Assembly (NCBI RefSeq): GCF_000817775.3
Contig: NZ_JTHE03000019.1
Span: 1-64,000, forward strand
Length of the DNA stretch: 64,000 bases
Origin: Lyngbya confervoides BDU141951
GTDB lineage: Bacteria; Cyanobacteriota; Cyanobacteriia; Thermosynechococcales; Thermosynechococcaceae
Direction of reading: 5' to 3'
Shown here: piece by piece, positions 1 to 64,000 of the stretch
Layout: every line of letters begins with the position of its first letter
How positions within the stretch are numbered: position 1 is the first letter of the stretch
Program-made: the position numbers and the translations under genes
Notes under the pieces: model-generated
Told to the model about the DNA's origin: nothing
The model's input: the letters and a program-made list of their open reading frames with translations, nothing else
The model's database searches: none

Positions 1-160
1 AAGAACTCATGCTCTGTATCTTAATCGACTGGCGACCCTAAAACGCTCATTTTTTCGTTCGACCCTGGGACGGTTACGTGGCATGTTTTCTGATTTAATC
101 TTGGGCTTTCCTCCAGCACGATCGTTGCTAATCTTAAAAATGAACATTGAGTTGCAACCG

Positions 161-1963
161 TCAGTCATCACTGTTATGGGAATCATCATGACCTTTACCA
201 CTGGCAAGGGGGTTCTCAAACCAAATAGAACGTTGTGGGAAAGGAATAGAAATTCCTGCTTGATCTAACACTGGCTTGAGCCGTCTGCGATACTCGCGAG
301 CCACGTCCCATTGTTTCAAAGGTTGCGTTTTGATCCAAAGACGAATCGTCACGCTGTTATCACCAAATTGATCTACCCCCAGCACCGATGGATCCTCAAG
401 AATGAATTCACTCCATTGGGGATCGGCACACATCTCCAAGGCAACATCCTCCATCAGTTTAATCGCTTGCTCAAGATCCGTATGATAGGCAACATCGATT
501 CCCAAATTAACCCGAGACCACTGACTCGTGAGATTTTTCACTTGAGTAAAACTGTTATGGTCAATGGTCACCAGTTCACCATCGGTGGATCTCAATTGTG
601 TCATCCGTACATTCATATACTCAACCACTCCCACGACGTTGTTAATCGCAACGACATCACCAATTGCATATTGATCTTCCCAGAGGATTAAGCAGCCTTT
701 AATCCAATCTTTAATTAGATTTTGAGCAGCAAAACCTATCACTCCTAGACTCGTGATGATAATAGATATCGGTGCATGAATCGCGGTCAGAAACCATAGA
801 CAAGCTAGTATGACGGCAAGGCATTGAGTGATTTCATTAATTGCTTGGGTGATAGTTGGGAGTCGATAAGCCACTCGCTGAGCTTTGTCAGGAATATTTA
901 TTTGCCGTTTTGCCCATCCCTTCAAGGTAATATTGATGGCAATTTTTATAATTCTTAGTGCCAAACCAACCACTAGAAAGATCCACAGTAAATCTAAAGG
1001 TGCGGCAAGTAGCCGAAATGCGATTGATCTGGTTCCAGGAAATTTGTATAAGGCAAGAAAGAGTCCTGAAACCCAAAGACTAATTTGTATAAACCAAAAG
1101 ACCGAGCTTGGCAATTGGTACAAATTCTGTTGATTCCTTAGAGTTTGTTTTGACAACAAACTGAAGGGATCAGCCGTGAATATCCTAAAGCCCCTCAAAG
1201 CTTGAGTATTCAGATATGCTTCTGGGTCAGTGGGTACCTCATCGGTGAGTGGAGAAGTGGATAAATTATCTCTTGAACTAGATGAAATCCTTTGTTTAAT
1301 TAGTTTACGACGGTTCTTGAGTCGTCTTTGTATCATCCAAAGGATGACACTTAAGAAGACTGTGAGACCTAGGACCGTTAGGGCAAAAATTAGACTCTCC
1401 CAATAATATTGGGGCTGACGTTGGTCCCAAGCACGCTCTAAGGCACTACGGATTTTCTGAATCCACTCCTTTGCTAACTGATCTGGTGTTTGAAACTCAA
1501 TGAAGGTATCAGACTCCGTGATTGTCAAAATCTTACGCTCAACCAAGGATTGTGAATCTTTAGAATAAATAACAAGTTCATTATTGAACTTAGAGGTATA
1601 TATATCCAGTTTTTTGGGATTAATCCCCGTTTCTATAATTTGCTTGAGACGAATTTCAATGGTTCTTATACGATTTTCAATTGGCAATAGTTGAGGCTGA
1701 CTCTCAGAGAGATCAGGGGCAGGAGCCGCGACCTGAAATATTTGCTCTCCATCAACCTTTACAGCTGCAACATCAATATTTCCGAGACGAACATAGTCTA
1801 TGGAAGATTGAGCTTGATAAGGTGAACTTTCCCCAAAGATATTAAATTGACCCGCTGCGCTAGGAACAGAAGCCTGAAAGAATATTAGTGAACCTGAAAG
1901 AATCAGAATCAAAGATCTTAATGACTTGAAGAAGCTTACTTGTAATCTGAGTAATCTAAGCAT
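161..1963 (-). CDS. MscS-family mechanosensitive ion channel
   Basis: 600-residue small-conductance mechanosensitive channel of the long cyanobacterial type. Such channels open under membrane tension and release solutes on hypo-osmotic shock. The N-terminus (about residues 1-38) is a signal peptide ending near SAAGQ, followed by a soluble periplasmic region of about 150 residues and then several hydrophobic segments (about residues 190-215, 290-345 and 370-410). The pore helix and beta domain are recognisable around GVIGFAAQNLIKDWIKG and GDVVAINNVVGVVEYMNVRM, the part conserved in all MscS proteins. The C-terminus is short and polar (GHDDSHNSDD). The ATG at 1961-1963 has no clear Shine-Dalgarno but is the only start giving a complete signal peptide. 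The gene stands alone. Family assignment is firm; gating specificity cannot be read from sequence. Confidence 0.9.
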   Translation of the reverse strand: MLRLLRLQVSFFKSLRSLILILSGSLIFFQASVPSAAGQFNIFGESSPYQAQSSIDYVRLGNIDVAAVKVDGEQIFQVAAPAPDLSESQPQLLPIENRIRTIEIRLKQIIETGINPKKLDIYTSKFNNELVIYSKDSQSLVERKILTITESDTFIEFQTPDQLAKEWIQKIRSALERAWDQRQPQYYWESLIFALTVLGLTVFLSVILWMIQRRLKNRRKLIKQRISSSSRDNLSTSPLTDEVPTDPEAYLNTQALRGFRIFTADPFSLLSKQTLRNQQNLYQLPSSVFWFIQISLWVSGLFLALYKFPGTRSIAFRLLAAPLDLLWIFLVVGLALRIIKIAINITLKGWAKRQINIPDKAQRVAYRLPTITQAINEITQCLAVILACLWFLTAIHAPISIIITSLGVIGFAAQNLIKDWIKGCLILWEDQYAIGDVVAINNVVGVVEYMNVRMTQLRSTDGELVTIDHNSFTQVKNLTSQWSRVNLGIDVAYHTDLEQAIKLMEDVALEMCADPQWSEFILEDPSVLGVDQFGDNSVTIRLWIKTQPLKQWDVAREYRRRLKPVLDQAGISIPFPQRSIWFENPLASGKGHDDSHNSDD

Positions 1964-2198
1964 AGGAATATAAGATTATTAAAAAATGAATATAGAATAA
2001 GCTTTATATTTTCTGGTTAGCATTAGAAATTTGCTAATATTTTCTAATTCTTAAATATGCCAAGAAATAGAACTCTACTTTTTTGTCTATGGAGTCAGTT
2101 TGATATGGATTACACATATGGTTCAACACAAGCTAAAACATAATACACGCAAGCATCTGCGCTTGAAAGGAAGCTAAATTCTGAAGCACTGTAAACTA
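1964..2198. other. AT-rich intergenic leader of the MscS gene
   Basis: AT-rich non-coding stretch between the MscS start and the decayed ArdC remnant. It presumably holds the MscS promoter on the minus strand. No clean -35/-10 pair, hairpin or short ORF was identified. Confidence 0.4.
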
Positions 2199-2584
2199 TT
2201 AAGCTGCTCCTTGTAAACTTTCAGGTCTCTGATCTCCCTGTAGGTAAATATCGGCATCATGTCCCACCCGTTCTGTCGAGATTTCGGGAAGAGGATCCCC
2301 ATCGGTTTGGGAAATGTCGAACACAGCACTGATTTTGAAGCCCATCACTTTGCAGGAGCTAATTAGATCGGGGGGATCCCCACCGTGGTCTGGAGAGATT
2401 TTGAGAGTGCAAGGAGCGAGAAGGGCGATCGCATTTCGCCTTTGCGAATTTGACGCCCCAGGTCTTGCCAGGTCTGATATCCGGCGACCCTGGTGGCGTG
2501 AGGGCATTGCCAGGCGATGAGGATGAGATTATTAAAACAAGAGTGGTGGAATTTAGCAGCCCCCCGGAGCATGGATCTCCAGCG
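2199..2584 (-). pseudogene. Remnant of an ArdC-type antirestriction protein, frameshifted and truncated
   Basis: Two overlapping minus-strand frames join into one decayed protein. The upstream frame (2584 down to about 2430) reads AAKFHHSCFNNLILIAWQ, then CPHATRVAGYQTWQDLGRQ and KGE. This matches the N-terminal ssDNA-binding region of ArdC-like proteins (pattern FHxYSFNNxLLI..Q....V.G...W..LGR.V.KGE). At a GCGATCGC site near 2425-2432 the reading shifts frame and continues as AIALLAPCTLKIS, then GFKISAVFDISQTDGDPLPE, the region normally following in ArdC (VFDISQTEGEPLPE). It stops at 2199 after QGAA, before any metallopeptidase HExxH. So there is one frameshift and the C-terminal half is missing. 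ArdC proteins normally sit on plasmids and conjugative elements, which suggests a dead mobile-element cargo gene. The match is from memory of the family pattern. Confidence 0.65.
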
Positions 2585-2598
2585 CTAACAGGGATGGC

Positions 2599-2889
2599 CT
2601 AGATACCCTTCTTGAGTTGAGCAGGGGCTTGCTCAGTTTTAGCCTGGGCCGCTTTCCATTCAGCCTTTTGAGCAGTGGCAGGTTTGCGCTTTAAGCGCTG
2701 GGCTGTGATTGGTATGATTACCCCTTTGTGGAGTCGTTGCAAGCTAAAGCGGTTCGAGCCCATGCCGCCGACATCCCACCTTTGCCGTTTCCTGGTCAGC
2801 GGCGATGTGGGAGGGAGTGCTGGAAATCTGTGGCAGGGCGATCGCCTCCAGCCCTTTTAGGCGGCTAGCGACAGCAAGGGGTGTCGTTG
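2599..2889 (-). pseudogene. Remnant of an unidentified gene upstream of the ArdC remnant
   Basis: The minus strand reads as protein in two frames. From about 2870 it gives SRLKGLEAIALPQISS, then TPSHIAADQETAKV. After a frameshift near 2770-2790 it continues as GGMGSNRFSLQRLHKG, then ITAQRLKRKPATAQ and a Lys/Ala/Gln-rich tail ending QLKKGI and a TAG at 2599-2601. The text across the break is continuous (AKV then GGMGSNRF) and the tail is basic, which suggests a DNA- or RNA-associated protein. The family was not recognised. It lies 15 nt upstream of the ArdC remnant in the same direction, so both probably came in together and decayed together. Confidence 0.4.
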
Positions 2890-2939
2890 TCTCTTCCAGA
2901 GGTTAATCTGGAACAACTCTCTGTTTTCAAGCAAAAAAA

Positions 2940-3791
2940 ATGCGGTTGCTTCTACTTCACTTTTTATCTTTACTTGAGAATATATATGGTGGCTGGATTC
3001 TGTGGAATTTATTTCTCGCATTTATTCCCCTCGTGCTCAGCTACCTTCTTTTTCGTCGTCAGTCCGTTGCTCGACCTTGGCTGTGGTGGTTTTGTGGAGT
3101 GGTGGGGTTCATCGGTGCGGTGGGATTGTGGGCTAAGGTTCCCGACCTGTTGAGCGATCGCCTGAATTTCCTCCGCTCAGCCATAAAAGGGGACGTGTCT
3201 GCCATCATAGGGGTCTCTTGGTGGGGAGTTCTCGGTCTCATTGCTCTCGGGTTAAGCATCTGGATATTTAAGCGCAGGAGTAACGCCCGCAGTTTTTTAT
3301 GGTGGCTTGGATTAATTGTGTTCATCTCCTTTCTGCCGAATGCGGCCTACGTGCTCACAGACATTATTCATTTGATTAGAGCCATTGGATCGGGCTTCTT
3401 TTCCGTCTGGACTCTGACGCTTGTGGTGATTCCTATTCATTTTGTTGCAATCTTTCTGGGGTTTGAAGCCTATGTTATTTCTATTCTGAACCAAGGCTCT
3501 TATCTTAGGGAGCAGGGGTCACAGCAATATATTTTACCTGCGGAACTCTTGATGCACAGTCTTTCCGCGGTCGGAATCTATTTAGGTCGCTTTATTCGAT
3601 TCAATAGCTGGGATTTAGTGACAGATCCTGCCAATGTTTTGCTCACAACCTTGAACACGTTAACAGAGAAGCGACCGGTAGCCGTCATAATCGTAACGGT
3701 GGTTATTTTGACAACGCTGTATTGGATTCTCAAGCAAATCACGCTGGGATTGACGTTGAGGGTAAAGGATTTGCAATCTAGCGAATTTTAG
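2940..3791 (+). CDS. DUF1361 integral membrane protein
   Basis: 283 residues, almost entirely hydrophobic, with about seven predicted membrane segments. The diagnostic DUF1361 stretch is present in the middle: ISFLPNAAYVLTDIIHL, corresponding to the family signature LPNAPYLVTDLxHL, followed by GFEAYVISILN and a segment around LGRFIRFNSWDL, also typical of the family. Function is unknown for the whole family. The ATG at 2940 follows an A-tract with no evident Shine-Dalgarno. No neighbouring gene suggests a role, since the upstream DNA is decayed and the next gene is separated by about 200 bp. Confidence 0.8.
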   Translation: MRLLLLHFLSLLENIYGGWILWNLFLAFIPLVLSYLLFRRQSVARPWLWWFCGVVGFIGAVGLWAKVPDLLSDRLNFLRSAIKGDVSAIIGVSWWGVLGLIALGLSIWIFKRRSNARSFLWWLGLIVFISFLPNAAYVLTDIIHLIRAIGSGFFSVWTLTLVVIPIHFVAIFLGFEAYVISILNQGSYLREQGSQQYILPAELLMHSLSAVGIYLGRFIRFNSWDLVTDPANVLLTTLNTLTEKRPVAVIIVTVVILTTLYWILKQITLGLTLRVKDLQSSEF

Positions 3792-3983
3792 ATCCTGCTC
3801 AGAAAATAGCCCTATTTCCGGCCATTTGTCTGGCATTCCAGTTGGGAGAGTTGGCGTGGGGCGATCGCCTTCGATTAAGATTGGAAAGTAGGAGGCCGAT
3901 TGATCAGATCTGGCGTTGAATGACGGGTCATCGAGCATCAGGGACGACCATACCCTCCATCCGAATGATTCGCGACTTTGGCA

Positions 3984-3990
3984 AAGGAGG
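3984..3990 (+). promoter_or_regulatory. Strong Shine-Dalgarno deciding the SnoaL-like start
   Basis: AAGGAGG, complementary to the 16S rRNA 3' end, eight bases before ATG 3999. It rules out the upstream in-frame TTG at 3978. Confidence 0.75.
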
Positions 3991-3998
3991 ATTCTAGG

Positions 3999-4400
3999 AT
4001 GTCCACGGCTGATCAGGTATTCAACAGGCTGTTGCAGTCCTATGCAAGTGCCGTCAATGCAAGCGACTCCGCTGCATATATTCAGAATTTCGCCCAGGAT
4101 GCCATTCGAATGCCACCGGGCGCAAACCCTGAGTATGGCCTGGAGGCCATCCAGAGAGGAGAGCAAGCGGATTACGATGTGGCGCGCTGGGCAGTGAAGA
4201 TGACTCCTCGTGATGTCCTGGCTATCGCAGAGGATTGGGTATACGGCATTGCAGATGTTGAGGTCTCCACCGTCGCTCATGCGGATGGCCTGTCGTCAAA
4301 CTTTCGCCTGACGGCGACGTGGCTTTTGCACCGGGATCGGTCTGGGTCGTGGTTGATTCAGCGACAGATGTGGAATCGCAAGCCAGACAAGGCCTCCTGA
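3999..4400 (+). CDS. SnoaL-like / SgcJ-EcaC family small protein (NTF2 fold)
   Basis: 133 residues from the ATG at 3999-4001, chosen because AAGGAGG at 3984-3990 sits eight bases upstream; an in-frame TTG at 3978 would place this ribosome site inside the gene. The protein has the layout of DUF4440/SnoaL-like NTF2-fold domains: an N-terminal helix (ADQVFNRLLQSYASAVNASD), a YIQNFAQDAIRMPPGANP segment, and C-terminal strands ending TATWLLHRDRSGSWLIQRQM, the usual family ending (W.v..dq). The family includes ketosteroid-isomerase-like enzymes and small binding proteins, so no reaction can be assigned. It stands alone between the DUF1361 gene and the sigma factor. Confidence 0.75.
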   Translation: MSTADQVFNRLLQSYASAVNASDSAAYIQNFAQDAIRMPPGANPEYGLEAIQRGEQADYDVARWAVKMTPRDVLAIAEDWVYGIADVEVSTVAHADGLSSNFRLTATWLLHRDRSGSWLIQRQMWNRKPDKAS

Positions 4401-4585
4401 CGATTCAGACCGATCCTGCTTCCTAGGGGTTGAGGTGAAGGGCGAAACAGCGATCGCGGGGCAAGATGTTATGCAGTGCCGGATTCCTACAATGTGTGAA
4501 TAAACGTTAAAAATCAGCTCGATCAGTGACTGACAATAGAGGTTTACGCTATTTTCTTCTGGATAAAGTTTAATGGGGGAAACAG

Positions 4586-5452
4586 ATGCAAAAGAACGGC
4601 ATGAGTCAGTATCTCCAGGCAATCGGTCGGGTGCCGCTGCTCACGGCAGAGCAAGAAATTGAACTGGGCCGAGCGGTGAAAGCCTGGCAGGAGCATCCTG
4701 ACCCCTCCCCCACGGTGGAAGCAAGAGGCCGCCGCGCTAAGCGCAAGCTGATGGAGGCCAACCTGCGTCTGGTGGTTCACATGGCCAAAAAGTATCGCGA
4801 TCGCGGCTTGGAGTTTGATGACCTGATCCAGGAGGGATCCATTGGCCTGGACCGGGCAGTGGAAAAGTTTGATTTTGCCAGGGGATATAAATTCTCCACC
4901 TACGCCCACTGGTGGATCCGGCAAGCCATTGCCCGAGGGATTGCGGAGCGATCGCGGACGGTGCGATTGCCCGTGCATGTGTGGGAAAAGGTGAACAAGC
5001 TCAAGAGGAGCCGGCGGGAATTTTGGCAGGCCCAGGGTCGAAATCCGTCGATGGCTGAACTGGCGGTGGCCTCTGAAATGTCCCCGCAGGAGTTGGAGAT
5101 GTTGATGAAGCAATTTGCTCAGACGAGCTGTGTTTCCCTGGATCGCAGAGTCAGCAAGGATGCGGAGACCGATCTGATCCATCTGATTGCCAGCGATGGA
5201 CCGGGAACCTTTGAGGCGATCGCGCAGCAGGGGACGCAGGAATTTTTAGGGGAGTTACTGGATCAATTGCCGGAGCGAGAGGCGGTCATCCTCCGGTTGC
5301 GCTACGGGTTGGAGGATGGCGAACCCCAATCTCTACAGGCGGTGGGGGATCAATTGGGCCTGTCTAGAGAGCGGATCCGGCAGCTTGAGAAGAAAGCCCT
5401 CGCCCAGTTACGGCGGGTTCAAGATGTTCAGCAACTGAAAGAGGTGGCTTGA
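4586..5452 (+). CDS. RNA polymerase sigma-70 factor, group 2-like
   Basis: 288 residues with all core sigma-70 regions. Region 1.2 is [20 protein letters not shown]. Region 2 contains [20 protein letters not shown], the [10 protein letters not shown] core-binding motif and the -10 recognition helix [15 protein letters not shown]. Region 3 follows ([14 protein letters not shown]). Region 4 ends with helix-turn-helix [19 protein letters not shown]. There is no long acidic N-terminal region 1.1, so it is a non-essential group 2-type factor rather than the primary SigA, and it is shorter than most group 2 members (310-400 residues). GGGGGA six bases upstream supports the ATG at 4586. It would redirect RNA polymerase under stress or nutrient change. 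Which of SigB-SigE it matches cannot be told here. Confidence 0.9.
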
Positions 5453-5581
5453 GGGCAGCTCCGGTACGGGTGGCGCGGGGGTGACACCCTACCTGATCAG
5501 AATGCCCCAAGGTTTCGGGACTCAGTGCCGGAGCCAGAACAGGGCGGCATTTGGGATCTTAAATTAAGATGGCAGGAGAAT

Positions 5582-5609
5582 TTGGACAAAATCTGGATTA
5601 GATTATAGT
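5582..5609 (+). promoter_or_regulatory. Putative sigma-70 promoter of the DUF2059 gene
   Basis: TTGGAC (5582-5587) and TATAGT (5604-5609) are separated by 16 bp and lie 38 bp before the ATG at 5647. Both hexamers are close to the consensus and the region is AT-rich. Inferred from sequence only. Confidence 0.4.
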
Positions 5610-5646
5610 TTAAAGCCCTCGTAAAGTTTTAGAGACTAGGACCCCC

Positions 5647-6162
5647 ATGTTTAAGCTTAAAGTCTCACAGATTCTCGGATTGATGCTAATCTTCTGCCTT
5701 GCATTGATGACGGTACAGACCGCAAAATCCCAGGAAATCCCTCAAGTTGCAGATCCATCCCACCTATTAGCCCAATCAGCCTCCAAGGACATGTTGGCAG
5801 CCGATGTCCTCCGGGAGACAGGCATCGCCGAAAGATACGATATGCATTTTGACCACATGATGGGAATGTTAATTGGTGACGGCAATGATTCTAATCTTTA
5901 CTCTAGATTGAGAAAGATGTTTGCCCAAGAGATTGGGTGGAGTCAGTTCCAGGATGTCTATATCGGGCGATTGAAGGCTGATTTTTCGGAGGATGAGTTA
6001 CAGGATCTGCTCGAATTATCAAAGCAGCCGGTGATGAAAAAGCTGTTGCAGTCTGAAGCTCAGGCCTATACCGATGCCTCTGCGCGAAGATTTAAGATGG
6101 GATATGAACTATGGTTAAACTATAATGAAGGCAAAATAAGCTTACCAGCGGCAGAGAATTGA
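5647..6162 (+). CDS. Secreted DUF2059-like protein
   Basis: 171 residues. Residues 1-29 form a signal peptide (hydrophobic core ILGLMLIFCLALMTV, cleavage near AKSQ), so the protein is exported. The mature part resembles DUF2059: a helical region beginning ADVLRETGIAERYDMHFDHM, and a C-terminal motif FSEDELQDLLELSKQPVMKK, corresponding to the family pattern FTxxELxxLixFYxSPxGxK. Function of the family is unknown. A plausible promoter is present just upstream. The gene is preceded by the sigma factor (gap about 195 bp) and followed by decayed DNA, so it is probably a single transcription unit. Confidence 0.65.
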   Translation: MFKLKVSQILGLMLIFCLALMTVQTAKSQEIPQVADPSHLLAQSASKDMLAADVLRETGIAERYDMHFDHMMGMLIGDGNDSNLYSRLRKMFAQEIGWSQFQDVYIGRLKADFSEDELQDLLELSKQPVMKKLLQSEAQAYTDASARRFKMGYELWLNYNEGKISLPAAEN

Positions 6163-6405
6163 ATTATCTTTATTGAGCCTAGAACGGTTCTGAATATCGC
6201 TTCTTTGTCGCAGTGAGATTGCCCGCTAGGACCCGCGCAAGCCGAACTATTCCTCCGGGCAAAAAAGATTGATCGGAGGACCGACTTTTACGGGGCCGTT
6301 ATAGTCTTGGTCCGGCTCAAGACCTCCGCAGAATTATGAGTCCTTGAATCAGCGTAGCCCTTGAGTCAGCAGACTCCTGGTTTATTCGATTCCAATTTTT
6401 TCACA
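6163..6405. other. Non-coding stretch with small repeats
   Basis: No gene seen. An inverted repeat has perfect 7-bp arms TCCTCCG (6251-6257) and CGGAGGA (6274-6280), 16 bp apart, and could help end transcription of the preceding gene. Two imperfect direct copies of CCTTGARTCAGC lie near 6342-6370. Confidence 0.35.
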
Positions 6406-6880
6406 GTGGTTACTGATCAACGGCAACGATGGTTCAATACTCCAGCGGCGATCGCACGGTTGCGGGAATGCTTTTGAGTTGCCAAACGTCAACCCCAATC
6501 TATGCGGGCGATCGAGCGATCGCAAGTGTCCTTCCAGCATGTTGAGTCGCTGCTGAGCTTTGGCAATCCTATGATGGAGATGCCATTGCAGATGTCATGC
6601 AGCATGAGCGATCGCGTCTACTTTTTTTAACGATCGCAAGGCTGAACTCAATCAGGCGATCGCGGATTACTGCAAAGTCTCTGAGGTCAAAGCCGAGGTT
6701 GAGGAGGTTAGCGCCACTCTGTTGGAGGAAACACCCCAGGTCATTGGCGGAGCTTTAGTCTCAAGCGCCGGAGTGACCAGTCTGGATGCGGTGACCGAGG
6801 ATCAGCCCCAGGTCAAGGAACGTCCAGCCCCGAAGAATCTAACGCAGATGATTAAGGAGGAGGCCGCAAAGCACAGCTAA
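6406..6880 (+). pseudogene. Multiply frameshifted remnant of an unidentified cyanobacterial gene
   Basis: Protein-like text continues across three disruptions. From GTG 6406 it reads TDQRQRWFNTPAAIARLREC, meets a TGA, resumes in the same frame as AKRQPQSMRAIERSQVSFQ and HVESLLSFGNP, shifts to YDGDAIADVMQHERSR, and shifts again near 6605-6625 into FFNDRKAELNQAIADY, then EVEEVSATLLEETPQVIGG, then LTQMIKEEAAKHS with a TAA at 6878-6880. The last part (6607-6880) has no start codon of its own. Charged, helical composition; the family was not recognised. It abuts the 3' end of the giant toxin gene but is on the opposite strand and does not look like an immunity gene. Confidence 0.5.
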
Positions 6881-6892
6881 TTTGATAGGCCA

Positions 6893-6913
6893 GCCCCCAG
6901 CCTTAATGGGGGC
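6893..6913. terminator. Hairpin between the giant gene and the plus-strand remnant
   Basis: Perfect 7-bp stem GCCCCCA / TGGGGGC with a 7-nt loop, 15 bp beyond the TAG of the giant gene (6929-6931). No T-run follows on either strand, so rho-independent termination is uncertain. Confidence 0.35.
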
Positions 6914-6928
6914 GATCGCACTAGCGAA

Positions 6929-9900
6929 CTACGACTCGCCTGTCCATAGTTTGACACTCTTAGCTTCACGAAAATAGCACTTCCCGATACAAGAGGCACC
7001 ATTCCATAAATCAACATGACCAGTTGCATCGCTCCACGCACCTTGAGTATCAAATATAATAATTCCCTTTTTTCCCAAAAACTTTAGTATCGCTGTTCCC
7101 TCACTAACTATTTCTGGCGCACCATATTTCTTTGTTAAATATTTTTCCATGTCTTTGACTCGAAATATATACCATAGTTTATCAGAACCAGAAATTGTCT
7201 CTCTAGGTATAAATGGAATTGGTGCATCGCTATAGTTGAGTGCGCGGCTAACTCTTAGAGCACATGTATTGTTAAAAGCATCTGGCCAATGTTCATGGTT
7301 ATATAAAATCCGGCCACCAAGCTCTTTATAAACCTCCTCGGGTAGACCAGTTAAATAATGACCTGACATTTTATGGAATGCTGGCACTCCATTAGTTCTA
7401 GAGTTTGAAGAAGCATGTGTAATGGGTTCAGAAAGAGCTATGTCTGCAAGTATAATAATTATACTCATTGCAGCTATTGTCGAAGAAATACTGAAATATC
7501 CACTAGGGTCAATATACCTTACTGGATTTGCACTACCATATAGATATTTATTAAGAGTGATCGGTTTTAGGGAGTCTCCTAACCATTGATCTCTCGAAAT
7601 AAACCTCCCAATATCTTGATTATAGTGTCTAGCCCTGTTATATGAAAGGTCTAATTCGGGTATAAATTGCTCTCCAGAATAGCGATATCGATTCTCTTCA
7701 CTTTCTAAAATATATGAAATTTGGCCGAAAGCATCAAAATTATATTCATTGATATTGTCACCAACTACGTCACTTATAGCTCTTGTACTTCCCAACCCAT
7801 CTACATGATAAATACTCTTATCTCCCCCTCGATTCTGAGAAATTAAGTCATTTCCATATATATAGAAAACTTTAATAATTTCATCCGTTGAATATTCCTC
7901 CAATACTTGAGCATAGGAGCGATTTGCATCAATTAAAAATCGAGTCACCTCTCCATTCACTATCTGACCAACACGAATACCATCCTCGTTATATTCATTA
8001 ACTACATCGATCGCACCATCACCGTCGGTATCAGCTCCCACAAGGCGATTATCTGCATTCCAAGCATAGGTAATGGTAGTTCCATCGGTAGTCTTACTCA
8101 TGGTGTTCCCATTATTGTCATAGGTGTAAGAGGTCACCACGCCATCTAAAGTGGCTCTTAACAGCCGATCGTTATCATCATAGGTATAAATTGTCGTTCC
8201 TTCACCACTATCCACCCGACTCAGACGATTCCCAACCGGATCGTAAACATATTCAATTGTGCGGCTCGCTTCCGTTGCTCCAGGGTCAAAGATTGTTTCT
8301 TTCGTCAGCCGATACAGCAAGTCGTAACTGTACTCCACTCGCCGTCCATCATGCTCATCCACCGCCAGACGATTCCCAGTGGCATCAAGCGTATAGCGGA
8401 AGCTAGCAATCACGCCCTCAGGCCCAGTCGTCTGGATAAAGACCAAACGATTCAGCTCATCATACTCCCGGATTTCCTCAGTCCCGTTCGGAAAGGTCGT
8501 GCGTTCTAAATTCCCCACCCCATTATAGAAATAGGTGGTCACACCGCCCTCAGGATCGGTCACGGTCTTCAATCGATTCTGGGCATCAAAGGTATAGGCC
8601 GTAGTGCCTGACGGAATCTCAACACTGGTACGATTCCCGGCAATATCGTAACTGTAGGCAATCTTGCGACCATCGGGGTCTTCCCGCTCAATCAGGCGAT
8701 TTTGTTCATCGTAGCGGTAGGTCGCTGTCCCCCGATTATCCACCACCGTTTCGCGCAGGCCATTGTCGGTGTAGCTATGGGTTTCGTCGTACTCCTCGCC
8801 CGGTAAATCCTTAACAATCAGACGGTTCCGCTCATCATAGCTGTACTCGGTCACCTCTCCGTTAAAATCAATGCGTCGAATCTGGTTCCCCACTGCATCA
8901 TATTCATAGGTCTCCCGCTCACCTAGCGGCAACACCGTGGCAATTCTTCGACCCAAGCGATCGTATTCGTAGCGTGTGGTATTCCCATTCGCATCCGTCT
9001 GGGTGATTAAATTCCCCTGCTCATCATAGGTATACACCGTCCGCTGATTCAGCGCATCCACCACCGCTGTGAGACGACCCAGGGCATCATACTCATAGCG
9101 AGTCACTACCCCCGCCTGATCAATCCGGGCCACAACTCGACCCGCATCATCGAATTCCGTAGCAGTTCGGGTGCCATCGTCATACTCCTGGGCAATCGGG
9201 CGACCCAGATCGTCATAGATAAAGCGAATGACCTGCCCCAGTGCATCCGTTTGCGTGAGCTGTCGTCCCGCCGCATCATAGGCTGTGGTAAACCGAGGAT
9301 TATCTGTCAAATCTTCAGGGGTTTCATCCGGCAAAATAGTTTCAATTAATCGACCCGCATCATCATAGCGATACTCCGTCCGGTTTCCGCGTGGGTCAAT
9401 ATCCGCCAGTTTACGCCCCGCAGCATCATATTCCATCTGCATCCGAGGATTATCCGCATCCGTGTCAGGTGTTGCATCCGGGTAAATCATTTCCACCTGA
9501 CGGCCCAGGGCATCGTAGACCATTCGGGTGACTCGCCCCAGTTCATCAATTTCTGAAATCACCTGACCCTTGGCATCATAAACCGTCTGGGTGCGAGGAT
9601 TATCCGCATCGATATCGGGTGTCGCATCCGGATAAATCGTGGCGACCATCTGACCGCGATCATCGTAGATGTATCTAGTAGAGCGGCCCAGAGCATCAAT
9701 TTCCTCAACCCGATTCCCCGCTGCATCGTAAATCGTCTCCGTAATATTGCCATCGGCATCAATAGTTTTTATCAGGCGATTTTCCCTGTCATAGACCATT
9801 TTCGTGGCAAGAGATCTGAGCGTGCCGTCAGGAAGAGTTTGCACCGTTCTCTCAGCGATTAGATTGTTGTTACGTGGGTCATAAAAATAATTCGTACTCG

Positions 9901-12900
9901 TACCTACTGCATCCACCTGACTAATAAGATTCCCAACACTGTCATATGCAAAGGTTGTTATACCAGAGGCATCTTCCATTTGAATCAGATTGCCAACCTC
10001 ATCATATTCAAAGGTGAGCAAGCCGCTTGCTTGACCTTCAATTTTAGTCAAGTTGCCATTTCGATCATATGTATTAGAAATCGTTTGGCCCGTAGGATCT
10101 GTAGTAGTCAAAATGTTACCAAACCGATTATAGGTGTATCGTGTCACATTCCCGAGGGCGTCAGTTTCTGTCAGTACATTGCGATCGCCATCATAGGTAA
10201 AGGTCATCGTATTGCCCAACGGATCAGCTTCCGTCAGCATGTTGTTCCTGTCATCGTAGGTGCGAATCGTCACCCCACCCAGGGAATCCACTTCTCTGAG
10301 GACATTCCCGCGCTCATCGTATTCATAGGTTGTGATATTGCCGAGCTGGTCACTGACCTGCTGGATATCATTGTCGGGGTCATAGATCAACTCAACGGGA
10401 TTGCCGTCGGCATCAATCATCCGTACCAATCGACCCTGCTCATCGTATTCCGTGCGAATGCCGCTGCGTCCAAGGGGGTCAATGATCTCATCCAGATAAT
10501 GCAGCCGATCATCGTTGTAATCAAAGCGGGTGGTATTCCCCTCGCGATCGCTCACCGCCACCAAATCACCCAGCGCGTCATACTCGTAGCGGATCCGGTT
10601 CCCCTCGGGATCAATCACCGCCGTTACCCGTCCCTGGGCATCGCGCTCAAACAGGACTTCCACACCCGTCGAACTGGTAATACTGCGATCGCTAAAGGTG
10701 AGCACATTGCCATTGCGATCCGTGATGGTATCCAGATCCCCAGTCCGCGCATTAATGCGATACACGATGCCTTCCTTTGTGGTCAGGTCGTAGTACCCGC
10801 CGAAGCCCACCAGATCGGCTGCAGGATTATAGCGATAGCCACTGGGGCTGTAGTATTCCCCTTGGGCATTGGGTCGGAGCGACACCCCATTGGTTTTCAC
10901 GCTCAAGGTGTTCGTTGAGTCTTTCTCCGATTCAAAAACTGGTTGGTAAAAGGGAGTCGATACATCAATGCCAGAAATTACATCAAAGACAGAAATTTTT
11001 TTAGGCTTGAAAGTAAAGACCTCTCTTTCTCCGCCTGGTAAGGTGATGAAAACCTTATCTCCCTCTCTAAAACCCTTTGACGGAACGTCAATAAACTCTA
11101 GAAGTTCATCTTTCCCGATACCAGTTCGTAGATTCACATTGCGGAACTCCATCCGCCATCCGTAGCCAAAATCATCAGTTTCATTGGCCGTCAAACTGTC
11201 ATAGGTGCGGGTTACCTGAATGGGAATCCCAGTCACCGGAATGGATAGGTCTGTAAACGACAGCCGGAAATTCCCTAACTTCAAATCGCCCTCAATATTC
11301 ACAATGGCGTCAATGCTTGAGGTTCGACCCCCCAGATCCGTCGCGGCAAGGCGCAGCAAGTAACTATCATTTTGCAGAAGCGTGGGGTCAAGCGTCCCCA
11401 AGAGCCCATTATCGACGACGCCAGACCCCCTCGCGATTTCAACAAACTCGCCACCCTCAAGCGGAGCGATCGCCAAGGTATAGGAGAGCAAGTCCGTATC
11501 CTGAACGCTGCCCACAATTCCGGTGGGTGCGGTAATCCCGGTTTCCAAGGGAATATCCCCCACGTAGGAAATCAGATTCACCACTGGGAAAGTGGTATCC
11601 GTCGGATCAATGACCTGCACCGCCTGATTTTGAGTGCCCACATTTCCAGCGGCATCGATCGCCGAAGCCACCAGTTCAATATTGCCAATCGTATTCAAAT
11701 CCAGCGTCGCAATCCCTTGGGCATCCAAGGCGATCGCCTCTCCACCGACCGTCAGAGCTAGCGACTCAACCCCGATATTATCCGTGGCCGACACCTTCAC
11801 CGTGACGCGATCGCCCACATTCACCCGCGATTGATTGACATTAATCGTCACCCGTGGGGCAATGATGTCATTCTGTACCACTAGGTCATAGCGTTGTGAC
11901 GCGATCGCCCCTCGGCCATCCCGCACTTGAATCTCAATAGGATAGGTGCCAATATCGTTGCTATTAGTCGCCCAAGTAATCCGCCCCCGGTTATCAATCA
12001 CCATGCCCTCTGGCGCATTCACGAGGCTGTAGGCGATCGCCTCTCTATCGGGGTCAGAGGCTAGAACATCATAGCGGTAGGTCGTCTCGCTAGTCGCCGT
12101 ACCAATCGGTACAGAGCGAATCACGGGAGCTTGATTAACCTCCGTGACCTGCAACGTATAGTTCTGGATTGAACCCGCTCCGAGTGGGTCATAGGCCGCG
12201 ACCGTAACCTGCACTGAACCGACTTGTATGGGTTGCCAAGTCAGTAACCCAGAGGTTTCATCCACCGTCATGCCCGTCGGGCCATTGACCAGAGAATAGG
12301 TCAGTGGGTCATTATTCGGGTCGATCGCCGTAATTTGATACTGATAACCATTGGCAACATCCGCCCAGAAACCAGGGGTTGAAGTAATCGCTGGAGCCTG
12401 ATTCACTGCCGCTTGGGTCACAACCAAGGTGTAGGTCTGCTGCCCGACTCCCCCCTGAGTATCCTGAACCAACAGCTCTACCACATGGGAACCTAATTGC
12501 CCTGTATTGGGTGTCCAGAGCAGTTCGCCAGTGTTTTCATCAAGCGACATCCCCGCAGGATGTTTGCCTAAGCGATACTTTAAGCGATCGCCCTCTGGAT
12601 CTTTCGCTTCAACCTGATACCGATAGGGTTGATTGATACCAATTTGAGTCGGCGGCACAGACGTAATGCGGGGAGGCGTATTAGTACCGCGAACTTCTAG
12701 GGTGTAGGTTTGGGAGGCACTCGCACCATAGGCATCTAGGACATTGATCTCAACTCGATGACTCCCCACTTGAATAAAGGAAGGTTGCCAGCTCACTACC
12801 CCCGATGCAAGGTCTATAATCATTCCCTCAGGGGCTTTCCGAAGTTCCCAAAAGAGAACATCACCATCTGGATCCGTGGCTAACGCTTGGTATTGGTAAG

Positions 12901-15900
12901 GCCGGGCCACATTGGTAAGCAGTGGTGCTTCTGAGGTAATTTCCGGTGCAAAATTAACCACCTGATTTCGCACATCCAACGTATAGGTTTGCGTATCAAC
13001 GCCACCTTGCCCATCATTGACCGTGATGGAAATCGGATAAGTTCCAATTTGGTTACGATTAGGCTCCCATGACACAAGTCCAGACGCATCGATCGTCAAG
13101 CTTTCTGGGCCTTCTACAATTTCATAGGCAATAGCATCCCCATCGAGATCCTGAACTTTGATCTGATAGAGATACGGTGTATTCACCCGCGTCGCCACCC
13201 TCGGCTGAGAGGTAATCACAGGAGCTTGATTCGGTTGTGCTTCAATCACCGATAGACTCAGTACCTGCCGGGATTGGGCTCCTTTATCATCGGTAACCAG
13301 TAGCCCAACATCATATTGCCCTAGCTGTTGAGCGCTAGGAGTCCAAGTCAACAGTCCTGAACTGGAATCAATAGTTAGGCCGGTCGGTGCGCCAGGTGCC
13401 AAAGAATAGATAACCGGATCTCCCTCTGGATCAATCGCCAAGGACTGATATCTAAACTCTTTACCGACTTGGGCCTGATTGTTGACCAAAATCGAGGTAA
13501 AGCTCGCGGCACTGTTGATGGGCAAAAGTGTCAAATCTAGTTCTTGAAGCGCTTGTCCTCCCCGGCCATCGCTCACCCTCAGCAAAGTCTTAAAGCTGAC
13601 TTGCTCCGGTACGGAGGCACTACGGGCAGGGCCAAGTCGCTCGCGAGTTGCTTCTAGATCAGCGTAGTATTGCTCAACTTGAGCTTGTGTAGGAATCCAA
13701 GTGACAATCCCTGTCTCCGTATCTACAGTCATACCCTCGGGGGGCAAAAAGAGATCATAGCGGAGCCGATCGCCATCGGGGTCTGTTGCGCGTGGACGAT
13801 AGATCACAGTTTCGCCCGCAGAAATAGCTCTCGACTCAAAATTAGTTTGGAAAATTGGGTTTAAATTTTCTGGTGAGCGTTGACCCGCAAGACCAAAGTA
13901 ATAGGTGAAATATTCCCCATCCAGCGTAATCGGAGCAATGGAAGGACTAATTTCAGGGGCAGTTTGAATCAACCCACTCGGAATGACAGGCCGAACTGTA
14001 TAGGTCTCAGGAGTTAAATCCTCAAATGAAAATAGATAGGTTGCTCCATCTACGGGTCTGCCTGCCTCATCAAGCTGTGTAACCTGGAAAGGTTCATTTG
14101 TATCCAATACCCCATTATTATTCAAATCTAGGTAGACACCAATATCCTCTTTGAGTGGTTCGATCGCATACCTAGGATCAACCCCAGCAAACACTTTAAT
14201 CAGCGGCTCAATCTCTACAATTTGTTCTGCATTCGGATCAATCTTCTCTAAAGTAGATAAAGTTGAGGCTTCCCCGATGGCAAAGGCAGACAGATTGACA
14301 CCAGCTTCATTTAACGCCTCGACGACTCGTATTCCCTCTTCAGGATTCCGTAGAAAAGACGTATCATAGCCATCTGACATAAAGATGACATTTGGGTCAC
14401 CGGGTAATACTTCCGTCAAGGATCGGATTGATTCTAAGGTTCGTGTAAAGTTGTTGGATCCAGAGGGTTCATAGACTTCCAAAATTTCTCGAATATCTGG
14501 AATTCCATTATTATCCTGATCCGCGAGAGCAGTTGTATAGGGTTGCAAGCCGGGTGTAACCGGATCCATATCCTGCAATACGGTCAAATCATTATGGGGA
14601 ATTAAGCCAATGTTGACCTTATTTCCCAGTCCTTGACCAATCAGTGCATCAAGGAGAGTGAAAGAGGCCGCCACTTGTGCATCAAGGACAGTTTTAATCT
14701 CAGGATAGGCTTGACTGCCTCGGAATGGGGCTTGAGTACTTCCAGAAACGTCTAGGGCCAATACAAGAGAGGGATTATCCCCTTTGAAGAACTTCGTATC
14801 CAGAATTCCATTGCCATTGAGATCATCAAACACAATACCTTGAACTTTTCCAAGTCGGTTAAAGACCTCAACCTGAAATTCCTGGGTGTCAAACCCACCC
14901 CGCCCATCATAGGTTTGAACCACAAAATCAACGGAAGTTCCGGGAACGACTCCGTCCTCTGGGAACCAGAGCAATTCGCCAGAATTACTATCTACGAAAG
15001 ACCCAAGAGGGCCATTAACCAAACGATAGCGAAGTACATCTTGATCGGGATCAATCGCTGCAATTTGATAACGATACACATCTTCGTTGAGCCCAAAAAC
15101 GGTTTTAGGGTCACTCAGAATAGTTGGATTATTGTTGTTCGGGTCTGGGCCAACCTGAATTGTGTAAACCTGAATGTCACTCGCACCCTGGGGGTCTTCA
15201 ACTGATAGCTCAACGGCATATTCTGCTACTAAGGAGGCTTCACCCGATGCACCACCTCCAAGCCCAGGGGTCACAATTTCAGCTGGAATTGGGTCATAAC
15301 CAAAGACACTAAACTCATAACTGTAGGGTTCGGGAACGCCACCCCCAAGAACTAAGAGATAATCCCCTGAGTATTCCAGGGTCACCTCAAAGTCGCGATT
15401 AAAGCTGTAGTTGCGAACATCAGAATGTATCCGTTCATTAAATGGATCGTATAAAGCCCAGGTGCCTGCGTCATTGTTAATATCAAAAAACAGGGTCTGT
15501 CCTGCCTCTGCTTGAAGTTTGTAGTAAGTGACTTCTTGCCCTGACGCTAACGAACCTTGAACCGGAATTCCAAAGTCAAGCGAGGTACCACTCGATAGCT
15601 CAAGCAACTGAAAGTTATAGTCTCTTGCATCAGCCGCATCATTTGAGATGACGAAGTGATACGTTCCGTCTTGAGTTAAATCGAAGGGGCCAGCATCAAA
15701 GTTCCCTAAATTCACGCTGTTTAAGAGTTCTTCACCATTGGGAGCAACAAGTTGCGCCCTTATATTCGCGCCAGTAATTCCGTTGAAATAGACGGGAAGC
15801 CCTGCTAGACCTTCAAAGGTGTAAACTTTACTGCTCAGCGCTGAGAGCGTACCCGCAGTGGTTCCGCCAATCTCTAGATAATTAACTCCTGGTGATCGCA

Positions 15901-18900
15901 AGTTAGAGGGAAAGTCCAGTATTTGAAACGCATAGTCTCCCGCCCCACCATAAACTTCAAGGGTGTAATCCCCTGTTTGCTGAAGCAATAACGGCTGGGA
16001 ATCATTCCTTGGGCTTTGATTATCAAGCAACAGGGTTCCATCCGGATTTCTCAGTCGAACTTGGACAGAATTAAAGGCTGTTGTTTGCCCATCGAAAATA
16101 ACGCGAGTACCCGCAGAGGCGGATATCGTATAGATTTCGGGATCTCCTCCCGCAAAATTGCCAGAATATAGAGTGTTGAGCCCTTGAGCAGTCACTGGAG
16201 GAGGCGTAATATCGGTGACTTGAAACGCATAGCTCGTTGGGAGATCTGCACTGTTCAATATGGCCAGGGTATAGACCCCACTCGACGGCAAGACTACCTG
16301 AAAGTCAGGATTGTCTTGGGCAGGAGAAACAATTGCGCGATCGCCCGGATCAAACAAGACCCAATTTGCATCCAACCATTGCACCGCCGCCAGATCAAAG
16401 CTCAAAATCGAGCCTTTCTGTCCGGTAAACGTGAAAAACTGATTGGCTTCACCGGGATTAAGTGTGCCGGTATTAGCGCCTCCAAGGCTTAAAGGACTGG
16501 CTTCCTCACTTAAGTTCGTGAGCTGGAAGCTAAACTCTCCCAGTTGAAACTCTCGAACTGAGCCAAAGGAAAAGGAGGTGCCATCAATAACCAGGGAATA
16601 GGTACCGGACTCATCTAAACGCAGAGGAACTGGACTCGTTTGTGCGGTGTAAACCTGACGTCCTGACGGCGACAGCAGTTGGAAACTAAACTGATCTAGG
16701 CCAGATAAGACATTCAAAAAGACCCGCTGATCAGCGATCGCCTCAAAGCGATAAACCTGTACCTCGCCATTTTGGCCAATGTCTCCCGTTTGTTTTGTCC
16801 CTAGCTCTAACGCATTGGGGGGCACACTAATATCAGAAATAGTGAGAGAGGCATCGATGCTCGAATCGCCTTGTCCTCCAAGCACTACATAATAGTCACC
16901 CCCTTCATCCCATTGAATCCGACGAACACCGCTAAAAGAGGTCGTTCCAATCAAGTCAACCGCATTCCCATCAGCATCAAAGAGTCTGACATCAAAGCCT
17001 CCGGTGCTATTGAGCAAATAGCGATCGCCTGCCTCAACCGATACCTTATAAATTTGGGTTTCGCGGTTAGAGGTTCCAAAATTAGCGGGCAGGGGAGTCT
17101 CGAATGCTAATGAATCCGCTTGATTCAAATCAAGAATTCTAAAACCATAGTCCCCCGTCACGTCAAATCGAGCATCAAACTTGAAGGTATAGGTTCCCGA
17201 TTCTTCTAGGGTGTAGATCTCACTCTTATCCCTGGTAAATCCATCGGCAAATCCAGTCACTACCTGACCACTGGGAGAAACGAGGGAAGGAATCAGATAG
17301 GGGCTTGTTCCCACTAGCTGATCGATATAGATTTTCTGCCCCACTTCTCCCTCAAAGGTATACCAGTCTTGCTCTCCCGGTACACCGAAAGTTGAAAAGA
17401 CTGATGTTCCTAGCTCATAGGCTTGAGTTTGCCACTCGGGAGTCAACAGCTTGAAGGTATAGGAGCCATTCGGACTGCCTTGACCTCGAATCAGCAGATA
17501 ATAATCCCCCGCATCAAGCACAGTCTCAGATAAGTCAATATCTCCTAGGCTTCCCTCTGAAAGCAAATTACCTGATGAATCGTACAAATAATAACCAGAA
17601 GAAAAGCCTGTCACAGGATCTACAGTTCCATCAACAAACAAGCGGGTCTGATCAAGAACAGAGAATCGATATACCGAATCATCAAAACCTTCAACGCCAA
17701 AGCTACTAGAAATGGTTTCTCCAATGGCAATGGACTGAGCCGCTGCAAAGTCTAGAATTCTAAACTGATAAGAACTCGTCTGATCCCCTCGAGGATTCAC
17801 TTCAACAATAAACTCGCCCGATTCATCTAAAACTACAACCAGAGGTTTTTGGGGTTCGTTCCCGAAGAAAAATTCCTGCCCAAGAATTCGAGCCTCTTCA
17901 TAGGCTTCAACAGTAGTCGGCGCACGAAGGGCAATATAAATGCCGCTGTTTGAGGAATACAGACCATCTAAGCTGATGATTTGTCCCGGATCTCCCCTAA
18001 ATCGATAAAAGTCAACTTCACCCGGTTCATCAATTGAGCTTTGAAGGGTTTCTCCAATCACGTAATCTTCAAGCACATAATCTGGAGTGACTAAATCGAT
18101 GTTGTAATCAACAGAGCCACCCCGTCCCAAAATAGTCAGAACGTATTCACCCGTTGCGGGGAGAACAATGTCAAAATCACGATCTAAAAGCTGGCTAAAA
18201 AGTTCATTCCCAGCAGGAGAGTAAAGGGCATATCGATCCGAGATGGATCCTTGTTTCAGATCAAAATAAACCCGTTGATCGGCTAGGCCATTGAAGCGAT
18301 AGACCTGAGCCTCTTCGTTAGATAGGGCAAAGCTTCCAGCAAGAGTCGTATCCAACGCAACCAGATCTGAAGCGGCCACATCCAAAATCTGGAAACTATA
18401 GGTACTATTAAACTCACCCGCAGCATCGATCACAAGCTCATAGAGGCCATTTTCATGGAGCGTGATTAAACCAGGGTCTTGGTTAAAAGAGCCATTGTCA
18501 TTCGCGAAGTCTAAGTTTGCGATTTGCTTGCCACTTGGTGAATAGAGAGTTGCTAAGAGTTGGAATTGTGAATTCAGCGCCGAGAGAGCATCCAGGAGGA
18601 TTTGCTGATTTTCTGCTCCGACAAAACGGTAGGTATTCGTCTGTCCCGCTTCAGAAATTGCGCCATTAATGACGGTATTGAGGGAAATAGTTTCGGTTAA
18701 ATCTTCCGGCGTAACGAGCTGTATTTCATAGTCATTATTCGAATCCCCATTTCCTGATAATTCCAAAACATACTGACCCGTACTTGGTAATGTCAGCTCT
18801 CCATCCCGGATTAAATCTTCCGTTAAAATTCTCTGGCCATCCGGTGTGTACAACGCATATTTATTACCGGAACGATTACCGATATTAGTTCCACCCACAA

Positions 18901-21900
18901 ACCGATCAATATAAAGTTTCTGGCCTGCTTGACCATTAAAGGCATAGAAATTCGTCTCTCGTTGACTGACTCCAAAGTCCCCTGTAATCAACGTATCGAC
19001 CGTAGTGGCGATCGCCACATCGTCCACATCCAGGAGTCTAAATTGAGCCGTTGTCGGCTGGCTATTCGCAGAATCAATCAGCAAATAATGGGTGCCCGTA
19101 TATCGCAACGTTTGGATACCGAAATTAGCGGAGCTGTTGCTGCTCGCAATCTCTCTACCAAAGGCATCAATGAGCCGAGCCGTAACCCCAACATCACTGG
19201 TATCTAATCCATCCAAGAATATTCTTTGACCCAGGGTTCCCGAAAACTGGAAGACTTTCGTCTCGTTAGTCTCTAAAGCCTGAGCGATTGGGGTATTCAG
19301 TGCCATATCGCTGGCAACGCTCTCTAAGTCAAGTACCTGAATTTGATAAGTGACTGGATCGCTAGAAAAGAAGCTTTCAACCCTAAGACTGTAATCTCCT
19401 GTTTTGGTCAGCAAAACCAGGTCACTGCCTGAGCCAAAGCCTGATAACCCACCAACACGTTGCCCATCTGGATCCGTCAAATCAACACGAGTTCCAGATG
19501 AAAACAGTCCATCTAAATAAATTAACTGTCCAGCATTGGCGGCCAGAGAGATTGTTGTACTCTCTCTAACCGGTAGCGATCCTTCGTAAACTTGATTGAG
19601 GCCCAGGCTAGGAACAAGGGCAGGGCTGATATCCAATATCTCAAGCTGGTAGGTTGTCTCCGTCTCGGCATCATTTTGTACCGTTAGCAAATACTCACCG
19701 TTCATCTGAAGCGGCGTCGATGAACTTTGATTTAATGCCGCAGCTAAAATTTGGCTCCCATCAGGAGCATATAGCGTCCAGCGTCCAGTGTTACTTCCGA
19801 CCAAACTACTGAGGCTCAGCGTTGTTCCCTCAACCCCTTCAAAGGTATATAGCCGAGTTTCTTTGGCGCTCAAGGTATCAGAAAGACGATCTCCCACCTG
19901 AACATCTAGGCTTTGACTGCGAACAGCAAATTGATAGTTCCCCGTAGTTGCATCAAAGCCATCCACCGTTAGTGCATACACCCCATCCTCCGGCAACCAA
20001 AGGGCGCTACTGCTGTTGCCAAGATTTCCCTGAGAGATGAAATTGCCAGAGGAATTTTTCACGCTAAACGAAAAACTGGTAGTCCCTTGCAGGGCATCCA
20101 ACACCAAGGTTTGCCCCTGGCTACCTACAAACTGATAGGTGTCTTGTTCCCCCGCAACCGAAATCGAGCCTGAAACTGTCTCGTCCAGATTAATGGTGCT
20201 ACTACTATCCTGACTGATCACAAGCTGAAGGCTGAACTCAACCGGGGTGTTCTCTTCTCCTTGAATAGCGACGAAATAGGTGCCCGTTGCTCCTAACACC
20301 ACTTCCCGATCAGAATTTCCATTGAAGGAATTGGTCGTATCTGCTAACAGATTCGAGTCTGGCCCCCACAAGCGAGTATAGACAAAATTACTACCATCTT
20401 GACGATCTAAATAGACGCGATCGCCCTCATTGCCATCAAACTGATAAACTCGAATGGCACGACCAGGATCGAGGGATGCATTCACCACCGTTCCTGGAAC
20501 AATGGGCTCAGCATTTGAGACATCCAATATTTGGAACCCATAGCTGCCCGTCCCACCTCCGAACCCATCCAAGAAAACTTCGTAGGTACCCGCTTCGGGG
20601 AGATATACAAAATTGAGATTGAATCCTCCCTCATCACGTGCTTCCACTGCACTCACAAGTTCCTGGCCACTGGGGGAAATCAGCGACACTCGATGATTGC
20701 TCGACTGAAGAATATCTAGCAAAATCTGCTGCCCTTGATTTGCCTCAAAGGTGAACCGATCCTGCTCCCCTTTTTCACGAATTTCGCCAAAGGTCGGTGT
20801 ATTGAATGCCAAAGGCTGGGAGCTAATCTCGGGCGTAACCAAGGTAAAAGAGTAGTCAATCGATTGTTGATCACGATTACTAATCGCCAAGGTATAGGTA
20901 TCTGTTTTGTCAATCACCCATTCAATCGCTTGCCCCGCAGAGTTTCGTGCAACCTCCCGATTACCAGAGTCGTATACTGCTACCGTTGTACTAAACCAGA
21001 CTGCGCCCGTGCTTTGAGAATCAATAAAAATCCGTTGTCCTTCATTGGCTTGGAATTGATACAGATGACTGCTGGCATCATCCAGGCTCAGCGTTCCAGA
21101 ATAGGTCGTATCTAACTCAGCCGGAGTGGCTAAGCCTAGATCTCGGAGGCTAAAGGCATAATCTCCAACGCGATCGCCATTGCCATCAATCTGGATACGA
21201 TACTCACCCTCTTCCAAAAGTGTGACAGGGCCAGCTTCGGTATCCAACCAAAATGCCCGATCGAAATATTGGCGATCGCTGGGGCCAAATAGTCTGACTC
21301 GGATGTTGCCATCATTAATGGTATTGAGCCGATCCAAATACACCCGCTGTCCAACAACACCTGCAAAGGTGTAGAAATCTTCTTCTCCAGGCTCGCTAAT
21401 CGTCCCGGAAATCACCTGGGGGTCTAAATTGCTACCCAATATCATCGGTGCGCTCGTTTCATCGGGGGTCACGATTTCAAGGCTGTACTCTAAAAGCTCA
21501 CCAAAGGTTCCTCGCCCTCGAACGGCCAAAATATACTCCCCATCAGTGGGCAAATACAGCTCTAGGTCATTCATCGAAAAATCTTGAGCCACAATTTGAT
21601 TCCCGGTGCCAAAGAGAACCCAATTTGCAAAAAAACCGCTGTTGCTCAACTGATCCAGGAAAATCTTTTGCCCTGTAAACCCTGTAAAGCGGAACAAATC
21701 ATCATCGGTGCCTGGAGAAAGCCGATCCACAACCGCCTGGTCTAGGTCTGCTTCCGGCAGGAGGGATGGGTCAATCAAACTAAATCCATACTGACCCGTC
21801 TGAGCGCCATTACCATCCACAACAACGGTGTAATTTCCATTCTCTGTTAACGTGAAAAGTCCATCTCTAACATTAACGAGCTTGCCACTGGGCGCAAAAA

Positions 21901-24900
21901 TCTGGATGGAGAGACCGTTAAACTCCCGCAGCAGATCTAAATAGAGCTTTTGGCCCACCGCCCCGCTAAAGACAAACTCCTCGCGATCGCCCGGTAAACT
22001 GATTTGACTCAACACCGTATCCCCAATGGCGAGAGTTGGCCCCGGTGTCCAGTCCACCTGTCCTGTGATTGGATCAATCTGAAATCCTTCCGGCCCACGA
22101 ATCACGGAGTAGATCAAGGCATCTTGATCCGGGTCAATCGCGTCCGCATCATACTGATAGGGTTGATTAATTTGGGCATCGACCACTGGAATAGAGGTGA
22201 AAAGGGGCGGACGATTGGGCGGTGGCGCAATCACATTGAGCGTGTAGCTTTGCTCCGTGAGACCCCCTCGGCCATCATTGACCACCACAGTCACCCGATG
22301 ACTGGCAATATTGTCGGTCGTGGTCTGCCACTCAATCTGCCCCGTGACGGCATCAATCACCATGCCCTCAGGGGCGACCTGGAGTGCATAGGTCAGGGGG
22401 TCGAGATCCGGATCAACCGCATTGACATCGTAGCGGTAGGGCAATCCCCCGATGACCTCCAACCCTGGCTCAGACTCAATCACCGGCACTTGATTTCCTT
22501 GAGCCAAAATCTCGACTTCGTAGGTAAATTGCTCACCCGTGGGATTTAAGAAGGTGATCGTGCGAGCCGCGCTCATTTCACCTGGATTCAGTTTTTCAGC
22601 TTCAAGCTGATCGGTGATATCAAAATAAGGAAAACCCTCTGGCGTAAAGCCATCCGCATTCGCCACTTGAACCGCTGGATCACTAAGACCACGAATCACC
22701 AAGACAAGCGGCCCACTCCATCCCTCGTTGCCAATATTCTCTAAGGAGATGTCCGTTGATAAAACTTGCGTCTCTTGATTAAACGACGTCGCAAAATAGT
22801 TGACCTGGGCACTATTGGCCACAGACCCTAATTGACGGAAGTTAATCTCGCGATCGCTCCGTCGGAAGTCCACCGATGGAACGGCTGACCCGTTGCCCAG
22901 CCCTGGTTCTGCGACAAAGGTAAAGTCACGGATTAAAACCGTCGTTTCAGTATCGTCATCATTATTAACCAGCCGGAAAATAAGGCGAGCATTGGTACCA
23001 GGCTCAATACCAGACACATCTACCTGTACCGTCTGATTATCCTGGGTCACACCCGGTGCAAGCTGGGGTAGCTCATCTTCCGTTACGTTGAAAAACGCAT
23101 CTTTCCCGCTGCCGACAGTTTGAACTAAGGAACGACCCGATTCATCTACCAGGGCGACTTCAAAGGCATCATTAATAAAATCAGGATCGGTGGGGTCAAA
23201 GTTGAGGTTGGCAAACCGAACTACTAAGCGAGACGGTTCAACGGGAATCACAACCGATTCCTCGTAAACCACCTCAAAAAATTGTTCCTCAACGAGGGTT
23301 ACACCCGTGATTTCCTCAACCACGACAGACAGGGTCGCCGTTTGTGTTTGCGCCCCGCCTTCACCGCTATTCCCCAAGTCATTGGCGATGAGGGTAAGGG
23401 TATCCGTCTCCGAAAAGCCTGGATTGGAACGATAGGTCAGACTCGCCAAACTCTGATTAATAGCCGCCAAATTGCCCGTAAAGACCAGGGTCGGACTGGC
23501 TTCACCCGTGCCTGACTCAAAGGAGAGTCCGTCCCGCTGCGGCAAATGAAGAATGCCGTTGACCGCTGATACCGTCACCTGAATCTCATTCTCTCCGGCA
23601 TCAATGTCCGTTAGTTGCACTCCCCGAATCACCGTCTCCGTTTCTGGGTCAGCCGATTGGAATCCGGGCACTGTCCATTGGGGGGCGTCATTAACAGGCG
23701 TAATCTCCAGCGTAATTTGCTGTTGCGCGATCCCCCCCTGACCATCCCTCACTTCATAGGCAAAAATTCCCGCCGATCCATTGGCATTCGCCACTGGCAC
23801 AAAGGTCAGTTGCGTCAAGTCTTCGATAGTTAGGGCTTGGTCAAGGGCCAAGGGTGATCCATTCAGCCAGACCGCACCCCGCTGGATATCGGGAACGCTC
23901 AAGATCCGCAGACTCAACTCATCTCCATCTAGATCCTGGGGAGGCGCAATAGCCAAGGGGGTTGCCGGGCTATCTTCTAAGACAGTGAGGGTCTTATTGG
24001 CCTCCACGGTAGGTGGGGTATTGGCCCCCATCACGACAATCTCAATCGTGTCTTCAACAATCTGCTCCCCGCCAGATCCCGTCTGACCCAAATCGCTGAC
24101 CACAATCGTCAAAATATCATTGCCGACCAAATCAGGACGGCTCTGATAGCTTAGACTCGCCAGGGCTTGATTCATGGCAATCAATGGCCCTGTCAGAGTC
24201 AGACTAGCACTATTGGCATCCCCTTCAACCGTCACGAAACTGGTATCGATCGATAATGTTCCCCCTGGAGCCGATAGCCTCACTTGGATCGGATTGTTCC
24301 CTGCATCAATGTCGGCAACCCCAAGATTAGGAATTGATAGTGGTTGATTCCGATTGGTCTCTAATACACTCGGCGCAGTAATGACCGGAGCATCATTGAC
24401 CGGAGATATTTCAATCGTGATACTTTGCGATGCAATCCCCCCTTGACCATCTTCCACGGTGTAGCGGAATCGCCCTGCTGAACCAAAGGCATTGGCCTCC
24501 GGCACAAACTGTAAACCGGGCAGATCGGAGACCCCTAAGGCATCGCCTAACCCTACGACCGTTCCATCGGCTTTCTGGATCACCCCTTGGGTCGGCAACT
24601 CTTCCAGGATGACGCTCAAGGAATCACCATCTCGATCTTGAGGGAGGGGGATTCCCAGATCATTGACTCCACTGTCTTCCTGCACCATTAGGACGGTATC
24701 TGGGCCGACCTCGGGCGCAATATTAATGCTGCGTACCTGAATTTCAAGGATCAGGCGATCGCTTAAGGGGCCACCGGTTCCGGTATTGCCCTGATCATCT
24801 ACCACCACCTCAACCCTCGCCAATCCCTCAAAATTGACGGGACTGAGATAGGTCAGGCCAGCTAAGGCGGTATTGAGCGATGGGAGCGTCCCAGTTAAAA

Positions 24901-27900
24901 CTAAAGCTGTTGCGGTGGACTCAGGGGCTAACACCACGCCGGTGGTTGTCGGGAGGCTCAGTTCCCCCTGCTCCACTGTCACCTCAACCCGTATTTCTCC
25001 TTCCTCGGCATCAATATCGCTGATGCTAACCGGAATTTCTAGGGGGCTAGCCTCATCCACGGAGAGGTTCTCTGGCCCACTCAAGATGGGGGCATCATTT
25101 TGAGCAACAACCGTTATATCAACCGCTGCACTGGCTTCGCCGACTGACCCCTCTCCTTGATTACCCAAGTCATTCACTTGGATATTGAGCACATCCCCTC
25201 CAGCATAGTTCTCCCCAGGGGTATACACCACAGCCCCCAGCGCTTGATTCAATGCCACTAAGGTGCCCTGGAAGACCAGTTGGCGATCGCCCGTGCCGCT
25301 GCCTGCCGTGAACGTCAGTCCCTCTAGGGCCGCGAGGGAAACAGTCCCTTGGTCCACCGCAAGACGCACCTCTAACACGCCATCTCCAGCATCTACATCG
25401 GAGACCTGAATCGCAGGGAGGGTTAGCGTTTCATCTTCACCCACCGATTGACCCACCGGCACCGTCAGCACCGGTGCATCATTGACTGGGGTCACCACCA
25501 AAGCAACAGATTGGGTGGCTGTCAGTCCTTCCCCATTCGCTCCAGACTGGTCATTTACCCATATCTCTAGACGGTCGGTGCCATTAAAATTAAGCTTGGG
25601 TTGATAGCTCAGCGTTGCGATCGCCTGATTAATCGCGGCAAGCGTTCCTGTAAACTCAAGGACAGAATTGTTTGAACCGGTTCCTGGCGCAACCTGAAGT
25701 CCGCTGGTATCGGTGAGGTTCAATTGTCCTTGACCCACCGAAATCTTCACCCACAGATCTGTTGCACCGGCATCGGGGTCGGCAAACGTGATGCCAGATA
25801 TTTGTAATTCGTTATCCTCCGGGGTCGTCAGGGCTTCCGGTGCAGAAATGTCTGGCGGCTGGAAAATAGGTAAGCGTTCAAAGGTTCGCTCAAAGCTACT
25901 GCGATTTCCGGCAGCATCCACCGCTTCGGCGCTAAATTCATTAAGACCCAACGCGAGGTTCAGTTCAAAGAAGGTAAAGGCACCATTTTCATCAGCGGTT
26001 ACCGTCTTACCCCCAGGACTCAAACTCACCTGGGCGAAAGGTTCAGTTGTGCCGGTGAGCGTCACCGTCTCCAGGGTGGTTTTCTGATCCCCTAACGGAT
26101 CACTATCTGATGCCGGCAGCAAATCAAAACTGGGTACCGCAACCGTGGTGTCTAACACAAAGGAAAGGGCATCAATCACCGGCTCAGCGGGCAGATCTAA
26201 CTCCACTTTCACCACGACATCGGTAAAATCTTTGTCCCCTCCGTTCGTTAAATCCTCGAACCGAAACAAATTCGGTTCACTGGGATCCACCTGCATGTGA
26301 TCAAACCCGTCTGGATTCGCAGCTTGAAAAGAGAAGAAAGCCTTTGGTTTCTGTTTTAACTGGTTCTTCGGATTCTTCTCTAAAAACCGCTCCGTAGTGT
26401 CATTTTGGACAATGTAGTATCCCACATAGCGACCTGCAGGGAGATCTAGTTCCTGAACCGCGCCTTCCCCTAGCCCACTTTTGAAAATAATTTGGCGGCT
26501 AGGATGGGATAGCGCGGCGGCGGCATACCCGCGATCCCCTGGCTTGAGATCACCAATCCGCCCCTCAGCATCATCAACGATAAACAATCCCAGCTCATTG
26601 TTGAAGCCTGCATCTCGCTCAACCCAGCTAAACCGAGCCTTAACGGTTTCGCCTTCACCCGCGGGTAACTGAAAAACTTCAGCCTCGAGATCTGCAAAGC
26701 CGTTAAAGGAATGGGGATTCTCTTTGTGATAGCTGTGGTTACCGAAAATATCGGTGGCAATAAAGTGAATCGTATAGGGGCCATCCGGTAGTGTCCCCCC
26801 ATTCATATCCTCCAGCACGGCTCGATTCAGCTCAAAACTTCCATCGGGCTGCAGGTAAGTGGAAATATCCACATAATCAGAAAGCGGCTGGTCGCCGATC
26901 GCTGCTTTAAACTCCTTGATCGGACTGCTGTCTCGAACCTGACCCCGAATCGTCGGATCGTAGGTGAGCCGATCCTCATTCGTTCCCACCGGCGCAGTAT
27001 CGTTGGCTAGTCTGGCTTCAATGATTGGCGGATCGTTCTCAGACAAGACCCAATCACACAGGTCATTGATTTCTGCCCCACTCAAAGCCCGGTCATACAC
27101 TCGAACATCCGCAATCACCCCTGCCAAGCCCCGGTTTCCGCCACCAAATCCTTTCTTGTCGTGGAATCGAGTGCTTTGATAGGCGCGACCAATGCCAATA
27201 CCATCATGATGGAAACGTAGCGCAGTCCCGACCCCCTCTCCAAACTGTTGCCCATCCAGGTATGCCGAAAACGCCCCTGCCTGCGGGTGTTTTCCTGGAT
27301 CAGCATCCAACACTAACACCACATGATGCCACTGATTCGCCTCAACCTGATTCGTTGACAGAAAAGTGCCAGACCAGTTTGCGTGTTTCCGATCCCACCC
27401 CCCCGCGTAAAGACGGCCTTCATCCAGGTAGATATTCAGCCCTCCCTGGGGTCCACCTTCTTCATAAATGACTTGCTTCTTACCCTTTGTGGGGTCATCC
27501 GCCTTAAACCAAACCGCGACGGTTCGCTTAGCCTGAAGACTCGTCTTCGGCTGGCCTTTAATGGCGATCAGATCATTGATGCCGTCAAAACGAACCCCTC
27601 CCCCTAGGACGGACTCATCCAGTGAAACAAATGACGCACCATGTTTGAGAAATCCTTTATTGTTGCCCCCCAACGGCGCACTATCTTTGGCAATTTTTCC
27701 GCCAGGCTCGTCCAAATTCAAGTGGATCAACAAGCCCGACTGCGAGGTTTCAAGAGAGGATTGATCCCATTGAAATTTCTCCGATCTCCCTCCCAGTTGA
27801 AAACCCTCTCCAAAACCAGTTAGGGGATCTACCGCGGAAGACGTTTGGGGAACTGAATAATCGGTGGGTGAGAATAATCGGCGTTCCTCCGCCCCCCCTC

Positions 27901-28126
27901 TTCCCTCAGCATAAAATTCGTTTAACCTCAGGGCATCCCCTGGGGAGGACTCGATGCCATAGGTGAGATCTGAAGACGCTGGAGCGGTTCGACGTCCACC
28001 CATACCTTCAATCAGATCTAACAGGCCATTCGCTGAGTCATCCTCTAACAAAGGAATTAAAGCGCCTGGCAACAGTCCAGAGCTTGAAATCAGGGAGCCA
28101 CCTAGGAAATCCTTGTTGGAAGTCAT
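6929..28126 (-). CDS. Giant (about 7,065-residue) RHS/YD-repeat protein with Tae4-like amidase C-terminus
   Basis: One open frame of about 21 kb. Approximate order from the chosen ATG (28124-28126): LamG lectin-like domain 130-362; Ig-like; DUF4114 480-643; seven cadherin-like modules 766-1610; spacer to 1876; He_PIG modules; about 22 pre-peptidase-C-like modules 2036-4280; von Willebrand A domain about 4450-4650; seven He_PIG modules 4750-5420; Ig-like; RHS entry domain; about forty YD repeats 5830-6720; RHS core 6812-6880; hydrophobic segment; Tae4-like tip 6940-7065. No N-terminal signal peptide is visible, so export route is unknown. A TTG at 28213 would add 29 residues but lacks family character; neither start has a good ribosome site. 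RHS shells encase a C-terminal toxin; Tae4 amidases cut peptidoglycan cross-links. A contact-dependent antibacterial weapon is the inference. The last kilobase is visibly AT-richer than the rest, as expected for an exchanged toxin tip. Confidence 0.9.
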   Translation of the reverse strand: MTSNKDFLGGSLISSSGLLPGALIPLLEDDSANGLLDLIEGMGGRRTAPASSDLTYGIESSPGDALRLNEFYAEGRGGAEERRLFSPTDYSVPQTSSAVDPLTGFGEGFQLGGRSEKFQWDQSSLETSQSGLLIHLNLDEPGGKIAKDSAPLGGNNKGFLKHGASFVSLDESVLGGGVRFDGINDLIAIKGQPKTSLQAKRTVAVWFKADDPTKGKKQVIYEEGGPQGGLNIYLDEGRLYAGGWDRKHANWSGTFLSTNQVEANQWHHVVLVLDADPGKHPQAGAFSAYLDGQQFGEGVGTALRFHHDGIGIGRAYQSTRFHDKKGFGGGNRGLAGVIADVRVYDRALSGAEINDLCDWVLSENDPPIIEARLANDTAPVGTNEDRLTYDPTIRGQVRDSSPIKEFKAAIGDQPLSDYVDISTYLQPDGSFELNRAVLEDMNGGTLPDGPYTIHFIATDIFGNHSYHKENPHSFNGFADLEAEVFQLPAGEGETVKARFSWVERDAGFNNELGLFIVDDAEGRIGDLKPGDRGYAAAALSHPSRQIIFKSGLGEGAVQELDLPAGRYVGYYIVQNDTTERFLEKNPKNQLKQKPKAFFSFQAANPDGFDHMQVDPSEPNLFRFEDLTNGGDKDFTDVVVKVELDLPAEPVIDALSFVLDTTVAVPSFDLLPASDSDPLGDQKTTLETVTLTGTTEPFAQVSLSPGGKTVTADENGAFTFFELNLALGLNEFSAEAVDAAGNRSSFERTFERLPIFQPPDISAPEALTTPEDNELQISGITFADPDAGATDLWVKISVGQGQLNLTDTSGLQVAPGTGSNNSVLEFTGTLAAINQAIATLSYQPKLNFNGTDRLEIWVNDQSGANGEGLTATQSVALVVTPVNDAPVLTVPVGQSVGEDETLTLPAIQVSDVDAGDGVLEVRLAVDQGTVSLAALEGLTFTAGSGTGDRQLVFQGTLVALNQALGAVVYTPGENYAGGDVLNIQVNDLGNQGEGSVGEASAAVDITVVAQNDAPILSGPENLSVDEASPLEIPVSISDIDAEEGEIRVEVTVEQGELSLPTTTGVVLAPESTATALVLTGTLPSLNTALAGLTYLSPVNFEGLARVEVVVDDQGNTGTGGPLSDRLILEIQVRSINIAPEVGPDTVLMVQEDSGVNDLGIPLPQDRDGDSLSVILEELPTQGVIQKADGTVVGLGDALGVSDLPGLQFVPEANAFGSAGRFRYTVEDGQGGIASQSITIEISPVNDAPVITAPSVLETNRNQPLSIPNLGVADIDAGNNPIQVRLSAPGGTLSIDTSFVTVEGDANSASLTLTGPLIAMNQALASLSYQSRPDLVGNDILTIVVSDLGQTGSGGEQIVEDTIEIVVMGANTPPTVEANKTLTVLEDSPATPLAIAPPQDLDGDELSLRILSVPDIQRGAVWLNGSPLALDQALTIEDLTQLTFVPVANANGSAGIFAYEVRDGQGGIAQQQITLEITPVNDAPQWTVPGFQSADPETETVIRGVQLTDIDAGENEIQVTVSAVNGILHLPQRDGLSFESGTGEASPTLVFTGNLAAINQSLASLTYRSNPGFSETDTLTLIANDLGNSGEGGAQTQTATLSVVVEEITGVTLVEEQFFEVVYEESVVIPVEPSRLVVRFANLNFDPTDPDFINDAFEVALVDESGRSLVQTVGSGKDAFFNVTEDELPQLAPGVTQDNQTVQVDVSGIEPGTNARLIFRLVNNDDDTETTVLIRDFTFVAEPGLGNGSAVPSVDFRRSDREINFRQLGSVANSAQVNYFATSFNQETQVLSTDISLENIGNEGWSGPLVLVIRGLSDPAVQVANADGFTPEGFPYFDITDQLEAEKLNPGEMSAARTITFLNPTGEQFTYEVEILAQGNQVPVIESEPGLEVIGGLPYRYDVNAVDPDLDPLTYALQVAPEGMVIDAVTGQIEWQTTTDNIASHRVTVVVNDGRGGLTEQSYTLNVIAPPPNRPPLFTSIPVVDAQINQPYQYDADAIDPDQDALIYSVIRGPEGFQIDPITGQVDWTPGPTLAIGDTVLSQISLPGDREEFVFSGAVGQKLYLDLLREFNGLSIQIFAPSGKLVNVRDGLFTLTENGNYTVVVDGNGAQTGQYGFSLIDPSLLPEADLDQAVVDRLSPGTDDDLFRFTGFTGQKIFLDQLSNSGFFANWVLFGTGNQIVAQDFSMNDLELYLPTDGEYILAVRGRGTFGELLEYSLEIVTPDETSAPMILGSNLDPQVISGTISEPGEEDFYTFAGVVGQRVYLDRLNTINDGNIRVRLFGPSDRQYFDRAFWLDTEAGPVTLLEEGEYRIQIDGNGDRVGDYAFSLRDLGLATPAELDTTYSGTLSLDDASSHLYQFQANEGQRIFIDSQSTGAVWFSTTVAVYDSGNREVARNSAGQAIEWVIDKTDTYTLAISNRDQQSIDYSFTLVTPEISSQPLAFNTPTFGEIREKGEQDRFTFEANQGQQILLDILQSSNHRVSLISPSGQELVSAVEARDEGGFNLNFVYLPEAGTYEVFLDGFGGGTGSYGFQILDVSNAEPIVPGTVVNASLDPGRAIRVYQFDGNEGDRVYLDRQDGSNFVYTRLWGPDSNLLADTTNSFNGNSDREVVLGATGTYFVAIQGEENTPVEFSLQLVISQDSSSTINLDETVSGSISVAGEQDTYQFVGSQGQTLVLDALQGTTSFSFSVKNSSGNFISQGNLGNSSSALWLPEDGVYALTVDGFDATTGNYQFAVRSQSLDVQVGDRLSDTLSAKETRLYTFEGVEGTTLSLSSLVGSNTGRWTLYAPDGSQILAAALNQSSSTPLQMNGEYLLTVQNDAETETTYQLEILDISPALVPSLGLNQVYEGSLPVRESTTISLAANAGQLIYLDGLFSSGTRVDLTDPDGQRVGGLSGFGSGSDLVLLTKTGDYSLRVESFFSSDPVTYQIQVLDLESVASDMALNTPIAQALETNETKVFQFSGTLGQRIFLDGLDTSDVGVTARLIDAFGREIASSNSSANFGIQTLRYTGTHYLLIDSANSQPTTAQFRLLDVDDVAIATTVDTLITGDFGVSQRETNFYAFNGQAGQKLYIDRFVGGTNIGNRSGNKYALYTPDGQRILTEDLIRDGELTLPSTGQYVLELSGNGDSNNDYEIQLVTPEDLTETISLNTVINGAISEAGQTNTYRFVGAENQQILLDALSALNSQFQLLATLYSPSGKQIANLDFANDNGSFNQDPGLITLHENGLYELVIDAAGEFNSTYSFQILDVAASDLVALDTTLAGSFALSNEEAQVYRFNGLADQRVYFDLKQGSISDRYALYSPAGNELFSQLLDRDFDIVLPATGEYVLTILGRGGSVDYNIDLVTPDYVLEDYVIGETLQSSIDEPGEVDFYRFRGDPGQIISLDGLYSSNSGIYIALRAPTTVEAYEEARILGQEFFFGNEPQKPLVVVLDESGEFIVEVNPRGDQTSSYQFRILDFAAAQSIAIGETISSSFGVEGFDDSVYRFSVLDQTRLFVDGTVDPVTGFSSGYYLYDSSGNLLSEGSLGDIDLSETVLDAGDYYLLIRGQGSPNGSYTFKLLTPEWQTQAYELGTSVFSTFGVPGEQDWYTFEGEVGQKIYIDQLVGTSPYLIPSLVSPSGQVVTGFADGFTRDKSEIYTLEESGTYTFKFDARFDVTGDYGFRILDLNQADSLAFETPLPANFGTSNRETQIYKVSVEAGDRYLLNSTGGFDVRLFDADGNAVDLIGTTSFSGVRRIQWDEGGDYYVVLGGQGDSSIDASLTISDISVPPNALELGTKQTGDIGQNGEVQVYRFEAIADQRVFLNVLSGLDQFSFQLLSPSGRQVYTAQTSPVPLRLDESGTYSLVIDGTSFSFGSVREFQLGEFSFQLTNLSEEASPLSLGGANTGTLNPGEANQFFTFTGQKGSILSFDLAAVQWLDANWVLFDPGDRAIVSPAQDNPDFQVVLPSSGVYTLAILNSADLPTSYAFQVTDITPPPVTAQGLNTLYSGNFAGGDPEIYTISASAGTRVIFDGQTTAFNSVQVRLRNPDGTLLLDNQSPRNDSQPLLLQQTGDYTLEVYGGAGDYAFQILDFPSNLRSPGVNYLEIGGTTAGTLSALSSKVYTFEGLAGLPVYFNGITGANIRAQLVAPNGEELLNSVNLGNFDAGPFDLTQDGTYHFVISNDAADARDYNFQLLELSSGTSLDFGIPVQGSLASGQEVTYYKLQAEAGQTLFFDINNDAGTWALYDPFNERIHSDVRNYSFNRDFEVTLEYSGDYLLVLGGGVPEPYSYEFSVFGYDPIPAEIVTPGLGGGASGEASLVAEYAVELSVEDPQGASDIQVYTIQVGPDPNNNNPTILSDPKTVFGLNEDVYRYQIAAIDPDQDVLRYRLVNGPLGSFVDSNSGELLWFPEDGVVPGTSVDFVVQTYDGRGGFDTQEFQVEVFNRLGKVQGIVFDDLNGNGILDTKFFKGDNPSLVLALDVSGSTQAPFRGSQAYPEIKTVLDAQVAASFTLLDALIGQGLGNKVNIGLIPHNDLTVLQDMDPVTPGLQPYTTALADQDNNGIPDIREILEVYEPSGSNNFTRTLESIRSLTEVLPGDPNVIFMSDGYDTSFLRNPEEGIRVVEALNEAGVNLSAFAIGEASTLSTLEKIDPNAEQIVEIEPLIKVFAGVDPRYAIEPLKEDIGVYLDLNNNGVLDTNEPFQVTQLDEAGRPVDGATYLFSFEDLTPETYTVRPVIPSGLIQTAPEISPSIAPITLDGEYFTYYFGLAGQRSPENLNPIFQTNFESRAISAGETVIYRPRATDPDGDRLRYDLFLPPEGMTVDTETGIVTWIPTQAQVEQYYADLEATRERLGPARSASVPEQVSFKTLLRVSDGRGGQALQELDLTLLPINSAASFTSILVNNQAQVGKEFRYQSLAIDPEGDPVIYSLAPGAPTGLTIDSSSGLLTWTPSAQQLGQYDVGLLVTDDKGAQSRQVLSLSVIEAQPNQAPVITSQPRVATRVNTPYLYQIKVQDLDGDAIAYEIVEGPESLTIDASGLVSWEPNRNQIGTYPISITVNDGQGGVDTQTYTLDVRNQVVNFAPEITSEAPLLTNVARPYQYQALATDPDGDVLFWELRKAPEGMIIDLASGVVSWQPSFIQVGSHRVEINVLDAYGASASQTYTLEVRGTNTPPRITSVPPTQIGINQPYRYQVEAKDPEGDRLKYRLGKHPAGMSLDENTGELLWTPNTGQLGSHVVELLVQDTQGGVGQQTYTLVVTQAAVNQAPAITSTPGFWADVANGYQYQITAIDPNNDPLTYSLVNGPTGMTVDETSGLLTWQPIQVGSVQVTVAAYDPLGAGSIQNYTLQVTEVNQAPVIRSVPIGTATSETTYRYDVLASDPDREAIAYSLVNAPEGMVIDNRGRITWATNSNDIGTYPIEIQVRDGRGAIASQRYDLVVQNDIIAPRVTINVNQSRVNVGDRVTVKVSATDNIGVESLALTVGGEAIALDAQGIATLDLNTIGNIELVASAIDAAGNVGTQNQAVQVIDPTDTTFPVVNLISYVGDIPLETGITAPTGIVGSVQDTDLLSYTLAIAPLEGGEFVEIARGSGVVDNGLLGTLDPTLLQNDSYLLRLAATDLGGRTSSIDAIVNIEGDLKLGNFRLSFTDLSIPVTGIPIQVTRTYDSLTANETDDFGYGWRMEFRNVNLRTGIGKDELLEFIDVPSKGFREGDKVFITLPGGEREVFTFKPKKISVFDVISGIDVSTPFYQPVFESEKDSTNTLSVKTNGVSLRPNAQGEYYSPSGYRYNPAADLVGFGGYYDLTTKEGIVYRINARTGDLDTITDRNGNVLTFSDRSITSSTGVEVLFERDAQGRVTAVIDPEGNRIRYEYDALGDLVAVSDREGNTTRFDYNDDRLHYLDEIIDPLGRSGIRTEYDEQGRLVRMIDADGNPVELIYDPDNDIQQVSDQLGNITTYEYDERGNVLREVDSLGGVTIRTYDDRNNMLTEADPLGNTMTFTYDGDRNVLTETDALGNVTRYTYNRFGNILTTTDPTGQTISNTYDRNGNLTKIEGQASGLLTFEYDEVGNLIQMEDASGITTFAYDSVGNLISQVDAVGTSTNYFYDPRNNNLIAERTVQTLPDGTLRSLATKMVYDRENRLIKTIDADGNITETIYDAAGNRVEEIDALGRSTRYIYDDRGQMVATIYPDATPDIDADNPRTQTVYDAKGQVISEIDELGRVTRMVYDALGRQVEMIYPDATPDTDADNPRMQMEYDAAGRKLADIDPRGNRTEYRYDDAGRLIETILPDETPEDLTDNPRFTTAYDAAGRQLTQTDALGQVIRFIYDDLGRPIAQEYDDGTRTATEFDDAGRVVARIDQAGVVTRYEYDALGRLTAVVDALNQRTVYTYDEQGNLITQTDANGNTTRYEYDRLGRRIATVLPLGERETYEYDAVGNQIRRIDFNGEVTEYSYDERNRLIVKDLPGEEYDETHSYTDNGLRETVVDNRGTATYRYDEQNRLIEREDPDGRKIAYSYDIAGNRTSVEIPSGTTAYTFDAQNRLKTVTDPEGGVTTYFYNGVGNLERTTFPNGTEEIREYDELNRLVFIQTTGPEGVIASFRYTLDATGNRLAVDEHDGRRVEYSYDLLYRLTKETIFDPGATEASRTIEYVYDPVGNRLSRVDSGEGTTIYTYDDNDRLLRATLDGVVTSYTYDNNGNTMSKTTDGTTITYAWNADNRLVGADTDGDGAIDVVNEYNEDGIRVGQIVNGEVTRFLIDANRSYAQVLEEYSTDEIIKVFYIYGNDLISQNRGGDKSIYHVDGLGSTRAISDVVGDNINEYNFDAFGQISYILESEENRYRYSGEQFIPELDLSYNRARHYNQDIGRFISRDQWLGDSLKPITLNKYLYGSANPVRYIDPSGYFSISSTIAAMSIIIILADIALSEPITHASSNSRTNGVPAFHKMSGHYLTGLPEEVYKELGGRILYNHEHWPDAFNNTCALRVSRALNYSDAPIPFIPRETISGSDKLWYIFRVKDMEKYLTKKYGAPEIVSEGTAILKFLGKKGIIIFDTQGAWSDATGHVDLWNGASCIGKCYFREAKSVKLWTGES
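6932..7700 (-). other. RHS core and Tae4-like amidase tip
   Basis: The RHS core reads LSYNRARHYNQDIGRFISRD, then YGSANPVRYIDPSGY. A hydrophobic stretch follows (STIAAMSIIIILADIAL), then a tip of about 125 residues with the Tae4 signature: NTCALRVSRALNYS with the likely nucleophile Cys (codon 7262-7264), a GIIIF strand, and ATGHVDLWNG with the likely catalytic His (codon 7016-7018), then two Cys nine and thirteen residues after that His. Tae4 proteins are gamma-D-glutamyl-meso-diaminopimelate amidases delivered by type VI secretion. Homology is judged by eye. Confidence 0.75.
7960..11290 (-). repeat. RHS entry domain and YD-repeat shell of the giant protein
   Basis: About 10640-11290 encodes the RHS entry (GNFRLSFTDLSIPVTGIP, then VTRTYDS and GYGWRMEF). 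From 10640 to 7960 run about forty 20-21-residue YD repeats of type GxxxxYxYDxxGRLxxxxDxxG. Three successive units at about 9320-9640 carry an extended P-D-x-T-P-D-x-x-x-D-N-P-R insertion at a spacing of about 50 residues. In known RHS/Tc proteins such repeats fold into a hollow shell around the toxin. Confidence 0.85.
11870..13870 (-). repeat. Seven He_PIG (Ig-like) modules before the RHS shell
   Basis: Seven units of about 88-100 residues with the pattern PxITSxP, PYxYQxxAxDPDGDxxxY, PxGMxxDxxTGxxxWxP, VxDxxGGxxxQxYxLxV. They separate the vWA domain from a last Ig-like pair (11290-11860) and the RHS entry. Confidence 0.8.
13880..14850 (-). other. von Willebrand A domain set in a split Sdr-like B domain
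   Basis: Begins GIVFDDLNGNGILDTKFF, a calcium-binding SdrD-B/dockerin-like loop, then a vWA fold with MIDAS motif ALDVSGSTQ, the downstream SNNFTRTLESI segment, and VIFMSDGYDTS. The B-domain pattern resumes after the vWA fold with DIGVYLDLNNNGVLDTNEPF. vWA domains use a metal ion to bind partner proteins and may mediate adhesion to target cells. Confidence 0.75.
15290..22020 (-). repeat. About 22 tandem pre-peptidase-C-like modules in the giant protein
   Basis: About 22 diverged copies, roughly 100 residues each, cover about 6.7 kb. Each module has a strand ending in [YIF][LFI]D after a GQ (for example VGQRVYLDRL, LGQRIFLDGL, AGQKLYIDRF), then a PSG/PDG turn, a GxYxLxVxG strand and a closing YxFxLxD strand. 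This is the bacterial pre-peptidase C-terminal (PPC) beta-sandwich pattern. Copies differ at DNA level, so the array is old or held apart by selection. It splits a He_PIG module (see findings). Confidence 0.8.
23300..25830 (-). repeat. Seven tandem cadherin-like modules in the giant protein
   Basis: Seven modules of about 110-125 residues, each closing with a VNDAP- or NxAP/PP-type linker. Five carry a DxDAG/DIDAEEG calcium-site-like motif and a NQALASLSY-type helix; two carry a DxDGDxLS and DGQGGIA pattern. These rigid modules usually form a calcium-stiffened stalk. Confidence 0.8.
26200..27740 (-). other. LamG and DUF4114 domains at the N-terminus of the giant protein
   Basis: 27040-27740 encodes a concanavalin-like LamG fold: GVRFDGINDLIAI, then RTVAVWFKADD, NQWHHVVLVLD and GVIADVRVYDRALSGAEI are the standard LamG strands. 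About 26200-26690 encodes a DUF4114 domain: NELGLFIVDDAEG, GDRGYAAAALS, FFSFQAANPDGFDHM and the closing FEDLTNGGDKDFTDVVVKV. Both are typical of large secreted cyanobacterial surface proteins and may bind glycans or calcium. Confidence 0.8.
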
Positions 28127-28242
28127 ATTTGTTTTTGATTGCGGGGGGAAGGGGGAGTTAAGGCGCGAAACGTCTGATGACCTTGAGGAGCAATACAGAG
28201 CCCTGAGGCACAACCTGAGTCTTATAACTCAATTTTTGGCTC

Positions 28243-28941
28243 CTAAGCGGGCATAGAGACCATAGAATCCGCCTCTGCGGATAAAGGAAAGCGACTCAGC
28301 GTGTCTAAATATTTCTGCAAAATTTGTTGCGACTCCTGCAGGACTTGCCGGATGCCGGCTAAGGTGGCGTCTGGGGCGTTGGTGTCCAGATCACGCGCAT
28401 AGCTCCCCGAGAACAGGATGACAAACTCATCCTCGCCCTCAGGCCGAGCCAATTTCGCCTCGTTTATCGACAAATTTAGGCGTCCATCTGTTTGAGGGTA
28501 GCTGAATTGAACAGCAACCTGAATCGATCCTTCAGGACTCTCGCTCCAGGCCCCTGACCGTAAAATCTGCTGGGTCAGAAAACGATGAGCCGCTTCCTGA
28601 CTGGGAAAAGGCGCGTGACTCCTGATATTAACTCCAATCCCTTGATACTCCAGTTTTGGAAGTTTCTCCAGGTAACGCTCCGCAACAGCCGCCACTTGTG
28701 GGGCTTGAGGCTCCTTTAGATTAATCGCCTCAATAAAATCAATCCGATTCGGTTGAGCAACCAGCTGGATACCATTTTTGTAAATAATTTGTGTGACGCG
28801 GTTGCTATACACAGGAGACCGGGACAATTCCCATTCCGCAGGAATGACGTCTCCATACTTTAGAAAATCGGGGTTCAAGGCATTGGGATTTAAACCCTTG
28901 ACCGCCAAGGAAATTCCAAATTCTTGCAAAACCAGGCTCAT
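28243..28941 (-). CDS. Conserved cyanobacterial hypothetical protein upstream of the giant gene
   Basis: 232 residues, soluble, without signal peptide or membrane segment. Start region LVLQEFGISLAVKGLNPNAL leads to a stretch on a C-terminal-helix scaffold ending RFPLSAEADSMVSMPA. Family and function not recognised; a resemblance to scattered cyanobacterial proteins of the TIGR04255 kind was considered but cannot be shown. It is transcribed in the same direction as the giant toxin gene, with 116 bp between its stop and the chosen ATG of that gene, so the two are probably one operon. Position suggests a partner role (chaperone, export adaptor or displaced immunity protein), but nothing in the sequence proves this. 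Confidence 0.6.
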   Translation of the reverse strand: MSLVLQEFGISLAVKGLNPNALNPDFLKYGDVIPAEWELSRSPVYSNRVTQIIYKNGIQLVAQPNRIDFIEAINLKEPQAPQVAAVAERYLEKLPKLEYQGIGVNIRSHAPFPSQEAAHRFLTQQILRSGAWSESPEGSIQVAVQFSYPQTDGRLNLSINEAKLARPEGEDEFVILFSGSYARDLDTNAPDATLAGIRQVLQESQQILQKYLDTLSRFPLSAEADSMVSMPA

Positions 28942-29332
28942 GTCTAGTGCTATGTCAATTTAGATGCAATGTTAGCTAGAATCCAAAAAGAATAACATTT
29001 TCTCTAAAAGGAAAATACAAATGTAACAAACTGATGAAGCTGTGAAACAAGGTTTATCCATAAGTCTCGTGGCGCGACCATCGCCCCTCGCCTCAGCACC
29101 GAAACAGCGCTGCATTTTCTAGGGCTGACCCGCTTTGCGGTGGTGATGTTCTGACAGCGACTGTTTATAAACTGGATTGACACACTGGATTCGTCAGCTT
29201 GCCCAGTTCGCCGCTGGCAGATTGGGCTTGAGGAAGGATTGAGCTTGAAGAAATTGCCACATCCTAGCCTGGTTTGCCCAGGTCACCACCGTTATTTAGG
29301 AAATTGACCCCAATGTCTCGCTAATCTTTCCG
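28942..29332. other. Non-coding region upstream of the giant-gene operon
   Basis: About 390 bp without a gene. The part next to 28941 is AT-rich and is the likely promoter area of the hypothetical gene and the giant gene on the minus strand; no convincing -35/-10 pair was fixed. The part at about 29120-29300 reads in short open stretches without a recognisable protein and may be decayed coding sequence. Confidence 0.35.
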
Positions 29333-29854
29333 TTATGGAATGACCTTACAGAAAACCCAATCGTTCCTGTCGTAACTTCTCAGGGGCGGCAGCGGATCCC
29401 TCAGCACTTCTACATAGCCATTTTTAAGCAAAAGATATTTGGAAGCTCGGTTCCCAGGGGTCACCGTTGCCCACAGTTGTTTCACCCCATGGTGCTTCTG
29501 CAGAAACCCCTGCAGCCAAGCCAGCGATTCACTTCCATACCCCTGCCCCCAATGGTCAACACCCAGGATGCATGCCACCTCGGCACGTTGTTCGATGACG
29601 GTAGCCTCAACTCTGCCAATAGCCACCTGGGAGTCCTTGATGCGCACAACATAATCCACCCACGTTTCATCAATCCAATCTCCAGAAGGCCCTGTCTCTC
29701 GCAATAGAAAAAGCTCCCACAACTGATCCAAAGTTGGAGCCAGGCCATCATCAACATTTACATAGACCCTTGGATCACAGAGAATGCCCTGCAGTTCCCT
29801 TGCATGATCCCCATTGACGCGTTCATATTGAAGTCGCTGAGATTCAAGCATCAT
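29333..29854 (-). CDS. GNAT-family N-acetyltransferase (RimJ/RimL type)
   Basis: About 173 residues from the Met-Met pair at 29854/29851, chosen because LESQRLQYERV is the usual first strand of this family; a TTG at 29890 would add 12 unlikely residues. The GNAT core is seen: a central strand QVAIGRVEATVIEQRAEVAC, the acetyl-CoA-binding loop DHWGQGYGSESLAWLQGF (variant of Q/R-x-x-G-x-G/A), and the C-terminal ATVTPGNRASKYLLLKNGYV. It would transfer an acetyl group from acetyl-CoA to an amine, substrate unknown. It lies between the giant-toxin operon and the polysaccharide locus and belongs clearly to neither. Confidence 0.8.
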   Translation of the reverse strand: MMLESQRLQYERVNGDHARELQGILCDPRVYVNVDDGLAPTLDQLWELFLLRETGPSGDWIDETWVDYVVRIKDSQVAIGRVEATVIEQRAEVACILGVDHWGQGYGSESLAWLQGFLQKHHGVKQLWATVTPGNRASKYLLLKNGYVEVLRDPLPPLRSYDRNDWVFCKVIP

Positions 29855-30041
29855 ACTCCACACCACTGATGGATTACGCCTAGGACTCAATGAAAACTTC
29901 TGGCTTCCATTGGGGAGTCAGCGCTAACACAGACTCATGCCAAGCATACAGTGCATACCGTTGATCGTCGCGATGAATCCAGTTCACAATCAGCTTTGAG
30001 GACCTGATTATGAACTGGAAGTTTACCCCTGGCCCTGGACA

Positions 30042-31244
30042 TCAGGAATGAATCGCCAGGGAGTTTAGCGCTGGCGCAGACTGCGGCAGGGATGCCAGCG
30101 CTTCCCCTAGCCCCTGGGCCATCCGCTCGTAGCTGTAGGCCTGAATGTGATGGGAACTCCGACGTCCCATCTGATCTAGATCAGCCTGTCCTAAGGCTTG
30201 GATGAGGATTTGCGTTAGGGAAGCTACGTCTCCGGCGGGAAAAATATAGCCATTCTGACCATGCTTAACTAAATCCTCGGCGCAGCCTACATGATGGCTG
30301 ACAATGACAGGCTTACCTAAACACATGGCTTCGTTGACAATGAGTCCCCAGGTTTCCCCGGCCCCGTAGCTGGGCAGCACCACCACATCAGCGATCGCCA
30401 GGGTACGCGGCATCTGGCTCTGATTCTGGAAGGGAGCAAAATACACCTGAGTTGACCCCGAGGCCTGGGATCTCAGCACCGCTTCCAGAGGGCCAGCCCC
30501 GACAAAGAGTAAGGAAACATGGGAGAACGAAGCCTCCAGGAAAGCTTGCAATAGATCCTGGGGACGCTTTTTAGAGATGAACTTTCCGGCAAACAAAATC
30601 ACGCGATGGTCGCTGGGAATCCCCAGACTGCGTTTCCACTCACGGGCAGCGGCGGTTGCCTCAGGCAAGGCTTGGCTAAAGCGCTGGTTGTCAATGCTAT
30701 GGGGCGAAAAGAACAGGCGATCGCGGTGCACCCCATGCTCAAGGTAGTAGCGATAGTTGGCTTGCCCAACGTAGAGGCAGGCGGCAAAGCGCTGAAAAAT
30801 TTGCCGAATCCACCATTGCTTCACTTTGGCCTTGACTCCTGTGGGGGGCACCAGCCGATGGGAATCCCCCCGAAATAGGAGGGGGCACTCCCTCCAGGTA
30901 AAGATCAGGCGGTACAGGCTGATGTAGTTATACACCATACAGAGAACCGCATCAGGCTGGTAGGCGCGCAGCCGATGGGCAAGCGAGGGATTATTGAGCC
31001 CCCAGAAATGAGAGGTTCCAGGCTGAGCACTGACATTCTCGACAAACTCGTAGGGATAGCCCTCCAGCAGCGGAATATCCCAGGCCAGGGTGGTTTGAAA
31101 CTGGCGATCGCGTTGGGCCACAACGCCAAAGTCCCACAGGTAAAATACTCGAAGATCCCTTTGACAGTCCTGGGCCAGGAAGCGGAACCAAGGCGCATAG
31201 TATTGAATGGGATGAGAGGTGACAATCGCAAGTTTTGAAGTCAT
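30042..31244 (-). CDS. Glycosyltransferase family 4 protein
   Basis: 400 residues from the ATG at 31244, preceded by GAGGA six bases upstream; the in-frame upstream ATG lacks this. The protein opens KLAIVTSHPIQYYAPWFRFL, typical of GT-B glycosyltransferases, and the C-terminal half has the donor-binding pattern LFAGKFISKKRPQDLL, LLFVGAGPLE and the E-x7-E motif GETWGLIVNEAMCLGKPVI, followed by DLVKHGQNGYIFPAGD. It would add a sugar from a nucleotide-sugar donor during glycan assembly. It is the most downstream gene of the polysaccharide locus, read in the same direction. Donor and acceptor unknown. Confidence 0.88.
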   Translation of the reverse strand: MTSKLAIVTSHPIQYYAPWFRFLAQDCQRDLRVFYLWDFGVVAQRDRQFQTTLAWDIPLLEGYPYEFVENVSAQPGTSHFWGLNNPSLAHRLRAYQPDAVLCMVYNYISLYRLIFTWRECPLLFRGDSHRLVPPTGVKAKVKQWWIRQIFQRFAACLYVGQANYRYYLEHGVHRDRLFFSPHSIDNQRFSQALPEATAAAREWKRSLGIPSDHRVILFAGKFISKKRPQDLLQAFLEASFSHVSLLFVGAGPLEAVLRSQASGSTQVYFAPFQNQSQMPRTLAIADVVVLPSYGAGETWGLIVNEAMCLGKPVIVSHHVGCAEDLVKHGQNGYIFPAGDVASLTQILIQALGQADLDQMGRRSSHHIQAYSYERMAQGLGEALASLPQSAPALNSLAIHS

Positions 31245-31326
31245 GGAGTCCTCAGGCGAAAGAACTAGGGGGACCGGATACAGGAGCAATCAACAAGGGC
31301 AACGGCATCAGAAAAGTTAGGATTCT

Positions 31327-31374
31327 AAAGTTAGAAATTGAAAGTTAGAAATTGAAAGTTAGAAATTGAAAGTT
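31327..31374. repeat. 14-bp tandem repeat, 3.4 copies
   Basis: AAAGTTAGAAATTG occurs at 31327-31340, 31341-31354 and 31355-31368, with a partial fourth copy that runs into the stop codon of the polymerase gene. The copies are identical. It sits between the polymerase gene and the downstream glycosyltransferase. Confidence 0.9.
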
Positions 31375-32870
31375 TAGGACTCTGCGCCGCCGGGGAGAGC
31401 TACGGGCGGCACAGGTCGCAACCGGGGCGGGGTCTTTTGCCGCTTCATAAAAACCAGGCGAATTCCCACAATCGGCACGCTGGACTGAAACAGAGAGGCC
31501 ACATAGACCCCTGCTGTCCATTCCGTTGAAGCCAGGGCCATACTCATCACTAAAATGCAAAAGAGCGTTTGAAAGGAAAAGGCGGGTTTGCCAATCCCTA
31601 TCCGGGTCACATAGCCATAGAATGCCCCTAGAAGGCCGCCCACAAAGACACAGCCTGGAACGCCGAAGTTCGCATAGGCCTCGGGCAGTAGCCCCCAGGC
31701 AATGGTGGTGCGCAGCGTATCTTCATAGGTTTGACGTTTAACATGCACATTCAGCATGTGGGTGCCTTCGTGAGTGCGCAGCTTATTGGGATTGAGGGCT
31801 CTAGGCACAATCATTCCAGGCAAAATCACGTAGGTAGCCCCATTGAGATGGGGAAAGGAATCAGGAATTTTTTCCTGGGCCATCAGCAGCATGTGAATCA
31901 CGCTAGATCGCTCCACAAAGGACTCCTTTTCTTCCTCTTCCGGAGCCCAGCGAGGTTTGGGTTTAGGATTGAGGTTATCCAGGGCATGGGTGCCCCATTC
32001 CTGAAACCAGGCTGGGTATTCCCAAGGCTGCACCACGGTCGGGGGTGAGCCGGGAGCCATGTAAAGCGCCCGCATTTCGTGTTTGCCATAGTGCAGGGGA
32101 AGCAGCAGCACCAGTCCCAAAAGCAGGGGCAGCACCGGCAGCTTTCGGCCCCCGATCAGGTAGGCCACAATGGACAGCATAAATAGGGTCAGGGCCGTCT
32201 TGAGGATGAGCGTGGCGGCCGCACTGATAATATTGAGAACTAAGCAAAGAAAAAAGATACGCTGCTTCTGAGGAGAAATACTGCCTTCTCCGGAACGATA
32301 GGCCACGACAAAAATGCCCAGGAAGCTCAGTCCCAGCACCACTCCGCGAACGGTGGTGAACAGGTTATCGGGAATTCCCTTCCAGCCCCCCATAATGTAC
32401 ATATTGAGTAAGGCCCCCACCCCAGTCATGGCGATGAAAAAGTTGTCGGCGGCGTCGGGTTTTAGGGAAAACAGCGGCCTTCTCGGTCCGCTCATTTTCT
32501 TGCCTTGCACCATGGGATACCAAACGGCCGTCCCGCTGGCCAGAAATAAGACCGTGGATAGGGCCGCCTGAAGATGGGCCAAGGGGGGATACTTGAGCAC
32601 GTTGGGATTCTCGCTCAGCAGTGGCAAGCAGAAGGTCCACAGGTAGGTCAGCGCAAAAAAGGGAAACACCGGGATGCCTTTGACCTTGTTATCGCACCAC
32701 AGGTAAAAGGGATACATGCAGGCCACGCCAATGAGCAAACAACCCAGGGCCGTGGGCCTTGCCACTTGCAGCAGGGCTTTACCATTGCCGTAGAGCAGAA
32801 AGGCCACCAGCCCCCAAAACAGGAGAGTGGTGGATCCCTTTTTTTTCTGGGCAGGGGGGGCGGCAACCAT
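31374..32870 (-). CDS. Wzy-like oligosaccharide repeat-unit polymerase
   Basis: 498 residues from Met at 32870, chosen because the upstream in-frame ATG overlaps the preceding gene by more than 100 bp; no clear Shine-Dalgarno for either. About ten to twelve membrane segments, starting LLFWGLVAFLLYGNGKALL. A large extracytoplasmic loop in the second half contains ERSSVIHMLLMAQEKIP, then NGATYVILPGMIVPRALNP and LPEAYANFGVPGCVFVGGLL; the IPR-x-x-x-P-x-K and E-x-Y-x-N-F-G elements are shared by O-antigen and exopolysaccharide polymerases. It would link lipid-bound repeat units into a chain at the periplasmic face. Neighbours are glycosyltransferases. Confidence 0.75.
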   Translation of the reverse strand: MVAAPPAQKKKGSTTLLFWGLVAFLLYGNGKALLQVARPTALGCLLIGVACMYPFYLWCDNKVKGIPVFPFFALTYLWTFCLPLLSENPNVLKYPPLAHLQAALSTVLFLASGTAVWYPMVQGKKMSGPRRPLFSLKPDAADNFFIAMTGVGALLNMYIMGGWKGIPDNLFTTVRGVVLGLSFLGIFVVAYRSGEGSISPQKQRIFFLCLVLNIISAAATLILKTALTLFMLSIVAYLIGGRKLPVLPLLLGLVLLLPLHYGKHEMRALYMAPGSPPTVVQPWEYPAWFQEWGTHALDNLNPKPKPRWAPEEEEKESFVERSSVIHMLLMAQEKIPDSFPHLNGATYVILPGMIVPRALNPNKLRTHEGTHMLNVHVKRQTYEDTLRTTIAWGLLPEAYANFGVPGCVFVGGLLGAFYGYVTRIGIGKPAFSFQTLFCILVMSMALASTEWTAGVYVASLFQSSVPIVGIRLVFMKRQKTPPRLRPVPPVALPGGAES

Positions 32871-32898
32871 GGGCAACGTTGAACGGATTGGCTTCTCC

Positions 32899-34314
32899 CT
32901 AAGCGTGCCCGACAGGCCTGGAGAACTGACTCCCCCTTGGCCTGGGTAAGGGGGTGCAGGCTGGCGGCTGGCTATGAGAGGAGTCCACCACGCGATCAAA
33001 ACAGGCACAGAGTTTTTGGGTCATGGCCTGAGCGCTATAGGGGGCGAAGGCAGACCAGTCCGTCGAGGGGGGATGGTGCTGCTGGCGGAGCGATCGCAGT
33101 TGGGGGGCCATGTGCGGATAAAGTTGCGCGGGCTTCATGCCCGGATCAAAGATCACCACCTGTCCAGCCTTGACCTGGCGCAAAATCTCCACCACCAGGC
33201 TCTGCTGCGGAAAGATGGCCAACAGCGGCCTGCGGGCCAGGATGGCCGGATAGAGCTTGGAGGCGCTGTAGCGCGGGTCATCGGATCCAATCATGAGAAT
33301 CCCCTGGCTCTCGATCAATACCTGCTGGGCCTCGAAGTAGGGAATGCGGTGGGGATGTTCGGTCACCATGTCGGCCAAGCCATACTGCTCGGCAATGGGG
33401 GCAATGGTTTTCTCAGCGCGATCGCCCTGGGCGTAGCTGGTGCCCACAAAATGGATCCGCAGGGTTTCCCAATCCTGGGGGTGGCGATCTCGTTCCTGGC
33501 GCAAGGCGTAGAACAGTCCATGCAGGGCCGTTGCCATATCCGCGCCGCCGCGACCCACATAAACCCAATGGTGATTGCCGTCCTGGGGATTAAAAATCCG
33601 CTGCCCGATTCCCAGACTGGGCAAGCGATGGTAATCGGATTCCGGGGCACCAAAGGGCAGCACCGTGCAGTCTTGGGCCGTGAGATGGGGATAGCGCTGT
33701 TGCAGCCGTTGGGGATAGTCTGGCGAAACGGAAATCAAATGACTCACCCGCTCCAGGGCCCTGGGCTCCAAGAGTTGAGCCAGGGCCTTATCAAGGGTAT
33801 ATTTGAGCCGTCCACCGGGGGGCCTTCCCTGGGCCTGGGTCTGGTAAAAGCCGCCTAGCCAGGGATCTTGAAAATCTAGCACGTAGGGAACGTTAAATTT
33901 TCGTTGCCAGCGTCGTCCCAGGATCATCACCGGAAAAATGGTGGTGGAGAAAAAAACCAAATCCACCGGACGCTGGGATAGGAGGCGATCGCCCGCACGT
34001 TGTAAAAACGGCAGACTGCGCAGCCCCAAATTGCCCAGGCCCACCTTGCGGGTGTAGCGCGTTGGCAAGGCTCCCGTGCGCGTCACCCGCACCCCATCGG
34101 GAAGAAGCTGCGCCAGGATTTCATCGCGGGGATGTTCCACATGATCAGGATCCACAGCCAGAACCTCGGCCTCCCAACCCAATTCAGCCAGATAGGGCAG
34201 CATCGTACGCACCCGTTGGGCATCTGGAGCGTTTGTGGGCGGGAAATGAGGGCTGACAATGAGAACCCGCCGCCGGGGAGTCTGGATATTAGAGGTCAGA
34301 GGCGGTGAGGTCAT
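32899..34314 (-). CDS. Glycosyltransferase, GT-B fold (GT4-like)
   Basis: 471 residues from Met at 34314 (TSPPLTSNIQTPRRRVLIVSP), chosen over upstream ATGs that overlap the preceding gene further; no Shine-Dalgarno. N-terminal domain: RVLIVSPHFPPTNAPDAQRV, then LVFFSTTIFPVMILGRRW and VPYVLDFQDPWLGGFYQ, the DFxDPW motif common in this subgroup. C-terminal domain: HWVYVGRGGADMATAL, IRIHFVGTSYA-like strand, and MIGSDDPRYSASKLYPAIL, which replaces the E-x7-E motif. The last 30 residues are Pro/Arg-rich. It overlaps the preceding gene by 26 bp, implying coupled translation. Sugar specificity unknown. Confidence 0.8.
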   Translation of the reverse strand: MTSPPLTSNIQTPRRRVLIVSPHFPPTNAPDAQRVRTMLPYLAELGWEAEVLAVDPDHVEHPRDEILAQLLPDGVRVTRTGALPTRYTRKVGLGNLGLRSLPFLQRAGDRLLSQRPVDLVFFSTTIFPVMILGRRWQRKFNVPYVLDFQDPWLGGFYQTQAQGRPPGGRLKYTLDKALAQLLEPRALERVSHLISVSPDYPQRLQQRYPHLTAQDCTVLPFGAPESDYHRLPSLGIGQRIFNPQDGNHHWVYVGRGGADMATALHGLFYALRQERDRHPQDWETLRIHFVGTSYAQGDRAEKTIAPIAEQYGLADMVTEHPHRIPYFEAQQVLIESQGILMIGSDDPRYSASKLYPAILARRPLLAIFPQQSLVVEILRQVKAGQVVIFDPGMKPAQLYPHMAPQLRSLRQQHHPPSTDWSAFAPYSAQAMTQKLCACFDRVVDSSHSQPPACTPLPRPRGSQFSRPVGHA

Positions 34315-35374
34315 GGGGCGTAGGGGGTGCAGAATGGGCAGCGGTGACCGCAATTTGAGCGTGATAGAGTTGCTCATACTGGTCGTTAATGGTTTGGGCC
34401 GTAAAGCAGGATTCAACCCGCTGGCGGCAGTCTGCCCGATTCAGGCGCGGCAGATTGCCAATGGCATCGCAAAGGGCCTCCAGGTCGGCGGCAATAAAGC
34501 CATCAACGCCCTGACGAACGATTTCGGGCACCGCCCCACGGGGCGTCGAGATCACCGGCGTGCCACAGGCCAGGGCTTCGGTAAACACGATGCCAAAGGG
34601 CTCTTCCCATTCAATGGGCACGATCATGGCGGCGGCGGTGCCCAGCAGCAGGTTTTTCTGGGCGTCGTTCACGGGACCTACATACTCAATGCCGTTTTTT
34701 CCCAGGTAAGGGGCAATTTCTTCGCGCCAGTAAGCTTGGCCCGATTCGCTCTCCACGCGATTTCCAGCAATGATCAATCGCCTACCGGTTCTCAGGGCCG
34801 CCGCGATCGCCGTGTGGGCCCCCTTGATGCGCTCGATGCGACTGAGAAACACCAGGGGAGCATCGGGTGCAACCTGGGGTTGAAAGGTAAAGGTCTCCAA
34901 TTCCACAAAGTTATACACCGTGCGCCAGGTGCCTCCAGCAGCGGATCCGGTCCGGCTAATGTGCTGACTACAGCCAGTGAACATCAGGGACTGTCCTGCT
35001 AGCTGGGCACTCCATTGAACCGTGCGGGTGCTGGGATCTCGACCGTAGGTCATAATTTTGGCCAGGGGCCTGGCCATCATCGGCATCAGGTACCAGAGTC
35101 GCGAAAAGCTATGGATGAGATCGGGCTGGAAAGCACGAACTGCTTGCGTCAGCGTCCAGGTATTGCGAAGCGTGTCCCAGCGGCTTTGGGAATCGCGACC
35201 CGGCCAGGGATAAAAGGCATCTACCGGGGTGGTGGACCCGCGATGGGCCACCAGGCCAACCCGATGCCCTTTCTCCTTCATGCCTCGAGCAATGGAGTCC
35301 ACCAGTCGCTGCACCCCGCCATAGTGCTGCGGGGGCACCGGGATTTCTGGATCTGCCGTGAAGAGAATGCGCAT
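34289..35374 (-). CDS. Glycosyltransferase family 4 protein
   Basis: 361 residues from the ATG at 35374, one base after the TAA of the FkbM gene (35376-35378); longer in-frame starts run deep into that gene. It begins RILFTADPEIPVPPQHYGGV, the GGV/QR element being the typical acceptor-side loop. The donor half has LVFLSRIERIKGAHTAI, RLIIAGNR and the E-x7-E motif EEPFGIVFTEALACGTPVI, then STPRGAVPEIVRQGVDGF. Strong family match to WcaA/GT4 proteins of exopolysaccharide loci. One-base spacing from the methyltransferase means co-transcription and likely translational coupling. Confidence 0.88.
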   Translation of the reverse strand: MRILFTADPEIPVPPQHYGGVQRLVDSIARGMKEKGHRVGLVAHRGSTTPVDAFYPWPGRDSQSRWDTLRNTWTLTQAVRAFQPDLIHSFSRLWYLMPMMARPLAKIMTYGRDPSTRTVQWSAQLAGQSLMFTGCSQHISRTGSAAGGTWRTVYNFVELETFTFQPQVAPDAPLVFLSRIERIKGAHTAIAAALRTGRRLIIAGNRVESESGQAYWREEIAPYLGKNGIEYVGPVNDAQKNLLLGTAAAMIVPIEWEEPFGIVFTEALACGTPVISTPRGAVPEIVRQGVDGFIAADLEALCDAIGNLPRLNRADCRQRVESCFTAQTINDQYEQLYHAQIAVTAAHSAPPTPHDLTASDL

Positions 35375-35375
35375 C

Positions 35376-36086
35376 TTACCGGCCCCAGCGCTTGTCGGCA
35401 CGCAGGGGGCTGCAGTAGGGAACAAAGAGAACATCCACCTGCCACAGGGCCTGATCGAGGGGACGTCGATGCAGTTCGCAGATGTCAAAGGTGCCCCAGC
35501 CCCGTTCATGGAGCCAATGGACCGTTTCGGCAAACAAAGAAACGCCCTGGTGAATGTCAATGAGATTCACCTCCGCAAGGATGGCCTGCAGGGAGGGAAG
35601 GGTTTGCTCTGCGCCCTTGAGCACCTCCAGCTCATAGCCCTGCACGTCAATCTTGAGCAATTCCGGGGGGCGATCGCCATAGTTTTCCTGAACGATCTGA
35701 TCAAGGGGACGCATGGTGTGGTGCGAGACTGGAAAGCCCTGAGGCTGTTGCTCCACCAGCACTGAGGAGGCGGTCTCGGCCTCATGAAGCTGCACCTTCT
35801 CTTGATAGTGAGCCCCGACCAGCCCCGCAAACACGCGGATGCTCGGCTTTTCCCGAGCTAGGGCTTGTAAATCTTGCACTCGCGTCGACAGAGCCTCAAA
35901 GCAGGCCACCTCACTCTGGGGCCAGATCTCCAGACAGGTTTGGGCAAAGTCGCCGCGATAGGCCCCGACATCAAAAATCAGCTGGGGCTGGAAGCCCTGG
36001 GCAGCAAGACGCTTTAAGCTACCCGGAATCTCAGGGACATCGAGCTTTTGGACAAGATAGTTCCGTATCTGGCTACGAAGCTGCAT
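35376..36086 (-). CDS. FkbM-family SAM-dependent methyltransferase
   Basis: 236 residues from Met at 36086; an upstream start would overlap the preceding gene. The SAM-binding motif I is LIFDVGAYRGDFAQTC, followed by VACFEALSTRVQDL (acidic motif), a central ETASSVL-type segment and LLKIDVQGYELEVLKGAEQ, the hallmark of FkbM methyltransferases. Family members O-methylate sugars and polyketides. In this setting it probably methylates a sugar of the exported glycan, which can cap a chain or alter its surface properties. Position between two glycosyltransferases, with one base and about 50 bp of spacing, supports that role. Confidence 0.88.
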   Translation of the reverse strand: MQLRSQIRNYLVQKLDVPEIPGSLKRLAAQGFQPQLIFDVGAYRGDFAQTCLEIWPQSEVACFEALSTRVQDLQALAREKPSIRVFAGLVGAHYQEKVQLHEAETASSVLVEQQPQGFPVSHHTMRPLDQIVQENYGDRPPELLKIDVQGYELEVLKGAEQTLPSLQAILAEVNLIDIHQGVSLFAETVHWLHERGWGTFDICELHRRPLDQALWQVDVLFVPYCSPLRADKRWGR

Positions 36087-36138
36087 AGGATAATTTCTCA
36101 ACGATAGATTTTTTCGATTACTGCAGGGACCCGTCTGA

Positions 36139-37422
36139 TTAGGAGGTCGCATCCGTGATCCACCCGTCTGGATATAGGGTGCCCGGTTGCTTCCTGGGCT
36201 TGTGCAGGGGGGCTAAAGCTTGATCCAGGGCGTTCAGCAGGGTGGGAATCTGGGTCTCGTAGCAGAAGGCGTTCTGGGCCGCACCATAGGCCGCCTGTTT
36301 AGCCGCCTGGAGGCGATCGCGGTTTGTGCCCAGTCCATTGATGGCCGTGGCGAGGGCCACCGGATCATCACAGGGAATTAAGGCGCCCGCCGCGGGAATT
36401 TGGGCCATGATTTCGCGCTGCCCGGCGGTGTCGGTGGCAATGGTGGCCAGCCCGGACTGCAGATATTGAAAGAGTTTATTGCTGATGGTGTATTGCTTGT
36501 TGCCGCAATAGGGAGTTTCCAGGGCCAAACCAATGTCATGCTCCGCAATTTTATGGGGGAGTTCAGCATTGGTGACCAGAGGATGAATCAAGATCCGCGA
36601 TCGCCATGCCTGTGGGATTAACGGTTCCATCCAAGCCTGGCTGCTCGGTGGATAGTTGCCCCTAAGATGCAGTTCCACAGATCCATGAATGGCTGGTAAG
36701 GCCTGAAATAGCGTCTCCAGACCTCGCCCTGGACCAATGGTGTGAGAAAACCAGTGAAGCTTAATCGGTCCCTCAGAGGGCCGGGGGGCTACCCCCTCTG
36801 AACGCGGGAACGCATTATAGATAACCGCCGGCGGCGCAGTTTGGTAGGCTTGGGCAAAGGCCGCGGCCAGGGCGTGGGAGGTGGTCAGCTTGTAGCGACA
36901 GTGGTGCATCAAGGTGGATTCTAGCTGCCGAATTTTTGCCACTGGGCGTGTGGCCAAGGCGCTGGGAAGCAAATCATCTGAAAACCAGTCCTCAAAGTCA
37001 ATGCCGACGGGAACCCCGGCCTTAATGAGGGCAGCCCCAGCCCAAAGCCCCGCTTCGGAGTGAAAAATATTCAGATCTGCTTTAGCTTGCCGCGCCCTCC
37101 GGTACATTGCCCTGGCGCCGTAGCCGAGCAGCGCCGGAGAGAACGCTTGCCAGCGGCGAAAGGCTTCTCGGGCCAGACGAGCCTGAATCCGGATCCCAAA
37201 GCGCTGCAGCGCCGCCCCCGCCTGGGGCCGAAAATCCAGAATGGGCTGAAACCGGTAGGGCTGATCGGCAATGAGGGCCTGATCTCGCTGGGCCAGTTCG
37301 CGGTCAAACCAGATCCCGCAGAGGGTGACCTCATGCCCGGCTTGGGCCAGGGCCGCCGCTTCTTTTTGGGGGCGAGGGGCCGTACACAGATGGGCCCCGA
37401 TAAAAATTAAAATTTTTGCCAT
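36139..37422 (-). CDS. Glycosyltransferase family 4 protein
   Basis: 427 residues from the ATG at 37420-37422, whose A is shared with the TAA of the gene before it (TAATG), a sign of translational coupling. It starts AKILIFIGAHLCTAPRPQKE, has an acceptor-domain VPVGIDFEDWFSDDLLPS segment (DxEDW is common in this subgroup), and a donor half LHWFSHTIGPGRGLETLF, HDIGLALETPYCGNKQYTIS and NKLFQYLQSGLATIATD. The acidic motif is degenerate (ETPYCGNKQYTISNKLF). It belongs to the GT4-like proteins acting late in polysaccharide assembly. Substrate unknown. Confidence 0.8.
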   Translation of the reverse strand: MAKILIFIGAHLCTAPRPQKEAAALAQAGHEVTLCGIWFDRELAQRDQALIADQPYRFQPILDFRPQAGAALQRFGIRIQARLAREAFRRWQAFSPALLGYGARAMYRRARQAKADLNIFHSEAGLWAGAALIKAGVPVGIDFEDWFSDDLLPSALATRPVAKIRQLESTLMHHCRYKLTTSHALAAAFAQAYQTAPPAVIYNAFPRSEGVAPRPSEGPIKLHWFSHTIGPGRGLETLFQALPAIHGSVELHLRGNYPPSSQAWMEPLIPQAWRSRILIHPLVTNAELPHKIAEHDIGLALETPYCGNKQYTISNKLFQYLQSGLATIATDTAGQREIMAQIPAAGALIPCDDPVALATAINGLGTNRDRLQAAKQAAYGAAQNAFCYETQIPTLLNALDQALAPLHKPRKQPGTLYPDGWITDATS

Positions 37423-38396
37423 TATCCCATCGCTTCCAAGGCGTGAACATGATTCAGATAGTCCTGGGCACAGTGGGCCAGGGTAAGGTGCTCCAGGATG
37501 TAGTCTCGGGGCGAGAACACCGATAACTGATGCCAAAAATCGCTTAGCGCTTGACTGAACTGCTCAGATGTTTCAAATTTGAGGCCGCAGCGATGATCCC
37601 AGTAAGGCACAGAACTCACCGGCGCATGATCTACTCGGTGCGGGTAGTAGTTAGGATCTTGCCAGGCACCGCCCCGGTCCCAGGCCAGAATCGGCACGTT
37701 ACAGGAGAGCGCCTGCTGATAGGCAATCCCCTGGGTTTCGTGCTCACACAGGAAGATCATGGCGCGGCAACGTTGCAATAGCTGATGAAATTCCGCTTCT
37801 TCGTAGTGGCCATAGCGCAGGGTCACGACGCGATGGCCCCGTTGCTCCAATTCACAGCGCATTGGATTTAGCAACGAGACTTCATAGGCATCATGATCCC
37901 AGCGGATTTTGTCGTAGAGCAAAAAGTCAATCTCTTTCTCACTCTCGGCAACAGGACACCAGAGGTCAGTATCAATGCCAACCGGCCAGGGATAGACCCG
38001 CTCGCCGTAGTAGGGGCGCCACATCTGGGCCATCCACTCACCGGGCACTAGCATTCGACGAATGGGCAAGGCCAAAAAGTCAGGGGGCTGATCGCAGGGA
38101 TGGGAAAATACAGCGGCCCCAAATAAAATCGGGTTTTTCCAGGGCAGCTTTTCAAGAACGTTCGGCTTTCCAACTATACAAGCGACTTCATCACGATGCC
38201 GCTGAATATAGCGAAAGTCGTTGACACGATAGGGAATATTCAGCTGATCCAGTCCGGCGAGCAGGTTCAAGAACACACGCTGTTGCCCTGAAATGCGTGG
38301 GTTTGGGCGCAGAACTTTGCGGATAACCCGCCGCGGATAGCGATCGCCCGGCAACCAGCGGTCCGGGTCAGGTTCTTCATAGAACAAATTAAGCAT
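37422..38396 (-). CDS. Putative glycosyltransferase
   Basis: 324 residues from Met at 38396 (LNLFYEEPDPDRWLPGDRYP); a longer in-frame start overlaps the upstream gene. No N-terminal Shine-Dalgarno. The N-terminal half is unlike well-known families (ISGQQRVFLNLLAGLDQLNI). The C-terminal half has GT-B features: VPGEWMAQMWRPYYG, YPWPVGIDTDLW, and FLCEHETQGIAYQQALSCNV, in which ETQG-x-x-Y-x-Q-A is comparable to an E-x7-E region. The stop overlaps the start of the next glycosyltransferase by one base. Assignment as a glycosyltransferase rests on that C-terminal pattern and on context. Confidence 0.6.
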   Translation of the reverse strand: MLNLFYEEPDPDRWLPGDRYPRRVIRKVLRPNPRISGQQRVFLNLLAGLDQLNIPYRVNDFRYIQRHRDEVACIVGKPNVLEKLPWKNPILFGAAVFSHPCDQPPDFLALPIRRMLVPGEWMAQMWRPYYGERVYPWPVGIDTDLWCPVAESEKEIDFLLYDKIRWDHDAYEVSLLNPMRCELEQRGHRVVTLRYGHYEEAEFHQLLQRCRAMIFLCEHETQGIAYQQALSCNVPILAWDRGGAWQDPNYYPHRVDHAPVSSVPYWDHRCGLKFETSEQFSQALSDFWHQLSVFSPRDYILEHLTLAHCAQDYLNHVHALEAMG

Positions 38397-38475
38397 AAAT
38401 TGCGATGAACTGAAGAATGATGAACGAAGTAAACAGGTCAAAAAGCCCCCATAGAAGTCCTGGGGTTGACAACGG

Positions 38476-39483
38476 CTAGGCCGTAGCCCAGGATTTTCGC
38501 ATTCGGCGCAGGTGCAGTTGATGCAGCGCCACACTCAGGCGACGCGCCAGCTTCCAACCCACTAGCTGCTGGAGCCGCTGTATACGGGCGCCCCCAAGGG
38601 GCGGAAAATAGTCGCTACCGCCCAGTTCCTGAACCCGATCCAGTGCAGCCTCAGTGACGGCAGGACAAAAGGGATAGGCCGCCACGGCCAAAATCATATA
38701 GTTGCGGGTTATGGCGCGGATGGCCCGATTGCTTTGGGTCCGCGACAGGATATATTCAGCCCGCAGATTTAAAGCATCCAGTCCAGAGCGCAAATTTTGA
38801 GGCGTTTGATGACCACTCAAACTTTGCAGCGATCGAAACTTCCGATAGTAGGTTAAAGCCGAAGGCGATCGCCGAATTCCGGCACTTGCCAGGATAACCC
38901 TGGCAAAATACTCCCCATCGTCATCGAGGGCGAGTTGTTCGTTCCAAGGGCCAGCTTGATCAATCACGCATCGCGGCACCAGCCAAGCTGCCGGTTGTAC
39001 CATTCCCCCCTCACCATCTCCACCCATCAAAGTGATGAGCCAATCCAGGGGATCATCGCTGTCTTGATAGAACGGCATCCCGTCATGGAAAATCCCCCTG
39101 CTGGGATCCTCCCCATCAAAAAAGTGCATCGTGCCACAAATGGCCAATACCTGAGGGGGGGATTGATCCAGGATCTGAATTTGGTCCCTTATCTTATGGG
39201 GGGCCAAGAAATCATCGGCGTCCAGATATTGAATAAAATCACCTTGAGCTGCCTTTAATGCCGTATTTCTGGCGCTGCTGGCCCCCCTGTTTTCCTGCGA
39301 GATCACGTTGACCTGATCACAGGAAAAAGATCGGGCAATCTCCAGACTGGCATCGGTTGATCCGTCATCTACAATAATAATCTCAACCTTGGGCCAGGAC
39401 TGCCCCAAGGCAGAATGAATAGCTGTCTCCAGCCATTTCTGAGCGTTATAGCAAGGAATTAAGACTGATACTAGGGGATACAT
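38476..39483 (-). CDS. Glycosyltransferase family 2 protein
   Basis: 335 residues, GT-A fold. It opens PLVSVLIPCYNAQKWLETAI, then EIIIVDDGSTDASLEIA (UDP-binding aspartates), SQENRGASSARNTALKAAQG and the metal-binding DxD in YLDADDFLAPHKI. The acceptor side contains YQDSDDPLDW and a WNEQLALDDDGEYFARV segment, matching the ED/DDGE catalytic region. The C-terminus is basic. It would transfer a sugar with inversion to a lipid-linked or growing chain. It is separated from the G8 protein upstream by 130 bp containing a tandem repeat. Confidence 0.88.
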   Translation of the reverse strand: MYPLVSVLIPCYNAQKWLETAIHSALGQSWPKVEIIIVDDGSTDASLEIARSFSCDQVNVISQENRGASSARNTALKAAQGDFIQYLDADDFLAPHKIRDQIQILDQSPPQVLAICGTMHFFDGEDPSRGIFHDGMPFYQDSDDPLDWLITLMGGDGEGGMVQPAAWLVPRCVIDQAGPWNEQLALDDDGEYFARVILASAGIRRSPSALTYYRKFRSLQSLSGHQTPQNLRSGLDALNLRAEYILSRTQSNRAIRAITRNYMILAVAAYPFCPAVTEAALDRVQELGGSDYFPPLGGARIQRLQQLVGWKLARRLSVALHQLHLRRMRKSWATA

Positions 39484-39550
39484 GAAGCCAATTCTTCTCG
39501 TCTGGACTAGATCCGAACCTATGGTCTAGGTTGCCCATCCCAGCTCAAGA

Positions 39551-39580
39551 GTCCACATCAGTCCACATCAGTCCTCATCG
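39551..39580. repeat. 10-bp tandem repeat, three copies
   Basis: GTCCACATCA at 39551-39560 and 39561-39570, with an imperfect third copy GTCCTCATCG at 39571-39580. It lies in the gap between the G8 gene and the GT2 gene. Confidence 0.85.
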
Positions 39581-39613
39581 GCTCTGAAAGCGCTGCTCAA
39601 CTCTAGCAACGCT

Positions 39614-42600
39614 TTAGAGGATTGGCGGAATCGGGCTAGGACCCACCAAGTTGAAACTATCAATGGCAAAATAGTCTCCCGACTGGTTTGTGCGAGTGAT
39701 ATACACTTCTGCCAGAAGATAGTTGTAGCCCGATCCCAAATTCACCTCGAAGTTAAAGGTTTGCCAGTCGTAGGTACTCCCGCCCAAGTCTGAGTTCAAC
39801 AGTTGAACGGCCTCCATGGGCAGCGCCCCAGACGGCTTCGGTCCCTGGCCTCCATCGTTAACGCGATTGAGAAACTGGCCGTTAATCCCCCACAGGCTCA
39901 CCTTAATCTGATTGGTGTTGTAGGGATCAATGCGGGCCTCGGTATTTTTGGCCCGAATTTGGAGAGTTTGCACACCTCGCCGCATGGCCTCATCCTGAAT
40001 CACCTGACTAATGCCTGTGTGATGAGCGCTACCCGTACTCAACACTAGCGCCCCATCGGTTCCCAGAAAGGGATCATGGGTCCCCGATCCCTTCACCCAG
40101 CCCACGTTAGCTTCTGAGCTGGAAGCGGCGTTATGGGTCTTAAACTGGTTTTGACTGAAGTTACCGTTGATAAAGGCATCACCATAGGGCTGGGGCCACA
40201 CCTCTAGCCACTGCATAGTTTGGGTGGTGGATCCATCTTGGTCCCATACTGTCAGAGTTACAGGCTTCAGCCCTACCCCATCAAAGACATGACTGACGGT
40301 TTTCCCATATTTGTCAACGATGCCATCGTGGTCAAAGTCCCAGCCGTAGGAGACAATGCCTCGCGTGGTATATTTACTTTCCGTATTCCAAGGGTCAGGA
40401 TCGTAGGAGCTAGATGCATCCAGTCGATACGCTAGGCCGCCCATACTCTGGGTTGTATAGCTGGCAATGGGTAAGGCGTTAGGGCCATTCGGATCTCCAA
40501 AGGTATTGTTACCCTGCATCGCCAAGTAGTGGCTGTCGTCGGCAAAGTAACTGAAGTTACTTTTAACCCCAAAAATGTAGCTATCTTCGAGAACCGATCC
40601 CATGAGCGCCCGGTGCTGATAGTCTCCCCACCAACCTCCATCATCATTAGGGAGCTGAATTCCAGTAAAGAAATCTTGAATGTGGAGGTTTTTAAAGCGA
40701 TGGTTCTTACTGTTGTTGGCAATTCCAATCCCGCGCCCATTTTCATGAATGGAAGTATCCGCCAAAATTAATCCGTTGGACAAATTGTACTGACTGGTGT
40801 ACCAGAGCTGGACGCCGTGGTTGCGAATATTCCACAGCTTAAAATTCTCCACTGTAGCCCGATAGTCATGGGCTGGAATCGTGGTGGGCAGGGCATGGGC
40901 ACCGGGGACATCCATGGTGTGTTGTCCGTCGCCATTCAGCATCGTACCCCAGGTCAAAATACCTTTTTCTGAGTTGTAAGCTTCAAAGCCCGACAGCAGT
41001 CGCAGCGGGGTTGCCGCCACATCTACCATGGATTCGTCTCCCCGTCCCTGGGAAATGTTTTGCCACTCCTGCGGCAGATTAGCCACGGCGATCGCATGTT
41101 TATCGCGTGCCTCTGCGCCGCCATCGCCGCCGCCAAACACCGTGATTGCGGCCCCGGCGGCACTAACGGCAATGTTATCGGTCATCACCACCTGGCCCGC
41201 TCCCTGGACCCAGTAGCCCTCGCCATTAAAGCCCATATCAAAGTTTTGCACCCGCAGCCCATGGTGCTCGAAGCTATGCCAGGGATCCGAATCACCGGTG
41301 GTTTTAAGGGTAATATTATTATGCCAGGATCCAATTTCGTTGCCAGATTCAGCCACAATCCCTGCCCCAAGGACATCAAAGACCACGTTGTCTTCCAGGG
41401 TGGCATGGCTATCATGATGCACGATCCCCCAGCCCGGACTCCCCACCACCGCGTTGCCCCGCGCCAGTGCAGGGGTACCGTGGATATCGTTGGCTCCGGT
41501 GCGGTGGAAATGGAGCGCATAGCGGCCCCGGACGTTGGTTCCATTGCCTGCCGTTCCGTCGCGATTGGTGCCGACATCATCCACAATCTGATTTTTATTG
41601 CTGCGTCCTAGATCGTAAAATCCAGCGTTCACCACCTGCACATCTGGGTTGTGCATGAACATGACGTGCCCCCGATGCGCCAGGGGAGTATCCTTTCCCT
41701 GTTCAGAACTGATGGAAACATTTCGGCTCAGATTGGCCACGTAGAGATTTGTTTCATTGGTAAATCCGGGGGGACGGCGGTGATTGAAGCGTAAAACGGT
41801 ATTGTCCCCAGTGATGATGTCTCGGTTAATAAAGCGAATCTGATTCCCGTTGATGGCGGTAATGATTAAAACTTCATCCTGGAAACGGCTGTTGTCTTGA
41901 TTGGATCCCTGGCGGTTATAGCCGGTTCCACCCAGCACCAGTTGATCTCCAATTTGCCAGCCCTGGGGGGTAAGCATCCCCGTGGGCAGGTTTAGGGTGA
42001 GCACATTGTCCCCAGCTTGAGCATCCTGAAGACTGACAAAATCCAGCTTTTCAGCGCCGTAGATACGGGTGGTTCCATGGGTAATCACCCCTTTCCCAAG
42101 TTGGAGCGCATCGCTCACGGCATCTTGACTATCAATGATGATCCGCGCTGTTTTGTCGGCCTGAATCGGATTGTGGGCGGTGCCAATCGTTAAGGTGCCA
42201 GTGGTATCAGAAAACAGCGTATCAACCACCATTTTCGTATTTTGACTGCTGCTAAAGGTGAGGCCGCCGTCAATCCGCACGGTGTCAAAGCGCAGGTCGC
42301 TTTCCGCATCGTAGATCACCTCAATGCCAACCGGAATCAGAACCCTGGCATTCTCGCCAGGAATCTGACCGTTTAACCAAGTACTGGCATGAAACCAGGA
42401 ACCGCTGTTCACAGCCCGATGGGTTTCTGCGCCGTGGGGCAGAAGATTGAGCAGCCCCATATGCTCCCCATGCTTCACCGGATCGCTGGCGTGGGGCATG
42501 GTTGGGTCCATGCTCATGGTCATGGACTGAGGCTCTGCATTGCTCTGGGTGAGATCCCTCTGTGTCAGAGCAATTGAATCCAAACTCAAGGCTGTTGAGA

Positions 42601-42799
42601 CCTCCAGGGTTGACCCCGAACCATAGGCATCGTAGGTCAGGCTAGAGGGGGCGCTTTGAATGCCCAGAGAGGTATCGGTGCCCAACATTACATCGATCCA
42701 AGGGGGGGTGAGGGAATCACCAAAGACTCGTTGATGGGCTTTCAGGACTCGGTGCTTTTCGTACTTGACCTTTTCCATCTTCTCAGAGCGCGAGTTCAT
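39614..42799 (-). CDS. G8-domain, beta-helix and PKD protein (CEMIP-like architecture)
   Basis: 1,061 residues. AAGGAAGG six bases before the ATG at 42799 fixes the start. After a low-complexity N-terminal 120 residues comes a G8 domain (about residues 125-290): GSWFHASTWLNGQIPGENAR, IEVIYDAESDLRFDTVRIDG, then DTTGTLTIGTAHNPI. A right-handed beta-helix follows (about 300-780; repeated short strands with N and G turns, such as FHRTGANDIHGT and VVHHDSHATLEDNVVFD), then a PKD-like domain (VSYGWDFDHDGIVDKYGKTV to LTVWDQDGS) and a C-terminal carbohydrate-binding-like beta-sandwich. G8 proteins act on or bind extracellular glycans. No N-terminal signal peptide is visible, so secretion would need another route. 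It sits inside the polysaccharide locus, which suggests glycan trimming or anchoring. Confidence 0.85.
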   Translation of the reverse strand: MNSRSEKMEKVKYEKHRVLKAHQRVFGDSLTPPWIDVMLGTDTSLGIQSAPSSLTYDAYGSGSTLEVSTALSLDSIALTQRDLTQSNAEPQSMTMSMDPTMPHASDPVKHGEHMGLLNLLPHGAETHRAVNSGSWFHASTWLNGQIPGENARVLIPVGIEVIYDAESDLRFDTVRIDGGLTFSSSQNTKMVVDTLFSDTTGTLTIGTAHNPIQADKTARIIIDSQDAVSDALQLGKGVITHGTTRIYGAEKLDFVSLQDAQAGDNVLTLNLPTGMLTPQGWQIGDQLVLGGTGYNRQGSNQDNSRFQDEVLIITAINGNQIRFINRDIITGDNTVLRFNHRRPPGFTNETNLYVANLSRNVSISSEQGKDTPLAHRGHVMFMHNPDVQVVNAGFYDLGRSNKNQIVDDVGTNRDGTAGNGTNVRGRYALHFHRTGANDIHGTPALARGNAVVGSPGWGIVHHDSHATLEDNVVFDVLGAGIVAESGNEIGSWHNNITLKTTGDSDPWHSFEHHGLRVQNFDMGFNGEGYWVQGAGQVVMTDNIAVSAAGAAITVFGGGDGGAEARDKHAIAVANLPQEWQNISQGRGDESMVDVAATPLRLLSGFEAYNSEKGILTWGTMLNGDGQHTMDVPGAHALPTTIPAHDYRATVENFKLWNIRNHGVQLWYTSQYNLSNGLILADTSIHENGRGIGIANNSKNHRFKNLHIQDFFTGIQLPNDDGGWWGDYQHRALMGSVLEDSYIFGVKSNFSYFADDSHYLAMQGNNTFGDPNGPNALPIASYTTQSMGGLAYRLDASSSYDPDPWNTESKYTTRGIVSYGWDFDHDGIVDKYGKTVSHVFDGVGLKPVTLTVWDQDGSTTQTMQWLEVWPQPYGDAFINGNFSQNQFKTHNAASSSEANVGWVKGSGTHDPFLGTDGALVLSTGSAHHTGISQVIQDEAMRRGVQTLQIRAKNTEARIDPYNTNQIKVSLWGINGQFLNRVNDGGQGPKPSGALPMEAVQLLNSDLGGSTYDWQTFNFEVNLGSGYNYLLAEVYITRTNQSGDYFAIDSFNLVGPSPIPPIL

Positions 42800-42994
42800 T
42801 CAACCCTTCCTTCTCTTACTCACAACTCGAACTTGGGCCTACACCCCATGTCTGCAGCAGCAAGTTCGTACAACAAAATCGTAATCGCCCTCTGCCTGCC
42901 CTCACCTCCGTAGAACCGCGGAGAAAACAAACGTTTTGCTGCCCTTTGCTGCCCCCGTCAGTTCTAGGTTCTGGGATCAGCATTGGAAGACCTT

Positions 42995-43936
42995 CTACGC
43001 TCGTTGCGATCGCAGGTGGGGCTTGAGCCCGCGAATCAGATATTCTCGCAGCCTGAGCGCCAGTCCTGGCTGATAGGTCGCCAGCTGCTTCATTCCCAGC
43101 GGCAGCCCCTGGGGTTTTCCCAACTGCTGAGCCAGAGTGACGCAGGCATCGGCATTGGACCAGTCCGACTGGGCCGCAGACACCGCGGCGATCGCCCAGA
43201 GCCGCTGCCCAATGGCGGGCCAGTAGCAGGGTGCCACCTGTTCCGAAACCTTTTTCATCACCTGATACTGAGCCTGAAGACATTTGTTCAAGTTACCGCT
43301 GGACATGGAGTTGGCCCGGCAGTAGTTAATGACCGTGACCCGAGACTCCGCCGCAAAGTGCAGGCCCGCAATGGCCAGTCGACAATGAAAGGCCACATCT
43401 TCGTTATAGAGCACCTGGGGGTCAGTATCGTACCCCCCCGCTCTAAGCATGGCCTCGCGACGGTAGAGTCCACAGAAGGGATTAATCTGCTCGCGAATAC
43501 TGTAGGCGATCGCATCCTGGCGCAGGGCCGCATCGTCAAACTGACGCTCGTAGAGCCGTTTATTGCTGTCGTAGTCTCGGGCTTCGTAGGCAAACAGCAC
43601 CACATCCGGGGCCTCGGCTTGCTGCATCCAGGTGTGGGCGGTTGCCACGAAATCTGGGGTTAGATCATCATCGGCATCGTGGAAATGAATCCAGTCGCAG
43701 TGGGTCCGTTGGGCAAGGATATTTTTGCCGTGGGAGCAGCCCCGATTCACCTCGCCGCTGACCACTTGGGCTCCCAGCGATCGCGCCACCGCGGCAGTTT
43801 CATCGCGGCTGCAATCGTCATACACCCAAATTTCATCGAAGGCCTGGGTTTGGGCCTGCGCCGATTGGAGTAACCGGGGGAGATAGGCAGCGGCATTATA
43901 GGCAGGAATGCACAGAGCAAGGGTAGACATCGCCAT
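42995..43936 (-). CDS. Glycosyltransferase family 2 protein
   Basis: 313 residues from Met at 43936; the longer frame overlaps the upstream gene and begins with unrelated sequence. GT-A fold: TLALCIPAYNAAAYLPRLLQ, WVYDDCSRDETAAVARSLGA, VSGEVNRGCSHGKNILAQR and the metal-binding IHFHDADDDLTPDF. The catalytic side has VLYNEDVAFHCRLA, with the expected ED. The C-terminal 100 residues are helical and probably bind the acceptor or membrane. It lies 32 bp downstream of a GT4 gene in the same operon. Acceptor and donor not determinable. Confidence 0.85.
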   Translation of the reverse strand: MAMSTLALCIPAYNAAAYLPRLLQSAQAQTQAFDEIWVYDDCSRDETAAVARSLGAQVVSGEVNRGCSHGKNILAQRTHCDWIHFHDADDDLTPDFVATAHTWMQQAEAPDVVLFAYEARDYDSNKRLYERQFDDAALRQDAIAYSIREQINPFCGLYRREAMLRAGGYDTDPQVLYNEDVAFHCRLAIAGLHFAAESRVTVINYCRANSMSSGNLNKCLQAQYQVMKKVSEQVAPCYWPAIGQRLWAIAAVSAAQSDWSNADACVTLAQQLGKPQGLPLGMKQLATYQPGLALRLREYLIRGLKPHLRSQRA

Positions 43937-43968
43937 CGAACAGATCCATAAATTGAGTGAACCAGACA

Positions 43969-45321
43969 CTAGCGCGTGAGCTTTTGCAAACTCCGCTGCA
44001 TGACGTAGCGCCCTAACTGCTTTAAGGGCAAATAATCTAAAAAGGCTAGGGGATGCCCCTCGGATGGGTGGGGAGAAAGGGCCTTGCACAGCCAATCATG
44101 GGGCCGCAGAGGCCATCTCCCTTGCTGGAGAATCTCAGCGTAGACCTGCACCCGATCCTGGGCCACCCGCCGCGGATTGAGCCGGTCACGCACAGTGTTC
44201 CGAGCCGCCGCGCCCATCTGCTGCCGCTGGGCAGATGTTAAGGCTTCAAGGCGGTCGAGGGCCTCCCGGAGGGCTTGAGGATCCTCGGCGGCAAAGCGAA
44301 TCCCATTGATCCCATCTTCAATGAGATGGGCCGCGCCCGCCCCCTCCGAGCAGAGTACAGGTTTCCCGTAGGCCATCCCTTCAATGGCGGCAAAGTTTAG
44401 CACGTCCCACTGGGAAGGAACCAAAATAAAATCGGCCTGCTGTTGGTACTGACGAGTTCTCTGAGTCGGTAAGGCGCCCAGGAGTTGCACCTGCTGTGAC
44501 CATATCTGCGGATATCGCTGCCGCAAATAGTCCGAGAGGGAATGATCAAGCTGCTTAAAAACCGTGTCTCGACCAATCCACTGCAGTTGCATGGGGCTGT
44601 GATCCGAACGGGCTTTCGGTGCGGAGGCTTCCAGGGCCAGGGCTTGACACAAAATTTCTGGCCCCTTCCACTGCTGAATTCGCCCCACCACCAGTCCGCC
44701 CTTGCCCCCGGAGAAGACCTGACCATGGGTCTGAGGCAGTCTAAAGGCCGGGGGCAGATAGTCCACGGACCGCCCCGTTAGATCGGCCCAGTAATGGGCA
44801 TTACTGGGGCTGTTGGCCTGAAGCGCGTCGGCCAGGGCAAAGCAGCCGATTTCCATGAAACGAACTAAATTCCCCTGAACCTGTTTATCAATTTGGGGGT
44901 CATGGGCATCGATCTGGCCCATGCTGCCATGGAGCTGCACGAGGGTTGGGGGGCTTTCATCCCGCAAGATCCAGGGCACAAAGGGAAGACCCCAGTCCGT
45001 GGTTTCCACCAGGTCAAACCCCTGTCCCCCTTGTCCCCAATCCCAGGCGGCCCAAGCCGTTGCTAAAACCCGCTGGAGTTCTGGCATGGCGCCATAGTGA
45101 TCAAATTTGGGCAGATACCCGGCGATCGCGGCCTGGGAAACGGAGGCAACACGAAGGCCACCATCGCTAAATGAATCAAATTCAGCCGCAAAAGGATTAG
45201 CGATCAGCACCGTGACCTGATGGCCCAGCTCCACAATCTCCGGCAGGAATTGACTGTAAAAGGTGCCAATGCCCCCGCCAGACTGGGGCGGATATTCAGG
45301 AATTACATAGAGGAGCTTCAT
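43969..45321 (-). CDS. Glycosyltransferase family 4 protein
   Basis: 450 residues from the ATG at 45321, which overlaps the TGA of the ABC ATPase gene (ATGA), implying translational coupling. It opens KLLYVIPEYPPQSGGGIGTF, the classical PPxxGGxGT loop that binds the acceptor. Donor domain: LVVGRIQQWKGPEILCQAL, LQWIGRD, then ILVPSQWDVLNFAAIEGMAY and GKPVLCSEGAGAAHLIEDGI. The acidic motif is changed to WDVLNFAAIEG. Clear GT4; specificity unknown. Coupling to the exporter ATPase suggests it acts on the exported glycan. Confidence 0.87.
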   Translation of the reverse strand: MKLLYVIPEYPPQSGGGIGTFYSQFLPEIVELGHQVTVLIANPFAAEFDSFSDGGLRVASVSQAAIAGYLPKFDHYGAMPELQRVLATAWAAWDWGQGGQGFDLVETTDWGLPFVPWILRDESPPTLVQLHGSMGQIDAHDPQIDKQVQGNLVRFMEIGCFALADALQANSPSNAHYWADLTGRSVDYLPPAFRLPQTHGQVFSGGKGGLVVGRIQQWKGPEILCQALALEASAPKARSDHSPMQLQWIGRDTVFKQLDHSLSDYLRQRYPQIWSQQVQLLGALPTQRTRQYQQQADFILVPSQWDVLNFAAIEGMAYGKPVLCSEGAGAAHLIEDGINGIRFAAEDPQALREALDRLEALTSAQRQQMGAAARNTVRDRLNPRRVAQDRVQVYAEILQQGRWPLRPHDWLCKALSPHPSEGHPLAFLDYLPLKQLGRYVMQRSLQKLTR

Positions 45322-46616
45322 AACACCAGTTCCTGAACCGCAGCCTTGATCGGGGCCACATCGCCGCCTCGGGCAAGGCGCACAATGCCATGATCGGCGC
45401 GGTAGGCCCACATGGCATCGCCGAGGATCGTCGGATGTACCTCAAAGGAGAGCACGTCATCGGCGGCCATATATTCCACCGGGTCATTGGCCCGGTAAAC
45501 AAAGATGCTCACGCGGTAGGGGCCGGGCATTAGCTGTAGCTGGGGCAGGTTAAACCGCACTTCCGTATCTTGATCCAGGAGAAAAGGCGGCATATCTTCC
45601 TCCGGCGTGCAAATGCTGGACACGAGCGTGCCCACGGCATCGTAAATCCGCACCACAATCCCCACCTGGGTGAGGGGTTGATGCGGTCGGAAGCGAATCT
45701 TGAGAGAATAGTCGCCGTTGAACATGGCGGCTGCCAGGCGATCGCCAGTGTTGGCATCCTCTAAAAAAGCATCGAGCAGCTCAATGCCATGGACATTGAC
45801 TCGACCCTGGTAGCCCCCCCCGGCCTCGGTTGCCTTGAGATAGCGAGCCACACCCTCCTCCGTATCGCCCTGGAAACTGAGTCGGCCCTGGTCCAACAAA
45901 ATCGCTTGATTGCACAGTTGCCGAATCGCGGCCATATTGTGACTCACAAACAGGACAGTGCGGCCCGAGTGAGCCACATCCTTCATTTTGCCAAGACACT
46001 TGCTCTGGAACTTGGCATCCCCCACCGCCAGCACCTCATCCACGACCAAGATTTCTGGCTCTAGATGGGCCGCCACCGCAAAGGCAAGGCGCACATACAT
46101 TCCCGATGAATACCGCTTCACCGGCGTATCTAAAAATCGTTCCACCTCAGCAAAGGCCACAATTTCATCAAATTTACGCTGAATCTCATCCCTGGCCATA
46201 CCCAGGACGGCACCGTTGAGATAGATATTCTCTCGCCCCGAGAGTTCCGGGTGAAAGCCGGTTCCCACCTCTAGCAAACTCGCCACGCGCCCCCGGATAC
46301 CAATCTGCCCCTGGGTCGGTTCCGTAATCCGACTGAGGAGCTTTAAAAGTGTGGACTTGCCAGCACCGTTGCGACCAATGACCCCGACTCGCTGCCCCTC
46401 TTGAATCTCAAAGGAGACATCATTTAAGGCCCAAAAGTCCAGGGATTGATCCTCCCCCTGTGCCTGCTGCTGAAAGGGGTGAAGCACCCGCTTTCCTAGA
46501 GATTTTGTACTAGCCACCAAGCTATCGCGCAGCGATTGATAGCGTCCATGCTGCTTATTGCGCCCGAGCCGGTAGCACTTACTGAGATGTTCAACTCTAA
46601 TGATTGGACTGGACAT
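45318..46616 (-). CDS. Polysaccharide ABC exporter ATPase with C-terminal cargo domain (Wzt-like)
   Basis: 432 residues. The ATPase half (1-250) has Walker A GVIGRNGAGKSTLLKLLS, the Q-loop region GTGFHPELSGRENIYLNG, signature YSSGMYVRLAFAVAAHL, Walker B EILVVDEVLAVGD and H-loop FVSHNM. The first 60 residues include the long linker typical of TagH/Wzt proteins. The C-terminal 150 residues form a beta-rich domain (FNGDYSLKIRFRPHQPL, GIVVRIYDAVGTLVSS, GPYRVSIFVYR), as in Wzt, where it recognises the glycan's terminal residue. With the permease next to it, it exports a lipid-linked polysaccharide across the inner membrane. Confidence 0.92.
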   Translation of the reverse strand: MSSPIIRVEHLSKCYRLGRNKQHGRYQSLRDSLVASTKSLGKRVLHPFQQQAQGEDQSLDFWALNDVSFEIQEGQRVGVIGRNGAGKSTLLKLLSRITEPTQGQIGIRGRVASLLEVGTGFHPELSGRENIYLNGAVLGMARDEIQRKFDEIVAFAEVERFLDTPVKRYSSGMYVRLAFAVAAHLEPEILVVDEVLAVGDAKFQSKCLGKMKDVAHSGRTVLFVSHNMAAIRQLCNQAILLDQGRLSFQGDTEEGVARYLKATEAGGGYQGRVNVHGIELLDAFLEDANTGDRLAAAMFNGDYSLKIRFRPHQPLTQVGIVVRIYDAVGTLVSSICTPEEDMPPFLLDQDTEVRFNLPQLQLMPGPYRVSIFVYRANDPVEYMAADDVLSFEVHPTILGDAMWAYRADHGIVRLARGGDVAPIKAAVQELVL

Positions 46617-46625
46617 GACTCTTCC

Positions 46626-47486
46626 CTAAATGACGTCAGCAAACGAGCGCTCGTAGGCTCGAAAGAATCGGACCCCTGTAATCAACAGACATCCCACTAA
46701 AAATAGCGATAGACAAAATCCCGGCAGGTAAATACTGGCATCGCCGCCTAAAATCGCCCAGCGAAATCCATCAATCACGCCAACCATCGGATTGAGGGAA
46801 TAAACCAGCCGCCACTGTTCAGGCACAATCGCACTGCTAAATCCCACCGGGGAAATGTAAAGGCCAAACTGCACAATGAAGGGCACCACATAGCGAAAGT
46901 CCCGATATTTAACATTGAGGGCTGCCAACCACAATCCCGCTCCAATGGCAGCGGCAAACCCAATGGCGATAAACAGGGGTAAGGTGAGAATTCGCCAGTT
47001 TGGGACGTAGTTATACCAGGCCATTAATCCCAGCAAAATGATGCCTGAGATTAAAAAGTCCACAAAACACACCATCACCGCGCTCGTTGGCACGATCAAA
47101 CGGGGGAAATAAACCTTTGAAATGAGGTTGGCATTGGTAATTAAGCTATTGCTGCTCTCCGTGAGCGAACTGGAGAAAAATTGCCAGGGCAGCATGGCCG
47201 CAAACACCAGAATCGGATAGGGAACCCCGTCCGAGGGCAGCTTCGCCAAATTTCCAAACACGATCGTAAACACCACCATGGTCAGGAAGGGGCGAACCAA
47301 CGCCCAGGCCATCCCAATGACGGTCTGCTTGTAGCGCACGAGGATATCGCGCCAAGCCAGGAAGTAAAACAGTTCACGATATTGCCAAAGGTCGCGCCAG
47401 TATTGACCACTCTGGGACCCGGCCGTAATTACAAGTTCTTTTCTAGGGGACTGCATAAAATATTGCCTCGATCTCGGCCAGAACAT
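46626..47486 (-). CDS. Polysaccharide ABC exporter permease (Wzm/TagG-like)
   Basis: 286 residues with six membrane segments, ABC-2 type. N-terminal cytoplasmic part YWRDLWQYRELFYFLAWRD, then the signature KQTVIGMAWALVRPFLTMVV of the polysaccharide/polyol permeases, LPWQFFSSSLTESSNSLI, and NVKYRDFRYVVPFIVQFGLY, followed by IVPEQWRLVYSLNPMVGVID with the conserved P-x-x-G-x-x-x-x-F/R end. The gap to the ATPase gene is 9 bp. An internal Met at 47456 is also possible as a start. Together the two proteins form the exporter of the locus. Confidence 0.92.
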   Translation of the reverse strand: MFWPRSRQYFMQSPRKELVITAGSQSGQYWRDLWQYRELFYFLAWRDILVRYKQTVIGMAWALVRPFLTMVVFTIVFGNLAKLPSDGVPYPILVFAAMLPWQFFSSSLTESSNSLITNANLISKVYFPRLIVPTSAVMVCFVDFLISGIILLGLMAWYNYVPNWRILTLPLFIAIGFAAAIGAGLWLAALNVKYRDFRYVVPFIVQFGLYISPVGFSSAIVPEQWRLVYSLNPMVGVIDGFRWAILGGDASIYLPGFCLSLFLVGCLLITGVRFFRAYERSFADVI

Positions 47487-47592
47487 CTATAAGGTATGGT
47501 TCGTGGGAACCGTAATTTTGGGAAGGAATGTACCACCTGGGCCAAACAGAAGCCTGGTTCAGGTGCTGCCAAGCAGCGTTAACCCCCAGGGG

Positions 47593-50085
47593 TCACTGGG
47601 GTGGCAAGATTCTGTTCAGACGCTGTCGCAGCAGTTCCCAGTTAACGGGCTTGGTAATATAGTCCGTGGCTCCGCAGCCATAGGCACTGCTGATGGATTG
47701 CGCATCATCTAGGGCAGTAATCATCAAAATTGGAACTTTCGCCTCCGCTGATTCCTCGGCTCTAATTCTGCGGCAGCATTCAAAACCATCCAGGTCTTCC
47801 ATCATGCCATCTAGCAAAATCAGGTCGGGTTGATGCACTCGGTAAAGCTCTAATCCGGCTGCACCGGTTTCAGCTTCAATCATGCGATAGCCTTCCTTGG
47901 CAATGGCTAAGCGCAGGAGTCGACGCATCCCGCGCTCATCATCAATCACCAGAATCAAGGGGGCATCCTCATTCTGTTGGGCCTTGGGTTTGGCTTCACT
48001 GACGTACGGCACGGGGGTCGATTCCACCAGGACTTGGGCCAGCACCTCCGAGTAAGGACGGGGCTTGGAGAAGAGAAATCCCTTGCCATAGCCAGCCCCC
48101 AGGGCCTTCAGGCGCGCTAACTGCTTCGGTGTTTCAATGCCCTCTGCAATCACCTCCAGATTTATCCCCTGGGCCAGGAGGATAATGGACTCAATTAAAG
48201 TATCGGCTTCGGGATCAAATTCCAGACGATTCACCACCTGTCGGTCAATTTCCACCGCATTCAGGGCAAAGCGGTTGAGAAATTTAACTGAGGTGGCCCC
48301 CTGGCCAAAATTCTCCAGGCAAACCTGGATATGACGATCCTGGAGCTGTAACAGAATGGCCGTGGCCGCTGCCCCGTCGCTCATTAAGGCTTCCTCCGCC
48401 ACATCCAGACAAATCTGCTGCCCCGTTAAATTGTGCCGGTCCATGTACTGATCTAGCATGGGCACCAACGACGGATGAAAAAACTGACCCGCCGTCAGGT
48501 TAATCTTGAGCAGTAGCGGATGCTGCCAATTTTCCGTGAAATGGCGGAAGTGAGAAAAGGCCTCTGCCAGCCAAGCCTGTCCCATTTCCACAATCAACCC
48601 GGAATTCTCAGCAAACTGGAGAAACTCTCCCGGAGAGATCAGTCCCTTCTGCGGATGCTGCCAGTAAACCAAGAGTTCCAAGCCGCTGAGGATCCCCGTG
48701 CGCAGAGAATAAAGGGGTTGATAGAGCAGCTGAAACTCCCGATTCACAAGTCCGCGTCTCAACTCGCTATCCTTGAGAACCGCCTGCTCCACGAGCTGTA
48801 AATATTCCTGGCCAATCAGGTCTGGGGTGAAGCGATTCTTGATATAGTTGCTCCCCATATTTCCCATGGTTGCTTGCCGCTGGGAATCCTTTGCCAAATA
48901 GCGGATAAAGGCAACCAGTCCCAGACTGTCGCCCGGCTGGAAGGCGGTGCCGCAGTTGGCATCCGCAATCAGCTGCCGGAGGTAGGAGTGGCTTTCACAA
49001 ATCGCGGCAATGGGACGACCGGCCGCCAGGGCCGAATAAAATTTACTCGGGGCGACAACCCCTTCCATCCCAGCCCCGACGCTGACTAGGGTCAGATCGC
49101 AGGCGGTGAGGGAGTAGGGCAGCACCTCCTTGTCTTGGTAAGGCAAAAATAGGCAGTTTTTCAATCCACTTGCTTCGGCGCGGTCGATACAGTCCTGCCG
49201 TTTTGGGCCAGCCCCAATGAACACAAACTGCACTGCTTCCTGTTGCAGGGCCTCCGCCGCATCCATGATGGTTTCCATATCATGGCAGCGTCCCATGTTT
49301 CCGGAGTACATCACCACAAAGTTATTCTGCAGATTGTGCTGGGCGGCAAAGGGATTTTCGGATTTGGGGATGGGCTTGATCCAGTTTGGATCGGACCAGT
49401 TATGGATAATCGAAATTTTCCGGCTAACCTGAGGAGCCTTGTCCACCACTCGCTGCTTCATCGTCTCGCTCAAAACAATGATGGATTCAGCCCGCTCCCA
49501 CACCGAGCGATTGACACGGTTCCAAAATCGGACAACCAGACTTTTTTCCTGGGCAATCCCAAATTCGACAATGGCATCCGGGTAGAGGTCGTAGACTAAA
49601 CAAACGTAGGGAACCCGAAAGAGCCGGTGGGCGACGTAGCCCACCACAAATAAAAACGGGGGCTCGCTCGTTAACAGCAGCAGGTCACCCCGGTGGGCCT
49701 GTTTTAACAGATGTAGGGCCGATCGGAGGCAGTACAGCAATCCGCTGCCGGTTCTGCCCAAAAATTTTCGAGTTTTGGAGACACGCGTTCGCTGCACCTT
49801 TGCTCCTCCACGCACTTCGTGGGTCGGAGCATCGCTCGCATTGAAGGCATAGGTCGGCTGCCCTGTGAAGACCTGCACCTGCACCTGCTGTTGGGTTAAG
49901 TAGGTTACCAGCTCCTCCATGAGCTGGCCGGTGGCCGCAAAGTCAGGGGGATAATATTGGGTGAATACCGATAGATTCACCGCTCGCAATTCTGAGGATG
50001 GAATTGTCTCAGGGGAGGCTTGACGCGCAGAAGACGAATGGGTGTTTATAAATTTGTGAGCTGGCTGTGAACAGGTTTCAGTCAT
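47593..50085 (-). CDS. Glycosyltransferase - degenerate EAL - receiver fusion protein
   Basis: 830 residues from the ATG at 50085, chosen because GGGGA lies eight bases upstream. Residues about 35-435: WcaI-like GT-B glycosyltransferase (FTQYYPPDFAATGQLMEELV, CLVYDLYPDAIVEFGI, VVMYSGNMGRCHDMETI, VVAPSKFYSALAAGRPIAAI). Residues about 450-690: EAL-type domain (LLYQPLYSLRTGILSGLELL, LLKINLTAGQFF, VCLENFGQGATSVKFL, VIAEGIETPKQLARL, GKGFLFSKP). Residues about 715-830: receiver domain (ILVIDDERGMRRLLRLAI, LILLDGMMEDLDGFECCRR, ATDYITKPV) with both acidic residues, the phospho-acceptor Asp, the Thr and the Lys intact. In the EAL domain the DDFG acidic pair is EN, the KxD Lys is Glu and the late Gln is Lys, so phosphodiesterase activity is unlikely; binding c-di-GMP remains possible. 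It heads the polysaccharide locus. Confidence 0.88.
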   Translation of the reverse strand: MTETCSQPAHKFINTHSSSARQASPETIPSSELRAVNLSVFTQYYPPDFAATGQLMEELVTYLTQQQVQVQVFTGQPTYAFNASDAPTHEVRGGAKVQRTRVSKTRKFLGRTGSGLLYCLRSALHLLKQAHRGDLLLLTSEPPFLFVVGYVAHRLFRVPYVCLVYDLYPDAIVEFGIAQEKSLVVRFWNRVNRSVWERAESIIVLSETMKQRVVDKAPQVSRKISIIHNWSDPNWIKPIPKSENPFAAQHNLQNNFVVMYSGNMGRCHDMETIMDAAEALQQEAVQFVFIGAGPKRQDCIDRAEASGLKNCLFLPYQDKEVLPYSLTACDLTLVSVGAGMEGVVAPSKFYSALAAGRPIAAICESHSYLRQLIADANCGTAFQPGDSLGLVAFIRYLAKDSQRQATMGNMGSNYIKNRFTPDLIGQEYLQLVEQAVLKDSELRRGLVNREFQLLYQPLYSLRTGILSGLELLVYWQHPQKGLISPGEFLQFAENSGLIVEMGQAWLAEAFSHFRHFTENWQHPLLLKINLTAGQFFHPSLVPMLDQYMDRHNLTGQQICLDVAEEALMSDGAAATAILLQLQDRHIQVCLENFGQGATSVKFLNRFALNAVEIDRQVVNRLEFDPEADTLIESIILLAQGINLEVIAEGIETPKQLARLKALGAGYGKGFLFSKPRPYSEVLAQVLVESTPVPYVSEAKPKAQQNEDAPLILVIDDERGMRRLLRLAIAKEGYRMIEAETGAAGLELYRVHQPDLILLDGMMEDLDGFECCRRIRAEESAEAKVPILMITALDDAQSISSAYGCGATDYITKPVNWELLRQRLNRILPPQ

Positions 50086-50313
50086 ATCAAGTCCCCAGAA
50101 TAACAGGGGGCTGGCTAAGAGGCTGACAAACAACCACAGTTAATGGAGATAAGGTGACAGCCTTTAATCCACACCCGCTTCGTGAAGGAATTGCACCAGA
50201 CTTATGGCCAATTCCTTGACTCCTGTTAGAGTGCCCTTTTCCAGCAATAAATCATCGAAATTGACAGAGCAAATCGTAGCCAAAATTTATTTTTTAAGAG
50301 AAAAATCAAACCA

Positions 50314-52014
50314 TCATCCGATCCCTTCGGAGGATTCGTCTTCCTGCGATCGCACGATTTGCCAGCTCAGCACAATGACCGGAAGCAGCCCCACTGCGAC
50401 AATGGCCAGGGCCGGTGCCGAGGCTGCGGCCAATCGTTCATCGGAGGCCAGGCGGTAGACCCGCACCGCCAGGGTTTCAAAATGGGTGGGATTAATCATC
50501 AAGGTAGCGGGTAGCTCCTTCATCACGTCCACAAAGACCAGCATCACCGCAGTGAGAATGCTGCTCCACATCAAGGGGCGATGGATTTGCCAGAGGGTTT
50601 GGGTGGGGGTGCGCCCCAGGCTGCGGGCGGCCTCATCAAGGGAGGGCTTTATCTTGCTCAGCCCGGCCTCCACTGTGCCAAAGGACACCGCCAAAAATCG
50701 GACCAGATAGGCAAAAATCAAGGCCAGGGCAGTGCCACTAAAAACCAGACCCACACGAGATCCTGTCCAGATCTGGGCAATCAGGTTCAGGCCTTGATCC
50801 AGCCAGCCGAAGGGCATGGCAATGCCCACCGCAATCACCGATCCTGGAATGGCATATCCCATGGCTGAAAAGCGCGTTGCGGTTCGCAGCCAGGGAGCAT
50901 GGTTTAATCGCTGACCATAGGCCAGAGCCGTGGCAATCGCGGCCGAAATGATCGCCGCCACCCCCGCCAGGAAAAAGCTATTCCCTGCGTAGCCCGTAAA
51001 CTCAAGGGTCACACTCTCGGTCAGGTTCTGGTAGGTCATAATGCCCAAAAGCACTGTGGGCAACAGGAATCCCAAGGTGATGGGCAGCCAGCACAGGGCC
51101 AGCACGCCAGCGGTGGCCAACCGCGAGAGGGAATATTGGTAAGGGCGCTCGCGCAGGCCGTGACTTTGATAATATTGGGCGCGGCCCCGAGACCAGCGCT
51201 CGATGAGCACCAGTCCGAAAATCAGCAGCAGCAGGACCGCAGCGAGCTGCGTGGCCGCCTGGCGATCGCCAAACCCTGTCCATACGCGATAAATCCCTGT
51301 GGTGAAGGTATCCACTCCAAAGTATTGGACCGTCCCAAAATCATTCAGGGTTTCCATCAAAACCAGCGCGACCCCTACCACAATGGAGGGCCTGGCCAGG
51401 GGAAAGGCCACTAGCCAAAAACTGCGCCAGCTGTTGCAGCCCATCATCTGACTGGCCTCAAGCAATCGGTTAGACTGCTCCAGGAACGCCACCCGTGCCA
51501 GCATATACACGTAGGGATAGAGCACCAACACCAGCATGGCGATCGCCCCCCCCAGGGATCGAATCTCGGGAAACCAATAGTCTCCCACCTGCCATTGCCC
51601 GGTGGACCGCAGCCACTGCTGCACCGGACCAGCCACATCTAAAAAGTCTGTGTAGGTATAGGCCAGGACGTAGGCAGGAGTAGAGAGGGGCAGTAACAGT
51701 GCCCATTCCACGATGGCGCGGCCCGGAAATCGACACATGGCCACAAACCAAGCCGTACTGACGCCAACGCCCAGCACCCCAAGGCTGACCCCCAAGGAGA
51801 GCCAGAGGGAATTGATCAGGTAGCTCGGCAGGACCGTGGCGGCTAGATGGGCCCAGGTTTCGCTGCTGTCAGCAAAAATGTGGCTCAGGACCGTCAAAAT
51901 CGGCAGGGCAACCAGGGAAGCGGTAAACAGCACAAATAGGGTCCAGCCCGGCTGCGCCCAGAGCCATCGCCCCCAAGATCCAAACCAAGGCGATGCAGAC
52001 TTAGTCAATGGCAC
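50314..52014 (-). CDS. futB: Ferric iron ABC transporter permease (FutB/AfuB type)
   Basis: 566 residues from the GTG at 52014; GGAGAGG four to ten bases upstream decides this start over an upstream in-frame GTG at 52059 without one. About twelve membrane segments in two fused halves, each with an EAA loop: LLEASQMMGCNSWRSFWLVA and SLDEAARSLGRTPTQTLWQI. This doubled permease layout, with DFGTVQYFGVDTFTTGIYRV, is that of bacterial ferric-iron importers such as FbpB/FutB. The matching binding protein and ATPase are not in the window. Iron-responsive regulation by Fur is expected, but no Fur box was picked out here. Confidence 0.85.
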   Translation of the reverse strand: MPLTKSASPWFGSWGRWLWAQPGWTLFVLFTASLVALPILTVLSHIFADSSETWAHLAATVLPSYLINSLWLSLGVSLGVLGVGVSTAWFVAMCRFPGRAIVEWALLLPLSTPAYVLAYTYTDFLDVAGPVQQWLRSTGQWQVGDYWFPEIRSLGGAIAMLVLVLYPYVYMLARVAFLEQSNRLLEASQMMGCNSWRSFWLVAFPLARPSIVVGVALVLMETLNDFGTVQYFGVDTFTTGIYRVWTGFGDRQAATQLAAVLLLLIFGLVLIERWSRGRAQYYQSHGLRERPYQYSLSRLATAGVLALCWLPITLGFLLPTVLLGIMTYQNLTESVTLEFTGYAGNSFFLAGVAAIISAAIATALAYGQRLNHAPWLRTATRFSAMGYAIPGSVIAVGIAMPFGWLDQGLNLIAQIWTGSRVGLVFSGTALALIFAYLVRFLAVSFGTVEAGLSKIKPSLDEAARSLGRTPTQTLWQIHRPLMWSSILTAVMLVFVDVMKELPATLMINPTHFETLAVRVYRLASDERLAAASAPALAIVAVGLLPVIVLSWQIVRSQEDESSEGIG

Positions 52015-52174
52015 AGTCCTCTCCGTAACAAAACTCAAAAACAAAAATGTAAGGGTCACAACGGCCCCATCGCCCCTTGGGGGCAGAGTCTCCTCCGGGC
52101 GGTCTAGTGGGGATGTTCAACCAATTTAAAATAGATTTGCACCGGGGATTCAATCCCGAGAGGGTCGCCCCGCG

Positions 52175-53989
52175 TCAAGGCTGTCCTGTCGAGGGGGGCT
52201 TAGGCTGTGATCTTTGCCAAGTCTGGATTTGAGCCTGAGCCGCCGAATGGACCTGGCTATAGGGCGGCACCTTCTGCGCCAGGGCAATGGCCGCACGCAG
52301 ATCCCGAGGGGCCTCTTGAACCGCAAGGGTCAGCAGTTGATTCGCCCAATTCTCAATTTCCAGTTCAGCCTCGTAGCGATCCACGGAATTGATCGGAACC
52401 TGATTGGCGGTGTTCATGGCCTGAAGCAGGCTTTGGGAGTCCCCTGCCTGGGCCACCCGCCGCGCCTGGACCAGCAGCGTCCGATTCGACTCTAGATTTT
52501 CAAATTCCAAGCTGGAGTCTGTGGAGGATTGACGGGCTGGCGCGAGGGCTAGGCTCACGGACTCCTGGGACCCACTGGCATAGCGAGAGGGCCGCGAAAA
52601 ATCCTCTAGCTGCGATTGCCAGTAGCGCAGACGAGACTGGGCTTCTGCATAGAGCAAGCGTCCAGGGCCAATTTTGCGGACCTGGGCAATGGCTGAGCGC
52701 AGCGAAGCTGGGTCCCCAGCCAAAGACAGCTCCTCAGCATAGTCCAGAATGGGCTGATCCTCAAACAGCTCCAGTTGCTGCCGCCAATCTTGAATGTTGC
52801 TTTGGGCCTCTTCCCACTTATCGCTACTAGAGGCAACCAGACGGGCCTGGGCGATGGCGGCGCGCAAGTCCTCGGGATCTCCACCAACGGCTCGTGTTTG
52901 GGCCTCTTCCAGCACCTTCACCGAAGCAATTTGCCCCTGCCAACGCGCAATTAACTGCTGCGCCTTCCCGTAGAGCCGACTGGACTTTGGAATTTCGCGC
53001 AGCTCCTCCATCGCCCGCAGATAGCTATCGCTGCTAACAGCCCAGGTCAGGGAGGTGGCATTGGCAATCTTGATCAGATCCTGAGCATAGGACCACACAT
53101 TGCTCTCTCGGGGAATGAGGGAGAGGGCATCGGTGGCCTCTCGCAGCCGCTTTTGGTCAAGAGCTGTCTCCGCAATGGCCACAAACTGATCGGCCACCCC
53201 ATTAAATATCTTCAGGCGCGATCGCTTGAAAATGGTCTCAGAGGGCAGCTGACGCGCAAGCCCCAAGGCCCGTTCTAGATTTTCAAAGCCCCCCCGCTTC
53301 ACTAATCTTTCGGCCTCCACCACGAGTTTCTCATCCTTTTGGGCCTGAATGATAATGTCCGAAACCTCTTCGTAGCGAACCTTGGACCAGTAGCGATTCT
53401 CCACATAAAGCCAGTCCACCATCGCGCTAAAGGCCCGGCGCCAATCCTCCTGGGCCAGGGCTGCGGTTACGGTGTCATTAATTTCCTCACCCTCGGCCCA
53501 AATTTTCTGCCAGCGGGCAATGCGCGCCTGCACCTGCTTGGCGGCCGCTGTCTTGGTGGGAATCTTTCGAGCATATTCAATGGCCCGCTTCAAATTTCCC
53601 TGGTGAAAGGTTTCCTCCGCCCGATCGAGAGCCAGGGTGGACCACTTTTCAATGCGAGGGTTAATGGTCCCGCGCAGCGGATGATCCGTCGCTAGCGCGT
53701 CAACCAGAGCAATGGCCTGAAGCAGGTTATCCAGGGTCGGGTTACGCACCAGTTCCTGGGCACAGTACAGGCGCGTGGAGGCTGAGGCCAGAGGCCAAAA
53801 CACATGGCTGCAGTTGGGCTTGGGGGGCTGCGTGACCAGATAGAACAGCGCGCCGCCGCCCGAAATCAGCATCACCGTCACCACGCCTAAGCCCCAAAGA
53901 GGCCAGCGTTCCAGCGATCGCCCGAGTCGACCCGAGACTGGACGCCAGCGCGTTTGTTTCACCTGTTGCAGGGACGATTCTACTGTCAT
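52175..53989 (-). CDS. Membrane-anchored helical repeat protein
   Basis: 604 residues. A short cytoplasmic N-terminus is followed by one membrane segment (about residues 31-52, GLGVVTVMLISGGGALFYLV), so it is a bitopic protein with a long extracytoplasmic part. That part contains eight to nine loosely repeated helical pairs of about 60 residues, each ending in a pattern like A-x-x-x-I-x-x-W (AQARIARWQ, AQQLIARWQ, AQSNIQDWRQ, AQSRLRYWQSQ, AQAQIQTWQ). They resemble TPR-type helical repeats and are often annotated in cyanobacteria as chromosome-segregation-ATPase-like; no ATPase motif is present. Function unknown. It lies upstream of the FutB gene in the same direction, with 160 bp between them, and is divergent from hslO. 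Confidence 0.65.
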   Translation of the reverse strand: MTVESSLQQVKQTRWRPVSGRLGRSLERWPLWGLGVVTVMLISGGGALFYLVTQPPKPNCSHVFWPLASASTRLYCAQELVRNPTLDNLLQAIALVDALATDHPLRGTINPRIEKWSTLALDRAEETFHQGNLKRAIEYARKIPTKTAAAKQVQARIARWQKIWAEGEEINDTVTAALAQEDWRRAFSAMVDWLYVENRYWSKVRYEEVSDIIIQAQKDEKLVVEAERLVKRGGFENLERALGLARQLPSETIFKRSRLKIFNGVADQFVAIAETALDQKRLREATDALSLIPRESNVWSYAQDLIKIANATSLTWAVSSDSYLRAMEELREIPKSSRLYGKAQQLIARWQGQIASVKVLEEAQTRAVGGDPEDLRAAIAQARLVASSSDKWEEAQSNIQDWRQQLELFEDQPILDYAEELSLAGDPASLRSAIAQVRKIGPGRLLYAEAQSRLRYWQSQLEDFSRPSRYASGSQESVSLALAPARQSSTDSSLEFENLESNRTLLVQARRVAQAGDSQSLLQAMNTANQVPINSVDRYEAELEIENWANQLLTLAVQEAPRDLRAAIALAQKVPPYSQVHSAAQAQIQTWQRSQPKPPSTGQP

Positions 53990-54178
53990 GGACGTCCTAA
54001 GTGTGGCTTGACCCTTGGATTACTGTTCAGGATACCCCTTTCTTCCGGTGCGGAATGGCCCAGATCCAGAAGTCCCATCCTAGCGATCCCCAGGGAAGGA
54101 TCCAGATGCTTGGTCAGAAAAGAGACGATCCTAAAGATGATTAGAATAAGAATCAGGTTCATTGTAAATATTTGTAAT

Positions 54179-55078
54179 ATGGCTGACCAGTTAATTCGAG
54201 GCACCATTGCCGACGGCGGCATTCGGGTGGTGTGCGCCATTACCACGGATCTGACTCAGGAGGCACGGGCACGGCATGACCTATCCTACGTCGGCACCGT
54301 GGCCCTGGGTCGAGCCATGACCGCTGGGCTACTGCTGGCCTCCAATATGAAACAACGGCAAGCCCGCGTGAATCTGCGCCTGAAGGGAGACGGTCCCCTG
54401 CGCGGGCTGCTGGTGGATGCAGGACGCGATGGTACGGTTCGGGGCTATGTCAATTGTCCTCGGATTGAGATTCCCCTTACGGATCAGGGCAACATTGATG
54501 TGGGATCCGCCATCGGCGCGAAGGGCTTTCTCCACGTCATTCGAGATAGCCGTCAGGGACCGCCCTACTCCAGCACCGTCAACCTGGTGAGCGGTGAAGT
54601 GGGAGAGGATGTGGCCCAATATCTCGCTCAGTCCGAACAGACCCCCTCGGGCATCTCCCTGGGGGTTTTCCTCAAAACCGAGGGCGTGGTTGCGGCGGGG
54701 GGACTGCTGGTGCAGGTTCTTCCGAAGGCCGCTCGCGACCTGGCCCTGGTGGCCTTTCTCGAATCGCGCCTGGAATCGATGCAGGGATTTACCTCTTTGA
54801 TCCAGAATGACACCGATGGCGCTGCCGTTCTCCATCGGCTTTTTGGCGATCTCGATCTGGAGATCTTTCCTGATCCTCAGGATTTGCGTTTCTTCTGTCA
54901 CTGCTCGCAAGATCGGGTGCGAGCCGCCCTGAAGCTCTTGGGGAAGGCAGAACTGCGGGACATAATTGAATCTGACCAGGGCGCTGAAACCACCTGCGAC
55001 TTTTGTAACGAGATTTATCAAGCCAGCGCCGCGGATCTGGAGGGATTAATCCAGGAATTGGATCACGAATTTGCCTAG
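54179..55078 (+). CDS. hslO: Hsp33 redox-regulated chaperone
   Basis: 299 residues from the ATG at 54179 (ADQLIRGTIADGGIRVVCAI, the family's usual first residues); longer in-frame sequence upstream is not family-like. Substrate-binding domain through residue about 225; the C-terminal redox switch has the zinc-binding cysteines in FCHCSQDRV and TCDFCNEIY, the CxC and CxxC expected of Hsp33. Under oxidative stress the zinc is released, disulfides form and the protein becomes an active holdase. The start has no Shine-Dalgarno. It is divergent from the helical repeat protein. Confidence 0.95.
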   Translation: MADQLIRGTIADGGIRVVCAITTDLTQEARARHDLSYVGTVALGRAMTAGLLLASNMKQRQARVNLRLKGDGPLRGLLVDAGRDGTVRGYVNCPRIEIPLTDQGNIDVGSAIGAKGFLHVIRDSRQGPPYSSTVNLVSGEVGEDVAQYLAQSEQTPSGISLGVFLKTEGVVAAGGLLVQVLPKAARDLALVAFLESRLESMQGFTSLIQNDTDGAAVLHRLFGDLDLEIFPDPQDLRFFCHCSQDRVRAALKLLGKAELRDIIESDQGAETTCDFCNEIYQASAADLEGLIQELDHEFA

Positions 55079-55257
55079 CGCAGAGGACCGGCACCACCGC
55101 CAATTCCCAGGATCCCCAACCCCACCCTGACGGGATAACGCCAGGGAGACCCATGAGACAGATCACAGAATCGGGTGATCGAAATAACTTCATATTCATT
55201 GCTGTGCCTAGAGAATAATCGTACAGTCAAAATAGATTCTTCATCGAAGGTACGACT

Positions 55258-55698
55258 ATGAGCAGAAAGCTGATTCCCCTGGCTCTGGCAAGTATAGCTC
55301 TATCGCTTTCCGTCCAGCCTGCATTTGGTCAAAATATTGACTCCATCCGGCAAATCATCGAGGGATTTATCGGAGACCCCACCGATTTAGTCAAACCAAC
55401 TCCCAAGCCGGCCCCGAGCTATGAACCCGGTGCCCTCACTCGCACCATGAACCTCGCCCGCCAAGCCGCAGAAAATGCCAACGGTGGGCTGAACAACTAC
55501 CGAGCTGAGCAAGCAATGTATGGTCCTGCCGCCGAGGCTCCCTATAAAGACAATGGCAACGGTACCTTAACCTACACCTTTTTAGGCGGGCGACCGGCAC
55601 AGCCCCCGAGCCTGCAAAGCGTAGTGACGGTTGCCTTAGATGGAAGCCTGGTGAATATTGACTACAATGGGCCAATTCCCACTGCCGAAGGCGACTAG
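55258..55698 (+). CDS. Small secreted protein of unknown function
   Basis: 146 residues with a signal peptide (residues 1-24, LIPLALASIALSLSVQPAFG, cleavage after AFG). The mature protein begins QNIDSIRQIIEGFIGD, continues through a Pro-rich linker (KPTPKPAPSYEPG) and a helix (TRTMNLARQAAENANGGLN), and ends with a small beta region (DNGNGTLTYTFLGG, VVTVALDGSLVNIDYNGP). No family recognised. GAAGG nine bases before the ATG is a weak ribosome site. The following gene begins five bases after its stop, so the two are likely co-transcribed. Confidence 0.7.
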   Translation: MSRKLIPLALASIALSLSVQPAFGQNIDSIRQIIEGFIGDPTDLVKPTPKPAPSYEPGALTRTMNLARQAAENANGGLNNYRAEQAMYGPAAEAPYKDNGNGTLTYTFLGGRPAQPPSLQSVVTVALDGSLVNIDYNGPIPTAEGD

Positions 55699-55703
55699 TT
55701 CTC

Positions 55704-56555
55704 TTGATCTGCCCCCGCGCAGACGGTTCATCCGTAGAGGGTTCATCCATAGACGGTTCATCCATAGACGATTCCTCTAGAGACGATTCAACCTCAGATC
55801 ATTTGCCCAACGGTTTGCCTCAAGAGCACATCAAACTAACCTTGATTATCCCGGTTCTCTATGAGCAGGCGGCGCTTCCCAAGCTGCTTGCTCATCTTCA
55901 TGGGGTTTGCGCGCAACTCCATCAGGTGATCATTGTGGATGGCGATCCCCAGGGTTCAACGCTAGCGGCAGTTTCGCCACTCCCCACGGGAGTGATGGGC
56001 ATCACGGCATCGGCCGGACGGGGATCGCAGCTCAATGCCGGGGCTGCCCTGGCCACCGGGGAGGTTCTGCTGTTTTTGCACGTGGACAATCGACTTCCTC
56101 CCCAGGCGATTCCGGCAATCCAGGGCCTACTTGAGGATCCTAAGCTGAGCGGCGGGGCCTTTGATCTGCGAATTGATGCGACGGATTGGCGACTGCGGAT
56201 CATTGGCCGGATTTCCAGTTGGCGATCGCGATTGACGCGAATTCCCTACGGAGACCAGGGGATTTTTGTGCGACGGGCGGTTTTTGAGTCGATCGGAGGG
56301 TATCCCGATTTTCCCATTATGGAAGATGTGGCCCTGATGCAGCGTATGAAGCAGCAGGGGTATCGGATTCAATTCCTGGCCACCCCGATTCAAGTATCGG
56401 CGCGACGATGGCAAAAAGAAGGCTTACTCTACACTACCCTGCGCAATTGGCTGTTAATGTTTCTCTATCACTGGGGAGTGAGTCCCCATCGCCTAGCGCG
56501 CTGGTACAGGCCCCATCATGCCTCCCGTGCTTCCTCCCCCTCTCTGGAGACTTGA
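55704..56555 (+). CDS. TIGR04283-family glycosyltransferase with repetitive N-terminus
   Basis: 283 residues from a TTG at 55704, five bases after the preceding stop; no in-frame ATG exists upstream of the conserved part, and a TTG at 55803 is the alternative start. GT2-type fold: KLTLIIPVLYEQAALPKLLA, VIIVDGDPQGSTLAA, the TIGR04283 hallmark SAGRGSQLNAGAALATGEVL, LFLHVDNRLPP (variant metal motif), and PYGDQGIFVRRAVFESIGGY, MEDVALMQRMKQQGYRI. Family members are annotated as arsenosugar-biosynthesis-associated; no arsenic genes are nearby, so the substrate is open. The first 30 residues contain a decaying five-residue D-G-S-S-I repeat, absent from the family core. Confidence 0.8.
   Translation: MICPRADGSSVEGSSIDGSSIDDSSRDDSTSDHLPNGLPQEHIKLTLIIPVLYEQAALPKLLAHLHGVCAQLHQVIIVDGDPQGSTLAAVSPLPTGVMGITASAGRGSQLNAGAALATGEVLLFLHVDNRLPPQAIPAIQGLLEDPKLSGGAFDLRIDATDWRLRIIGRISSWRSRLTRIPYGDQGIFVRRAVFESIGGYPDFPIMEDVALMQRMKQQGYRIQFLATPIQVSARRWQKEGLLYTTLRNWLLMFLYHWGVSPHRLARWYRPHHASRASSPSLET
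55721..55795 (+). repeat. 15-bp coding repeat, five copies of decreasing identity
   Basis: Units start at 55721 (AGACGGTTCATCCGT), 55736 (AGAGGGTTCATCCAT), 55751 (AGACGGTTCATCCAT), 55766 (AGACGATTCCTCTAG) and 55781. The period is a multiple of three, so copy-number change would alter length but not frame. It encodes an acidic Ser/Gly-rich tail at the N-terminus. Confidence 0.85.
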
Positions 56556-56559
56556 TCCC

Positions 56560-57153
56560 ATGCCAGATTCATACTCCCTTGGGGCTCAACGGCAGGAACT
56601 GCAGCGCCTTGGATTTGAAATCCTCAAAACAGATCCCCATACCCTGATTGCGAAGCGACATAACTTTTACTGGGACTGCCTGCTAACCTGCGTGAACTAC
56701 ACGGTGTTTGTGCGCAGCGTCGATTGCCTCACCCCTGAGATGATGGCTCAGGAGCGCCAGTCCTTTTTTGACCAGGCCCAGCGCCTGAACCCCTCTCCCC
56801 TCCCCCGGGGACTGCAGTCAGGGAACGCGATTCTGGTGGCCTATCTGGCAAAGCGCGTCACTCCAGAGGCCCAGCGGATTTGCCTGGGGGCGCCCCAGAA
56901 ATATTTTGCGCAATTCTATTTGCCCGCGGTTTGGGACCATAGCCAAGGGCAACTGTTCATTCTGCGGCAAACCCCCTATTGGGGACGGATTTATTTTGGG
57001 AAATTTCGCTATATCCTGAGCCACGTGCTGTTGCCCCACCAGCCGGATTCAGGAGAGCCGCGATCGCAGCTTGGCACCTTTCTGGCGATCGCGATGATCC
57101 TCTGGTTTGGCATGATCTTTTTACTGATCATTGCCTTGATGTTTAGCGCTTAG
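56560..57153 (+). CDS. Small membrane-associated protein of unknown function
   Basis: 197 residues from Met at 56560 (PDSYSLGAQRQELQRLGFEI); an upstream in-frame ATG overlaps the preceding gene by 38 bp. GGAG lies about eleven bases before the start. A soluble N-terminal domain (residues 1-165; CLLTCVNYTVFVRSVDCLTP, QRICLGAPQKYFAQFYLPAV) is followed by one C-terminal membrane segment (LGTFLAIAMILWFGMIFLLI), so it is probably tail-anchored. No family recognised. It immediately follows the TIGR04283 gene in the same direction and may be co-transcribed. Confidence 0.65.
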   Translation: MPDSYSLGAQRQELQRLGFEILKTDPHTLIAKRHNFYWDCLLTCVNYTVFVRSVDCLTPEMMAQERQSFFDQAQRLNPSPLPRGLQSGNAILVAYLAKRVTPEAQRICLGAPQKYFAQFYLPAVWDHSQGQLFILRQTPYWGRIYFGKFRYILSHVLLPHQPDSGEPRSQLGTFLAIAMILWFGMIFLLIIALMFSA

Positions 57154-57181
57154 GACGCTGATCCACCCGAACTTAACGGTC

Positions 57182-58171
57182 TTACCTCTCTGCGCCCAGG
57201 CAATCGCCGTAGGCAAAGAGGGCCGGAATACCGCCCGTATGCCAAAACAGGACTCGCTGGGCAGGGCTAAACTCCTGGCTGCGGATCAGTCCTAGCAGTC
57301 CCGCGAAGGCCCGTCCAGAATAAACAGGATCAAGGATAATGCCTTCTTCTCGGGCCAATAGCCGCAGGGCCTGGCGCTCTGGATCTCCCACCACCCCATA
57401 GCCGGCCCCTAAATAGGATCGATTGACCTCAAACTCCTGGTCCCGAAAGGTCAGACCCCAATCTTGTCCAAGATCATTGGCCAACGTCGTTAAGTGGGCT
57501 TCCAACAAGGACTTTTCCTCTGCATCAATCGCAATTCCAATCAGCCGGGTGGGCCACTGCGCCTGTTTCAGCCCCACTGCCATCCCCGCCTGCGTCCCCC
57601 CGGAGCTAGAAGCCACCACTAGCGCATCAAAGGGTTTCCCTCGGTCTGAATTTGCCCCAAGCTGCTGATCTAGCTCAGCAATTGCCGCGACGAAGCCCCA
57701 GGCTCCCACCCTATTGGATCCACCGTAGGGAATCAGATAGGGATGGCGCCCCTGGGCCTAGAGCACAGTGACCCGCTGCTGAATCTGTTCTCCCTTACGC
57801 AGCGATCCGGTCCATTGAATTTGAGCGCCCAGCAGTTGATCCAACAGCAAATTCCCCTGGGGCTGTGCGGGCGGAGATCCCCCCAGCAGAAGGTAACAGT
57901 CCAACCCCACCTTTGCCGCCGCCGCCGCCGTTTGTCGGCAATGATTCGATTGAGCCGCCCCAGCGGTCACCACAGAATCGCATCCCTGGGCAAGGGCATC
58001 CGCCAATAAATATTCCAGCTTGCGAGTCTTATTCCCGCCGCAGGCTAAACCAGTTTGGTCATCGCGTTTAATCCATAATTGGGGACCCCCCAATAACTTT
58101 GACAGGCGCGGCAGCGGTTCCAAGGGCGTTGGCCAGAACCCCAAGGGCACGCGAGGTGGAATCGGAGGCAC
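57182..58171 (-). pseudogene. D-cysteine desulfhydrase / ACC deaminase family gene with in-frame amber stop
   Basis: The whole gene (about 329 codons, the family length) is in one frame, but a TAG at 57758-57760 interrupts it; reading on gives AQGRHPYLIPYGGSNRVGAW, an unbroken family match (GRxPYLIPxGGSN). The upstream part has the PLP-lysine motif [20 protein letters not shown] and [20 protein letters not shown]. The downstream part has VVASSSGGTQAGMAVGL and LDPVYSGRAFAGLLGLI. The enzyme would deaminate D-cysteine or 1-aminocyclopropane-1-carboxylate with PLP. A point change of CAG or GAG to TAG is the simplest cause. If the stop is real, two truncated halves result; a sequencing error or read-through is also possible. 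Confidence 0.85.
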
Positions 58172-58268
58172 GGGAAAAAATCCTCCCTGGCTGTTGGTTT
58201 GGGTGAATCTATGGTGTCACACCCAGGCAGAGGCCGATGGATCAGCTTCAAAAAATTCTAGATTTTCT

Positions 58269-58290
58269 CCCTGCCGGGCCTCCGGCAGGG
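58269..58290. terminator. GC-rich hairpin between divergent genes
   Basis: Perfect 9-bp stem CCCTGCCGG / CCGGCAGGG with a 4-nt loop, in the gap between the desulfhydrase gene (minus) and the ACT gene (plus). It has A-rich flanks but no clear T-run; it may end an upstream transcript or act as a leader structure. Confidence 0.3.
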
Positions 58291-58441
58291 CGGAAAAATC
58301 TCCGAAAAAAAACGCCTGGGACAACACTTGTGTGGACAAAACTTTTAAAGATTGAGTTAAAGATTCAGCGGAGGTGGGGCTGAAATAATAGAGTTAATCG
58401 CCCCTTAGGGTCAATCACCGTCACGTTTGAGATGAACTCCC

Positions 58442-59077
58442 ATGGTTGTTGCCGCCTCGCAGACATGCCCCCAGGATATCGTTACCGTCAAAGCCTTTGA
58501 TGAATCGGATCGATCGCTTCTGTTTCGAATGTGGGGACGCGATCGCCCCGGCATCGTTGCCCATGTCACCAGCCTCTTGGAGGCAGATCATCTCTACGTG
58601 GGATCGATTACCTTTAATCTTCTCCTGCCGGAGCAACATCAGTACGAGATGGAAATTGTGGCCAAAGGTGGCCTAGACTCGCTGCGCCACCTTTACCATC
58701 GCATCCAAGCCAACCATTTCCTCCACGATGCACCGGCACTAGAGGCCTCCCCGATCTACTGGCCCACAGCCTATATGCTGCACCTAGCCCTGAATACTCC
58801 GGACCAGGAGGGGCTAATCGCCAAGATCTCGGAAATTGTCGGTCAGCCCCGCCAGAGCGAGGCTCCCTGTGGCAACGGGAGTTTTGTGCATCTGGTGGGC
58901 CTGACCCATAACTCCGGCGGTCCCGAAGGCGGAACGGCCTACTTTAGCGTCCGGGCAAACATTGCGAGCCAATGCCTGCAGGTCCAGAATCAGATTGTGG
59001 CGGACCTGCAGCAGTGGGCTGCGCAGGCGCGAATTGGGAAAGATCTGTGGTTACGCGATCTCAATCCTGAGGTTTGA
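58442..59077 (+). CDS. ACT-domain protein, GcvR-like
   Basis: 211 residues, two ACT domains. The first (about residues 25-90) has LLFRMWGRDRPGIVAHVTSL, with the GRDRPGIV ligand-binding loop. The second (about 105-200) has YMLHLALNTPDQEGLIAKIS and a LVGLTHNSGGPEGGTAYFSV segment. Two tandem ACT domains are the layout of GcvR, a regulator of the glycine cleavage system that binds glycine, and of related amino-acid-sensing proteins. The ligand and target are not determinable. It lies 22 bp from the convergent UPF0182 gene. Confidence 0.8.
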   Translation: MVVAASQTCPQDIVTVKAFDESDRSLLFRMWGRDRPGIVAHVTSLLEADHLYVGSITFNLLLPEQHQYEMEIVAKGGLDSLRHLYHRIQANHFLHDAPALEASPIYWPTAYMLHLALNTPDQEGLIAKISEIVGQPRQSEAPCGNGSFVHLVGLTHNSGGPEGGTAYFSVRANIASQCLQVQNQIVADLQQWAAQARIGKDLWLRDLNPEV

Positions 59078-59098
59078 GGGAGATCCGCCCTTGGGGTC

Positions 59099-62000
59099 CT
59101 AGTCGCCTCCCTGGGGGGCGGGGGCGGCTTCTGGCGAGGGCGGCACCACCTCCCCATTGCCCACGGGCCGAACAATGGCGGATTCAGCCTCCGTTAGGGG
59201 ACCTTGACTAAACAGCTCACCCAGGGCCTTTTCCAGGGACTCTGCCATCACGATGCGGTCTTTATAGAGGGTGATGACCCGCGCCAGGGTGGGCACGCTG
59301 GTTTTTTCAGCTTCCAGGTAAAGCGGCTCCACGTAGAGCAGCGATCGCTCAATGGGGATAATCAGAAGATTTCCCTGGCGCACCCGTGATCCTTGACGAT
59401 TCCACAGGGAAATTTGCTGAGAAATGACCGGATCCTGGTTGATTAACGCCTCCACCTGCTCTGGACCAAAAACCAGCTCTCGCTTAGGAAATTGATAGAG
59501 GAGTCGTTTCCCGTAGTTTTGGCCATCGGAGCGGGCAGCCATCCAGGCAATTAAATTATTGCGCGCTGCCGGGGTGAAGGGAATCAAAAGAATGAATTCT
59601 TCGCTCTGTCCCTCCGGCAGCTTGGTAATCAGATAGTAGGGGCGGACCTCCGCGGGTTCGTTGCCATAAATTTCGGTGGGAAAGCGCCATTGGTCTTCCC
59701 GATTATAGAAAACCTGCGGATCTGTCATATGATAGGCCAGCAGGGCTTGGGACTGAGCCTGGAATAGATCGATGGGGTAGCGTAGATGGCCGCGAAGCTC
59801 AACTGGCATGGCCTCAATCGGCTCGATTAAGCCTGGAAAGACCTTACTCCAGGTTTGCAAAATGGGTTCATCGGGCTCAATATTGTAAAACCGCACTGCA
59901 CCACTGTAGGCATCCACCACTACCTTGACGGAGTTGCGAATGTAGTTGAAGTTTTGCGAGCCAGGATCGGAGTAGGGATAGCGATCGCTAAGGGTATAGG
60001 CATCAATAATCCAGTAGAGCACGTTTTCCACCTGCCCGGTGCGATCCTCCTTGACCGCCGCCGTCACCAAATAGGGATCGTTATCAAAGCGCAGAAAGGG
60101 GGCAATGAGACGAACCCGGTCCTGAATCAGCCGGTTCATTAAAATGCGAGAGTCGCCGGTAATGTTAGGAGTGAGCAACATCTGCCAGTCCCGCAGCGTT
60201 GTGGCAAACAAGATCCGCCGCCAGTAGGCCCCAATGGGAATGCCGCCCGTGCCAGCGTAGCGCGTGTAGGCATTTTCGTCCCCACTGGGATAGTCCAGCT
60301 CCAACTGCCGCGTGTCGGTTAAGACATAGTTGTGGGTCATTTCCCCAAAGTAAATGCGCGGAGACTGGGTGGGAATTGAATTGCGAATATCAATGGCGGA
60401 AAACGTCTGATCGACACTGTCGGAATCAGCACTGATATCTTGCACAAAATATTCCGGTAAGCCGCTAGGGGCAGCGCGGTTGACGGGGCTGACCGTAAAC
60501 CCAAAGCCATGGGTGTACACCAGACGCTGGTTGACCCAAGTTTGGGCCACTTCCGGGACAGCATTGAAATCCAGTTCCCGTGCGGCGATTAACACCTGGC
60601 GCTTTTCAAAGGGGGCTGCGGGAACGGGGGTTTCCTGGGTGTTTTCGGTGGGGAGCGTGTAGCGATCGATATCGGCATCGGCAAATTCATAGTAAGGCCG
60701 AATGCGCTGAAGCTGGCGGTTGGCCTCCAGCAGCGGGGGGGCATCCCAAAGTCGAATATTTCGCACCGTCAGGGCGTTTTCTTGCAGCCGCTGGGCCGTG
60801 AGGCTACCGCTGGGATCAAAGGTTTCCACGCGAATGGTGTCCAGTCCAAAGGCATGGCGAGTCGCCTGAATACTGTGAACCAGGTAAGGTTGCTCTCGGG
60901 CCAACTCATTGGGCAGCACCACCGTATTTTGCACCAGGGCGGGCAGCACCACTGCCAGCACCAGGGCAATCCCGCCATAGCCGCTCAGGAGCGGATAGAG
61001 CCGCACCCGTCGAGGGAGATTGCTCCAAACCAGAGCGCGGTAGAGACAGAAAATTGCAATGAGGATGGCGCCTGTGCCCAGGGCAATGCGCACGGGAAGA
61101 TGGACATTGGTGTCGGTAAACCCGGCACCGTAGAGCGCACCCTCGCGAGAGTAAAGCAGCGTAAAGCAATGCAGGCCCCAGCTCAGGGCAATGGAAAACA
61201 TGAGCAGGGAGGCCAGCGCGTACAGGTGGCGCTGCATCTGATTGGTAAAGCGCGGCATCCGCCCCTGGCGCAGGCTATCTCCGGCCAGCAGGTAGTACAG
61301 CGTCACACCCAAAAAGGTCAGCAGCCCCATTCCCACAATTAAGAACTGAAACAGCTCCCAGAGGGGAAGCTGAAAGACGTAGAAACCAATATCGAGGTGA
61401 AATAAGGGATCGGTATCAGCAAAGGCAGAAACGTTAAAAGCCGCCAGGATCACGGCCCATTGATGGGACAAAATTAGGCCAAACCCCAGGGCCATGCACA
61501 GGGTAACCCCCCCCAGGGCCAGAAGGGGCACCGTCAGGAATAGTCCAAAGGCACCAGCCACTCCCAGGCCCACCCAGGGCTGAGAATGCACTAGCTGGAA
61601 CGCTCTTCCCAGGGAGTTCAGCGAGAGCTGTTGCAGGCTATGGGTTTGGGTTTCCAGGTTGGGAGACCAGTAGGGTAGTCCCTCTGCAGTGTAGTGAATG
61701 ACAATGACGCAGATGGCCAGAATAATCCCCGTGACGCTCAGGATTAGCCGCGCCAGGGCGAGGTAGCCCGGAGAAAAGGCCGGGGTTTGGACCGATGGAT
61801 AGGGAGCGGCTTGCCGAGCCTGGGCCAGGCGGTGAGCCAGCCAAAAATTGCCGCCCATGCTGACCAGGGTTACGGCGATGGCAATGGCCCACAGGCAAGC
61901 CTGGGAGCCCCGCTGAATCCAAAAGATGGGGAGGTAGCCGACTTCTTGAAACCACAGCCCATCCACCACCAGCTTGGCAAAGGCCAAAAACAGGCCCACT

Positions 62001-62107
62001 CCCCCCAGCAAGATTAAAGGTCCGATCCCACGCATCAGTGGCGATCGCCCTGGGGGTCGGGGGGCGCGGCTGCGCTGTGTCGTGTCGACTGCGATGTTTC
62101 CCTTCAC
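59099..62107 (-). CDS. UPF0182 family membrane protein
   Basis: 1,002 residues, matching the length and layout of UPF0182 (COG1615). The first half has about seven membrane segments (GPLILLGGVGLFLAFAKLVV, AIAIAVTLVSMGG, LILSVTGIILAIC and others). The second half is a large soluble domain with family blocks such as VETFDPSGSLTAQRLQENAL, GFGFTVSPVNRAAPSGLPEY and YLVTAAVKEDRTGQVENVLY. The C-terminus is Pro/Gly-rich (PSPEAAPAPQGGD). The ATG at 62107 starts KGNIAVDTTQRS. The family is widespread in cyanobacteria and actinobacteria; function unknown. Confidence 0.9.
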   Translation of the reverse strand: MKGNIAVDTTQRSRAPRPPGRSPLMRGIGPLILLGGVGLFLAFAKLVVDGLWFQEVGYLPIFWIQRGSQACLWAIAIAVTLVSMGGNFWLAHRLAQARQAAPYPSVQTPAFSPGYLALARLILSVTGIILAICVIVIHYTAEGLPYWSPNLETQTHSLQQLSLNSLGRAFQLVHSQPWVGLGVAGAFGLFLTVPLLALGGVTLCMALGFGLILSHQWAVILAAFNVSAFADTDPLFHLDIGFYVFQLPLWELFQFLIVGMGLLTFLGVTLYYLLAGDSLRQGRMPRFTNQMQRHLYALASLLMFSIALSWGLHCFTLLYSREGALYGAGFTDTNVHLPVRIALGTGAILIAIFCLYRALVWSNLPRRVRLYPLLSGYGGIALVLAVVLPALVQNTVVLPNELAREQPYLVHSIQATRHAFGLDTIRVETFDPSGSLTAQRLQENALTVRNIRLWDAPPLLEANRQLQRIRPYYEFADADIDRYTLPTENTQETPVPAAPFEKRQVLIAARELDFNAVPEVAQTWVNQRLVYTHGFGFTVSPVNRAAPSGLPEYFVQDISADSDSVDQTFSAIDIRNSIPTQSPRIYFGEMTHNYVLTDTRQLELDYPSGDENAYTRYAGTGGIPIGAYWRRILFATTLRDWQMLLTPNITGDSRILMNRLIQDRVRLIAPFLRFDNDPYLVTAAVKEDRTGQVENVLYWIIDAYTLSDRYPYSDPGSQNFNYIRNSVKVVVDAYSGAVRFYNIEPDEPILQTWSKVFPGLIEPIEAMPVELRGHLRYPIDLFQAQSQALLAYHMTDPQVFYNREDQWRFPTEIYGNEPAEVRPYYLITKLPEGQSEEFILLIPFTPAARNNLIAWMAARSDGQNYGKRLLYQFPKRELVFGPEQVEALINQDPVISQQISLWNRQGSRVRQGNLLIIPIERSLLYVEPLYLEAEKTSVPTLARVITLYKDRIVMAESLEKALGELFSQGPLTEAESAIVRPVGNGEVVPPSPEAAPAPQGGD

Positions 62108-62180
62108 GAAGTGGTTCCTTTCTCAAGCCCTCGGCCCGATCATAGCAACCCCATCTCCCCTCCAGCCTTCAAGCGAGGGA

Positions 62181-63176
62181 TTATAAGGCGGCGATAGCGG
62201 CTTGAAGCAGCTGGGTTCCTTCCTCAACGCTCTGGATGCGGCAGAGCCGATCCCGCAGATCAGCGGCCCCTTCAAATCCTTTGACATACCAGGTCATGTG
62301 CTTGCGCGCCTGTTGAATACCGCGATCGCCCTTATAGACCCACAGATCCTGCAAATGCACCTGGGCACAGCTAAGACGTTCCTTCACACTGGGGGGATCC
62401 AGTCGCTGCCCGGTTTTTAAGAAGTGATCGATCTCTCCCACCAGGAACGGATATCCCAGGGTTGCTCGGGAGCACATCACCCCGTCGGCTCCCGTTTGAT
62501 CCAGACATTGAACTGCCGCCTCAACGGAGTTAATATCCCCATTGGCAATGACCGGAATCGACAAAACCTGTTTCACTTTCCCAATCCAGTCCCACCGGGC
62601 CGGACCGGCGTAGCCTTGAGCGCGGGTGCGACCGTGAAGGGTGATCATTTGGGCCCCGGCTTCCTCCAAGCGCTGGGCAAACTCCAGGATATTAATTTCA
62701 TGCTCATCCCAACCAATTCGAGTTTTCACCGTTACCGGAACCTCAACCGCCTTAACCACGGCTTGCACAATGGCCACTGCAGTTTGGGGATCACGCAGGA
62801 GGGACGAACCTCCTCCTTTTTTGGTGATCTTGTTCACCGGACAGCCCATGTTAATGTCGATGGTATCTGCGCCCTCCTGCACCGCCCGCTGGGCCGCCTC
62901 TCCTAAAAAATCTGGCCGACAGTCGAACAGCTGAATACTGATGGGATGCTCCTTTGGATCCACCTCCATGATCCGGGGCAGATCCTTCACATGGCTCAGG
63001 CGGGTTGCATGCACCATTTCTGTATACAGCATGGAGTCAGGCGCATAGCGACGCACCAGGCGCCGAAACACGCGATCAGTGACCCCAGAAAGCGGGGACT
63101 GCAGGACACGGCTATGGACCACCACGTTGCCAATAGCCAAGGGGGGGCTCAGGCGCGATCGCACGGACTCAGACAT
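62181..63176 (-). CDS. dusB: tRNA-dihydrouridine synthase (DusB-like)
   Basis: 331 residues from Met at 63176 (SESVRSRLSPPLAIGNVVV), preferred over an upstream Met at 63215 that adds 13 unlikely residues. FMN-binding TIM-barrel: LQSPLSGVTDRVFRRLVRRY, YTEMVHATRLSH, IDINMGCPVNKITKKGGGSS with the catalytic Cys, VTVKTRIGWDEHEI, ITLHGRTRAQGYAGPARWDW and IPVIANGDINSVEAAV. These blocks define the Dus family; the GCPVNKITKKGGGS block is that of DusB. It reduces uridine to dihydrouridine in tRNA with FMN and NADPH. No operon partner; the hli gene upstream is separated by about 290 bp. Confidence 0.92.
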   Translation of the reverse strand: MSESVRSRLSPPLAIGNVVVHSRVLQSPLSGVTDRVFRRLVRRYAPDSMLYTEMVHATRLSHVKDLPRIMEVDPKEHPISIQLFDCRPDFLGEAAQRAVQEGADTIDINMGCPVNKITKKGGGSSLLRDPQTAVAIVQAVVKAVEVPVTVKTRIGWDEHEINILEFAQRLEEAGAQMITLHGRTRAQGYAGPARWDWIGKVKQVLSIPVIANGDINSVEAAVQCLDQTGADGVMCSRATLGYPFLVGEIDHFLKTGQRLDPPSVKERLSCAQVHLQDLWVYKGDRGIQQARKHMTWYVKGFEGAADLRDRLCRIQSVEEGTQLLQAAIAAL

Positions 63177-63351
63177 AGACTTCGAGAATAGCAAGACAGA
63201 AACCGCAGACCCCATCGAAGACTGTTAAGCCTGGGGATCCTTTCCATTGTGCCATTCCCCAAAGCCCGGCTTCCCCATCGCCCCTCTCCTCCTCGCAGAT
63301 CCGCTTCTCCACTCAGGCAACTATTCTTTTGAGAAATATTTTCAGCAGGAA

Positions 63352-63383
63352 AGCTTCCCAGGGTTTAAGTTTCCTGGGAAGCT
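63352..63383 (-). terminator. Hairpin terminator downstream of hli
   Basis: Perfect 11-bp stem AGCTTCCCAGG (63352-63362) / CCTGGGAAGCT (63373-63383) with a 10-nt loop, about 80 bp beyond the hli stop and before the dusB start. A short T-run (TTTCCTG) follows on the minus strand. Confidence 0.55.
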
Positions 63384-63463
63384 GAAGCGCCGTACCCTAT
63401 GGGTGAGTCCCTGAAGTCAGGCTCACCAGCAGGCATCCGGACAGTTTTTATGCAGTCAAGGCC

Positions 63464-63607
63464 TTACATGAGACCAAGCTGAGACAGGATTCCCTGCCCA
63501 GTCATTAGCTCGGTGCCCACACCGATCAGGAAACCAAGCATTGCCAGGCGGCCATTCCAGGTTTCCGCAAACTTAACAAATCCAAATTTTACGTCGTTAT
63601 TTTCCAT
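63464..63607 (-). CDS. hli: High-light-inducible protein (single-helix, HLIP)
   Basis: 47 residues. GAGG nine bases before the ATG at 63605-63607 supports the start. The single membrane helix contains the chlorophyll-binding motif of the light-harvesting superfamily: FAETWNGRLAMLGFLIGVGT, with the ExxNGRxAMxGF signature, and the protein ends ELMTGQGILSQLGLM. HLIPs bind chlorophyll and carotenoid, associate with photosystems and protect them in strong light. A perfect inverted repeat lies just upstream, and a hairpin terminator downstream. It is a strong sign that the host is a cyanobacterium. Confidence 0.93.
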   Translation of the reverse strand: MENNDVKFGFVKFAETWNGRLAMLGFLIGVGTELMTGQGILSQLGLM

Positions 63608-63631
63608 GACATCAACCTCAATGATTTACAA

Positions 63632-63650
63632 GATTGACCGGATGTCAATC
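63632..63650 (-). promoter_or_regulatory. Inverted repeat upstream of hli
   Basis: GATTGAC-N5-GTCAATC, perfect 7-bp arms with a 5-bp spacer, 25-43 bp before the hli start codon. It could be an operator or a 5'-leader hairpin; the second arm includes a TTGACA-like sequence on the minus strand, but no matching -10 was found. Confidence 0.45.
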
Positions 63651-63819
63651 TTTCTTCATTCAAGTTAACACAGCTTTACAGATTAGGTTGGTAAATGAGA
63701 ATACTTTTTGGTTATTTTGGATTGGACAAGAGCAAACCCTGTGGTCTCCTTGCCCTCCGGGTGCATGGGCAAAGTGCCGTTCCCAGGGTGGGCCTCTTGG
63801 GGGCCAGGGATTGTCGGGT

Positions 63820-64000
63820 CTAGAGAGCCGGGGCGGTTCGGGGAGAAAACTGTTGCACCATCCCATCGATGTAGGATTGCCAGATCGCATTGGGACGCCA
63901 AATTTGCTCCAGGGTTTGCCGGGCGGTGGCGGCATCGGTGCCCAGGCAAAGCACACGGTAGAGATAGATAAAGGCGGACACTCGCTTGTTGGCGATGCAG
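63820..64000 (-). CDS. 3' end of a tyrosine-phosphatase-like gene, cut by the window edge
   Basis: The minus strand from the window edge reads CIANKRVSAFIYLYRVLCLG, then TDAATARQTLEQIWRPNAIW and QSYIDGMVQQFSPRTAPAL with a TAG at 63820-63822. The Cys-x4-Arg loop followed by a Ser and a helix resembles the active site and C-terminus of small bacterial tyrosine/dual-specificity phosphatase-like proteins found in cyanobacteria. The N-terminal two thirds are outside the window, so the family call is provisional. Confidence 0.5.
   Translation of the reverse strand, partial: CIANKRVSAFIYLYRVLCLGTDAATARQTLEQIWRPNAIWQSYIDGMVQQFSPRTAPAL

What the first reader, a model, noticed from the sequence alone, without database searches (positions are those of the whole stretch)
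6929..28126. 7,000-residue RHS toxin-like protein with a Tae4 peptidoglycan amidase at its tip
Seen: one uninterrupted frame with LamG, DUF4114, cadherin-like, PPC-like, vWA, He_PIG and RHS parts, ending in a tip with NTCALRVSRALNYS and ATGHVDLWNG. Known: RHS proteins of bacteria are normally 1,400-2,000 residues; Tae4 amidases are normally small free-standing type VI effectors. Inference: a cyanobacterial giant polymorphic toxin in which a cell-wall amidase is carried on an exceptionally long adhesive stalk. The stalk may reach across a sheath or capsule.
Basis: partly seen in the sequence, partly recalled or inferred. Interest (0 to 1): 0.9.

Follow-up and report, generated by a model that had tools for sequence, protein, structure and literature searches.

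The report
Giant cyanobacterial toxin with cell-wall-cutting tip
A cyanobacterium encodes a 7,065-residue surface toxin whose last 110 residues are a cell-wall-cutting enzyme otherwise found as a small injected effector; relatives carry other toxins on similar giant proteins, but here the usual antidote gene is missing.

Summary
One uninterrupted frame runs from 28126 to 6929 (-), 7,065 aa from its ATG, with LamG, DUF4114, cadherin-like, PPC and He_PIG domains, an RHS core, and a C-terminal Tae4 domain. The tip is Tae4 by profile (E=9e-25), nearest solved sequences and predicted fold (all solved Tae4 on top). It keeps Cys6984, His7066 and a third Asp (Asp7068) in the alternative position used by the Serratia and Agrobacterium enzymes. 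The last ~1 kb has GC ~0.36 against ~0.52 in the body and downstream. Identity to the closest relative collapses over the same stretch, as expected if the tip was swapped in.

Giant RHS proteins recur in other cyanobacteria (3,200-8,200 aa in close homologues, up to 9,657 aa in distant ones). They carry different toxin tips, several followed directly by known immunity families. So this is a polymorphic toxin of a known kind, not unique in length. Two features stand out. A T6SS-type amidase sits on a non-T6SS giant with no Tai4 and no T6SS sheath gene in the genome. An uncharacterised 232-aa gene directly upstream recurs beside giant genes, twice next to PPIase/cNMP-ABC (type I secretion) genes, hinting at an export route. 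Function, delivery and self-protection are untested.

The parts
6929..28126 (-). Giant RHS protein gene, 7,065 aa from ATG (7,094 from an in-frame TTG at 28213)
   Evidence: no stops
27065..27535 (-). LamG (Laminin_G_3) lectin-like domain
   Evidence: E 2.4e-18
26198..26443 (-). DUF4114
   Evidence: E 9.5e-17
23264..26146 (-). Big_13, cadherin-like, Big_9 and tandem-95 repeats (approximate limits)
22004..22516 (-). He_PIG pair (approximate limits)
15254..22096 (-). Array of about 20 PPC-like units (approximate)
   Evidence: PPC E 5e-12; motif count 22
14114..14767 (-). vWA-like segment (LDVSGST), below Pfam cut-off
   Evidence: E 0.004
11774..14056 (-). He_PIG / Ig-like array (approximate limits)
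11144..11284 (-). DUF6531, entry to the RHS part
   Evidence: E 2.9e-7
7736..11146 (-). RHS/YD repeats
   Evidence: E 5e-147, 24 stretches
7499..7735 (-). RHS-associated core domain TIGR03696, ending in DPSG
   Evidence: E 1.9e-18
7418..7498 (-). Hydrophobic linker between core and tip (SISSTIAAMSIIIILADIALS)
   Evidence: sequence
6950..7276 (-). Tae4 peptidoglycan amidase tip; Cys6984 (7262-7264), His7066 (7016-7018), Asp7068 (7010-7012), conserved Cys pair 7075/7079
6929..7990 (-). Low-GC block covering the end of the RHS core and the tip (inferred swapped-in segment)
28243..28941 (-). 232-aa partner gene, conserved beside giant RHS/surface-protein genes in other cyanobacteria

Best explanation
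It is a contact-type polymorphic toxin. The ~5,600-residue N-terminal part (LamG, DUF4114, cadherin-like, PPC, He_PIG) is a surface stalk/adhesin. The RHS part forms a cage that holds the C-terminal toxin. The tip is a Tae4-type D-Glu/mDAP amidase that would cut the peptidoglycan of a touched neighbour. The tip and the last part of the core were acquired together by recombination, replacing an earlier tip. Shown by sequence: architecture, Tae4 homology and fold with an intact catalytic set, the swapped-in block, relatives with different tips and immunity genes, absence of Tai4, conserved upstream partner. Inferred: surface display, export by the cNMP-ABC/PPIase type I-like exporter, cage formation, entry into the target periplasm, killing. 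The producer may be protected because the enzyme stays caged until delivery.
For: Tae4 profile, nearest PDB Tae4 sequences, AlphaFold model pLDDT 89 matching all solved Tae4 (TM 0.68-0.80). In the alignment Asp sits either at His+2 or in the CxDxC loop, never both; PMC6277958 reports that the Serratia and Agrobacterium enzymes use the His+2 Asp. GC break at ~7990 and at the stop codon and identity to the G170 relative falling from ~80% to 23% over the same stretch. Homologous RHS proteins in other cyanobacteria carry M35 protease, HINT+AHH nuclease, NucA/B DNase, HNH-like and ColE3-type RNase tips, with Imm11, SUKH-like, DUF4241 and DUF416 genes next to several of them. Partner gene next to giants, and twice next to PPIase plus cNMP-ABC genes, once with HlyD; the window's genome has a 60%-identical ABC.
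Against: No immunity gene: no Tai4 in the genome or window, no same-strand ORF of 70 aa or more for 1.7 kb after the stop. No secretion signal was identified, and no experiment links giant RHS proteins to the ABC exporter. The canonical RHS self-cleavage motif is only partly present (DPSG kept; first DPxG reads DQWLG). The partner gene also occurs away from giants in many genomes.
Confidence: 0.72

Rival explanations
1. The tip is a captured, now idle or non-lethal passenger: the amidase came in without its immunity gene and is tolerated because it is never released or is inactive.
For: No Tai4 or other immunity gene; the low-GC block ends at the stop codon and is followed by a remnant of an opposite-strand gene.
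Against: The catalytic Cys, His and Asp and the Cys pair are all kept and the 21-kb frame is open; a dead domain would be expected to decay.
Confidence: 0.13
2. A domesticated cell-wall enzyme: the giant protein uses the amidase on the producer's own wall or sheath (cell separation, export through the wall) rather than as a weapon.
For: No immunity gene; located near a large glycan-synthesis and ABC export cluster.
Against: Tae4 occurs in only 1 of 386 sampled cyanobacterial genomes, the block looks recently acquired, and homologous scaffolds carry nuclease and protease toxins.
Confidence: 0.1
3. It is delivered by a contractile injection system, like T6SS Rhs effectors.
For: Tae4 is a T6SS effector family; the genome has one Phage_sheath_1 hit (E 2e-8), as Synechococcus elongatus does.
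Against: No TssC/VipB sheath gene; no PAAR domain in the Pfam scans; a 7,065-aa multidomain protein is implausible as a needle cargo.
Confidence: 0.04
4. The frame is an assembly artefact joining separate genes.
For: The genome is a 122-contig draft.
Against: Large parts of the frame align in order to single frames in independent genomes.
Confidence: 0.01

Closest known systems
Tae4 amidase effectors (EcTae4 4HFK, StTae4 4J30, SmTae4 4BI3, AtTae4 6IJF)
   Same: Fold, Cys-His-Asp set, Cys pair; 43-45% identity over the aligned part to EcTae4/StTae4
   Different: Those are freestanding T6SS effectors with a Tai4 gene next to them; here the domain is fused to an RHS giant without Tai4 or T6SS sheath gene. 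The third Asp sits as in SmTae4/AtTae4 although the sequence is closer to EcTae4.
RHS polymorphic toxins (PMC3482391), including Tox-NLPC/P60 tips and N-terminal laminin-G
   Same: RHS core plus exchangeable C-terminal toxin; papain-like wall hydrolase tips and LamG parts are described in other phyla
   Different: Giant stalk, cyanobacterial host, Tae4 clade, no immunity gene
Giant RHS proteins of other cyanobacteria (G300, G376, G354, G172, G170, G237, G167, G042)
   Same: Homologous RHS part; shared stalk modules; some with the same partner gene
   Different: Different toxin tips; several with a known immunity family after the stop codon
Kiritimatiellae RHS protein with Tae4 tip (L018)
   Same: RHS repeats followed by Tae4 at the C-terminus
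   Different: At least 1,850 aa (cut by contig end); Asp in the loop position; a 285-aa ORF with a lipoprotein-like N-terminus follows the stop

Membership tests
Tae4 amidase domain | Pfam PF14113 above curated cut-off | tested here: met
   87.6 bits against 27
Tae4 amidase domain | Catalytic Cys, His and third Asp | tested here: met
   C6984, H7066, D7068; Asp in the SmTae4/AtTae4 position
Tae4 amidase domain | Papain-like Tae4 fold | tested here: met
   Predicted model matches 4hfk, 4j30, 4bi3, 6ijf
Tae4 amidase domain | Cuts the D-Glu/mDAP bond | not testable with these tools
   needs enzyme assay
T6SS Tae4-Tai4 effector-immunity pair | Adjacent Tai4 immunity gene | tested here: not met
   held-out Tai4 sequences were found by the same kind of profile
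T6SS Tae4-Tai4 effector-immunity pair | T6SS in the genome | tested here: not met
   no VipB/TssC sheath; other components not searched
RHS polymorphic toxin | YD repeats plus RHS-associated core before the tip | tested here: met
RHS polymorphic toxin | Variable tips on homologous scaffolds | tested here: met
RHS polymorphic toxin | Tip acquired by C-terminal displacement | tested here: met
   GC and identity breaks
RHS polymorphic toxin | Immunity gene directly downstream | tested here: not met
   relatives have one
RHS polymorphic toxin | Self-cleavage motif DPxG...DPxG | tested here: inconclusive
   second DPSG present; first reads DQWLG (motif)
Type I (ABC) secretion substrate | Genetic link to ABC, HlyD and PPIase genes | tested here: inconclusive
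   Linked in G376 (PPIase, ABC, HlyD) and G167 (PPIase, start of cNMP-ABC) but not at the window locus; orthologous ABC elsewhere in the genome

The most novel reading that the evidence does not exclude
Cyanobacteria possess their own class of giant RHS contact weapons, exported by a type I-like cNMP-ABC exporter with a dedicated 232-aa partner protein, outside the known delivery systems for RHS toxins; in this genome it carries a wall amidase that needs no immunity protein because the enzyme stays caged and acts only outside the cell.
Probability: 0.3. Interest if true: 0.78.

Novelty: new variant of a known kind. Interest (0 to 1): 0.58.

Why it matters
Interbacterial protein weapons of cyanobacteria are little studied; the literature searches made here found no paper on giant cyanobacterial RHS toxins. 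A class of 3,000-9,000-residue RHS proteins with interchangeable toxin tips would give these organisms a contact weapon, and the conserved partner gene and ABC exporter make the delivery question testable. A Tae4 tip without Tai4 is a natural test of whether the RHS cage alone protects a producer.

Tried and rejected
The secreted DUF2059-like gene at 5647-6162(+) was considered as the missing immunity gene and rejected as a dedicated one: it shows no similarity to a 23-sequence Tai4 profile (hhalign probability 0.2%), and its only homologue in 29 sampled relatives lies in a genome where neither this RHS type nor Tae4 was found. Six-frame search for a decayed Tai4: nothing. Loss of the catalytic Asp (loop reads CIGKC) was suspected, then rejected: Asp7068 at His+2 takes its place. 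Orphan RHS tips elsewhere in the genome: none. A shared N-terminal export motif among giants: only a weak likeness in a few of them. Fold of the 232-aa partner: model pLDDT 82 but no convincing PDB match (TM at most 0.37). The second copy of the partner gene in this genome is not beside a giant gene. A plasmid search with the tip found only two Escherichia records, one annotated as Tae4.

Full report
Observation. The frame 6929..28213(-) has no internal stop; the likely start is the ATG at 28126, giving 7,065 aa. Residue numbers below count from the TTG at 28213. Pfam finds LamG, DUF4114, Big_13, Cadherin_4/5, Big_9, PPC, He_PIG, DUF6531, 24 RHS stretches and Tae4, and NCBIfam finds the RHS-associated core. 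The vWA part is below cut-off. Blocks of the frame align in order to single frames of 8,052 and 8,169 aa in two other genomes (residues ~2000-6925), so an assembly join is unlikely.

The tip. The last 110 residues score 87.6 bits against Tae4 (cut-off 27). The nearest solved sequences are EcTae4 and StTae4. An AlphaFold model built from 25 Tae4 sequences has pLDDT 89 and matches every solved Tae4 first (TM 0.68-0.80). Cys6984 and His7066 align with the catalytic pair. The Asp of EcTae4/StTae4, inside CxDxC, is Gly here. PMC6277958 reports that SmTae4 and AtTae4 use an Asp two residues after the His instead, and the tip has exactly that (GHVDLW, Asp7068). Across the alignment, sequences with Thr at His+2 have Asp in the loop wherever the loop is aligned, and those with Asp at His+2 have none there. 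The catalytic set therefore looks complete. PMC3695027 reports that Cys44, His126 and Asp137 variants of StTae4 lose toxicity.

Origin of the tip. GC falls from about 0.52 to 0.34-0.39 between ~7990 and the stop codon and returns at once downstream. Identity to the closest relative, G170, is 75-83% in most of the late core, then 58%, 43% and 23% from residue 6780 on. This fits a swapped-in segment comprising the end of the core and the tip. Tae4 was found in 1 of 386 sampled cyanobacterial genomes, this one. Among 42 related loci in a species-wide genome collection nearly all are short frames, most with a Tai4-like gene directly after; the exception is an RHS protein of a Kiritimatiellae bacterium. 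That scan used two degenerate peptide patterns, so more distant Tae4 were missed.

Relatives. The RHS entry region finds 25 of 386 cyanobacterial genomes, with frames of 3,655, 4,534, 5,222, 6,566, 6,961, 8,052 and 8,169 aa among the close homologues and up to 9,657 aa among distant ones. Some of the distant ones have RHS in mid-protein rather than at a tip. Tips of the close homologues differ: M35-type metallopeptidase, HINT with and without AHH nuclease, HNH-like, NucA/B DNase, ColE3-like RNase, and several without a Pfam hit. Genes just downstream include Imm11, DUF4241, DUF416 and weak SUKH hits. This is the signature of polymorphic toxins (PMC3482391). That survey already lists NlpC/P60 tips with RHS and N-terminal laminin-G in other phyla, so the present protein is a variant of a known kind.

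Missing immunity. No Tai4 occurs in the genome. A profile from 23 Tai4 sequences, which recovers held-out Tai4, finds nothing in the window. After the stop codon comes a remnant-like opposite-strand frame (6608-6877, +) and then a convergent DUF2059-like gene that is not tied to RHS. PMC11461821 reasons that for Tse15 the immunity protein is needed only against sister cells because the cocoon shields the toxin. The same could hold here; it is inference.

Possible export route. The 232-aa gene directly upstream (28243-28941) has no Pfam or NCBIfam hit. Homologues lie directly upstream of giant genes in G376, G167, G042, G024 and G300, and near the 3' side of giants in G354 and G300. The family occurs in 63 of 386 genomes, also away from giants. 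In G376 it stands beside PPIase, cNMP-C39-like-ABC and HlyD genes, and in G167 beside a PPIase and the start of a cNMP protein. The window's genome has a 60%-identical ABC with a neighbouring frame resembling the PPIase (the latter judged by eye). A TssC sheath gene is absent; one phage-sheath-like gene is present. Type I-like export is the best lead but rests on neighbourhood alone.

Verdict. Real, well supported as a giant RHS toxin with a complete Tae4 tip; new variant of a known kind. The surprise lies in the combination (T6SS-type amidase, no T6SS sheath gene, no Tai4) and in the cyanobacterial giant RHS class with its partner gene.

Noticed in passing
28243-28941(-); L078:9946-10683, L080:17037-17771, L086:13985-14725, L093:12049-12786, L081:2785-3573, L082:9470-10171, L075:2957-3667: Uncharacterised ~240-aa protein family recurring beside giant RHS/surface-protein genes of cyanobacteria; also next to cNMP-ABC/PPIase-like genes in L134 and L137.
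   Followed up: partly
47593-50133(-): Glycosyltransferase fused to an EAL domain and a response-regulator receiver domain in one 846-aa protein, an unusual combination.
   Followed up: no
30042-50133: Large glycan gene cluster: many glycosyltransferases, a Wzt-like ABC ATPase and ABC-2 permease, FkbM methyltransferase, and a G8/CEMIP beta-helix protein (39614-42799).
   Followed up: no
6608-6877(+): Remnant-like C-terminal piece of an opposite-strand gene directly behind the giant gene's stop codon.
   Followed up: partly
L018:3-5552: RHS protein of a Kiritimatiellae bacterium with a Tae4 tip, followed by a 285-aa ORF with a lipoprotein-like N-terminus, a possible different immunity protein.
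   Followed up: partly
alignment A3: In Tae4 the third catalytic Asp is either at His+2 or in the CxDxC loop, never both among the sequences aligned.
   Followed up: yes
G000:C75:21717-22184: Phage-sheath-like gene (825-aa frame) in the same genome, possibly a contractile injection system.
   Followed up: no
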